Shown here: positions 1 to 36,132 of the stretch, piece after piece
Numbering within the stretch: position 1 is the stretch's first letter
Layout of the letters: each line of letters starts with the position of its first letter
NCBI GenBank assembly: GCA_005888595.1
Contig: VBAL01000011.1
Location: 11,363-47,494, forward strand
Direction of reading: 5' to 3'
Length of the DNA stretch: 36,132 bases
DNA from: Candidatus Segetimicrobium genomatis
GTDB taxonomy: Bacteria > Sysuimicrobiota > Sysuimicrobiia > Sysuimicrobiales > Kaftiobacteriaceae
Translations under genes and position numbers: made by a program
The notes under the pieces: generated by a model
What the model was told of the DNA's origin: nothing
What the model saw: only the letters and a program-made list of their open reading frames with translations
Databases searched by the model: none

Positions 1-372
1 GTGCTCGCGCGGCCGTGAGACGAGGAGGGACTCGTACACGGTCAGCCCCTTGAACATGCGGATGCTCTGGAAGCTCCGCACCATCCCGAGCCGCGCGATG
101 CGCTGCGGGGCCATGCCGTCGATGCGCCGGCCCTTGAAGTACACGCGGCCGCTGTCGGGTCGCAGGAAGCCCGTGATCGCGTTGAACAGGGTCGTCTTGC
201 CGGCGCCGTTGGGGCCGATCAGCGCCTGGACGGCATGGGCGTCGACCGAAAACGAGACATCGGTGAGCGCCGCGACACCGCCGAAGCGCTGGGTGAGACC
301 CTCAATGGCAAGCAGCGCTCCTGTCCCGGCTCCGGCCGGGACAGGAGCGCTGTCGGGGAAAGTGCTCCTCAT
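1..372 (-). CDS. livG: Branched-chain amino-acid-type ABC transporter ATP-binding protein, LivG-like (partial, runs off window start)
   Basis: The minus strand reads 124 codons from an ATG at 372 to the window edge. The product has the LivG-type N-terminus: a GLTQRFGGVAALTDVSF-like strand, a Walker A motif GPNGAGKTT at residues 53-61, then LFNAITGFLRPDSG and the Q-loop stretch MVRSFQSIRMF. RSFQ is typical of LivG rather than LivF. It should energise uptake of branched-chain amino acids or related amides at the inner face of the membrane. It starts 9 nt after the stop of the binding-protein gene, so the two are probably one operon. No permease genes (livH, livM) lie between them; they would have to be beyond the window. 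Residues 1-20 are unlike the family and contain a perfect inverted repeat (314-351), so the true start could lie a little downstream. The family call is firm; the exact substrate is unknown. Confidence 0.9.
   Translation of the reverse strand, partial: MRSTFPDSAPVPAGAGTGALLAIEGLTQRFGGVAALTDVSFSVDAHAVQALIGPNGAGKTTLFNAITGFLRPDSGRVYFKGRRIDGMAPQRIARLGMVRSFQSIRMFKGLTVYESLLVSRPREH
314..351. repeat. Perfect 17-bp inverted repeat inside the annotated 5' end of livG
   Basis: Two 17-nt arms (314-330 and 335-351) are perfectly complementary around a 4-nt loop TCCG. The stem is GC-rich and no T-run follows on the minus strand. It lies just after the binding-protein stop and covers codons 8-20 of livG as called. 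It could be an mRNA stabiliser or attenuator that lets the binding protein be made in excess over the ATPase. Confidence 0.75.
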
Positions 373-381
373 GCGCCTGCT

Positions 382-1530
382 TCAGAAACGAACGAAACCC
401 TTGTCCGCCAACAGCGTGACGAGATAGAATCTGCCGGCGAGGAACGCGCCGATGTCCTGCCGGCCCGTGAAGCAGATCGAGAAGCAGGGGGTCTTGTACT
501 TATTGATCTGTGCTTTGATGGCCGCGCGGTCGGTCGTCGTGCCGGCGTCCTTCATTGCCATGGCGATCAGGCGCAGCGCGTCGTAGCCGAACCCGGTGTA
601 CGTTGGATCGTCGAGCTCCTTGCCGTTCAGCTTCGCATAGGAGGTCAAGAACGCCTTGAACGACAGGATATCGTCTGCCGACTGCGGCGTGGACGCGAGG
701 AGGCCTGTCGCCGCGCCGCCCGACAGTTGCGGAAGCCGTTTGGACGTCAGTTGACTGACAGGGTCGAACCACGGCGTCGCGAGGCCTCGCTCCCGCGCCT
801 GCTTCATGAACCGCGCCGCGTCCTCGATCGTGAAGAACGGGAAGACCGCGTCAGCGTTGGCATTCCTCGCCCGGGTGATCTGCGGGCCGAAGTCGCTCGT
901 CCCGGCGGCAACGCCGACCTCTTGCAGGTCCACTCCCGCGGCCTTCGCCGATTCCCGGATGTTCGGACGCTGGAAGGCCACGTAGCCGTTGTCCTGGTCG
1001 TACACCATCACAAACCTCTGCCAACCCTTCTTCGCCTTGAGCGTCTGGAATGTGTACGTCGCCTGGGCGACCGGGTCGGTGGTCATCGTCCAGCACCAGC
1101 CCCGTGGATTGTTCTTCGGGTCGGGCGGGCCGGATTGAGCCGACACCATCGGGAAGCCCGCCGCATTCGCGCGCGCGCACGCGGCGTTGAAGTTGGGCTG
1201 GTACGTCGGTGTAATTCCAACCGGGATGCTCTTATCGTTCGCGAGCTGGGCGGAGAGCGCGGCCGCCTGCGCGTTGTCGGACGCATTGTCCATGATCGCG
1301 AGCTGGAGCTTCTTTCCGTTGATCCCGCCGGACGCGTTGATCTCGGCCTCGGCGACCTTGATACCCTCAAGCACGGCGTTGCCGTAGAACGCGCTGCCGC
1401 CCGTCAGCATCTCGATGACACCAACTTTGACCGTGCCATCCGCCGCCGCCAGACCACTGGTCGGGCCGGTGGTCGCCGCGACGATGAGTGCGGTTACGAT
1501 TATGCCGGCGACTATATAGGTCCTTTCCAC
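382..1530 (-). CDS. ABC transporter substrate-binding protein, LivJ/Peripla_BP_6 type
   Basis: A 382-residue secreted binding protein. An N-terminal hydrophobic stretch (about residues 5-28) ending in GLAAADG is a signal peptide. The mature start KVGVIEMLTGGSAFYGNAVLEG matches the opening of type I periplasmic binding proteins (LivJ/Peripla_BP_6), and NASGGINGKKLQL and the later YDQDNGY are also typical. It should capture an amino acid, amide or related small solute outside the membrane for the importer whose ATPase follows 9 nt downstream. Start choice: a TTG at 1539 touches the ribosome site GGAAGGAG with no spacing, while the GTG at 1530 has 9 nt spacing and keeps a good signal peptide, so 1530 is preferred. 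The ligand cannot be read from sequence. Confidence 0.9.
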   Translation of the reverse strand: MERTYIVAGIIVTALIVAATTGPTSGLAAADGTVKVGVIEMLTGGSAFYGNAVLEGIKVAEAEINASGGINGKKLQLAIMDNASDNAQAAALSAQLANDKSIPVGITPTYQPNFNAACARANAAGFPMVSAQSGPPDPKNNPRGWCWTMTTDPVAQATYTFQTLKAKKGWQRFVMVYDQDNGYVAFQRPNIRESAKAAGVDLQEVGVAAGTSDFGPQITRARNANADAVFPFFTIEDAARFMKQARERGLATPWFDPVSQLTSKRLPQLSGGAATGLLASTPQSADDILSFKAFLTSYAKLNGKELDDPTYTGFGYDALRLIAMAMKDAGTTTDRAAIKAQINKYKTPCFSICFTGRQDIGAFLAGRFYLVTLLADKGFVRF

Positions 1531-1865
1531 AGCCTTCAACTCCTTCCGTTTCGAAATGGGACGGCTCTCAATTGTGCGAGCACGTTCGGTGCGATGCGCA
1601 TGAATCCCTCCCCTGAACCCCAGCGTCAGCGAGTGGTTCAGGGTTCCGGTGCATGGAGTGTTGAACTGTGCCCGTTCACGGTCCCTGGCACCGTGCAGCC
1701 GTGGTGGAAGTGCTACTAGCAGGTTTCTTAGAATTGACTTGAGCTTATCGGATTTTCGGCCAAGGTGTGATCAACGTACCTGGGGACCTGGAGACGGAGC
1801 GTCCATAGCCCAACTGAGTCAATTGAGACCGGCCCGGATGGGTTGAAAATGGTACCAGGTACTAT
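1531..1865. other. Non-coding gap upstream of the binding-protein gene
   Basis: About 335 nt without a supportable gene. It holds the leader of the binding-protein gene and one clear inverted repeat at 1611-1643. I looked for a -35/-10 pair on the minus strand and found none that was convincing. The long plus-strand frame that covers it is a GC-rich shadow of the binding-protein gene. Confidence 0.5.
1611..1643. promoter_or_regulatory. 9-bp inverted repeat in the leader of the binding-protein gene
   Basis: CCCTGAACC at 1611-1619 is complementary to GGTTCAGGG at 1635-1643 with a 15-nt centre. It lies about 80-110 nt upstream of the binding-protein start on the minus strand. It may be an operator or an RNA stem-loop; nothing in the sequence decides between them. 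Confidence 0.4.
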
Positions 1866-2205
1866 TCACCAGTTCGATTGACAAAGAAAAATGACGTATT
1901 GCAGGTAGTAGCGGATCGCCGTCAGTTGGGATTGACGCTCAGTATCTCCCTGGTCCGCTTCTGATTGAAGCCGCTCCCAGCTCCAGTTCTAGAGAACTGC
2001 CCTCCGGCGGATTGTTTAGGCGCGGCACGACGGGAGCGCAACGCGGGAACTTTTCGATCTGGGGGTAGATTTCCGGGTGCGAGAACAGCTCTCTTGCCAG
2101 TGGCGAGCGCCATGCAACAGGGCGATCTGGATTCGCGGGTTCCGTAGGGTATGAGTCGTAGGATGCCCCCGCACCGAAAACTACCATCAGCACGTCTGTC
2201 CCCAT
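1866..2205 (-). pseudogene. Frameshifted N-terminal remnant of a SIR2-like (NAD-binding fold) protein
   Basis: From the ATG at 2205 the frame gives VLMVVFGAGASYDSYP, whose GAGAS loop is the NAD/ADP-ribose-binding signature of SIR2-like domains. SPLARELF and FPRCAPVVPRL follow, as in defence-type SIR2-like proteins. The frame breaks after residue 76 in the GGG at 1976-1978. Removing one G restores LERLQSEADQG and then QLTAIRYYLQYVIFLC, ending at a TGA at 1866. The restored product is only about 112 residues, a fraction of a full SIR2-like protein, so the gene is both frameshifted and truncated. Full-length relatives are hundreds of residues long and often belong to NAD-depleting anti-phage systems. 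This copy is unlikely to be active. Family placement rests on the GAGAS motif and recalled conservation. Confidence 0.6.
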
Positions 2206-2212
2206 CCCTCGC

Positions 2213-2652
2213 GGTAGTGGGTCAGTTTGAGGTACGGGCCATCGCGGTTGGATGCTTCGGCTGGTAGAGACCCACTTCGCCTCCGCCTGGAAGCCGGATC
2301 TTGGTGATCGAACCCCATCTTGCTTCTTGCACTTCCGAACATCGGACGCCCTTCTCCCCGAGTGCCGATATCTCGGACTTCAGATCGTCACACATGAAAT
2401 AGAGTTCGTCCCGGCCATGCTCCTCGGCGGGATGAACCGCCAATTCCGCCGGAGGGAGCGCGAAGATCAGCCATCCGTGGCCAGCATCTACGGATGAAGA
2501 TCCGAGGACCTCCCGGAAGAAGGCGCGATCAGCCGTCGCATCCTTACTATATACGACTATATGGGCACCAAAAATCATGAACTTGCTCCTTTTCCCCTGT
2601 CTACAGAGCGCACCCGACCGCGGCACTTCAGACTTCAAACTGACCCATTACC
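2213..2652. mobile_element. MITE-like cassette: 21-bp inverted repeats framing a VOC gene
   Basis: The left end 2213-2233 and right end 2632-2652 are inverted copies sharing 19 of 21 positions; the common core is TGGGTCAGTTTGA. Between them lies only one small gene. The left arm supplies the last three codons and the stop of that gene. There is no transposase and no obvious target duplication. The cassette sits 8 nt from the ATG of the broken SIR2-like gene and about 90 nt from tRNA-Pro, a common integration neighbourhood. It could be a non-autonomous element with a passenger gene, or two terminator-like repeats; I favour the former weakly. Confidence 0.45.
2222..2578 (-). CDS. VOC-family (glyoxalase/bleomycin-resistance fold) protein
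   Basis: A 118-residue single-module VOC protein: MIFGAHIVVYSKDATADRAF followed by FREVLG, then GWLIFALPPAELAVHP, ELYFMCDDL and a C-terminal GGEVGLYQPKHP. This betaalpha-beta3 module is the size of one glyoxalase repeat, so a dimer is expected. VOC proteins are metal-dependent isomerases, lyases, dioxygenases or ligand sequesterers; the substrate cannot be deduced. The start at 2578 is chosen because AAGGAG lies 7 nt upstream and residue 1 matches the family start. A longer frame from 2638 would translate the flanking inverted repeat. The stop TGA lies in the left inverted repeat of the surrounding cassette. Confidence 0.85.
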   Translation of the reverse strand: MIFGAHIVVYSKDATADRAFFREVLGSSSVDAGHGWLIFALPPAELAVHPAEEHGRDELYFMCDDLKSEISALGEKGVRCSEVQEARWGSITKIRLPGGGEVGLYQPKHPTAMARTSN

Positions 2653-2740
2653 TCCCTCGCCGTGGCCTTGACTTAAGGCAAACTGAAGGCAAACGGACAT
2701 GACGCGGAGTCGGCAGAATCACCAGACCCCACGTCATTCC

Positions 2741-2816
2741 TGGTCGGGCCGGCCGGACTTGAACCGGCGACCTCTTCCACCCCAAGGAAGCGCGCTACCA
2801 CCTGCGCTACGGCCCG
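2741..2816 (-). tRNA. tRNA-Pro(GGG), CCA end encoded
   Basis: The minus strand folds into a full cloverleaf of 76 nt: acceptor CGGGCCG/CGGCCCG (2810-2816 with 2745-2751), D-stem GCGC/GCGC, anticodon stem CTTCC/GGAAG with loop TTGGGGT (anticodon GGG, reading CCC), and T-stem GCCGG/CCGGC with loop TTCAAGT. A73 is at 2744 and an encoded CCA follows at 2743-2741. The C1-G72 pair is usual for bacterial tRNA-Pro. Confidence 0.97.
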
Positions 2817-2825
2817 ACGGGAACA

Positions 2826-2831
2826 ATTATA
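2826..2831 (-). promoter_or_regulatory. -10 box of the tRNA-Pro promoter
   Basis: A perfect TATAAT on the minus strand lies 9 nt upstream of the mature tRNA 5' end, as expected for a sigma-70-type promoter. The -35 region (around 2849-2854, CTTCCG) matches the consensus poorly. Confidence 0.75.
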
Positions 2832-2944
2832 GCGGAAACGCGGAATCGCGGAAGAGACGCGGTCGGGCGGTCGCGCAGTCGTTTCAATTCGTTAAGCGGG
2901 GACGGGGAAGGGCGCCGAGCGACTGGAGTGCTGCGGGGGATTCC

Positions 2945-4165
2945 TCACCTAAAGGCGATCTGGACGTCCACGTTGGGACCTCCGAGGAACCGGCCGAGGT
3001 CACGCGCTTCCTCCCGTATCCCGGCCGTGATGCGTCGCGATATGGAGGCAAACTTCGTAACACCGACGCGGAGACGATTTCCCTCCCAGGCGTGGGCCCA
3101 CACGCCCACGGCGCGCCCATCGACGAGAACTACAGGGGCGATCCACCCTTGCGCTCGGTAGACCCTCTTCCGGTCCCTCATAGCGACGAGGTGCTCCCTC
3201 TCCCTGTGACCGAGGAGGAAAGAATCGAAGTACGGCAGAAGGCGGACCGGTGGCCGTTCGAACTCGACCCCCTCGAGCTCGTGGAGGTCGTCCCGAAGGA
3301 CCGCCGCCCCCCAACCGTCGACACTTACTGGAGCGATGTCCGCTTCCTCGCGCGCCCAGATCTCGCGAGCTTCAGTGAGTGGTATGCCAGTCCACATCGC
3401 AAAGTCTGACGGAGTCGCAGGCCCGAAAGCCCGCAGGTACCTGCGCAGAAGTTCTTTTTCCGCTCGTTCCCTCGGAACATCCCGCCACTGGGGGATCCAT
3501 GCGTCGGCCCGAACGAACGTCGGCTCGTTACCGCGGCTTGGACCTGAGCAGACGACCCCGCGGGCGCCCACGAGATGCAGGAGATATCTCGCCGGGAAGG
3601 TCAGGCCTCCGACCGCGACGCCCGGGACCCTCGTTCGGCTCCCCCAACCCTCTCCTCGTATCGCCCGCGTCCGCACCCCCAAGGACCGGCTCGCGCGTTC
3701 GATGAGCTCCCGTCCCGTGAGCGGCTGGTCCAATACTCTCAGCGCCGCGTCGATCAGTTCCTCGAGGACGCGGTCGGAGATGCCTCTCCCACGAACCCAC
3801 CGAATCTCTCGCTCCGCACGCCGGGCTGAACCCCGAACGAAGATGCCCAGGTCTTCGGAGGGCAGGAGATGCAGGGTCCGGCGCATGCACCAAGCCTTGA
3901 CCAAGGTCCGTTCCCGGAGGGCCGCGTCCACATCTTCGACCCGCAGGTCGCGGACTCTCGCCCAGAGCGAGATCTGCGCCGCCGAGAGGACCTGCGCCTG
4001 AGCGCCGGCCATTTCACCGACGACAGATATGAGCGCCCTCGCGGGTGCCCGCTCCAAGAGATGGTGCCCGGAGAGCCGAAAGGCGGTTACCTGGCTCCAC
4101 GTCACTCGAGCCGCGGCGCCACGCGTCGTCTTCGGCCGTATCGCGTTGGCGACCGGGTGCTTCAC
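2945..4165 (-). CDS. AlkZ-like winged-helix DNA glycosylase (HTH_42 family)
   Basis: A 406-residue protein of the winged-helix family that includes the AlkZ and AlkX/YcaQ DNA glycosylases. The start VTWSQVTAFRLSGHHLLERA (residues 21-40), then QAQ at 56-58, AAQISLWARV and the RRTLHLLPSEDL block follow that family. In AlkZ the two glutamines of a Q-x-Q motif are catalytic and remove alkylated or crosslinked bases; QAQ here fits that subtype rather than the Q-x-D of YcaQ. LLPYFDSFLLGHRERE and VLVDGRAVGVWAHAWEG near residues 310-370 are typical of the C-terminal half. The start is GTG at 4165 with a weak ribosome site; another GTG at 4105 is possible. It stands alone upstream of tRNA-Pro. Family placement is good; the actual lesion is inference. 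Confidence 0.8.
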   Translation of the reverse strand: MKHPVANAIRPKTTRGAAARVTWSQVTAFRLSGHHLLERAPARALISVVGEMAGAQAQVLSAAQISLWARVRDLRVEDVDAALRERTLVKAWCMRRTLHLLPSEDLGIFVRGSARRAEREIRWVRGRGISDRVLEELIDAALRVLDQPLTGRELIERASRSLGVRTRAIRGEGWGSRTRVPGVAVGGLTFPARYLLHLVGARGVVCSGPSRGNEPTFVRADAWIPQWRDVPRERAEKELLRRYLRAFGPATPSDFAMWTGIPLTEAREIWAREEADIAPVSVDGWGAAVLRDDLHELEGVEFERPPVRLLPYFDSFLLGHREREHLVAMRDRKRVYRAQGWIAPVVLVDGRAVGVWAHAWEGNRLRVGVTKFASISRRITAGIREEARDLGRFLGGPNVDVQIAFR

Positions 4166-4373
4166 GGCCTAGGCCCTACGGCGAAGTAGCCACAACAGCT
4201 AATCAGGGAATCCCCGCCCTCGAACCACGCGTAGTGACGTAGCAGCAAATAGAGCCGCAGCGGTAATTGAACACCGACCTGCGCCTTCCCAATGCACCGT
4301 TCCGGGAACAGCTGGCTCGAAGGACCTTTTGCGATTTTCGAGCCATGATTCGACGAGAAATAGAAATAATCCC

Positions 4374-4391
4374 GCAGGCGCCTTTGCCTGC
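4374..4391 (-). terminator. Possible terminator after the GGDEF gene
   Basis: A 6-bp stem (GCAGGC at 4374-4379 with GCCTGC at 4386-4391) lies about 20 nt beyond the GGDEF stop on the minus strand. It is followed by a T-rich stretch (GGGATTATTTCTATTTCT). The stem is short and the T-run is interrupted, so this is weak. Confidence 0.3.
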
Positions 4392-4411
4392 AGGATGTTC
4401 CTCTGCTGGAC

Positions 4412-5011
4412 TTACGTGCGGTTCGGTGAGAGCGTGCTGGAGGAGTGCTGTTTTGGTGCGCGCAAGGCGGTTTCTAGCTGCTTTGCTGCGCCGGCCCATA
4501 CGTCCGGATTCTCAGGGGTCCACGTGGCGACGCCAACGCTGCACGTGAGCCAGTGCTCCTTACCCCCATTTGATTTCGCCTCGTAGTGAAATGATCCGTC
4601 GATGCGGGCCAAGACAATCCGCGCATCCTCTTCCCATGTCTCGGGGAGCACGAGCGCAAAACGATGCTCATCAAGCCGCCCGATATAGTCACTGCCGCGG
4701 AGACTCTCGCGCAGCCACTGCGCGGCCGCCAGCGGCGCGTCGGAAGGCAGCGGCTTCCCCGAGCCCACATCGTCCCGCAGCGCCACCAGCGCCACGGAGA
4801 ACGGCACCCCGGTGCGTTCGGCCCGGCGGAGTTCGGCCTCGTAGACCTCCTGGATGAAGCCCGCCGTATACGTCCCGGTCTCGGGATCGCGCATGGCGCG
4901 ATCGGCCATTCGCCGCCGCACCAGGCGGCGCAACACAAACACAGCCACCAGAAGGAGCACGATGGCCAGGGCCAACAGTTCAAAGCGAATCTCTGGTGCC
5001 AACATGGTCAT
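4412..5011 (-). CDS. Membrane-anchored degenerate GGDEF-domain protein
   Basis: 199 residues: one N-terminal membrane helix (about 10-28, LLALAIVLLLVAVFVL), a basic stop-transfer segment, then a GGDEF fold (DPETGTYTAGFIQEVYEAEL, VPFSVALVALRD, FALVLPET, SVGVATW). The catalytic loop reads GRLDEH where an active diguanylate cyclase has GG(D/E)EF, and the first strand lacks the usual DxLTGLxNR form. Cyclase activity is therefore unlikely; a nucleotide-binding or scaffold role is possible. Three starts are close together (GTG 5014, ATG 5011, ATG 5005); the GTAGGG-like ribosome site fits 5011 or 5005. It follows plsY by 36 nt on the same strand. Confidence 0.8.
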   Translation of the reverse strand: MTMLAPEIRFELLALAIVLLLVAVFVLRRLVRRRMADRAMRDPETGTYTAGFIQEVYEAELRRAERTGVPFSVALVALRDDVGSGKPLPSDAPLAAAQWLRESLRGSDYIGRLDEHRFALVLPETWEEDARIVLARIDGSFHYEAKSNGGKEHWLTCSVGVATWTPENPDVWAGAAKQLETALRAPKQHSSSTLSPNRT

Positions 5012-5047
5012 CACACCCTACCTATGCCCGCAGCCCAATACGGGCAG

Positions 5048-5644
5048 TCATGATCCCCGTGGTTTGTCCGTAATTCGCAGTTCGGTCCCGGAGACCAGCC
5101 TGGCTACATTCGCGCGGTGACGATACAGTGCAAACGTCAGGGTGATAAGTCCAAATACGAGATGCGGGGCCGGCTCCCTGCGCCACCACATGGTGACCGG
5201 GACGGAGATCATGCCAAGCAGGGAGCCCAGCGATGCATACCGCGTGACAGCAACGACAACACCCCACACCGCGGCCGCGACAAATCCAACAGGTGGCGAG
5301 ATGGCCAGCAGAACGCCAAACGATGTGGCGATGCCTTTGCCACCTCCAAAGCGCAGGAACAGAGACCAGTTGTGTCCGGCGATCGCGGCAAGACCGCCGG
5401 CCACCTGGGTCTCCGCCGGTTGCCCCCACATCCGCGCCAGAATCACCGGCACCGCGCCCTTGAGCATATCCACGGCCAGCACAAGGATCGATGCCCAGAG
5501 GCCGGCGACACGGTACACGTTGACCGTTCCGATGTTCCCGCTGCCCGCGGCACGGATATCCTGGCCCGTCAACGCCCGGACAACCAGCAACCCCGTGGGC
5601 AGCGATCCCAGCAGATACCCAAGGGCCAGCACGACAACGGTCAT
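5048..5644 (-). CDS. plsY: Acyl-phosphate:glycerol-3-phosphate acyltransferase PlsY
   Basis: A 198-residue multi-pass membrane enzyme that transfers an acyl group from acyl-phosphate to glycerol-3-phosphate, the first step of phospholipid synthesis in most bacteria. The family signatures are clear: GYLLGSLPTGLLV at the N-terminus, AAGSGNIGTVNVYRVAG (about 33-49), AGHNWSLFLRFGGGKGIATS (about 90-110) and the final helix region FALYRHRANVARL. Five or so hydrophobic segments match the family topology. Its ATG overlaps the TGA of der in TGATG, so the two are translationally coupled. With plsC nearby, both acyl transfers to phosphatidic acid are encoded in this window. Confidence 0.96.
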   Translation of the reverse strand: MTVVVLALGYLLGSLPTGLLVVRALTGQDIRAAGSGNIGTVNVYRVAGLWASILVLAVDMLKGAVPVILARMWGQPAETQVAGGLAAIAGHNWSLFLRFGGGKGIATSFGVLLAISPPVGFVAAAVWGVVVAVTRYASLGSLLGMISVPVTMWWRREPAPHLVFGLITLTFALYRHRANVARLVSGTELRITDKPRGS

Positions 5645-6975
5645 CAACGGTGCGCCCCGGTGCGTTCTCTGGGCCGGCAGACCAGCCTGATCGGGGTGCC
5701 CCGGAAGTCAAACGCTTCGCGCAACCTGCCCTCGAGGTACCTCCGGTAGTCTTCGGTGATCAGCCCGGGATCGTTCACGAAGAGGACGATCGTGGGCGGT
5801 TTGACCTGAGGCTGCGTCGCATAGTAGATCTTGACCTGGCGCCCGGCTTTATCTGCGGGCGGATGGTGAGCCTGTTCGGCGGATTCGATGGCGCGATTCA
5901 GCGGACCGGTCGGGATCCTCCGGCTGTGCGCGCTGGCCGCGTCCACCACACGGTCCATCAGCACCGCGATCCCCCATCCCTGCGTTGCCGACGTGCACAC
6001 CAGCGCCGCGTAGCCCACGAAGCGCATGGCGCCGCGAATGGCTCCCAGGGCCTGATCGTGCGGTTTCGGCGTTGAGCTCACCAAGTCCCACTTGTTAACC
6101 GCCAGCACCAGGGCCCTGCCCTGCTCCAGCGTGTAGCGCGCGATCTCCTGGTCCTGCTCCACAGGCGGTCCCGAGGCATCCAGCACGAGGACGACGACGT
6201 CCGCCCGCTCCACCGCTCCCAACGACCGCGCGGCACTGTAGCGCTCCACCGGCGCGTCAATCCTGGCCTTGCGGCGCAGCCCAGCGGTATCGATGAGATT
6301 GAACGGCTGGCCGCCTCGCACAAATGGGGTGTCGATCGCGTCGCGTGTGGTACCGGGCGCTGGGTCGACGATGACCCGCTCTTCCCCGAGGATCGCATTT
6401 ACAAGTGAGGATTTCCCCACATTGGGGCGCCCGACCACCGCCACCTGGACCGCCGGTTCCGCGACGACATCCGGTTCGCCCTCCGGGAGCAAGGCCACCA
6501 CTTGATCAAGAAGATCGTTGATGCCGAGCCCGTGCAACGCTGAGATAGGGATGACATCCCCTAGCCCGAGTTCGTAGAATTCGTAGGCGCCGGTATGCTG
6601 AGGATGGTCAACTTTGTTGGCCACGATGAGCACGGGCCGCCGGCTGGCCCGCAGGTATTCGGCCACGTCGCGGTCGTCGGGGAGCAAGCCGCTGCGGGCG
6701 TCCACGACGAGGAGGATGACGTCAGCCTCCTCCACCGCCCGCTCGGCCTGCCGGCGCACTTGCTCCTGCACAGGCGCCTCTGCAGGCCAGGCCATGCCCC
6801 CGGTATCGATAACTGTAAACTCCCGGCTGCGCCAGGATGCGGTCGCGTAGAGCCGGTCCCGCGTAATACCCGGGATATCTTCGACGATGGCTTTTCGCTG
6901 TCCAACCAGCCGGTTGAACAACGCGGACTTTCCCACGTTGGAGCGTCCGACAATAGCCACAACAGGTTTGCTCAT
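5644..6975 (-). CDS. der: Ribosome-assembly GTPase Der (EngA)
   Basis: 443 residues with the tandem GTPase layout unique to Der: first P-loop GRSNVGKS (about 10-17), G3 DTGG, NKVD; second P-loop GRPNVGKS (about 180), G3 DTAG, NKWD, then a KH-like C-terminal domain ending FDFRGTPIRLVCR. It acts in 50S subunit maturation. The reading frame is open to a GTG at 7026, but SKPVVAIVGRSNVGKS starts at the ATG at 6975 as in relatives, so 6975 is used. No good ribosome site precedes it; instead a palindrome followed by a T-run lies 7 nt upstream (6982-7006), which is unusual for a start region. It is coupled to plsY downstream. Confidence 0.96.
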   Translation of the reverse strand: MSKPVVAIVGRSNVGKSALFNRLVGQRKAIVEDIPGITRDRLYATASWRSREFTVIDTGGMAWPAEAPVQEQVRRQAERAVEEADVILLVVDARSGLLPDDRDVAEYLRASRRPVLIVANKVDHPQHTGAYEFYELGLGDVIPISALHGLGINDLLDQVVALLPEGEPDVVAEPAVQVAVVGRPNVGKSSLVNAILGEERVIVDPAPGTTRDAIDTPFVRGGQPFNLIDTAGLRRKARIDAPVERYSAARSLGAVERADVVVLVLDASGPPVEQDQEIARYTLEQGRALVLAVNKWDLVSSTPKPHDQALGAIRGAMRFVGYAALVCTSATQGWGIAVLMDRVVDAASAHSRRIPTGPLNRAIESAEQAHHPPADKAGRQVKIYYATQPQVKPPTIVLFVNDPGLITEDYRRYLEGRLREAFDFRGTPIRLVCRPRERTGAHR

Positions 6976-6981
6976 GGCGTG

Positions 6982-7006
6982 AAAAATGGCGGCGCGCGCC
7001 GCCGCC
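6982..7006 (-). terminator. Terminator-like palindrome between ispH and der
   Basis: A perfect 16-nt GC palindrome (6988-7003) is directly followed on the minus strand by ATTTTT, the form of an intrinsic terminator for ispH. It ends only 7 nt before the der ATG, so it could also control der expression. Confidence 0.55.
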
Positions 7007-7013
7007 TCAACGT

Positions 7014-7141
7014 ACATAAACGACACAACCTACGCAAGCTACAGAATTACTTGCAGAGCTTCCGGCGCCGCCCTTCTTCTTCTCGGATCAGGCCCGTTCT
7101 GCCTGTGATTGTGTAGGTCGTGTAGGTTCTGTAGGTTCGTG
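7014..7141. repeat. Inverted array of 9-nt units (ispH 3' end / der leader)
   Basis: Left arm 7014-7049 is four nonamers (for example ACACAACCT at 7023-7031 and ACGCAAGCT at 7032-7040). Right arm 7106-7141 is four nonamers of the inverse sense (AGGTCGTGT 7115-7123, AGGTTCTGT 7124-7132, AGGTTCGTG 7133-7141). The shared unit is AGGTTNTGT. The 56-nt centre holds the ispH stop, and the right arm is translated as a proline/threonine-rich C-terminal tail of IspH. Confidence 0.7.
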
Positions 7142-7981
7142 TCCTTGCCCAATTTCATCAAGACGGAGCAATACTTCACTGACTATCCAGTCCGGCGTGC
7201 TGGCGCCCGACATCACTCCGACCCGTGTCACGTCCACAAACCAGTCCGCTTTGAGCTCATCCGCCACCTCGATATGGAATGTCGGCAAGCGGTGCGCCTG
7301 ACCGATCTCCCAGAGGCGGGTGGTATTGGCGCTGTGATGGCCACCGATCACCACCAGGGCATCCACCTCTTCCACCATCCGCTCGGCCTCTTCCTGGCGC
7401 ACCGTGATCGCCGGGCACAGGGTGTTGACCACCCGCAGCTCTTTGGTGCGCAGGCTGAGGTCGCCCACGATCTGGCGGAAGTTCTCCTGCGACTGGGTCG
7501 TCTGCGACATGACCGCAACCTTGCCGCGCAGTTTGATCCGCGCCGCCTCCTCGCGGTCGTGTACGATGGTGACTTTGTCGCCAAGGACCTCCTTCAACGT
7601 CACCATTTCGGGGTGCCCGTGGTCGCCAACCACGACGAGGCTGTAGCCCTCTTCCACTAATTTGAACGCCAGGGAGTGGGCCCGGATGACTACGGGGCAG
7701 GTCGCATCGACCACGCGCATCCCCTGCGCTTTCGCGGCATCCAGCACGGCGTGCTCGACGCCGTACGCCGAGACGACGAACGCATCGCCGCGCAGATCCT
7801 CTAGCGCGCCGGCCACACGGACGCCGGCGTCCTGCAACCGGCGTACCACCTGCGGATTGTGGATCAGCGGGCCCCACGTGTATACTGCGCCGGATGCAGC
7901 CTCCGCGGTGCCGCCCGCCATCTCCACCGCGCGCTTCACCCCACCGCAGAAACCCATGTGCTTGGCCACGACGATTTCCAT
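7088..7981 (-). CDS. ispH: 4-hydroxy-3-methylbut-2-enyl diphosphate reductase IspH
   Basis: 297 residues; the [4Fe-4S] enzyme that makes IPP and DMAPP in the last step of the MEP isoprenoid pathway. The three cluster cysteines are present: GFCGGV (C12), DATCPVV (about 95) and NTLCPAI (about 190). The substrate-binding histidines in GPLIHNPQVV and GDHGHPEM and the block GGHHSANTTRLWEI are also there. Starting at the ATG at 7981 puts the first cysteine at position 12 as in E. coli; an upstream ATG at 7993 is also open. The last ~17 residues (EPTEPTRPTQ...) are not part of the family and are encoded by the 9-nt repeat array at the gene's 3' end. Confidence 0.96.
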   Translation of the reverse strand: MEIVVAKHMGFCGGVKRAVEMAGGTAEAASGAVYTWGPLIHNPQVVRRLQDAGVRVAGALEDLRGDAFVVSAYGVEHAVLDAAKAQGMRVVDATCPVVIRAHSLAFKLVEEGYSLVVVGDHGHPEMVTLKEVLGDKVTIVHDREEAARIKLRGKVAVMSQTTQSQENFRQIVGDLSLRTKELRVVNTLCPAITVRQEEAERMVEEVDALVVIGGHHSANTTRLWEIGQAHRLPTFHIEVADELKADWFVDVTRVGVMSGASTPDWIVSEVLLRLDEIGQGHEPTEPTRPTQSQAERA

Positions 7982-8016
7982 CGCCCTTAGCATACTATGG
8001 AAGAGTAACCAAGAAC

Positions 8017-8051
8017 AGTCGGCAGTCTGCAGTCAGCAGTCGGCGGTCAAC
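8017..8051. repeat. Tandem 7-nt array (AGTCNGC) in the ispH/dagK divergent spacer
   Basis: Five contiguous heptamers: AGTCGGC, AGTCTGC, AGTCAGC, AGTCGGC and GGTCAAC. Only a stub of an inverse arm is seen (GTTGACT at 8081-8087 can pair with GTCAAC at 8046-8051). The same unit family recurs at 26847-26933. Confidence 0.65.
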
Positions 8052-8133
8052 ACCCAGTAACATGAAGGCGCGAGTCAGAAGTTGACTGGGTGGGACAGGA
8101 TTGGCCAATTTCGCCGCCGTATAGCCTGATGGC

Positions 8134-9048
8134 ATGTCGCCGCCCCGTACGCCGCTTGGACGCACGCTCGCCATCATTAACCCGTTTTCTGCGAAGGGTC
8201 GCGCGCGGCGTGCCTGGCCGGAGATCAGCGCCACCCTCCGTGACGCCGGACTGCCTTTCGACGAGGTAACGACACACTCGCCAGAGGAGGGCATGGAACT
8301 CGCCGCACGGGCCGGTGGCGACGGCTACGCCGTCGTGATCTCCGCCGGCGGGGACGGCACCACTCACTGGGCTGTGAATGGCTTGATGCGCAGCCGGACG
8401 TCCCCGGTCCCTGCCCTGGCGATTATCCCCGAGGGAACCGCCAACGACTTCCCGCGTTGTCTCCGCATCCCGCTGAATCCACGCGCCGCCGCCCGGACCG
8501 TGCTGGACGGCACGCGGCGCCGTGTCGACATCGGCCAGGTGAACGACCACTACTTTGCCACCATCTCGGGAGTCGGCTTCGATGCCGAGGTGGCGCAGCT
8601 GGTGAACCGGTGGCCGCGGTGGATCAAAGGAACAACGGTGTACGTGGCCGGGATTCTCCAGACGCTGGTGACCTACCGTCCAGTTGACGCGCGAATCACC
8701 ATCGATGGGCAGGAGCAGCAACTGAAGTTGTTTCTACTCGCGGCCGCCAACACCAACTGGTACGGAGGCGGGATGTACATGGCCCCGCATGCCAACATCG
8801 AGGACGGCCTGCTGGCCGTCGTCTACGCGACCGACCTCACCAAGCTGGAGACTCTGGCTGTCCTGCCCAAAGTGTTCTCGGGACGCCACCTGACACACCC
8901 CAAGGTGGCGCACACCACGGCGCGTGACGTGCGCGTGGACAGCGTCGCCCCGCTGGCGATCCACGCCGACGGGGAGATCGTCGGAAAAGTGCCGGCGGTA
9001 TTCCGGATTGTTCCTCGGGCGATCGAGGTCGTTGTCCCGAGGGCGTGA
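8134..9048 (+). CDS. Diacylglycerol-kinase-family lipid kinase (YegS/DgkB/BmrU type)
   Basis: 304 residues with the catalytic fold of lipid kinases. It begins LAIINPFSAKGRARRAWPEI, has the nucleotide-binding GGDGTTHWAVNGL (about 72-84), then IPEGTANDFPRCLRIP, and a C-terminal beta domain with GGGMYMAPHANIEDGLLAV and LAIHADGE. Members phosphorylate diacylglycerol, sphingosine-like bases or undecaprenol at the inner membrane face. With plsC and plsY nearby, recycling of diacylglycerol to phosphatidic acid is plausible but inferred. It is the only plus-strand gene in the first 15 kb and faces plsC convergently. Its stop codon TGA (9046-9048) lies inside the first heptamer of the repeat array. 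The ribosome site before the ATG is poor. Confidence 0.9.
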   Translation: MSPPRTPLGRTLAIINPFSAKGRARRAWPEISATLRDAGLPFDEVTTHSPEEGMELAARAGGDGYAVVISAGGDGTTHWAVNGLMRSRTSPVPALAIIPEGTANDFPRCLRIPLNPRAAARTVLDGTRRRVDIGQVNDHYFATISGVGFDAEVAQLVNRWPRWIKGTTVYVAGILQTLVTYRPVDARITIDGQEQQLKLFLLAAANTNWYGGGMYMAPHANIEDGLLAVVYATDLTKLETLAVLPKVFSGRHLTHPKVAHTTARDVRVDSVAPLAIHADGEIVGKVPAVFRIVPRAIEVVVPRA

Positions 9049-9131
9049 TTGGTGATTCGTGAATCGTGATTCGCCAGGGACGATCGCGCCAGGAGGAAGG
9101 ACCGAATCACAAATCACGAATCACGCATCAC
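9045..9131. repeat. Inverted 7-nt array (GTGATTC) between convergent dagK-like gene and plsC
   Basis: Left arm 9045-9072 is four heptamers (GTGATTG, GTGATTC, GTGAATC, GTGATTC). Right arm 9104-9131 is four inverse heptamers (GAATCAC, AAATCAC, GAATCAC, GCATCAC). The centre is 31 nt. The outermost left unit contains the stop of the dagK-like gene (9046-9048) and the outermost right unit contains the plsC stop (9128-9130), both as gTGAtt-type positions. Confidence 0.9.
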
Positions 9132-9823
9132 TGCCTGATGCGCCGTTGATCCGCAGGGAGCAGTTTTTCGATCGCCTCGATGATGCGTGTGCCCCACCCC
9201 TCCAGCGTCTCGTGATCGAGGCGGCCCTCGATCTTGGGCACGGCGATAAGCGGGCCCATCCGGACGGTCACTCGCTGCATCTTCGGCCGACGGGCTCCCT
9301 TGGGCAAGATGCGTTGGCTGTTGATCACCGCGACCGGCATGACCGCCGCGCCGGTGCGCAGGGCGATCATTGCCGCGCCGGGCTCAGGCGCCCGCAGCCT
9401 CCCGTCGAGGCTGCGTGTACCTTCGGGAAACATCACCAGCACCCCGCCTGATTCCAATACCTCCAGGGACCGGCGGATGGCCTTACGGTCCGGCTCGCCA
9501 CGGCGCACCGGGAACACGCCTATAGAACGCAACAGTGCACCCAGCACAGGCGCCCGCAGGAGCTCGTGCTTGGCCATATAGGCGGCTTTGTGTTTGAGCG
9601 ACATGCCGACGATCGGCGGATCAATCGCGCTGGCATGATTCGCCGCAACAATGAACGGCCCCCTGGCCGGCTCGTGCCCGCGGCCCTCAATTCGAAGACG
9701 AAAGAGCACTTTGCAGATCGCCCAGAGGGCGGTTTTCACACACAGGTACCAGACGTCGGCAACTCGTCCGGCAAGCCAGCGGCCTAGGCCGGCGCTGTGC
9801 GGCACCGCAAAGTCTTTACTCAC
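9128..9823 (-). CDS. plsC: 1-acyl-sn-glycerol-3-phosphate acyltransferase PlsC
   Basis: 231 residues. The acyltransferase boxes are present: AANHASAIDPPIVG (NHx4D, catalytic His and Asp) and VMFPEGTRSLDG (FPEGTR, glycerol-phosphate binding), followed by AAMIALRTGAAVMPVAV. It adds the second acyl chain to make phosphatidic acid. The GTG at 9823 is chosen because GAGGAGG lies just upstream and the start overlaps the end of cmk by 8 nt, showing a cmk-plsC operon as in many Gram-positive bacteria. The open frame continues upstream inside cmk but this is out-of-frame shadow. Its stop TGA lies in the outermost heptamer of the repeat array shared with the convergent lipid-kinase gene. Confidence 0.94.
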   Translation of the reverse strand: MSKDFAVPHSAGLGRWLAGRVADVWYLCVKTALWAICKVLFRLRIEGRGHEPARGPFIVAANHASAIDPPIVGMSLKHKAAYMAKHELLRAPVLGALLRSIGVFPVRRGEPDRKAIRRSLEVLESGGVLVMFPEGTRSLDGRLRAPEPGAAMIALRTGAAVMPVAVINSQRILPKGARRPKMQRVTVRMGPLIAVPKIEGRLDHETLEGWGTRIIEAIEKLLPADQRRIRQ

Positions 9824-10505
9824 GCATCCTCCTCTGGACGAGCTGTACGATGCGAGCCACGACCTCGTCCGCTGGGACCCCCGTTGAGTCGATGACAACC
9901 GCATCCGGAGCGGCGCGCAGCGGCGAGTGGTTGCGCGTGCGATCCCGGCGGTCGCGCTCCTCCTCTGCCTTCCGCACCGACTCCAGATCCACGCCGGCGC
10001 CTCTGGCCTTCAACTCTTCGAACCGCCGGCGTGCACGCTCGTCCAGCGACGCATCCAAGAATACTTTGATCTCCGCGTCGGGAAACACCACCGTTCCGAT
10101 GTCGCGCCCCTCCATCACGACCCCCCCGTCGACCCCCATGCGGCGCTGGATCGTCACCATCGCCTCGCGCACCCCAGGGTAGACGCTGACGATCGACGCG
10201 CCGTCGCTCACCTGGGGGGTCCGGATCGCCTCGGTCACATCCACCCCATCGACCAACACCCGCTGGCCAAGTGGATCTGTCACGAAGTCGATGCGCACCG
10301 ATCGGGCGAGTGCGGTCACGGCCCGTTCGTCGCTCAGGCTGACACCGCGTTGCAGCACCGCCCATGCCACCGATCGGTACATCGCACCGGTGTCCACGTA
10401 ACGGAACCGCAATCGCTGCGCGACTCCGCGTGCGACCGTACTCTTCCCGGCGCCGACCGGCCCGTCGATTGCGACGATCGGCTTGCCGCTCGCGCGCTGC
10501 GTCAT
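9816..10505 (-). CDS. cmk: (d)CMP kinase
   Basis: 229 residues; phosphorylates CMP and dCMP with ATP. The P-loop GPVGAGKST (15-23), YVDTGAMYR, VVMEGRDIGTVVFPDA and the lid DRRDRTRNHSPL are all typical, and the length is normal. The ATG at 10505 fits the family start. No ribosome site is visible: 7 nt upstream the inverted heptamer array (10512-10606) begins, so the translation signal has probably been displaced or the message is handled in another way. It overlaps plsC by 8 nt downstream. Confidence 0.95.
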   Translation of the reverse strand: MTQRASGKPIVAIDGPVGAGKSTVARGVAQRLRFRYVDTGAMYRSVAWAVLQRGVSLSDERAVTALARSVRIDFVTDPLGQRVLVDGVDVTEAIRTPQVSDGASIVSVYPGVREAMVTIQRRMGVDGGVVMEGRDIGTVVFPDAEIKVFLDASLDERARRRFEELKARGAGVDLESVRKAEEERDRRDRTRNHSPLRAAPDAVVIDSTGVPADEVVARIVQLVQRRMRE

Positions 10506-10511
10506 GAAAGC

Positions 10512-10606
10512 GTGATTAGTGATTCGTGATTAGTGATTCGCCAAGACTCTTGGGGACCTACTGTTCCAGGACCGTGACGAATCACGAATCACCAATCACG
10601 AATCAC
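10512..10606. repeat. Inverted 7-nt array (GTGATTC/GTGATTA) between the PspC gene and cmk
   Basis: Left arm 10512-10539: GTGATTA, GTGATTC, GTGATTA, GTGATTC. Right arm 10579-10606: GAATCAC, GAATCAC, CAATCAC, GAATCAC. The 39-nt centre contains a small stem CCAAGACTCTTGG. The unit is the same as at 9045-9131 and 22483-22580. A T-run follows the right arm on the plus strand, but both flanking genes run on the minus strand. Confidence 0.9.
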
Positions 10607-10638
10607 GGTTTTTCTGCGGGGCCGCAGGGCCAGCACGA

Positions 10639-10932
10639 TCAGCCCCCGCCACCCAGCACGAGGATCGAACCCAGCACCCGGGCCCGGCGTTGCGGTTCCC
10701 CTTCATCGGGAACCGGAGGCAGCCCGGGCTCGGTCACGACCTCGGTGAGCGGTTCGTCGGGGAGAAGGATGACGAGGAGCAGGTAGAGCACCAGCCCGAA
10801 CCCGTTCCACAGGGCCAGCAACACGAACGCCACCCGCGGCGCGATGACATCGACGTTGAAATAGTCACTCAGCCCCCCGCAGACGCCGGCGATCCAGCGC
10901 TCGGTGCGCGACCTGTATAACCGCTTTGGCAT
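10639..10932 (-). CDS. PspC-domain membrane protein (C-terminus probably frameshifted)
   Basis: 97 residues with a complete PspC domain: KRLYRSRTERWIAGVCGGLS, DYFNVDVIAPRVAFVLLALW and a membrane helix GLVLYLLLVILLPDEPL. PspC proteins are envelope-stress-related membrane proteins. The protein ends abruptly at LGSILVLGGGG. Adding one G to the GGGGG run just before the stop would continue LIVLALRPRRKTVIRDW, a hydrophobic stretch with a basic end, and stop inside the next repeat array. I therefore suspect a homopolymer frameshift. It lies 20 nt downstream of scpB on the same strand and may be co-transcribed. Confidence 0.85.
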   Translation of the reverse strand: MPKRLYRSRTERWIAGVCGGLSDYFNVDVIAPRVAFVLLALWNGFGLVLYLLLVILLPDEPLTEVVTEPGLPPVPDEGEPQRRARVLGSILVLGGGG

Positions 10933-10952
10933 GGAGCGCTCCCATGAGATGC

Positions 10953-11570
10953 CTAGACCGCGCCTGACCCTTCCACGGAGGACGCCTGTGGGGACGGCGC
11001 CATGCCGCCGAGCGCGCCGCGAGGATCGTTCCCTTCCAGCACAGGAAGATCCCCGAGATCCTTGAGGCCGAAATACCGGAGAAAGCCTTCGGTGGTCCCG
11101 TAGAGAATGGGTCTGCCCAATGCCTGCTTGCGGCCGACGTCCCGGATGAGATGACGCTCCAGCAGCCGCTCGAGGATGTGGTCGCTGCGCACCCCCCGCA
11201 CCGCCTCGATCTCCGCGCGAGTGATCGGCTGCCGGTACGCGACGATCGCCAATGTCTCAAGAGCCGCCTGTGACAGTGGCTCACGATGGTCCAGCCGCAG
11301 AAATCGCTGCACGTACAGCGCCAGCTCCGGCCGGGTACAGAGCTGGTATCCTCCGGCGAGGGTTTGAATCTGGATCCCACGGCCCCCATAATCCTGCTGC
11401 AGCTCCCAGAGCAGCGCATGCACTGTCTGGGGCGGCACCCCCAATGCCTCCACCAGTTGATCGACCGTCACCGGACCTCCGCTGACCAGCAGAATGCTCT
11501 CGGCCGCGCGCTTCAACTCGTCGAGGTTGACGTCATCGCGTTGAGGGACCAGGCCGTTGGGAATCGTCAT
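10953..11570 (-). CDS. scpB: Segregation and condensation protein B
   Basis: 205 residues with two winged-helix domains: LKRAAESILLVSGGPVTVDQ and the first wing, then ALETLAIVAYRQPITRAEIE with VRGVRSDHILERLLERHLI and GRPILYGTTEGFLRYFGL. It is a kite subunit of the SMC-ScpAB condensin, which compacts and separates the chromosome. Its ATG overlaps the scpA stop by 4 nt (ATGA), the usual arrangement. The last ~30 residues are low complexity and probably disordered. Confidence 0.96.
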   Translation of the reverse strand: MTIPNGLVPQRDDVNLDELKRAAESILLVSGGPVTVDQLVEALGVPPQTVHALLWELQQDYGGRGIQIQTLAGGYQLCTRPELALYVQRFLRLDHREPLSQAALETLAIVAYRQPITRAEIEAVRGVRSDHILERLLERHLIRDVGRKQALGRPILYGTTEGFLRYFGLKDLGDLPVLEGNDPRGALGGMAPSPQASSVEGSGAV

Positions 11571-12277
11571 GTGGTGGCCAGCGCGATCCGGATGGGGGCA
11601 AACGTCTGCGGCTGCTGCGCGCGGACACGTCGATTCTTGATCAGCTCCAGCAACGCCAGGAACGTGACGATGACCTGCAACTTTGTCGCTGCCGCGGCGA
11701 ACAGGTCTCTAAAGAGCACGCCCTGGGGATGCTGGGCCAGCAGCGTGAGGATAGACTCCATGCGTTCGGCGACTTTCACCTCTTCGGCCGCGATTTCGCC
11801 TACCTCTTCCCGCGCGCGCTCCAGCACCTGCTGGAATGCGCGGAAGAGATCATCCAATGTGACGCCTTCGAGAAACACCGCGTTGGGATCGTCTCCGGGG
11901 GGGCGGGCGAAGATGCGGTGCTGGTAGTCCTCCAGCGCCCGAAGGGCGGAGGCCACTTCCTTGAACACGCGGTATTCCTGGAGTTTCTCTTCCAGACGCG
12001 CCTCCAGATCCGAGGGCTCCTCTTCAACCGACAGGGGCTCCGCGGGTGTCTGTGGTTTGGGCACCAGCAGGCGCGATTTCATCTCGATCATCGCCGCCAG
12101 CATCCACAAGACCTCTGTGGCCTCTTCCAGGTCGACCTTGTGCTCCGTCCCGGCCAGATACGCTTCGGCGATGTGCGCCAATGGGATCTCGCGCAGATCC
12201 ACCTGGCCCTGCTGCGCCAGCGTGAGGAGCTGGTCGAGAGGACCTTCAAATTGCGGAATCTTTACGATATACGGCAT
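11567..12277 (-). CDS. scpA: Segregation and condensation protein A (kleisin)
   Basis: 236 residues; the kleisin that bridges the SMC heads together with ScpB. It starts YIVKIPQFEGPLDQLLTLAQ, then REIPLAHIAEAYLA, ATEVLWMLAAMIEMKSRLLV, a charged middle and the C-terminal winged helix VIVTFLALLELIKNRRVRA. Size and order are as in the family. It is coupled to scpB by a 4-nt overlap and starts 15 nt after the M50 protease gene. Confidence 0.96.
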   Translation of the reverse strand: MPYIVKIPQFEGPLDQLLTLAQQGQVDLREIPLAHIAEAYLAGTEHKVDLEEATEVLWMLAAMIEMKSRLLVPKPQTPAEPLSVEEEPSDLEARLEEKLQEYRVFKEVASALRALEDYQHRIFARPPGDDPNAVFLEGVTLDDLFRAFQQVLERAREEVGEIAAEEVKVAERMESILTLLAQHPQGVLFRDLFAAAATKLQVIVTFLALLELIKNRRVRAQQPQTFAPIRIALATT

Positions 12278-12292
12278 CTCCGCGGCCTCAGC

Positions 12293-12922
12293 TCAAAAAA
12301 AGAATCCGCTCCCGGTCGCCTGTTCGACCAGCCACCGCATCGGCCCGATCAGCACGTAGCTCAACACGTTGGTGAACACGAGCAGAATCAAAATCCACGT
12401 CCCATACGGCTGGAGGCGCGCATACGACACCGCCTGCGCCGGCGGGAGCAGGCCCATGAGGATCTTCGACCCGTCCAGCGGCGGGATCGGAATAAGGTTG
12501 AACACGGCGAGCATCGCGTTGATCCGCAGCATCACCAGAAGCAGCCGGCTGAACGGCAGCACAGCGGCCGCCCCAGTGGTCTCCAGCAGCCCCAGTTTGT
12601 AGGGCACCCCCAAGATGAACAACAGGGTGATGTTGGCCAGCGGGCCCGCCACGGCTACGAGCATTGTGTCGCGACGCCAGTCGCGGAAGTTCGTCGGATT
12701 GATGGGCACCGGCTTCGCGTATCCAAATCCCAGCAGCAGGATGAGCAGCGACCCGACAGGATCGAGATGCGCCAGAGGGTTGAGGGTCAGCCGGCCCTGG
12801 GCGCGTGGCGTGGGATCGCCCAGGCGGTCCGCGACATATGCGTGCGCATACTCATGCACGGTCGCTGCCACAATGAGCGCGACGGCCACGTACGGCAGAA
12901 CGCTCACGTCAATTCCAAGCAT
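12293..12922 (-). CDS. Site-2 protease family (M50) membrane metalloprotease
   Basis: 209 residues, about five to six membrane segments. The zinc motif HEYAH (HExxH, residues 23-27) is followed by AYVADRLGDPTPRAQGRLTLNPLAHLDPVGSLL and the third-ligand region FNLIPIPPLDGSKIL. This short form without PDZ or CBS domains is the YwhC-like M50 group often found next to scpAB in Gram-positive bacteria. It should cut a membrane-embedded substrate; the target is unknown. It lies 15 nt upstream of scpA and 20 nt downstream of lysA, in one run. Confidence 0.92.
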   Translation of the reverse strand: MLGIDVSVLPYVAVALIVAATVHEYAHAYVADRLGDPTPRAQGRLTLNPLAHLDPVGSLLILLLGFGYAKPVPINPTNFRDWRRDTMLVAVAGPLANITLLFILGVPYKLGLLETTGAAAVLPFSRLLLVMLRINAMLAVFNLIPIPPLDGSKILMGLLPPAQAVSYARLQPYGTWILILLVFTNVLSYVLIGPMRWLVEQATGSGFFF

Positions 12923-12942
12923 CGTCGTGCTTGCTTCGAGGG

Positions 12943-14259
12943 TTACAACGCAACGTCCTTGCGGAGGAGATCATCGTAGGTTTCGCGTTCCACCACGCAC
13001 CGGGCCCGCCCGTCGCCGGCCAGCACCACCGCGGGCCGGGGAAACCGATTATAGTTGCTCGCCATGGAGTATGTGTACGCACCGGTCCCAAACACCGCCA
13101 GCAGGTCGCCACTGCGCACGGGAGGCAGGCGGACCTCCCAGATCAGGACATCGCCGGATTCGCAGCATCGGCCCGCCACGGCCATCACGTCTGTCGCCGC
13201 GTCAGCGGCGCGTGCGGCAGCGACCGCCTCGTAGTGCGCGCCGTAGAGCGCCGGCCGCGGGTTCTCGAACATGCCGCCATCAACCGCGACGTATGTACGC
13301 ACGCCGGGGATCGATTTGATCGCGCCCACCGTGTACAGCGTCACGCCCGCGCTGCCGACGATGGACCGCCCTGGTTCAACGGACAGCCTGGGCGGACTGA
13401 GACGGTGTTCTCGCACCTTCGCGGTCACCACATCGGCCAGCGCCCGCACGTAGCCGGTGATCGACGGCGGTTCATCGGTCGTCACATACCGGATCCCTAG
13501 ACCGCCGCCCAGATTGAGTTCATCGACCGTGACGTCGAGTTCGTCGCGGATGCGCGCGGCGAAATCGACCAGCGCCCCAGCGGACGTGCGGAACGGCTCG
13601 AGGTCGAACACCTGGGAGCCGATGTGAGCGTGCAGTCCCCTCAGCCGTACCCGCGGCATGCGGCTGGAACGGACCACGGCCCGATACGCGGCGCCGTCGA
13701 GCATCCCGAATCCAAACTTCGAGTCCACCCCGCCGGTACGGATGGCCTGGTGGGTGTGTGGCTCGATCCCCGGCGTGAGACGCAGCAGAATGTCAGCCGT
13801 CGTGTCCAGCCTGGCGGTCAGCGTCTCGAGCAGATCGAACTCATGGTCATTGTCGACCACAAAGCGTCCAACGCCAGTACGCAGCGCATACTCAATTTCA
13901 TCCGGCGTCTTGTTGTTTCCATGGAAGTAGAGGTCCTTGGCCGGCACGCCGGCGCGGAGCGCGGTGTGCAGCTCTCCACCTGAGGCGACATCGATCCCCA
14001 TACCTTCCTGATGCGCGATCTGGCAGGTGGCGACGGTGCAGCAGGCCTTGGAGGCGAAGATCGCTCGCGCGTTGCGCCCGTAGGCCTGGGCGAGCGCATC
14101 GCGGTACTCCCCACAGTTGGCGCGCAGGCGCCCCTCGTCCAGGACGTGCAGGGGTGTGCCGAAGTCACGCGCCAGGACGAGCGCGTCGATACCGGCGAGC
14201 TCCAGGTGGCCGGCCCCGTTGATCCGGAAGCCATGTGCGGCAACGGTGGCGAGACTCAT
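12943..14259 (-). CDS. lysA: Diaminopimelate decarboxylase
   Basis: 438 residues; PLP-dependent decarboxylation of meso-diaminopimelate to lysine. The PLP lysine is K71 in FASKACCTVA, where the family more often has YAxKAN. The HGNNKTPDEIEYAL block, LRLTPGIEPHTHQAIRTG, DSKFGFG, GLHAHIGSQVFD, GGGLGIRY, EPGRSIVG and the dimer-interface GRCCESGDVL all follow the family. It is in line with the M50-scpA-scpB genes. The cupin gene upstream ends 9 nt before its ATG, so they are probably co-transcribed. The fold-III decarboxylase family includes ornithine enzymes, but the CCESGD loop supports LysA. Confidence 0.95.
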   Translation of the reverse strand: MSLATVAAHGFRINGAGHLELAGIDALVLARDFGTPLHVLDEGRLRANCGEYRDALAQAYGRNARAIFASKACCTVATCQIAHQEGMGIDVASGGELHTALRAGVPAKDLYFHGNNKTPDEIEYALRTGVGRFVVDNDHEFDLLETLTARLDTTADILLRLTPGIEPHTHQAIRTGGVDSKFGFGMLDGAAYRAVVRSSRMPRVRLRGLHAHIGSQVFDLEPFRTSAGALVDFAARIRDELDVTVDELNLGGGLGIRYVTTDEPPSITGYVRALADVVTAKVREHRLSPPRLSVEPGRSIVGSAGVTLYTVGAIKSIPGVRTYVAVDGGMFENPRPALYGAHYEAVAAARAADAATDVMAVAGRCCESGDVLIWEVRLPPVRSGDLLAVFGTGAYTYSMASNYNRFPRPAVVLAGDGRARCVVERETYDDLLRKDVAL

Positions 14260-14268
14260 CGAAGCGTG

Positions 14269-14775
14269 TCAAAAGACATAGGGGGCCGTCTCATCGTGTT
14301 GCCGGAGCCTCTCCCACTCCTCATCGCCGACCGGGCCGGGCGGATCCCGTTGAGCGTCGACAGGACAGAGGAAGCCGAACGGCTCCTCGCCGTCGTTGAT
14401 CCAGCGATGCGGCGTACGCGGCGGGACGAACAACGCATCCAACGGTTCCAGGGCGACGATCTCCTTCGCCACGAGGGCTTTGCCCCGACCACGCAGGACA
14501 ACGATGCAGTGGACGTGCGCGTGCTGCTCCAGGCTGGAATAACCGCCCGGCGCAAGCTCAAAATAGCGAAGCTCAAAGCGGGACGGCACGACCGGCGGCC
14601 CGGCGAGCGTGAACCGGTTGACGTCGCGCCAACCCATCCCGCGCTGATCGCCGAGCGCGAATTTGTACGCCTGCGCCTCTACACCCCGCCAGCGAAACAG
14701 CGCGCGATCAAAGGAAACCTTCAGACCAGCCAGCGCGGTGACAAGCGAGGCCGGAGCCTCAGGACGCAGGGCCAT
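14269..14775 (-). CDS. Cupin-domain protein
   Basis: 168 residues with one cupin barrel. Motif 1 region PGGYSSLEQHAHVHCIVVLRG (about 93-113) carries three histidines and a glutamate that can bind metal. Motif 2 region ALFVPPRTPHRWIN has the last histidine. The N-terminal ~75 residues (FRWRGVEAQAYKFALGDQRG and so on) are an extension seen in stand-alone cupins of unknown role. The ATG at 14775 is preferred over 14814 or 14817 because GGAGGGG lies 8 nt upstream and a promoter overlaps the upstream ATGs. It precedes lysA by 9 nt. Metal-dependent enzyme or ligand sensor; no substrate can be assigned. Confidence 0.85.
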   Translation of the reverse strand: MALRPEAPASLVTALAGLKVSFDRALFRWRGVEAQAYKFALGDQRGMGWRDVNRFTLAGPPVVPSRFELRYFELAPGGYSSLEQHAHVHCIVVLRGRGKALVAKEIVALEPLDALFVPPRTPHRWINDGEEPFGFLCPVDAQRDPPGPVGDEEWERLRQHDETAPYVF

Positions 14776-14815
14776 GCCGACCGCCCCTCCACTGGTGCAT
14801 CGCGTGTTGGACATC

Positions 14816-14845
14816 ATTGTGAGCAGATGCCCGCGGGAGTGTCAA
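14816..14845 (-). promoter_or_regulatory. Sigma-70-type promoter of the cupin-lysA run
   Basis: TTGACA on the minus strand at 14840-14845 is a perfect -35 box. CACAAT at 14816-14821, 18 nt away, is a 4-of-6 -10 box. Transcription would start about 30 nt before the ATG at 14775, which supports that start. Confidence 0.55.
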
Positions 14846-15024
14846 GGCGGGCCGACACGGCGGCGGGATAAGGACCTTGGACCAGGGACCAGAAGAGCGA
14901 TTTACGATCTCTTGGTTGGCTCAGGGTGAGACCGGGATGACTATTCCTTTGAACCATCCCACTTTGAGATGCACGCTGGCGTGTCGTTGCACCGATATGC
15001 AGGCCGCAGTAGACTGAGCGTAAC

Positions 15025-16203
15025 ATGCGCACCGTTGTCATCCTGAGCGCCGCCCGCACTCCGATCGGCCGCTTCCTCGGCGGCCTGGCGTCAATCCCTG
15101 CCCCCCGACTCGGGAGCATCGCCATCGCCGAGGCGCTGCGGCGCGCAGAGGTCCAAAAAGACCAGGTGGACGAGGCGATTGTTGGCAATGTGCTCAGCGC
15201 CGGCCTCGGGCAGGCGCCGGCGCGGCAGGCGGTGCTGTATGCCGGGCTCCCCGTCTCCGTTCCGGCGACGACCATCAACAAAATGTGCGGCTCGGGCCTG
15301 AAGGCGGCCATGCTGGCAGCCCACGCCATCGCGGCGGGCGATGCCGACGTCGTCGTGGCTGGTGGGATGGAGAACATGAGCGCGGCGCCCTACCTCCTGC
15401 CGCGGGCTCGCACCGGTTACAGGCTGGGCGATGACAAAATCGTCGATACCATCCTGAAGGACGGGCTGCTGGACGCCTATCAGAATCTACACATGGGCAA
15501 CTGCGCGGAAATCCTGGCACGCGAGTACCGGATCTCTCGGCAGGAGCAGGATGATTTCGCCCGCCGCAGTTACTCTCGAGCGCTTGGTGCTATGGACGGG
15601 GGCAAGTTTGCTCAGGAGATCGTGCCCGTGGAGATCTCTGGTGCGAAGGGCGCGCCGCAGCTCGTCGCAGAAGACGAAGAGCCGCGCCGCGTCGACTTCG
15701 ACAAGCTCTCCACGCTGCGACCTGCCTTTGAGGAGGGTGGCACCGTGACGGCGGGCAACGCCAGTAGCATCAGCGACGGTGCGGCAGCCGTGGTGCTGGC
15801 CGCCGAGGACGTGGCCCAGCGCCGGGGATGGAAGCCCCTGGCCCGGATCGTGGGGCAGGCCGGCGCGGCGATGGCACCGGAATGGTTCACCATCGCCCCC
15901 GCACAGGCCACGAAACGCCTGCTCGAGAAGGTGGGCTGGCGGAAAGAGGATGTGGATCTGTTTGAGATCAACGAAGCATTTTCCGCCGTTGTCCTCGGCG
16001 TGTGCCGTGATCTCGGCATCTCCCTCGATCGCGTCAACGTCCACGGCGGTGCGGTCGCGCTGGGCCACCCCATCGGGTGCAGCGGCGCCCGTATCCTGAC
16101 CACGCTGCTGTACGCCATGCCCCGCTACGAGGCGCGACGCGGCGTAGCCGCCATCTGTCTCGCCGGCGGCGAGGCTGTGGCCGTGGCGGTCGAGCGGCTC
16201 TGA
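15025..16203 (+). CDS. Acetyl-CoA acetyltransferase / degradative thiolase
   Basis: 392 residues with a complete thiolase active site: C88 in NKMCGSGLKA, H348 in ALGHPIGCSG and C378 in CLAGGEA. NEAFSAV and GGTVTAGNASSISDGAAA are also canonical. It makes or splits acetoacetyl-CoA or longer 3-ketoacyl-CoA, and would close the beta-oxidation cycle served by the acyl-CoA dehydrogenase and the 3-hydroxyacyl-CoA dehydrogenase elsewhere in the window. The usual final block is CIGGGMG; here it is CLAGGEA, a modest deviation. It faces away from the cupin-lysA run across a 200-nt spacer and precedes the transporter gene by 10 nt. Confidence 0.95.
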   Translation: MRTVVILSAARTPIGRFLGGLASIPAPRLGSIAIAEALRRAEVQKDQVDEAIVGNVLSAGLGQAPARQAVLYAGLPVSVPATTINKMCGSGLKAAMLAAHAIAAGDADVVVAGGMENMSAAPYLLPRARTGYRLGDDKIVDTILKDGLLDAYQNLHMGNCAEILAREYRISRQEQDDFARRSYSRALGAMDGGKFAQEIVPVEISGAKGAPQLVAEDEEPRRVDFDKLSTLRPAFEEGGTVTAGNASSISDGAAAVVLAAEDVAQRRGWKPLARIVGQAGAAMAPEWFTIAPAQATKRLLEKVGWRKEDVDLFEINEAFSAVVLGVCRDLGISLDRVNVHGGAVALGHPIGCSGARILTTLLYAMPRYEARRGVAAICLAGGEAVAVAVERL

Positions 16204-16213
16204 TCCCGAGCGC

Positions 16214-17467
16214 GTGTCTGCGGCCGCCCTGTTCACACTTGTACTGCTGATCGCTGCCGCCGCGGCGTTTGCCGCAGGCCGCTGGCGGCCCGATGCGGTT
16301 GCCCTGCTTGCGCTCCTCGCGTTGCTGGTCTCCGGCACCGTCTCCCTGAACACGGGACTCGCCGGATTCGGATCGCCGGCCCTCATCGCCATGGCTGCGG
16401 TGTTTGTCCTCAGCGCGGGGCTGGAACGGACCGGCGTGGCGACCAGACTCGGGCGGCGCGTACTCGCGCTGGCCGGGCCCAGCGAACTCCGGTTGACGGT
16501 GGCCTTCGTGCTGACCGCCGGCTTGCTGTCCGGCGTGATGAACAGCATCGGGGCTATGGCGGTGTTGCTGCCGGCAGCCATCGCGGCCGCGCGCGAAGCG
16601 AGGATCAGTCCTTCACGCCTGCTCCTGCCGCTTGCGCTGGGCACGCGGCTGGGCGGCAACCTCACGCTGATCTCGGGCCCCAGCAACCTCATCGCCAGTG
16701 ACGCCCTGGTCCAGCGCGGCCTGCCGCCGTTTGGATTCTTCGAGTTCCTTCCCGTGGGCGGAACGTTTCTGCTGGCAGGGCTGGCCTTCATCGCGCTGGT
16801 CGGACGCAAGTGGCTCCCCGATGCCCCGCTGCGCGAAACCCCGCGCCCCGAGAATTTGGCACACGTGCATGCCGCACGGCAGCGTACGGAACTGGCCCCA
16901 TGGGCGCTGTTCTCGGTGGCCCTGCTGATTGCAGCCAGCACTGCAGGTGTCTCCATTGCTGTGGCGACCCTGCTGGCTGCAGGCCTTGTGGTGATCTCAG
17001 GCTGCGTGACAATGGAAGAGATCTACCAGGCTGTGGACTGGCGGGCTCTCGTGTTCATGGGAGCCATCCTGCCGTTGGGGATGGCGCTGTCGGACACCGG
17101 CGCCGCGGCGAGTCTCAGCGACGCCGTGCTCCGGGCATTGGGAGCCAGCAAACTCGCTGCGCTGGCGGTGATGCTGGCCATTGCGATCGGGCTGAACCAG
17201 GTCATGCCCAGCGTGGCCGCGACCGCCGTGCTGGCCCCGCTTGCCATTCACGCCGCCGCCGGTGTCAGCGCCAACCCTCACGCGTACGTTATGGCGGTGA
17301 TCGCCGGCACCGGCACGACTTTCACGCCTATAAGCAATCCGGTAAACCTCCTGGTGATGGGGCCGGGCGGGTATCAAATGAAGGATTATGTGCGGATCGG
17401 CCTGCCACTGGCAGTCCTGTTAGGGCTCGTCAGCATCCTGTTGATCCCTGTGGTCTGGCCCCTTTAG
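16214..17467 (+). CDS. SLC13/DASS-type anion (di- or tricarboxylate) transporter, short form
   Basis: 417 residues, about eleven hydrophobic segments. The two inverted family signatures are visible: MNSIGAMAVLLPAAIAAAR with LALGTRLGGNLTLISGPSNL, and later LNQVMPSVAATAVLAPLAIH with IAGTGTTFTPISNPVNLLVMGPGGY. These hairpins form the sodium and carboxylate sites in SLC13 proteins. The two TrkA-C regulatory domains found in the long bacterial members are absent; only a ~30-residue hydrophilic linker sits between the halves. The start is a GTG 10 nt after the thiolase stop, with a weak ribosome site. Uptake of a dicarboxylate or short organic acid would suit the catabolic genes, but this is inferred. 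Its 3' end overlaps trmI by 48 nt. Confidence 0.85.
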   Translation: MSAAALFTLVLLIAAAAAFAAGRWRPDAVALLALLALLVSGTVSLNTGLAGFGSPALIAMAAVFVLSAGLERTGVATRLGRRVLALAGPSELRLTVAFVLTAGLLSGVMNSIGAMAVLLPAAIAAAREARISPSRLLLPLALGTRLGGNLTLISGPSNLIASDALVQRGLPPFGFFEFLPVGGTFLLAGLAFIALVGRKWLPDAPLRETPRPENLAHVHAARQRTELAPWALFSVALLIAASTAGVSIAVATLLAAGLVVISGCVTMEEIYQAVDWRALVFMGAILPLGMALSDTGAAASLSDAVLRALGASKLAALAVMLAIAIGLNQVMPSVAATAVLAPLAIHAAAGVSANPHAYVMAVIAGTGTTFTPISNPVNLLVMGPGGYQMKDYVRIGLPLAVLLGLVSILLIPVVWPL

Positions 17468-18286
17468 TCCAGCGCTCGCTGTTCCCTGTTCGCCGCCCGC
17501 TGTTCGCTGCTCGACCCGGCGCGCCGTCGTTATGAACGCCGTGTGTGCGACCATGCGGTGCGCCGGGCGTACGCTGGCCCCTTCAATGTTCCAGGGCCGG
17601 ACCAGCGTCTCAAACGTTTCTACCATGGCAAACGCGCCCGACTGCCGCAGTGACTCCACCATCCGTACCGCCTGCGGGACCGTCGGGACGTACGATGCCA
17701 GGACGCCGCCCTGCCGCAGCGCCGTCACGGCGTGGTGGACAACCCGCCAGGGCTCTGGAACATCGAGGATAATGCGATCGAGCCCCCCATCGGGAATACT
17801 CTCGTAGATATCGTGCGCGCGCGTCACCAGCTGGTCGCTCGATCCCAGGTAGCGACCGATATTCTGCGCGGCCAGCCGACTAAAGTCTTCGCGGACCTCA
17901 TAGGAGAACACCCTGCCCTCCGGCCCCACCGCACGCAGCAACGTCATCGTCAGCGCGCCCGACCCGGTCCCGGCCTCCAGCACTGTCGCGCCCGGATAGA
18001 TGTCCGCGGCGAGAAGGATCGCGCTCAGGTCTTTTGGGTAGATGATTTGGGCCCCGCGAGGCATCGCCAGCACAAACTCGGCCAGGGTGGCACGGACCAT
18101 CAGAAACGTCTCCCCGCGGGTTGTGCCTACGGGCCGCCCCTCCAGCGTCCCGATGAGGTCATCGTGTGGCAGCTTTCCTCCGCGCAGATCCGAAACGGTA
18201 CCGGCGCGCAGGACAATCAAGTAGCGGCGATCCTTCCGATCAATCAGGAGAACAGGTTCGCCATCTTTCAGAGAACCGGATCTCAT
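17420..18286 (-). CDS. trmI: tRNA (adenine-58-N1)-methyltransferase TrmI
   Basis: 288 residues. The N-terminal beta domain (DGEPVLLIDRKDRRYLIVLR) and the Rossmann methyltransferase core (YPKDLSAILLAADIYPG, then VLEAGTGSGALTMTLLRAVG, the S-adenosylmethionine motif, and LDRIILDVPEPWRVV) are as in TrmI. It methylates A58 in the T-loop of tRNA as a tetramer. Conservation ends near MVAHTAFITTARR. The last ~33 residues (EQRTAGGEQG...) are translated from the 7-nt array at 17471-17512 and from antisense of the transporter gene, so its original stop seems to have been lost or displaced. Confidence 0.93.
   Translation of the reverse strand: MRSGSLKDGEPVLLIDRKDRRYLIVLRAGTVSDLRGGKLPHDDLIGTLEGRPVGTTRGETFLMVRATLAEFVLAMPRGAQIIYPKDLSAILLAADIYPGATVLEAGTGSGALTMTLLRAVGPEGRVFSYEVREDFSRLAAQNIGRYLGSSDQLVTRAHDIYESIPDGGLDRIILDVPEPWRVVHHAVTALRQGGVLASYVPTVPQAVRMVESLRQSGAFAMVETFETLVRPWNIEGASVRPAHRMVAHTAFITTARRVEQRTAGGEQGTASAGLKGPDHRDQQDADEP
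17471..17512. repeat. Single-armed 7-nt array (GCTGTTC) at the convergent transporter/trmI end
   Basis: Six contiguous heptamers: AGCGCTC, GCTGTTC, CCTGTTC, GCCGCCC, GCTGTTC, GCTGCTC. It begins 4 nt after the transporter stop. No inverse partner arm was found. The trmI frame reads through it. Confidence 0.6.
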
Positions 18287-18294
18287 GGCCAGCC

Positions 18295-18361
18295 TAAAGA
18301 ATCCATTGGATCTACTCGAGCAATTGATTCAAGAGATTCAATAGATTCAAGGGATTGCACT
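18295..18361. repeat. Inverted 9-nt array (GATTCAAGA) between mcmA2 and trmI
   Basis: Right arm 18326-18361 is four nonamers: GATTCAAGA, GATTCAATA, GATTCAAGG, GATTGCACT. Left arm 18295-18312 is two inverse nonamers: TAAAGAATC, CATTGGATC. The mcmA2 stop TAA begins at the next base (18362-18364). Confidence 0.75.
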
Positions 18362-18775
18362 TTAGGCCTTCACGCCGTGGGGTTTGACGTGCTCCCGCAC
18401 CCAGCGCACGATGACGTCCAGCGACGTGCCTGGCGGGAAGATCTCGCTGATGCCACTGGTCTTAAGGGCGGAGATATCTTCCTCCGGAATGATCCCACCG
18501 GCGAAGACCACGATCTCGCCGCCGCGCTTCTGCCGCAGCAGGTCCATCAGGCGAGGCAGCAGCGTCATGTGGGCGCCTGAGAGGATGGACAGCCCGACGG
18601 CATCAGCATCTTCCTGAATCGCCGCATTCGCGATCATCTCGGGGGTCTGGTGCAGCCCAGTGTAGATAACTTCGAAGCCCGCGTCGCGCAGGGCGCGCGC
18701 CACGACCTTTGCTCCTCGGTCGTGACCATCCAGCCCGGGCTTGGCGATGACAATACGGATCTTCGAGTCAGGCAT
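18362..18775 (-). CDS. mcmA2: Methylmalonyl-CoA mutase, B12-binding small subunit
   Basis: 137 residues consisting only of a cobalamin-binding Rossmann domain. It starts [20 protein letters not shown], where H18 of DGHDRG is the axial cobalt ligand (DxHxxG). [19 protein letters not shown] and [11 protein letters not shown] complete the B12 pocket. It pairs with the catalytic large subunit encoded 124 nt upstream to convert methylmalonyl-CoA to succinyl-CoA, the split arrangement seen in archaea and several bacterial phyla. The ATG at 18775 is used; a GTG directly before it at 18778 is also in frame. Its stop abuts the 9-nt array. Confidence 0.95.
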
Positions 18776-18793
18776 CACTACCTATTTTACTGC

Positions 18794-18894
18794 GGGACTG
18801 GGGATTAGGGACTAGGGACTGGTTACTGCACGCCTTCAAGGCGCCAGTGCCGCAAAAACGGGGCACCAGTCCCCAGTCCCTAGTCCCGTAGTGG
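18794..18894. repeat. Inverted 7-nt array (GGGACTR) between the two mutase subunit genes
   Basis: Left arm 18794-18828: GGGACTG, GGGATTA, GGGACTA, GGGACTG, GTTACTG. Right arm from 18867: CAGTCCC, CAGTCCC, TAGTCCC, then a degenerate unit. The 38-nt centre holds a small stem CGCCTT/AAGGCG. The large-subunit stop lies 5 nt outside the right arm. The unit is the same as at 20597-20693. Confidence 0.9.
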
Positions 18895-18898
18895 GTAT

Positions 18899-20587
<1,689 letters not shown>

Positions 20588-20596
20588 CTCAACTAC

Positions 20597-20693
20597 GGGA
20601 CTAGGGAATGGGGACTTGGGACTGGTGACAGCAAACTTCCAATCGGACCTTAGTGCTGAGGTTCATGCTCCCCAGTCCCTAGTCCCCAATCCC
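20597..20693. repeat. Inverted 7-nt array (GGGACTN) between etfA and mcmA1
   Basis: Left arm 20597-20631: GGGACTA, GGGAATG, GGGACTT, GGGACTG, GTGACAG. Right arm 20673-20693: CAGTCCC, TAGTCCC, CAATCCC. The 41-nt centre is unrelated to that of the sister array at 18794-18894. The etfA stop TAG (20679-20681) lies inside the right arm, and the last etfA codons are repeat-derived. Confidence 0.9.
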
Positions 20694-21683
20694 GCTCTTA
20701 ACTTTTTTCACGGCCTCCGTCAATTTCGGGATGATTTCGAACAGGTCCCCCACGACCCCCAGGTCGGCAACCTGGAACATGGGGGCATTGGGATCTCTAT
20801 TGATTGCGACGATGTACTTCGAGCCCGACATGCCGGCCAGATGCTGCGGAGCCCCCGAGATGCCGCAGGCGAGGTACACCTGGGGGCTGACCGTCTTCCC
20901 GGTCTGGCCGATCTCATAGTCGTGCGGAACCCACCCCGAGTCCACGGGGGGACGGGACGATCCGACTGCCGCTCCAAGCGCTCGCGCCAAATCGTCCAGG
21001 ATCGCGAAATTTTCCGGCGCCTTCATCCCCCGGCCACCGGAGACGATGACGTTGGCCTCAATCAGCGGGATCGTCTCCCGGTGGACGCTCTTGACCTCAC
21101 GGACCGAGGTCCGGATCGCCTTTCCATCGAGCTGCACCGGCCGCCGCCGAACCTCGGGCTGCCGGGGGGAATCCGCATCCGGCAACGGATACATCGCGGG
21201 CAGCACCACGGCGATGCACGGACCGCCGCCGGTAACCCGCACCGTTCCGATCGCTTTTCGTGTGTACATCGGGCGGGTGGCCAGCAGCTTGCCATCGCGC
21301 CAGCCCAGTGTGGTGCAGTCGGTGACGATCCCCGCGCCCAGCCGCGCCGCCACGCGCGGCGCCAGGTCGCGTCCCTGCGCTGTGGATCCGACCAAGACAA
21401 TCGCCGGAGACTCCGCCCGCACCGCGTCGGCCAGCACCGCAGCGTGTCCATCGGTCGTGTAGGGGTGCAGCAGCGGATGTTCGGCAGTGTAGATGATGTC
21501 TGCTCCCCGCGGCCCGACGGCGGCGATCACCCGGTCGATCTTGGAACCCGGCACGAATGCGACGACGTTACCGCCCAGCGCGGTGGAGAGGGAACGCGCA
21601 CAGCTCAGCAACTCCAAGCTGACCTTCTTCGGCGCTGCCTGTGCATGTTCGATGTAGACCCAGATATCGGCGCCCATGGTCAC
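20679..21683 (-). CDS. etfA: Electron transfer flavoprotein alpha subunit
   Basis: 334 residues. The C-terminal FAD domain is clear: [80 protein letters not shown]. It accepts electrons from acyl-CoA dehydrogenase together with EtfB and passes them to the quinone pool through an oxidoreductase not seen here. The GTG at 21683 overlaps the etfB stop by 4 nt; the ATG at 21677 is an alternative. The last five residues (SGIGD) and the TAG stop come from the heptamer array. The family end is normally at about this point, so function should be intact. Confidence 0.96.
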
Positions 21684-22471
21684 AGCACTTTCGCCTCGTC
21701 CTTCAAGAATGCCAGGATCGCGGCCACCGCCTGCTCCGTATCGCCTTCCACGATCCGGCCGGCTTTTCGCGCCGGCGGCGGAGATAGACGCACCAGGGCC
21801 GTCCTGGCTGCGGCGACCCCCACCTCAGCCGCGGTGAGCCCCAGATTCTCCAGCGTCAAGATTTTGATCTCTTTTCGCTTGGCCTTCATGATGCCCGGAA
21901 GCGACGGATAGCGCGGTTCGTTGAGACTGCGTTCCACGGTCAGCAACGCGGGAAACGGCACCGCCACCACCTCCACGCCGCCTTCCACCTCGCGGTGCAC
22001 GACGGCGCCCGTACCAGCGGCGTCCACCTCCAGGTGTGCAACGGCGGTCGCCTGCGGCAGGCCCAGATACTCGGCGAGCGCGGCCCCAATGGTGGCCGCA
22101 TTGTCATCGGTGCTGAGCTTCCCGCAAATCACGGCATCGTGCGGCAGTGTCTTGATTACGGCCGCGAGCACGCGGGCGATGCCGAGGTGATCGGCGCCGT
22201 TCAGAGCAGGGTCGCTGACCAGAACCGCGTCATCGGCCCCCATCGCCAGCCCGGTCCGCAACGCTTCCCTCGCCCGCTCAGGGCCGACGCTGACCAGGGT
22301 CACCGTACCGCCGAACTGCTCCCGCAGCCGCAGGCCGGCCTCGGTCGCATGCTCATCGTAGTAGTTCATCACCAGGGTCAGACCCGTCTCGTCGATCCCG
22401 CTACCGTCCGGGGTGATCCGGATTGGGGCTTCTGTGTCCGGTACCTGTTTGACGCAGACAACGATGTTCAC
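21680..22471 (-). CDS. etfB: Electron transfer flavoprotein beta subunit
   Basis: 263 residues: MNIVVCVKQVPDTEAPIRI at the N-terminus, then MNYYDEHATEAGLRLRE, SVGPERAREALRTGLAMGAD, ICGKLSTDDNAATIGAALAE and the recognition-loop signature ERSLNEPRYPSLPGIMKAKR (L and surrounding residues dock into the dehydrogenase). It binds AMP and forms the heterodimer with EtfA. The start is GTG with GGAGCG a few bases upstream. The acyl-CoA dehydrogenase gene lies upstream on the same strand, so acd-etfB-etfA is probably one transcription unit interrupted only by a repeat array. Confidence 0.96.
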   Translation of the reverse strand: MNIVVCVKQVPDTEAPIRITPDGSGIDETGLTLVMNYYDEHATEAGLRLREQFGGTVTLVSVGPERAREALRTGLAMGADDAVLVSDPALNGADHLGIARVLAAVIKTLPHDAVICGKLSTDDNAATIGAALAEYLGLPQATAVAHLEVDAAGTGAVVHREVEGGVEVVAVPFPALLTVERSLNEPRYPSLPGIMKAKRKEIKILTLENLGLTAAEVGVAAARTALVRLSPPPARKAGRIVEGDTEQAVAAILAFLKDEAKVL

Positions 22472-22482
22472 GATGCGCTCCA

Positions 22483-22580
22483 GTGATGAGTGATTGGAGA
22501 TTCGCGATTCGCTAAGGGCAAAACCCCCGGTCTGCCATCCGCGTATCTGAACGAATCACTAATCACGAATCACCAATCAC
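22483..22580. repeat. Inverted 7-nt array (GTGATTC family) between acyl-CoA dehydrogenase and etfB
   Basis: Left arm 22483-22510: GTGATGA, GTGATTG, GAGATTC, GCGATTC. Right arm 22553-22580: GAATCAC, TAATCAC, GAATCAC, CAATCAC. The centre is 42 nt. The dehydrogenase stop TGA (22563-22565) lies in the second right-arm unit, and its last six residues (NVIGDS) are encoded by the array. Confidence 0.9.
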
Positions 22581-23723
22581 ATTTTTGCCGAGCACGTGGC
22601 GTGCGATCACGAGCCGTTGGACCTCCGAAGTTCCCTCATAGATCTCGGTGATCTTCGCATCACGGAAGTAACGTTCCACCGGGTAGTCCTGGTTATAGCC
22701 GTATCCCCCGAAGATCTGTATCGCTTTGTGAGTGGTCCACATCGCTGTTTCCGAGGCGAACAGTTTCGCCATGGACGCTTCCCTCGTGTACCGCGTCCCC
22801 TGCTGCCGAAGGTACGCGGCCCGAAGCATCAGCAGGCGCGCCGCATCGGTGCGCGTGGCCATATCTGCGAGCATCCATTGAATGGCCTGGAACTCCCCGA
22901 TGGACCGGCCGAACTGCTGCCGGCTCGCGGCATAGGCCGTGGCTTCTTCCAAGGCCGCCCGCGCGATGCCGACCGCCTGCGCGGCAATCCCCAGCCGCCC
23001 GCCGTCGAGGGTGCTGAGCGCGATCTTCCCGCCGGTCCCGGGCTCGCCCAGCAGGTTGGATGCGGGCACACGGCAGTCGTCCAGCACGATCTCAGCCGTG
23101 GAGGAACACTTGATGCCCAGTTTCTTTTCGACCTTGCCCACCGAGATGCCGGGGAATCGCTTTTCGACGATAAACGCCGAGATCCCGCGGGCGCCGGGCT
23201 CAGGTCCTGCGCGCGCGTACGCGATGCAGATGTCGGCCTCGACGCCGTTGGTCACAAATATTTTCGTCCCCCGCAGGACCCACTCGCCGCCATCACGCCG
23301 CGCACTCGTCTGCAGTGACATGGCATCCGAGCCATAGGCGGGCTCGGTCAGACAGTAGCAACCCAGCGACGCGCCGGAGCATAGCCGGGGCAAGTAGCGT
23401 CGCTTTTGTTCCTCTGTGCCAAAGTGCGCGATCGGGTCGCAGACCAGGGAGTTGTTGACCGTAATGATCGTCTGCACTCCCGCCGACGCTCGTGCCAGTT
23501 CTTCTTGCACCAGGACGTAGCTGACGGCGTCTACGCCGGCGCCACCGAACCGTTCGGGCACCATCATGCCCATCAAGCCGAGCGCGGCCGCCTTCTGGAT
23601 GATCTCCGCCGGAAAGGTCGGGGAGTGGTCCAGCGCCGCGGCGCGCGGGAGAATTTCTCTCGTCGCGAACTCGCGCACCGTGGCCTGGATCATCCGGTGT
23701 TCGTCCGTCAGCTGAAAGTCCAT
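22563..23723 (-). CDS. Acyl-CoA dehydrogenase (short/medium-chain type)
   Basis: 386 residues, the normal length. MDFQLTDEHRMIQATVREFA opens the helical domain. CYCLTEPAYGSDAMSL and GTKIFVTNG are FAD contacts. RQQFGRSIGEFQAIQW and IFGGYGYNQDYPVERYFRDA are dimer and FAD signatures. The catalytic base is the Glu of IYEGTSEVQR (about 363), the position used by short-chain and butyryl-CoA dehydrogenases. It introduces the 2,3-double bond and hands electrons to the ETF encoded next to it. The frame is open upstream to 24173, but that is antisense of the thiolase-like gene; the start at 23723 matches relatives. Its C-terminal NVIGDS tail and stop come from the heptamer array. Confidence 0.96.
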   Translation of the reverse strand: MDFQLTDEHRMIQATVREFATREILPRAAALDHSPTFPAEIIQKAAALGLMGMMVPERFGGAGVDAVSYVLVQEELARASAGVQTIITVNNSLVCDPIAHFGTEEQKRRYLPRLCSGASLGCYCLTEPAYGSDAMSLQTSARRDGGEWVLRGTKIFVTNGVEADICIAYARAGPEPGARGISAFIVEKRFPGISVGKVEKKLGIKCSSTAEIVLDDCRVPASNLLGEPGTGGKIALSTLDGGRLGIAAQAVGIARAALEEATAYAASRQQFGRSIGEFQAIQWMLADMATRTDAARLLMLRAAYLRQQGTRYTREASMAKLFASETAMWTTHKAIQIFGGYGYNQDYPVERYFRDAKITEIYEGTSEVQRLVIARHVLGKNVIGDS

Positions 23724-23767
23724 GCCCCCACAATCTTCCCAAATCGGCCCGGGAAATCCTAGGGGCG

Positions 23768-23782
23768 GAAGACGACGTCTTC
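23768..23782. promoter_or_regulatory. Operator-like palindrome in the divergent acd / thiolase-like spacer
   Basis: GAAGACG and CGTCTTC flank a single central A (15 nt). The site lies between the divergent starts of the acyl-CoA dehydrogenase (23723) and the thiolase-like gene (23847), where a TetR- or GntR-type fatty-acid regulator would be expected to bind. No regulator gene is in the window. Confidence 0.4.
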
Positions 23783-23805
23783 GCTCGTGATTGAGGCCAA
23801 CATAG

Positions 23806-23850
23806 GTGGATTGAGTAGATCGAGGAGATTGTGTAGATTGAGGAGTATGA
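23806..23850. repeat. Single-armed 9-nt array (GTAGATTGA) before the thiolase-like gene
   Basis: Contiguous nonamers: GTGGATTGA, GTAGATCGA, GGAGATTGT, GTAGATTGA, then GGAGTATGA, which contains the start ATG (23847-23849). The ribosome site GAGGAG is itself part of the array. One possible inverse unit, ACAATCTTC at 23730-23738, is seen; no full second arm. Confidence 0.65.
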
Positions 23851-24995
23851 GTGACCGCGTAGCCGTGGTTGGCGTCGGCGCAGTCCCGCCGCGCCCCCTC
23901 TCCGTCGACCGTTCCTATCGCGAATTGGGATTCGAATCCGCCACCCGTGCGTACGGCGACGCCGGCGTGACTCATCAGGACATCGAAAGTTTTATCAGCG
24001 TGTGTGAAGATTTCCACGAGGGCACGAGCATCACCGACGAGTACACACCAGACCAGCTGGGGGCCGTGCTGCAACCGGTTCACACGATCGCCGGCGACGG
24101 CCTGCAAGGCGTTGCCGCCGCGGTCATGCTCATCCGCACCGGGATCGCCGATCTGGTCGCGGTCGAAGCGCATTGCAAGACTTCAAACATCCTCACCCAC
24201 GAACAGGTCCTGGCGATGGCGCTGGATCCCACGTACGAACGTGCTCTGCGCGTCACCCCGCACTTTGTGGCCGGAATGGAGATGCGGCGATATCTGCACG
24301 AGACCGGCTCGTCAGAAGATGCCGTGGCGATGGTCGTGGTCAAGAACCGGCGTCACGCGCTTGGCAACCCGGTGGCCGCGTACGGCGGGATCCTCTCCCC
24401 CGACGACGTCCTGGCCTCGGCCGCGGTCTGTGAACCCCTGCGGGAGCTTGAGATCAGCCCGAACTCTGACGGTGCGGTCGTTCTCGTCCTGGCGTCAGAA
24501 GAGGCAGCGCGCCGTACGCCTAAACCGGTGTGGATCCGCGGGGTGGGATGGGCGTCGGGCACTCCCTGGCTCGCCGGACGCTCATGGGGTCAGGCGTCCT
24601 ACGCCGGCGTGGCGGCAGAGATGGCGTATCGGATGGCGGGCATCACTCAGCCAGACCGGGAGATTCGGTTCGCCGAGATCGATGACACGTACGCCTATAA
24701 GGAACTGCAGCACCTCGAAGCAGCACAACTGGCGCCACGCGCAGATGTGACCCGGATGGTCATGGAAGGAGAAACGAGGCGGGGCGGCCGGCTGCCGGTG
24801 AATCCTTCCGGCGGAAGCCTCGGCATGGGCTATTGCTTCGATGCGACCGCGCTCTACCGGACAGCAGAAGCAGTGCGTCAAATTCGGGGTGAAGCCGGCC
24901 GCGCGCAGGTCGCACAAGCGACGACGGGTCTGGTCGTCTCGTGGAGAGGAATTCCAACACAGAGCGGGGGCGCAATGGTGCTGAGTGCGGACTAA
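23847..24995 (+). CDS. Thiolase-fold protein lacking catalytic Cys and His (SCP2/Ltp2-like), first of a pair
   Basis: 382 residues with the overall thiolase fold: VAVVGVGAVP, FESATRAYGDAGVTHQDIE, LRELEISPNSDGAVVLVLAS, AEIDDTYAYKELQHLE and a C-terminal NPSGGSLGMGYCFDATALYR. The nucleophilic cysteine position is A82 (IAGDG where thiolases have CGSG), and the C-terminal histidine of GHPxG is Y329 (MGYCFD). A Claisen thiolase reaction is therefore unlikely. Such proteins are known to act with DUF35 partners, for example the Ltp2 retro-aldolases of steroid side-chain degradation, and two DUF35 genes lie downstream. The ATG at 23847 sits only 1 nt from GAGGAG; a TTG at 23838 is an alternative. Substrate unknown. 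Confidence 0.82.
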   Translation: MSDRVAVVGVGAVPPRPLSVDRSYRELGFESATRAYGDAGVTHQDIESFISVCEDFHEGTSITDEYTPDQLGAVLQPVHTIAGDGLQGVAAAVMLIRTGIADLVAVEAHCKTSNILTHEQVLAMALDPTYERALRVTPHFVAGMEMRRYLHETGSSEDAVAMVVVKNRRHALGNPVAAYGGILSPDDVLASAAVCEPLRELEISPNSDGAVVLVLASEEAARRTPKPVWIRGVGWASGTPWLAGRSWGQASYAGVAAEMAYRMAGITQPDREIRFAEIDDTYAYKELQHLEAAQLAPRADVTRMVMEGETRRGGRLPVNPSGGSLGMGYCFDATALYRTAEAVRQIRGEAGRAQVAQATTGLVVSWRGIPTQSGGAMVLSAD

Positions 24996-24999
24996 CGAA

Positions 25000-25069
25000 A
25001 TTGCGGATTGTGAATTGCGAATTGAAAAGCTGCGGTTCAATTCACAATTGACAATCCACAATTCGCAAT
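25000..25069. repeat. Inverted 7-nt array (ATTGNGA) between the two thiolase-like genes
   Basis: Left arm 25000-25027: ATTGCGG, ATTGTGA, ATTGCGA, ATTGAAA. Right arm 25035-25069: GTTCAAT, TCACAAT, TGACAAT, CCACAAT, TCGCAAT. Here the centre is only 7 nt, so the whole forms one tight hairpin. It starts 5 nt after the stop of the first gene. Confidence 0.9.
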
Positions 25070-25082
25070 CTGGTGAGGGTTC

Positions 25083-26267
25083 ATGTCACTAATAAAGCGT
25101 AAACCCCAGCGTCGCGTCGCCGTCATCGGCGCCGGCCTGAGCCTGTTCATGCGCCGGGCGTTGGACACCGGCAAGGAGCTCGCGTACTATGCGGCATCAC
25201 AGGCGCTCCAGACCGCCGGCATACGGCTCAAAGACATCCAGGCGGTGGTCATGGCCACCGCTCCAGACGCATTCGACGGTGTGCATATGAAAGGCGAGTG
25301 GCTGCTGGACGGAGCCGGCGGCGTCGGCAAGCCGTACCTGCGCGCCTACGTGGGCGGCGGGTCGGGCGTGTTCAGCATCATCAGCGGTTGGATGATGGTG
25401 GCCTCGGGCCTGTTCGACCTGGTGTTGGTCGTCGCCGAAGAGAAGATGAGCAGCTGCCAGCCCCATCCGCAGGGCGCGTTCCTGACCATCTTCGACCACA
25501 CCATCGAACGACCGCTGGGTCCCAATCTGCTGTGGATCTTCTCGCTGGAGCAGCAACGATATATGGCAGCGTACGGCATTCGCAACGAAGACATCGCTCT
25601 GGTGTCGGTCAAAAACAAGCACAACGCGCTGGCCCATCCGGCGGCCCAGGTCGCAGCGCATCTTACTGTCAAAGACATCCTCGACTCGGACGTGGTGGCC
25701 TGGCCGGTACACCGGCTGATGGTGAGTCCCATCTCCGACGGCGCCGCGGCGGTCGTGTTGGCATCCGAACAGGTCGCGCGGCGCCTCTCTGATCGTCCGA
25801 TCTGGATTCAGGGCGTAGGGTGGTGTCTCGATACCTCATATTGGGGGAACCGCGACCTGGCGTACCCACGCTATGTGGAAAAGGCTGCGTGGATGGCCTA
25901 CGAGATGGCCGGGGTCACCGAACCACGAAAGCAGATCCATGTGGCCGAGCCATACGACCCCTTCGCCTACAAAGAGTTGCACCACCTGGAGGGTCTGCAA
26001 CTCGCCGATAGAGGCCAGGCGCCGGAAGATCTGGCGCGCGGTCGATTCGATCGCACCGGGGAGCTCCCCAGCTGCCCCTCTGGAGGATTGATGGGGGTGG
26101 GCAATCCCATCGCCGCCGCCGGGTTGATGAAGATCTGTGAGTTATTCTGGCAGCTGCGCCGGGAGGCCGGCGCCCGGCAGGTCCCCGGGAATCCCGAACG
26201 GGGCGTTGCACAGGCCTGGGGTGATCTGATGCAAATCGGGACCGTCGCCGTACTCGGAGTCCGCTGA
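25083..26267 (+). CDS. Thiolase-fold protein lacking catalytic Cys and His, second of a pair
   Basis: 394 residues, homologous in layout to the preceding gene: VAVIGAGLSLFMRRALDTG, YVGGGSGVFSIISG, MVSPISDGAAAVVLASEQV, AEPYDPFAYKELHHLEGLQL and CPSGGLMGVGNPIAAAGLMK. The catalytic cysteine position is G92 (GGGSG) and the histidine of GHPIG is N341 (VGNPIA), so both catalytic residues are replaced, and by other residues than in the first copy. The two may form a heteromer in which one subunit is structural. The ribosome site GAGGG precedes the ATG. Its TGA overlaps the start of the first DUF35 gene in TGATG, strong evidence that these two products work together. Confidence 0.82.
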   Translation: MSLIKRKPQRRVAVIGAGLSLFMRRALDTGKELAYYAASQALQTAGIRLKDIQAVVMATAPDAFDGVHMKGEWLLDGAGGVGKPYLRAYVGGGSGVFSIISGWMMVASGLFDLVLVVAEEKMSSCQPHPQGAFLTIFDHTIERPLGPNLLWIFSLEQQRYMAAYGIRNEDIALVSVKNKHNALAHPAAQVAAHLTVKDILDSDVVAWPVHRLMVSPISDGAAAVVLASEQVARRLSDRPIWIQGVGWCLDTSYWGNRDLAYPRYVEKAAWMAYEMAGVTEPRKQIHVAEPYDPFAYKELHHLEGLQLADRGQAPEDLARGRFDRTGELPSCPSGGLMGVGNPIAAAGLMKICELFWQLRREAGARQVPGNPERGVAQAWGDLMQIGTVAVLGVR

Positions 26268-26848
26268 TGGCGAGAACTCGAGCCAAGCCCGCGACCGCCC
26301 GGGCGCCGGCGCCTCCATACGTCCCGCTGCGAGGCCATCCGCTCAACGAAGAGGAGTTCCGCGGGCAAGTGGGCTCGACTACGTGGGTACCAAGATTGGA
26401 GTATGCGTGGGACGCGGGGGTCGCCATCAGCCGATTTCTGGACGGGCTGCGGGAAGGCAAGATCTACGGGGTGCGCTGCCGGCGATGCGGCCGCACCGTC
26501 ACCCCACCCCGCGCGTTCTGTGAACTCGACTTCAAACCGATGGATGAATGGATCGAGCTGCGAGACACCGGTACGATCAACACCTTCTCCATCTGTTACG
26601 TGACCTGGGATATGAAGCCGCTGCGCGTCCCGCAGATTCCGGCGGTGATTGAGATCGATGGCACCAGTCCGCGGGTCGGATTCCTCCATCTTGTGGGCGG
26701 CGTACGCGGCCGTACGGTCACTGAGATCCGGCGTCAGGTGCGCGTGGGGTTGCCGGTGCGGGCGGTGTGGAAGCCTCCGGCAAAGCGGGAGGGGGCGATT
26801 ACTGATATTCTCCACTTCGAGCCAGTGAGGAAACGTGCGAACAGATAG
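26267..26848 (+). CDS. DUF35 (zinc ribbon / OB-fold) partner protein A
   Basis: 193 residues. A helical N-terminus leads to a zinc ribbon with C71, C74 and C85; the fourth cysteine is D88 (CELD), so the metal site has three cysteines and perhaps an aspartate. An OB-fold follows (INTFSICYVTWDMKPLRV, PAVIEIDGTSPRVGFLHLVG). DUF35 proteins bridge thiolase-fold partners and bind the CoA pantetheine in archaeal HMG-CoA synthase complexes and Ltp2-type aldolases. It is translationally coupled to the second thiolase-like gene. Its stop TAG (26846-26848) runs into the first unit of a heptamer array. Confidence 0.87.
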   Translation: MARTRAKPATARAPAPPYVPLRGHPLNEEEFRGQVGSTTWVPRLEYAWDAGVAISRFLDGLREGKIYGVRCRRCGRTVTPPRAFCELDFKPMDEWIELRDTGTINTFSICYVTWDMKPLRVPQIPAVIEIDGTSPRVGFLHLVGGVRGRTVTEIRRQVRVGLPVRAVWKPPAKREGAITDILHFEPVRKRANR

Positions 26849-26933
26849 TCGGCAGGCTGCAGTCGGCAGTCCAATCATCGTATGGCGCGCGACAGGATGG
26901 ACTGCAGACTGCTGACTGGTGACTGCTGACTGG
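26847..26933. repeat. Inverted 7-nt array (AGTCNGC / GCNGACT) between the DUF35 genes
   Basis: Left arm 26847-26874: AGTCGGC, AGGCTGC, AGTCGGC, AGTCCAA. Right arm 26899-26933: GGACTGC, AGACTGC, TGACTGG, TGACTGC, TGACTGG. The centre is 24 nt. The upstream gene's stop TAG shares two bases with the first unit. The same unit family occurs at 8017-8051. Confidence 0.9.
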
Positions 26934-26946
26934 CGGACGGGAACCG

Positions 26947-27447
26947 ATGACGCGGAAGTCGATCACGAACGTGAGCCAAGCTCGGGTCTGGCGCGGGACG
27001 ATGCCGGTCCAGTACCTCTATACGGCCGGCGTCGCGGGGGAACGTTTCTTCCAGACGCTGCGTCGGAAGGGCGTCTTCGCGGTGACCACGTGCGCGGAGT
27101 GTCAGGTAACCTACCTTCCCCCTCGCCTCTACTGCGAGCGTTGTTTTGCGGATCTGTCTGGGGCCTGGGCGGAGGTGGCACCGAGCGGACGCGTGCATAC
27201 ATACACGGTCGTGCACGAGGACCAGGACGGCCGCCCCCTCGATCCCCCGCAGGTCGTCGCATTCGTCCGCATCGATGGGACCAGTGGCGGGCTGATTGGA
27301 CGGCTCCTGCACCTCCGTCCCCAGGACGTACAGGTGGAGATGCCGGTCGATGCCGTGCTCGCGCCGCCGCGCCGGCGCCGGGGCGGGATGGACGACATCA
27401 CCGGCTTCGCCCCTCGCCGGGTCCTCCCGCGTCGCCGCACCCCCTAA
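26947..27447 (+). CDS. DUF35 (zinc ribbon / OB-fold) partner protein B
   Basis: 166 residues with a full four-cysteine ribbon (C49, C52, C63, C66 in TTCAECQ and LYCERCF) and an OB-fold (GRVHTYTVVHEDQDGRPLDP, VAFVRIDGTSGGLIGRLLHL). It has an arginine-rich C-terminus. The complete ribbon separates it from protein A, so the locus encodes two distinct DUF35 subunits for two distinct thiolase-fold subunits. Each pair may form its own complex or all four one assembly. It ends 5 nt before the DUF1444 gene. Confidence 0.88.
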   Translation: MTRKSITNVSQARVWRGTMPVQYLYTAGVAGERFFQTLRRKGVFAVTTCAECQVTYLPPRLYCERCFADLSGAWAEVAPSGRVHTYTVVHEDQDGRPLDPPQVVAFVRIDGTSGGLIGRLLHLRPQDVQVEMPVDAVLAPPRRRRGGMDDITGFAPRRVLPRRRTP

Positions 27448-27452
27448 CCTCG

Positions 27453-28268
27453 ATGGTGCAGTGGGCCGCCGCGCTGCTGATGACGGTCCTCGTGGCGGCG
27501 GTCATAGTTCACCGGGGCTTCGTGCGTTTTCGCGGGCGGGTGCGGGCGTCCCTGACCCAGACGGCTGACATCCAATGGGTGCGCGATACGGCCGCAGGGA
27601 TGGTGTGTGCCGTCCTCGGCTACAACCTGGAAATCGACCTTCTCAGTACGTATGCCGTCCGGTGGCGGCGACGCCTCAGTGAAGCGGCGCTGTTTGAGGA
27701 GTTGGCCGCAGCGCTGCGGCAGCAGGTTCCTCCCGTCGTCCCACCGCCGTTTCCCCTCGTTCGGGACCGAGTCATCCCGCTGCTGAAGCGGACGGCAGCC
27801 CTCCCTCCACTGACGGGGTATGTCCACGAGAACCGCATGGTCCGCCGCACGCTCGACGATCAGATCAGCATTGTCTACGTCATCGAAGGACACCACCGGA
27901 TGACACTCGTGACCGAGGCGATGCCGGAGGCATGGCAGATTACGCTGGATGAGTTGCAGCAACTGGCGGTGCGCAACCTGCGGGCGCGCACCCGCCACAT
28001 CTTGGACGAGATCGGGGGACCGCGCGCCGAATATGTGTCGCTGGATGGGTTCGACGCGGCAAGGCTGCTGGTGGCCGATCTGATGGTCCCCGCCGGTGTC
28101 GTCGACCCACTGCTGGCGATTCCTCACGAGCACGCCTGCCTGATTGCGCCCACAGCGGAGCGGCATCAAATTGCACGCCGGGCACAGAGCATGTTTGAGA
28201 TCTCACGCGTGCCGCTGACTTCGCGCCTCTATCGCCCCTCGCCGTCGGGACCTGTGCCGGACCTGTAG
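27453..28268 (+). CDS. DUF1444-family protein (YtpQ-like) with N-terminal membrane helix
   Basis: 271 residues. A membrane helix at about 3-19 is followed by a soluble domain that resembles DUF1444/YtpQ: QISIVYVIEGHHRMTLVTEA, then LDELQQLAVRNLRARTRHIL, YVSLDGFDAARLLVADLMV and VDPLLAIPHEHACLIAP. The family has no established function. The ATG at 27453 is chosen because it directly follows the DUF35 stop; the frame is open further upstream but only as shadow of the DUF35 gene. The 3' end overlaps the convergent dehydrogenase gene by 40 nt. Assignment by recalled motif pattern, moderately sure. Confidence 0.7.
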   Translation: MVQWAAALLMTVLVAAVIVHRGFVRFRGRVRASLTQTADIQWVRDTAAGMVCAVLGYNLEIDLLSTYAVRWRRRLSEAALFEELAAALRQQVPPVVPPPFPLVRDRVIPLLKRTAALPPLTGYVHENRMVRRTLDDQISIVYVIEGHHRMTLVTEAMPEAWQITLDELQQLAVRNLRARTRHILDEIGGPRAEYVSLDGFDAARLLVADLMVPAGVVDPLLAIPHEHACLIAPTAERHQIARRAQSMFEISRVPLTSRLYRPSPSGPVPDL

Positions 28269-29110
28269 TCATAAAAGCCTCGTCCGGTTTTCCGCCCATG
28301 CACACCCGCCAGCACCATTTGCTTCATCAGCGGCGGCGCGGCATACCGCGGATCCTTGAACTCCTGGAACATCGCCTCCGCAATGTAGTAGGTCGTATCG
28401 ATCCCGACGTAGTCGAGCAGCGTGAGCGGCCCCATCGGATGCGCGAGGCCCAGCCGCACCGCGGCGTCGATGTCTTCCTTGGTGGCGACTCCCATCTCCA
28501 GCGCCCGCACGGCGTCGAGCAGATACGGAACCAGCAAGAAGTTGACGATGAACCCCGGGCTATCCTTGCACACCACCACCGTCTTGCCCAGCGACTCCGC
28601 GAAGCGCCGGCCGGCGGCCATCGTCGGGTCTGCCGTCTGGAGGCCGCGCACGAGTTCGACGAGTTTCATCACCGGGACCGGATTGAAGAAGTGCATCCCC
28701 AGGAATCGATCCCGGCGCGAGGTCACCGAGGCCATCTCCGTGATGGACAGCGATGAGGTGTTGCTGGCAAAGATCGTCGAAGGCGGGCAGCGGCGGTCGA
28801 GTTCCCGGAACACTTCTTGCTTGAGGGGCATATTCTCAATCACGGCTTCGATGATGAGATCGACTTCGGCCAGATCGTCCAGACGGGTGGTCCCGGTAAT
28901 GCGGGCGCGGGCCGCCCGCGCGTCATCACTCGCAAGTTTGCCGCGCTGCACGCCGCGTTGCATGGACTGCTCGACCCGTGCCAGCCCCTTCGCCAGTACC
29001 TCCTCGCTGACTTCCCGCACGACGACGGCATATCCGCCGCGCGCGCAGGCCTCCGATATCCCAGACCCCATTAACCCGCAGCCCACAACACCAACACGCG
29101 TGATCTTCAT
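28229..29110 (-). CDS. 3-hydroxyacyl-CoA (3-hydroxybutyryl-CoA) dehydrogenase
   Basis: 293 residues. NAD-binding RVGVVGCGLMGSGISEACAR (about 5-24), IIEAVIENMPLKQEVFRELD, SNTSSLSITEMAS, FLGMHFFNPVPVMKLVELVR (catalytic His in MHFFNP), KDSPGFIVNFLLVPYLLDAV and the C-terminal GLAHPMGPLTLLDYVGIDT. It oxidises 3-hydroxyacyl-CoA with NAD+, the third beta-oxidation step. The start at 29110 is fixed by GGAGG 10 nt upstream; an upstream open frame to 29182 would translate the repeat arm. No enoyl-CoA hydratase is in the window, so the second step must be encoded elsewhere. Confidence 0.95.
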   Translation of the reverse strand: MKITRVGVVGCGLMGSGISEACARGGYAVVVREVSEEVLAKGLARVEQSMQRGVQRGKLASDDARAARARITGTTRLDDLAEVDLIIEAVIENMPLKQEVFRELDRRCPPSTIFASNTSSLSITEMASVTSRRDRFLGMHFFNPVPVMKLVELVRGLQTADPTMAAGRRFAESLGKTVVVCKDSPGFIVNFLLVPYLLDAVRALEMGVATKEDIDAAVRLGLAHPMGPLTLLDYVGIDTTYYIAEAMFQEFKDPRYAAPPLMKQMVLAGVHGRKTGRGFYDYRSGTGPDGEGR

Positions 29111-29150
29111 TGTGCAGTTTCCTCCATGGGAACAATGCAATTTAGACTGG

Positions 29151-29234
29151 GTGAATAGTGAATGGTGAATAGTGAATAGCATCTACCGCCATCCTGTCCC
29201 TAAAACTATTCACTATTCACTATTCACTATTTGA
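29151..29234. repeat. Inverted 7-nt array (GTGAATA) between the kinase remnant and the hydroxyacyl-CoA dehydrogenase
   Basis: Left arm 29151-29178: GTGAATA, GTGAATG, GTGAATA, GTGAATA. Right arm 29207-29234: TATTCAC three times, then TATTTGA. The centre is 28 nt. The stop TAG of the kinase remnant (29213-29215) lies within the right arm. Confidence 0.92.
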
Positions 29235-29679
29235 ACCTGCGTGCTGTTGAGTTCTCTCTCGCCCACGATCACAACCTGATCGAATCCCTCCTTTGGGATT
29301 GTGCGGAGGGCTTGCTGAAATCGTTCCCACTGCCGGTGAATCACCGGCCGCCCGACCCTGCGGTCGCGGCGTTCGTCCCACACCAGGCACGTCGCCTCCG
29401 GCACGTCAAGCAGGAGCTTCGCGCCTCTGGCAGCAGCGCGGTGCTGTCCGCCACAGTGAGCCGGCGGTGACGCAACCGCACCTCAATGATGGTGTGGAAG
29501 AGCTCGAAGGCGTCTCGTGAGACGCGAATGTTGGCTTCGTCGTCGGCGATCATGGCGCGGCAGCGATCGGAAGAGACGATCGCTGTGTCCCGAAAGTGGC
29601 GCCGGGCAAACGTCGTCTTCCCGCTCCCCGCCGGTCCGCAGAGCACGACCAGGGACGGGTCCGGGACACGCACGACCAT
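29213..29679 (-). pseudogene. Frameshifted P-loop nucleoside/polynucleotide-kinase-like gene
   Basis: From the ATG at 29679 the frame encodes a kinase P-loop GPAGSGKTT (about 15-23), VSSDRCRAMIADDEAN and LTVADSTALLPEAR, which resembles the kinase domain of bacterial polynucleotide kinases. After that the frame derails. Adding one base at 29418-29420 restores KLLLDVPEATCLVWDERRDR, then GRPVIHRQWERFQQAL and a stop at 29213. The restored protein is about 155 residues and seems to lack some ten residues between LLLD and VPEATC compared with relatives, so there may be a small deletion as well as the frameshift. The last residues (QIVNSE) and stop are repeat-encoded. It starts 1 nt after pdp. Confidence 0.72.
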
Positions 29680-29680
29680 C

Positions 29681-30985
29681 TCAGGTGATCACGCCGTGGA
29701 TCAGCGGGCGTGGTGCCGGAGCCCGCGCGGCGATGCGATACGCCGCCTGGATCCGCCGCCCAGCCTCCGCCGCCCGCGCGCGGTCCGGAGCGTGGACGTC
29801 GGCCAGTGGCTCGCCGTCCCGCACGGGATCGCCGACTTTTCGCACCAGCACGACGCCGACCGCGGGATCGATGCGGTCGTCCTTCGTGGCCCGGCCGGCA
29901 CCCAACCCCATCGCCGCCAGCCCTACCGCCTGCGCGTCGACCGCCGCGACAACCCCTGACGACGGCGCCTCCACGGCGATGCGAACAGGCGCGGCGGGCA
30001 GGCGGCGGGAGTCGTCGACGACACGGCGGTCGCCACCTTGCGCGTCGACCAACTGCGCGAATTTTGCCAGGGCGCTGCCGTCGTCCAGTATCTTCATCAG
30101 TAAGTCTTTCCCTTCGCCCGCGGACCGCGCCACGCCGGCGAGAGTCACCATCTGCGCGCCGAGTTCCAGGCACAGTTCCCGCAGATCTAAGGGACCGTCG
30201 CCCCGCAGCGTCTCAATGGCTTCGGCCACCTCCAGCGCGTTGCCCACGGCGCGGCCCAGCGGTTGGTCCATGTCGGTGATCAGCGCGGTGGTGCGCCGAC
30301 CCACCTGGGCGCCGATTCCGACCATCGCCTGAGCCAGCTCCCGCGCTCCGTCCAGGGTCTTCATGAAGGCCCCGCTCCCGGTCTTCACATCCAGCACAAT
30401 GGCGTCGCTGCCACCGGCGATCTTCTTGCTCATCACACTGCTGGCGATCAGGGGGAGGCTGTCCACGGTGGCGGTCACGTCGCGCAGCGCGTAGAGTTTC
30501 TTGTCGGCCGGCACCAGCTCGTTCGTCGCCACCACGATGGCACAGCCGACGCGATTCACCTGGTCGATGAACGCCCGCGTGTCCAACTGGGTCCGGAAGC
30601 CCGGAATCGACTCCAGCTTGTCGATCGTTCCCCCGGTATGCCCCAACCCCCGACCCGACATCTTCGCCACCGGCGCGCCTGCCGCAGCGACGAGTGGGAT
30701 GAGCACCAGGGACGTCTTGTCCCCCACCCCTCCGGTGCTGTGCTTGTCGACCTTGGTGCCGCGGATGGCGCCGAGATCCAGCGTCTCCCCCGACCGGACC
30801 ATGGCCAGAGTGAAGTCCGCCGTCTCCCGGGACGACATCCCCCGGAAGTAGACGGCCATCAGGAACGCGCTCATCTGATAATCAGGGATTTCGCCGGCGA
30901 CGTACCCGGCCAGGATTGCGGAGATCTCGCCGGCGGTCAGTTCCCCGCCGTCGCGCTTTTTCTGGATGAGCTCATAGGCGCGCAT
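29681..30985 (-). CDS. pdp: Pyrimidine-nucleoside phosphorylase (thymidine phosphorylase family)
   Basis: 434 residues; splits thymidine, uridine or deoxyuridine with phosphate. MRAYELIQKKRDGGELTAGE, the phosphate-binding KVDKHSTGGVGDKTSLVLIP, SGRGLGHTGGTIDKLESIPG, SSVMSKKIAGGSDAIVLDVK and GRAVGNALEVAEAIETLRG are all family signatures, and the C-terminal barrel-sandwich domain (DPAVGVVLVRKVGDPVRDGE) is present. The products deoxyribose-1-P or ribose-1-P go to the phosphopentomutase encoded upstream. The length favours the Gram-positive Pdp type with broad pyrimidine specificity. It follows the DUF3307 gene by a few bases and is in line with PNP and deoB. Confidence 0.95.
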   Translation of the reverse strand: MRAYELIQKKRDGGELTAGEISAILAGYVAGEIPDYQMSAFLMAVYFRGMSSRETADFTLAMVRSGETLDLGAIRGTKVDKHSTGGVGDKTSLVLIPLVAAAGAPVAKMSGRGLGHTGGTIDKLESIPGFRTQLDTRAFIDQVNRVGCAIVVATNELVPADKKLYALRDVTATVDSLPLIASSVMSKKIAGGSDAIVLDVKTGSGAFMKTLDGARELAQAMVGIGAQVGRRTTALITDMDQPLGRAVGNALEVAEAIETLRGDGPLDLRELCLELGAQMVTLAGVARSAGEGKDLLMKILDDGSALAKFAQLVDAQGGDRRVVDDSRRLPAAPVRIAVEAPSSGVVAAVDAQAVGLAAMGLGAGRATKDDRIDPAVGVVLVRKVGDPVRDGEPLADVHAPDRARAAEAGRRIQAAYRIAARAPAPRPLIHGVIT

Positions 30986-30986
30986 C

Positions 30987-31715
30987 TCACAGATCTCGCC
31001 CCGTTACCGCGTCCACATCGCCCTCACCAGCATGCCGCCGATCACCCCGATGGTCGAACTCGTCAAGGTCCCGATGAGGTTTGGGTACGGACTCCATCTC
31101 CTTGTATCGCGCCACCGACTTCGCCGCCAGCACAAAACCAACCGCGCCAAATTGATTCACTGCAACCAGGGAGGTGATCAGCAGGCGCTCGATGATCCCG
31201 ATGTACGCTCCCGCTTTGAGCAGGCCGGGGCGGTCGGCATCCGCGAGCGCGGAGAACGATTGCACCACCAGCCTCACGGCGATCGATCCGCCGAGGACAC
31301 ACGCGATGTACACACTGGTGAGCGCAAGGTACCGCGAATCGTCGAACGGCAGGCGCAGCGCGCTGATCAACGCATCTGTGGGAATGTAGCCAAACGCTGC
31401 GGCAAGAACGACGATCGACACGGCGTGGAGGAACTGGTCAGAGAGGAACGTGGCCAGCGGCCGTACGCCGTCCGGCCACCGCCGATCAGCGGCAATCTTG
31501 GCGCTATCGATGATGAGGTGCGCACCGGCCAGAACCAGAATGAGGAACGCATACCGGCGTGACCATAATTCCACGCCGATAAACAGGGACACCGCGAAGA
31601 CGACGCCGGTGTGCACCAGCAGGCCCCAGACGCTCCTCTTCTTCCACGCGACCAGGGACCCCGGTTGGAGTACAAAATCGGCCACCAGACTCGCCAGGAT
31701 GAGCCGTGCCACCAT
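30987..31715 (-). CDS. DUF3307 membrane protein, C-terminus frameshifted
   Basis: A 242-residue open frame with several membrane helices. LILASLVADFVLQPGSLVAW, then VFAVSLFIGVELW, LAGAHLIIDSAKIAADRRWP and FLSDQFLHAVSIVVLAAAF identify DUF3307, whose HxxxD in AHLIID is conserved. After KEMESVP the frame turns charged and unlike the family. Removing one base from the run at 31080-31082 gives NLIGTLTSSTIGVIGGMLVR and a stop TAA at 31004-31006, which is the expected ending. So the natural gene is probably 31004-31715. The ribosome site GAGGGGG lies 7 nt before the ATG. It often neighbours satD genes, as here. Function is not established. Confidence 0.82.
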   Translation of the reverse strand: MVARLILASLVADFVLQPGSLVAWKKRSVWGLLVHTGVVFAVSLFIGVELWSRRYAFLILVLAGAHLIIDSAKIAADRRWPDGVRPLATFLSDQFLHAVSIVVLAAAFGYIPTDALISALRLPFDDSRYLALTSVYIACVLGGSIAVRLVVQSFSALADADRPGLLKAGAYIGIIERLLITSLVAVNQFGAVGFVLAAKSVARYKEMESVPKPHRDLDEFDHRGDRRHAGEGDVDAVTGRDL

Positions 31716-31781
31716 AGAGCGTCCCCCTCGTGAGCCGGGGCTCCACTGGCTACTTCCATGCCTGTCGTCCGCGCTCCGCCA

Positions 31782-31859
31782 GTCACCCCGGAAGGTCTGA
31801 CTGAGGGATAGTCACCCCAAAAGGTATGACAGAAGGTTTGTCAGCCCTACAGGGGTGAC
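31782..31859. repeat. Three 20-bp GTCA...TGAC units at an exact 29-nt period (satD / DUF3307 junction)
   Basis: Units at 31782-31801, 31811-31830 and 31840-31859 share GTCA at one end and TGAC at the other, with GTCACCCC followed by an AAGG or TAGGG core. The third unit is inverted relative to the first two. Unit starts are exactly 29 nt apart. They lie 66-144 nt upstream of the DUF3307 start, and the third overlaps the satD stop (TAG at 31847-31849). A regulator-binding array or an RNA structure is possible. This differs from the 7/9-nt arrays in unit length and spacing. Confidence 0.75.
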
Positions 31860-32578
31860 AGCTTGGGACGGGCTCCCACAGCACCGCGAGACTCCGCCGC
31901 GGGCCCCTTTCCTAATGACTCGCCCAGCGACGCGAAGATCTCGGGCAGATGCGACTCCACTGTCAGCACCCGGCTCCAGAGCGTGTTCCGAAGTGACTTG
32001 CTCACGGACTGTTTCGAGATTCCCAGTCGTGCCGCGACCTTCTCCACCTTCCCCAGTTCCTTGTACAGATTAAACCGCTCCCATTGCGGCTTCGTCCATC
32101 CAGCTTCAACCCCGCCCAACAGCAAATACACGGCGTTGAGCACACCATCGGCAAAGCCATCGCTGGTTCGAACCACGACCTCCAACCGTTCTTTCTTGGC
32201 TGCCCCAATGGCACCGCGTGCGTTGACAAACGCCGGACCATCCATTTCGGTCACGCGTTGACTGAGCTTTGTGGCGATCTGCCCGATCCCGATGCCCACA
32301 CTGATCTCACTGGGATGAAAGACGGCGTGGATACTGCTCACCACGCGGGGCGCCTGTTCCAGATCATGCAGCAACCCCTGGATTTCGTCTCCCAGCGTCA
32401 CCATAAACGGCGCCGCCAGGCTGCGCTTGAACCGGGCATTGAGGGATCGCACCAGCCGGCCGAGCTTGTCCTGGACATCGGCGCGATTTCCAAGCCGTCT
32501 CGATTCCACCAGGTCCGCGGTGACGGTCGCATAGAGGGACGCGCGTCCGTTTTTCCGCTCCGGGCCGACGTCACGCAT
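31847..32578 (-). CDS. satD: SatD-family protein with C-terminal helix-turn-helix
   Basis: 243 residues. SLYATVTADLVESRRLGNRA, then LAAPFMVTLGDEIQGLLHDL and SEISVGIGIGQIATKL form the SatD domain, whose fold recalls nucleotide-cyclase-like folds. Near residues 170-205, WERFNLYKELGKVEKVAARL plus GISKQSVSKSLRNTLW is a helix-turn-helix of the sigma-region-4 kind. SatD was named from a streptococcal acid-tolerance operon; its biochemical role is not settled. The ATG at 32578 overlaps the stop of PNP (TGATG) with AAGGAG 8 nt upstream, so it is coupled to purine salvage. The stop and last residues lie in the third 29-nt-period unit. It may regulate its own neighbourhood (inference). Confidence 0.85.
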   Translation of the reverse strand: MRDVGPERKNGRASLYATVTADLVESRRLGNRADVQDKLGRLVRSLNARFKRSLAAPFMVTLGDEIQGLLHDLEQAPRVVSSIHAVFHPSEISVGIGIGQIATKLSQRVTEMDGPAFVNARGAIGAAKKERLEVVVRTSDGFADGVLNAVYLLLGGVEAGWTKPQWERFNLYKELGKVEKVAARLGISKQSVSKSLRNTLWSRVLTVESHLPEIFASLGESLGKGPAAESRGAVGARPKLSPL

Positions 32579-33399
32579 CACGTCATCTCCTTCACAATCC
32601 GTTTCACCAGTCGAATGAACTTCGGCTCGAGCTCCCGGGCGACCGCGATCACATCCTCGTGCGTGACCGTCTTGACCTGCTCCCCGGTGGCCATGTCGGT
32701 GATCGCGGTGATGCCCAGCACCCGCATGGCCATGTGCCGGGCGGCAATCACCTCGGGCACGGTCGACATCCCCACCGCGTCGGCGCCCCACACCCGCAGC
32801 ATGCGGAGTTCGGCCGGCGTCTCGTAGCTGGGACCGTGCACCCCAGCATACACACCCTTGCGGATGGGAATGCCTTCGGCCAGGGCGGCGCGTTCCGCCA
32901 GCGCGATCAGCTCGGGCTCGTACGCCTGGGACATATCCGGGAACCGCGGGCCCAGATCGGGATCATTGGGACCCATCAGCGGATTGCTACCCGTGAAGTT
33001 GATGTGGTCGGCAATAATCATCAGATCCCCACTGGACCACAGCCGGTTGATCCCGCCGGCCGCATTGCTGACCAGGAGCACCGGTGCTCCCAACGCCCGC
33101 ATGACCCGCACGGGAAAGACCACATCGGCCAGGGAGTAGCCTTCGTAAAAGTGCGCCCGTCCCTGCATCGCCACCACGCCTTTGCCTTCCAGCCGCCCGA
33201 CGATGAGGTTCCCGGCGTGCCCTTCCACCGTGGACCGCGGGAAACCAGGAATCTCGCCATAGGGGATGATGGTGTCGGCGCTGACTTCACTGGCCAGCCC
33301 CCCCAGCCCCGATCCGAGAATGATGGCGACCTGCGGCGTGAGCGATGTGCGTCGTCGCACTACTGACACAGCTCGATCGATTTGCTGCTTCAACTCCAC
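32578..33399 (-). CDS. Purine-nucleoside phosphorylase (PNP-I, trimeric type)
   Basis: 273 residues. VAIILGSGLGGLASEV binds phosphate; GFPRSTVEGHAGNLIVGRLE, QGRAHFYEGY, LLVSNAAGGINRLWSSGDLM, DHINFTGSNPLMGPND and GVHGPSYETPAELRMLRVWG are the family signatures, with GMSTVPEVIAARHM for base and ribose binding. It releases purine bases plus (deoxy)ribose-1-phosphate. The N-D residue set supports the guanosine/inosine-preferring (PupG/PunA) type. The start is GTG at 33399 with a weak ribosome site. It lies between deoB and satD in the salvage run, and the deoB junction carries a 9-nt array. Confidence 0.95.
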   Translation of the reverse strand: MELKQQIDRAVSVVRRRTSLTPQVAIILGSGLGGLASEVSADTIIPYGEIPGFPRSTVEGHAGNLIVGRLEGKGVVAMQGRAHFYEGYSLADVVFPVRVMRALGAPVLLVSNAAGGINRLWSSGDLMIIADHINFTGSNPLMGPNDPDLGPRFPDMSQAYEPELIALAERAALAEGIPIRKGVYAGVHGPSYETPAELRMLRVWGADAVGMSTVPEVIAARHMAMRVLGITAITDMATGEQVKTVTHEDVIAVARELEPKFIRLVKRIVKEMT

Positions 33400-33423
33400 G
33401 ACATCACCCGTCCAGCGAACTGC

Positions 33424-33534
33424 GTCTACAATGTCTACCCGGTCTTCAAAGTCTACCAGGTCTACCCACCCTCTCCGGAATCCCGGCAGGTAGACATGGT
33501 AGACATGGTAGACCTGGAAGACCTGGTAGACGTC
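33424..33534. repeat. Inverted 9-nt array (GTCTACCNG / GTAGACNTG) between deoB and PNP
   Basis: Left arm 33424-33468 is five nonamers: GTCTACAAT, GTCTACCCG, GTCTTCAAA, GTCTACCAG, GTCTACCCA. Right arm 33490-33534 is five inverse nonamers: GTAGACATG twice, GTAGACCTG, GAAGACCTG, GTAGACGTC. The centre is 21 nt. Even the odd GAAGAC unit has a GTCTTC partner in the other arm. The deoB stop (33533-33535) overlaps the last unit. Confidence 0.92.
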
Positions 33535-34680
33535 ATTTCACGATTAAAGGAAGCATACTCGTCCCCGGCCCTTGCCAGGGAACGTCAAGCGCTTCTGCGA
33601 CCGTCGCGCCGACGTCGGCAAACGTGGGGCGCACGCCCAGGTCCACACCGCCCCGCACCGCGGGACCGGCGAACAACGCCGGAACATACTCACGGGAGTG
33701 GTCGGTGCTGCCCGTCGTGGGGTCGTTGCCGTGGTCGGCCGTAATCACCAACAGGTCATCCGGGCGCAGCCGGTCCCTCACCTGCGGAAGCGCTCCGTCG
33801 ATGGCCTCCAGGTCGTGCGCATAGCCCGCCGGATCGTTGCGGTGTCCATACTTGGAATCCAGATCTACCAGGTTCGTAAAGATGATCCCCCGCGCGACCA
33901 CCGCCATCGCCGCCGCCGTTTGCGCCACACCATCCAAGTCATCGTGCGTGTGCACGCCGCGGGTCACCCCGCGACCCGCAAAGAGAACCCCTGCGCGGTG
34001 GCCGCGTCCAGCACGGTGCGGGCAGTCGGCGGCAACGAGAAATCCCGCCGGCGGTCGGTACGCGTGTACGCGCCCGCAGACCCCACGAACGGTCGGGCGA
34101 TGACGCGGCTGACGGCATGCCGTCCGGTCAGCAGCCGCCGCGCCGCAAGGCAGATCTCGTACAACCGCTGGGGTGGAATCACGTCCTCGTGGGCCGCCAC
34201 CTGGAACACGCTGTCGGCGGATGTATAGACGATGGGGTACCCGGTCCGTTGGTGCTCGGGGCCCAGCCGCGCAATGATCTCCGTCCCCGAGGCCACCTCG
34301 TTGCCTAACGTCCTGGTGCCGATTGCACGTTCGAATGCGGCGATCAGATCGGGCGGGAATGCATGCGGATAGGTAGGAAACGGACGATCCACGATCACGC
34401 CCATCAATTCCCAGTGCCCGGTGGTCGAGTCCTTTCCCGCCGACCGCTCCGCCAGCTTCCCAAACGCTCCCTGCGGGGCCGGAAGCGGCCGGACTCCGTC
34501 GATGGCTGCGATCCGGCCCAGGCCGAGCGCTTCAAGGTGCGGTACCCGGAACCCGCCCACGGCGTGGGCCGCGTGAGGCAGCGTACTGCTCCCCACGTCC
34601 CCGTACCGGTCGGCGTCTGGAAGCTCGCCGACCCCAGCGCTGTCCAGCACGATGATCACGATACGACCGAAGTGAAACAC
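33533..34680 (-). pseudogene. deoB: Phosphopentomutase, split by a short deletion/frameshift
   Basis: The first part (from GTG at 34680, 238 codons) encodes [20 protein letters not shown] (metal Asp), [15 protein letters not shown] (phospho-threonine region), and [17 protein letters not shown]. It stops at 33964-33966. A second frame, continuing [58 protein letters not shown], holds all remaining metal ligands. The two join near 33975-33990. About nine residues that normally precede FAGRG (the GVGK region) are missing, and the total length is not a multiple of three, so a deletion of about 26-29 nt is likely. The enzyme would interconvert (deoxy)ribose 1- and 5-phosphates between PNP/Pdp and central metabolism. 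Either a real loss or an assembly error. Confidence 0.9.
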
Positions 34681-34726
34681 GGTGTTGAGTTTGTGTCACA
34701 GCGCAGGAAACCCTGGCCCGGGTAGA

Positions 34727-34818
34727 ATGCGGCACGCAGAACGCAGGTGGCAAATGGCTGCAACTCCATCACCCGCGCGGCTTTCTGCGTTCTGCTGTCT
34801 GCGTTCTGTGTTCTGCTT
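34727..34818. repeat. Inverted 7-nt array (ACGCAGA / TCTGCGT) between xerD and deoB
   Basis: Left arm 34727-34754: ATGCGGC, ACGCAGA, ACGCAGG, TGGCAAA. Right arm 34784-34818: TCTGCGT, TCTGCTG, TCTGCGT, TCTGTGT, TCTGCTT. The centre is 29 nt. The xerD frame reads through the right arm and stops in the centre at 34769-34771. Confidence 0.88.
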
Positions 34819-35770
34819 GACGTCTTTTGCGCGCTGGTCCCAAGGAAATACGCATCCCGTCGCGGGGATGGCTCTGCCGGTACACCTCACGCAGTCGCTC
34901 GCGCGTAAGGTGAGTGTACACCTGGGTCGTACTGATGCTGGCATGGCCCAGCATCTCCTGCACCGCGCGTAGATCGGCTCCCCGCTCCAAGAGATGGGTG
35001 GCGAAAGAGTGGCGCAGGACGTGCGGGCTCAGTGGCCTGCTGATCCCGGACCGCCGCGCGTACCGGCGGATGAGTTTCCAGCATCCCTGCCGGGTCATCG
35101 GGCCGCCCAAACGGCTGACGAACAGCGCCTGCGTAGGATGGGCGCGGACCAGCCGTGGGCGGACCTGTGACAGATAAGCCCGCAGCGCGCGCACCGCCTG
35201 GGTGCCGACCGGCACGACCCGCTCTTTGTTCCCCTTACCCACACAGCGCACCACCTCATGGGCCAGATCGATATCACTGAGTTCCAGACCGACTGTTTCG
35301 GACACGCGCAGCCCGCTCGCGTACATCAGCTCCAGCATGGCGCGGTCCCGGGTGCCTTCCGGAGTTGACGGATCCGGGGTCGCCAGCAACTGCTCGATCT
35401 CCTCCACCGTGAGTACGCGGGGCAGCCGGCGGGGCAGTTTCGATGTGGCCAGGTCCAGCGTCGGATCAGCATCGATGGCTTCCTCGCGTAACAGATAGCG
35501 GTAGAAAGAGCGGATCGCGGCCGTGCGACGCTTCACGGTCGCTGCGGCGCGGCCGCGCCGGCGCAGGCTAATCAGGTAGACGGTGATCGCCGCGCGCGTC
35601 ACCTTTGACGGCGACGGCGCACCGCGGGACGTGACGAAAGCCGCGAAGTCGCCGAGGTCGCGTCGGTAGGCCTCGACGGAGTGAGCGGCGAGCCCTTGTT
35701 CAGCGAGGGCATAGGTCAGAAAACTGTCGATGGAGTGAACAAAGGCCTCGGGCAGCGCGGCCGCCGTCAC
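34769..35770 (-). CDS. xerD: Tyrosine recombinase XerD
   Basis: 333 residues. N-terminal SAM-like domain (FVHSIDSFLTYALAEQGLAA, then VEAYRRDLGDF); catalytic domain with Arg in MYASGLRVSETVGLEL, Lys in GKGNKERVVPVG, HxxR in PHVLRHSFATHLL, second His in LGHASISTTQVYTH and the nucleophile Tyr in that same block. It resolves chromosome dimers at dif with a XerC partner, and its position before deoB is the Gram-positive xerD place. Conservation ends near QSHPRDG; the last ~24 residues (RKRRQAEHRTQTAERRKPRG) are repeat-encoded. The GTG start overlaps the NUDIX stop by 4 nt and has AAGGA upstream. Confidence 0.95.
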   Translation of the reverse strand: MTAAALPEAFVHSIDSFLTYALAEQGLAAHSVEAYRRDLGDFAAFVTSRGAPSPSKVTRAAITVYLISLRRRGRAAATVKRRTAAIRSFYRYLLREEAIDADPTLDLATSKLPRRLPRVLTVEEIEQLLATPDPSTPEGTRDRAMLELMYASGLRVSETVGLELSDIDLAHEVVRCVGKGNKERVVPVGTQAVRALRAYLSQVRPRLVRAHPTQALFVSRLGGPMTRQGCWKLIRRYARRSGISRPLSPHVLRHSFATHLLERGADLRAVQEMLGHASISTTQVYTHLTRERLREVYRQSHPRDGMRISLGPARKRRQAEHRTQTAERRKPRG

Positions 35771-36132
35771 GACCGATCCTTACCGGCGGCCAGCAGGAGC
35801 CCGATGATGGATTTGGCGTCGACGATTTCCCCGTGCGCGACCAGCGCCGCCGCCCGAGCCAGCGGGACGCGAACGACGGTGAGATCTTCCTCTTCGGCTT
35901 GGAGGCGGTGCGGCGTCAGCTCGCCGGCCGCGTAGACGTGCACGGCCTCGGTCAGGAACCCCGGCGAGGGATAGAAGGTGATCAGGTGATCTGTGCGGCC
36001 CGCTCGCATGCCGATCTCCTCAGCCAGTTCCCGCTGCAGACAGGCCTCAATGGTCTCCCCCGGTTCGACGCTCCCGGCGGGAATCTCCAAGAGCGCACGC
36101 CCCACGGCCGCCCTGAATTGACGGACCAGTAC
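35767..36132 (-). CDS. NUDIX hydrolase, ADP-ribose pyrophosphatase type (partial, runs off window end)
   Basis: 121 codons reach the window edge; VLVRQFRAAVGRALLEIPAG is the usual mid-protein segment, so the true start is beyond 36132 and the GTG at 36105 is internal. The Nudix box is complete: G x5 E x7 REL x EE x G in GSVEPGETIEACLQRELAEE followed by IG. YPSPGFLTEAVHVYAA and EEEDLTVVRVPL are typical of NudF-like ADP-ribose pyrophosphatases, which cut ADP-ribose to AMP and ribose-5-phosphate. It is coupled to xerD by a 4-nt overlap, as in many Gram-positive chromosomes. The ribose-5-phosphate link suits the nucleoside-salvage genes that follow. Confidence 0.93.
   Translation of the reverse strand, partial: VLVRQFRAAVGRALLEIPAGSVEPGETIEACLQRELAEEIGMRAGRTDHLITFYPSPGFLTEAVHVYAAGELTPHRLQAEEEDLTVVRVPLARAAALVAHGEIVDAKSIIGLLLAAGKDRS

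What the first reader, a model, noticed from the sequence alone, without database searches (positions are those of the whole stretch)
7014..34818. A recurring intergenic structure: inverted arrays of degenerate 7-nt or 9-nt units, with different sequence at each junction but the same architecture
Fourteen junctions (7014-7141, 8017-8051, 9045-9131, 10512-10606, 17471-17512, 18295-18361, 18794-18894, 20597-20693, 22483-22580, 23806-23850, 25000-25069, 26847-26933, 29151-29234, 33424-33534, plus 34727-34818) carry short tandem units. Most form two facing arms of about 3-5 units around an unrelated 7-56 nt centre. What is conserved is the unit length, arm length and geometry, not the sequence. 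The two arms of a locus match each other even where units deviate. Cyanobacterial STRR heptanucleotide repeats are the nearest thing I know, but I know of no described family with paired, locus-specific arms. Possible roles: RNA hairpins at mRNA 3' ends, a mobile or self-propagating repeat, or products of template switching.
Basis: partly seen in the sequence, partly recalled or inferred. Interest (0 to 1): 0.9.

Follow-up and report, generated by a model that had tools for sequence, protein, structure and literature searches.

The report
Repeat hairpins paired with S23 genes
Hundreds of short hairpins made of facing 7-9-letter repeats sit just behind stop codons in this uncultured bacterium, and the same kind of facing repeats also encloses small genes of a protein family (S23) that has no known function, so the two look like parts of one self-spreading element.

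Summary
The arrays are real: 14 strong ones in the window, none in 20 shuffles; 11 of the 15 listed junctions have two facing arms. Elsewhere in this genome about 2 such elements occur per 10 kb sampled, none in shuffles. Units are 7, 8 or 9 nt, recur as families of one polarity each, and start a median 4 nt after stop codons. In a 95%-identical congener orthologous junctions keep the family, carry another, or are empty.

Key result: PF05635 genes (S23, '23S rRNA intervening sequence protein', solved as a five-chain ring) are enclosed by such arrays, usually with copy-specific units: 41 of 45 testable genes from several phyla (32 of 45 at a stricter cut) against 1 of 208 control genes. At one site one congener has arms plus S23 gene, another arms only. 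Best reading: gene-less members of IVS-like selfish elements with S23 as reader, as REPINs relate to RAYTs. Paired arrays are in print (Xanthomonas, Geobacter); I saw no report linking them to S23. Binding and mobility are inferred.

The parts
7009..7137 (.). two-arm element, 9-nt units, 79-nt centre, between der and ispH (tandem); its right arm lies inside the ispH frame, whose stop is at 7088
8016..8048 (+). single array, unit GCAGTCN
9045..9131 (.). two-arm element GTGATTN, arms 29 nt, centre 29 nt; the stop codons of both convergent genes lie in its outermost units
   Evidence: present in G002 with few arm changes
10511..10607 (.). two-arm element GTGATTN, a few nt from the first ATG of the cmk frame (minus strand)
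17471..17512 (.). degenerate 7-nt array, weakest of the set
   Evidence: only (TRF)
18295..18361 (.). 9-nt element (AATCTATTG type), one degenerate arm; junction empty in G001 and G002
18794..18887 (.). two-arm element GGGACTN between the B12-binding gene and the methylmalonyl-CoA mutase gene; G001 has an 8-nt element (GGACCAGG type) here
20597..20693 (.). two-arm element GGGACTN; junction without array in G001 and G002
22483..22580 (.). two-arm element GTGATTN; G001 has GTGACTG here, G002 none
23806..23851 (.). 9-nt array (GATTGAGTA type); G001 has both arms
24999..25069 (.). two-arm element AATTGTG; G001 has an 8-nt unit (GGACCATG) here
26847..26932 (.). two-arm element GCAGTCN; G001 has an array of GTCACCA/GTAACCA units here
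29151..29231 (.). two-arm element GTGAATA, kept in G001 (one unit lost from one arm) and G002
33424..33531 (.). two-arm element GTCTACCNN, kept in G001; G002 has GTCTACTT(A/G)-type units in both arms
34724..34816 (.). two-arm element GCAGAAC at the 3' end of the integrase gene

Best explanation
The window's structures are gene-less members of a class of small selfish elements. Each element is a pair of inward-facing arrays of 4-5 units of 7-9 nt, lying just behind a stop codon. The full-length form carries, between the same kind of arms, one gene of the S23 / 23S-rRNA-intervening-sequence-protein family (PF05635), and different S23 copies have arms of different units. Shown here: the arrays, their families, polarity and position; turnover between congeners; enclosure of S23 genes by arrays in several phyla; and one site with the gene-bearing form in one congener and a gene-less form in another. 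Inferred: the S23 ring reads the unit cores of its own family in single-stranded or hairpin RNA/DNA, and this recognition lets both forms be copied or kept at gene 3' ends, as RAYT proteins do for REPINs. In the mRNA the hairpins would then act like REP hairpins (3'-end protection or effects on the upstream cistron). The enzyme that cuts and copies the DNA is not identified.
For: PF05635 genes of at least 80 bits with both flanks readable are enclosed by an inverted tandem-array pair (score >= 14) in 21 of 22 (46-genome set) and 16 of 19 (other named genomes), and 4 of 4 on cyanobacterial plasmids (all four hits taken, whatever their score); at score >= 16 the counts are 19, 11 and 2. Controls at >= 14: 1 of 208 genes (also 1 at >= 16), 2 of 400 and 2 of 400 random slots, 1 of 20 Y1 transposases. 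Five named genomes where I had picked out inverted intergenic arrays by eye (L009, L057, L059, L068, L073) all have PF05635 over the cut-off (1, 1, 1, 4, 6 copies). In the 43 same-order genomes PF05635 occurs in G000, G001, G002, G004, G005, G007, G008, G009; more than one array-pattern hit occurs in G000, G001, G002, G004, G005, G007, G012 (on 21 genomes, on 46), and the G008 copy sits in GGGATAA arrays. One site: arms plus S23 gene in G002, arms only in G001, a composite in G000. For 8 of 8 S23 copies checked in G000 and G001, 3-18 short elements of a like unit (up to 2 mismatches) exist in the sampled genome. The linker TTA/TTG typical of G002 is also that of arms around one of its S23 genes. 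Polarity: 207 inward against 1 outward same-family pair within 150 nt. Median 4.1-4.9 units per arm in the 19 families measured; PDB relatives 2gsc and 2rld have five chains each. S23p of Xanthomonas is a homopentamer, and the Coxiella IVS has tandem heptamers before its S23 frame (PMC4990558, passages).
Against: S23 has no known catalytic activity in what I read, so mobility needs another enzyme that I did not find. Centres are unique to each locus and show no clear trace of S23 genes, which simple copying or simple internal deletion would not predict. G012 has 40 pattern hits but no PF05635 match. GTGATTN is abundant in G000 without a cognate S23 gene found there (assembly 88% complete). Four of the 45 tests failed (L291, L305, L314, L321); several passes are marginal (score 14-15); below 80 bits 3 of 8 passed. 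In one search, genomes whose fetched 4-21 kb showed no clear arrays also have PF05635 (for instance L019, L035, L037, L070, L083, L085, L088). No binding, expression or transposition data exist. Kinship of genomes makes presence/absence counts non-independent.
Confidence: 0.68

Rival explanations
1. The arrays are host regulatory hairpins of REP type at mRNA 3' ends, and S23 genes are passengers that happen to land inside them.
For: Position behind stop codons, strong hairpins, core positions less changed than free ones at 19 retained loci (31/609 against 83/405; inflated because arms are found by likeness to the unit).
Against: 41 of 45 testable S23 genes are enclosed, in unrelated phyla, with units that differ from copy to copy; a passenger would not pick a private repeat unit.
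Confidence: 0.12
2. The arrays are paired binding sites for several DNA-binding regulators, as proposed for Geobacter metallireducens (PMC2700814).
For: Conserved core plus freer positions in each unit; steady unit number; facing pairs of different families exist.
Against: Different family or no array at the same junction between 95%-identical genomes and lineage-specific amplification are unlike a regulon.
Confidence: 0.08
3. REP-type elements mobilised by the Y1 (RAYT-like) transposases present in these genomes.
For: Y1_Tnp occurs in 15 of 46 genomes, among them G000, G001, G002, G004, G005, G007; architecture and position resemble REPINs (PMC8049555, PMC12306157, passages).
Against: 0 of 20 Y1 loci have a two-arm element within 1.5 kb, and some are flanked by GGGTCWGACCC palindromes instead; 1 of 20 at score >= 14; single arms do not fold.
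Confidence: 0.05
4. Templated repeat addition by a telomerase-like reverse transcriptase (DRT10 type; PMC12632851, abstract) at breaks behind stop codons, giving two facing arms round a filler.
For: Fixed polarity, unique centres, and a unit core with ambiguous end positions.
Against: No RVT_1 match in G000, G001, G002 or G004; G007 and four other genomes of 46 do have one.
Confidence: 0.04
5. Local origin by replication slippage plus template switching.
For: Unit gains and losses do occur, and the arms of a locus are very slightly more alike than expected.
Against: Recurring families and one polarity.
Confidence: 0.03

Closest known systems
Intervening sequences (IVS) of 23S rRNA with an S23 frame (Coxiella, Leptospira); PMC4990558, passages read
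   Same: Inverted termini forming a long stem (28 bp in Coxiella) round an S23 gene; tandem heptamers (GACAGAT) in front of the frame; called selfish and acquired by horizontal transfer.
   Different: Known in rRNA genes; here dispersed behind protein genes in large numbers, mostly without the gene, and with whole arms made of tandem units.
Xanthomonas GGGAATC heptamer repeats (PMC4692102; passages read)
   Same: Most motifs have four units; convergent pairs in 70 and 75 cases; [quoted passage not shown] core GGGANTN.
   Different: One unit family, studied as G-quadruplex; the term S23 does not occur in its main text.
Geobacter metallireducens paired 'global regulator binding sites' (PMC2700814; passages read)
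   Same: Pairs on opposite strands, each of 3-5 tandem units of 7-9 nt, variable spacing.
   Different: Read as protein-binding sites; no turnover or S23 link in the passages read.
Cyanobacterial STRR heptamers and the Nostoc trnL P6b stem (PMC2670836, PMC4476775; passages read)
   Same: Heptamers that form hairpins; in P6b a heptamer-based stem with class switching; three of four cyanobacterial plasmid S23 genes here have inverted heptamer arms.
   Different: P6b is one intron locus; no S23 link in the passages read.
REPIN/RAYT (PMC8049555, passages) and REP/BIME (PMC3733652, abstract; PMC12306157, passages)
   Same: Two inverted arms round a diverse spacer; behind coding regions, in unidirectional or convergent gaps; a separate protein gene spreads them.
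   Different: REP arms are themselves palindromes with GTAG/CGTC tags; the protein is a Y1 transposase, not S23.

Membership tests
IVS / S23 elements | S23 (PF05635) gene between inverted termini | tested here: met
   41 of 45 testable genes enclosed; the window's own elements have centres too short for the gene
IVS / S23 elements | insertion in 23S rRNA and excision by RNase III | tested here: not met
   no Rfam match in the five S23 loci searched and only a tRNA in the window; excision not testable
REPIN/REP | each arm is itself a palindrome (REP) | tested here: not met
   300 of 458 arms folded alone: median z 0.0, 6.7% below -2
REPIN/REP | RAYT gene flanked by the element | tested here: not met
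   0 of 20 Y1 loci; 1 of 20 by score
REPIN/REP | two inverted arms round a diverse spacer, behind stop codons | tested here: met
STRR | dispersed intergenic tandem heptamers | tested here: met
   7-nt families; 8- and 9-nt families go beyond the definition
Intrinsic terminators | hairpin followed by a T run | tested here: not met
   TTTT within 15 nt outward in 24 of 458 arms (5%), though this is more than the 6 of 514 control stops (1%)
Telomerase-like RT product | reverse transcriptase in the genome | tested here: not met
   no RVT_1 match in G000, G001, G002, G004, all incomplete assemblies

The most novel reading that the evidence does not exclude
S23 pentamers are sequence-specific readers of arrays of about five unit cores, one core per subunit, and S23 gene plus arrays form a two-component self-spreading system found across bacteria. 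It would join cyanobacterial STRRs, the Geobacter and Xanthomonas paired arrays and the rRNA intervening sequences into one class, with hundreds of gene-less copies acting at mRNA 3' ends.
Probability: 0.5. Interest if true: 0.92.

Novelty: new variant of a known kind. Interest (0 to 1): 0.85.

Why it matters
The S23 family has had a solved ring structure since 2006 and, in the paper I read, no known function (PMC4990558); short tandem heptamers have been noted in cyanobacteria, Geobacter, Beggiatoa and Xanthomonas without a settled cause. A gene-to-repeat pairing that differs from copy to copy and is seen in several phyla makes both questions testable at once: which S23 binds which unit. If true, many bacterial short intergenic tandem repeats would be the footprint of one mobile system that decorates gene 3' ends and turns over faster than the genes.

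Tried and rejected
Local slippage or template switching: rejected on families and polarity. RAYT mobilisation: Y1 genes lack flanking arrays. Telomerase-like RT: no RVT_1 in four array-rich genomes. Intrinsic terminators: few T runs, though four times the control. Centres as copies of one another or as S23 remnants: no clear signal (22 against 10 shuffled at score 14 and 4 against 5 at 16). A universal outer motif AACNNN: strong in GGGACTN, CGGGAACG and GGACCAGG arms, nearly absent in GTGATTN and others, so not claimed as general. Rfam on the window at gathering scores: only a tRNA.

Biases and dropped rows: G000 contigs came mostly from a GTGATTN hit list, so whole-genome pattern counts are used for family comparisons. 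Core conservation is inflated by how arms are found. Family labels come from 19 typed seeds and misplace a few degenerate arrays. One search lists 28 matches of at least 80 bits: 6 gave no locus, 1 repeats G004, 2 have a flank cut by the contig end, 19 were testable (15, 4 of the 7 truncated loci). The five genomes were picked by eye from 11 loci printed; other loci with an inverse score (L011, L022, L043, L044, L047, L064, L076, L080, L081) were judged coding repeats (L044, L076) or not looked at. Gene calls are my own codon-usage calls, so start codons are uncertain. One search used, for G002, G004 and G007, only listed matches and skipped part of the overlapping ones.
Full report
What is there. 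The window is part of a 2.94-Mb unnamed draft genome, G000. Its nearest named match is an Armatimonadetes groundwater MAG (80% for one protein), followed by others at 73-74%, including the MAG named CSP1-3. Two congeners are held: G001 (about 95% DNA identity in aligned pieces) and G002 (mostly 80-85%). The listed junctions carry tandem 7- or 9-nt units. A strict detector finds 14 arrays in the window and none in 20 shuffles. Eleven of 15 junctions have two facing arms.

Beyond the window. I found 129 two-arm elements in 596 kb of G000 and 111 in 809 kb of G001, with none in one shuffle of each. Unit periods are 7, 8 and 9. In the first sample of 172 elements, 14 families hold 140, and none of the 14 occurs in the reverse polarity (two small families of 3 and 2 members are within one mismatch of each other's complement). 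Within 150 nt, 207 same-family neighbours face inward and 1 outward. Among different-family neighbours 16 face inward and 12 do not; about six of the 16 are between related labels. Each family has conserved core positions and one to four freer ones. Arms hold a median 4.1-4.9 units whatever the period (458 arms of the 229 elements assigned to a family, of 240). The two arms of a locus are hardly more alike than arms of other loci of the family (0.799 against 0.789). Centres have a median of 33-38 nt. Of 148 centres compared with all held sequence, those with strong matches matched their orthologue, array remnants or another repeat.

Position. Of 171 elements 145 lie between tandem genes, 16 between convergent and 10 between divergent ones, among 765, 92 and 94 junctions of these kinds. 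The median distance from the stop codon to the element is 4 nt (177 distances). Where the tandem gap leaves 60-150 nt free, 15 of 18 sit nearer the stop (medians 4 and 70 nt); with 150-400 nt free it is 7 of 10, not significant. Whole elements fold strongly (median z -6.7 for 240), single arms do not (300 folded), and T runs follow in 24 of 458 arms against 6 of 514 control stops.

Turnover. At 46 orthologous junctions between G000 and G001, 20 keep the family, 13 have different families, 12 have an assigned array in one genome only and 1 is unassigned (a few labels are rough). In the window, 20597 is filled in G000 and has no array in G001 and G002; 22483 has GTGATTN, GTGACTG and nothing, respectively. 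Centres align at 8 of 9 same-family loci and at 0 of 9 different-family loci that could be compared; one locus labelled same-family (C236:317) keeps its centre with changed arms. Whole-genome patterns show lineage-specific amplification: GTGATTN 72, 29, 85 and 11 hits in G000, G001, G002 and G004, 0 in the other 17 of 21 genomes; AATCTNCNC 0, 39 and 4 in G000, G001 and G002, 15 in G005, 2 in G007, 0 in the other 16 of 21; GTCTNC 276, 263, 355, 19, 81 and 40 in G000, G001, G002, G004, G007 and G012, single hits in three others of 46. The backward-read control pattern gave hits only (2, in G014). The free linker of the 9-nt family differs between genomes: TTA/TTG is 71% of sampled G002 linkers against 12% in G000; G000 and G001 do not differ.

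The missing gene. Five same-family inward pairs have 430-700-nt centres (9 outward pairs lie 400-1000 nt apart, as neighbouring elements would). Four of these centres encode proteins of PF05635, 23S rRNA intervening sequence protein (E 1e-31 to 3e-37). In the 46-genome set PF05635 occurs in 10: eight of the 43 same-order genomes (G000, G001, G002, G004, G005, G007, G008, G009) plus G043 and G045. Strong copies are enclosed by inverted array pairs, whose units differ from copy to copy (orthologous copies share theirs): 21 of 22 genes of at least 80 bits in that set, 16 of 19 in other named genomes with both flanks readable, and 4 of 4 S23 genes on cyanobacterial plasmids, at score 14 or more. 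At 16 or more the counts are 19, 11 and 2. Controls at 14: 1 of 208 genes, 2 of 400 and 2 of 400 random slots, 1 of 20 Y1 transposases. Below 80 bits 3 of 8 passed. In one of the four plasmid cases (Pseudanabaena) the adjoining arrays run in the same sense and the inverse match comes from arrays further out. The five named genomes in which I had picked out inverted arrays by eye all have PF05635 over the cut-off, but so do others in whose short fetched stretch I saw none. For eight S23 copies of G000 and G001, 3-18 short elements of a like unit exist in the sampled genome.

One site in three congeners. G002 has arms of GGGACTN round an S23 gene. G001 has arms of GGGATTN round a 27-nt centre. 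G000 has one GGGATCN arm and a GTCTTCCC element. The flanks are homologous. Behind another shared gene G001 and G002 carry different S23 genes; the G002 one (L291) is a case where the enclosure test failed.

How it may work (inference). S23 of Xanthomonas is a homopentameric ring (PMC4990558, passages; 2gsc and 2rld have five chains). Four to five units with fixed cores, flexible pitch of 7-9 nt and one polarity suit a ring whose subunits each grip one core of a single strand. The gene-less elements would be mobilised or kept in trans, as REPINs are by RAYTs (PMC8049555, passages). REPs within 15 nt of stop codons are reported to stall ribosomes (PMC12306157, passages), and REP hairpins stabilise 3' ends (PMC13289151, passages). 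No catalytic partner was identified; no reverse transcriptase match was found in G000, G001, G002 or G004.

Prior work. Paired arrays are described for Geobacter metallireducens (PMC2700814, passages) and Xanthomonas (PMC4692102, passages), heptamer stems with class switching for Nostoc trnL (PMC4476775, passages), STRR hairpins (PMC2670836, passages), TAACTGA repeats (PMC4679880, abstract and passages), and tandem heptamers before the S23 frame in the Coxiella IVS (PMC4990558). My searches for a link between S23 and such arrays (held library only; one search failed) showed none in titles or first lines; of the papers listed there I read passages of four (PMC4990558, PMC4692102, PMC2700814, PMC4679880). 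So the arrays are a known kind; the dispersed, family-rich form tied to S23 genes is the new part, as far as these searches go.

Noticed in passing
G001:C162:1844-2593 (L123): A RAYT-like Y1 transposase gene flanked by GGGTCWGACCC palindromes, a separate repeat family.
   Followed up: partly
G001:C50:16914 and G001:C1 near 15000: A palindromic repeat of the type TCATTGCGAG...GCAATCTCC nested inside array centres; a further dispersed element in these genomes.
   Followed up: no
window 31781-31861: A 29-nt tandem repeat, 2.8 copies, unrelated to the arrays.
   Followed up: no
   Followed up: partly
G012: 40 matches to the GTCTNC 9-nt pattern but no PF05635 match: a lost or unassembled S23 gene, or an exception.
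   Followed up: no
G001:C1:14303-15072: An inward CGGGAACG pair enclosing a 241-aa frame that does not look like S23 (family not checked).
   Followed up: no
L333, Pseudanabaena galeata plasmid pPg_01: An S23 gene with very long heptamer arrays sits between cas6 and cas4 genes.
   Followed up: no
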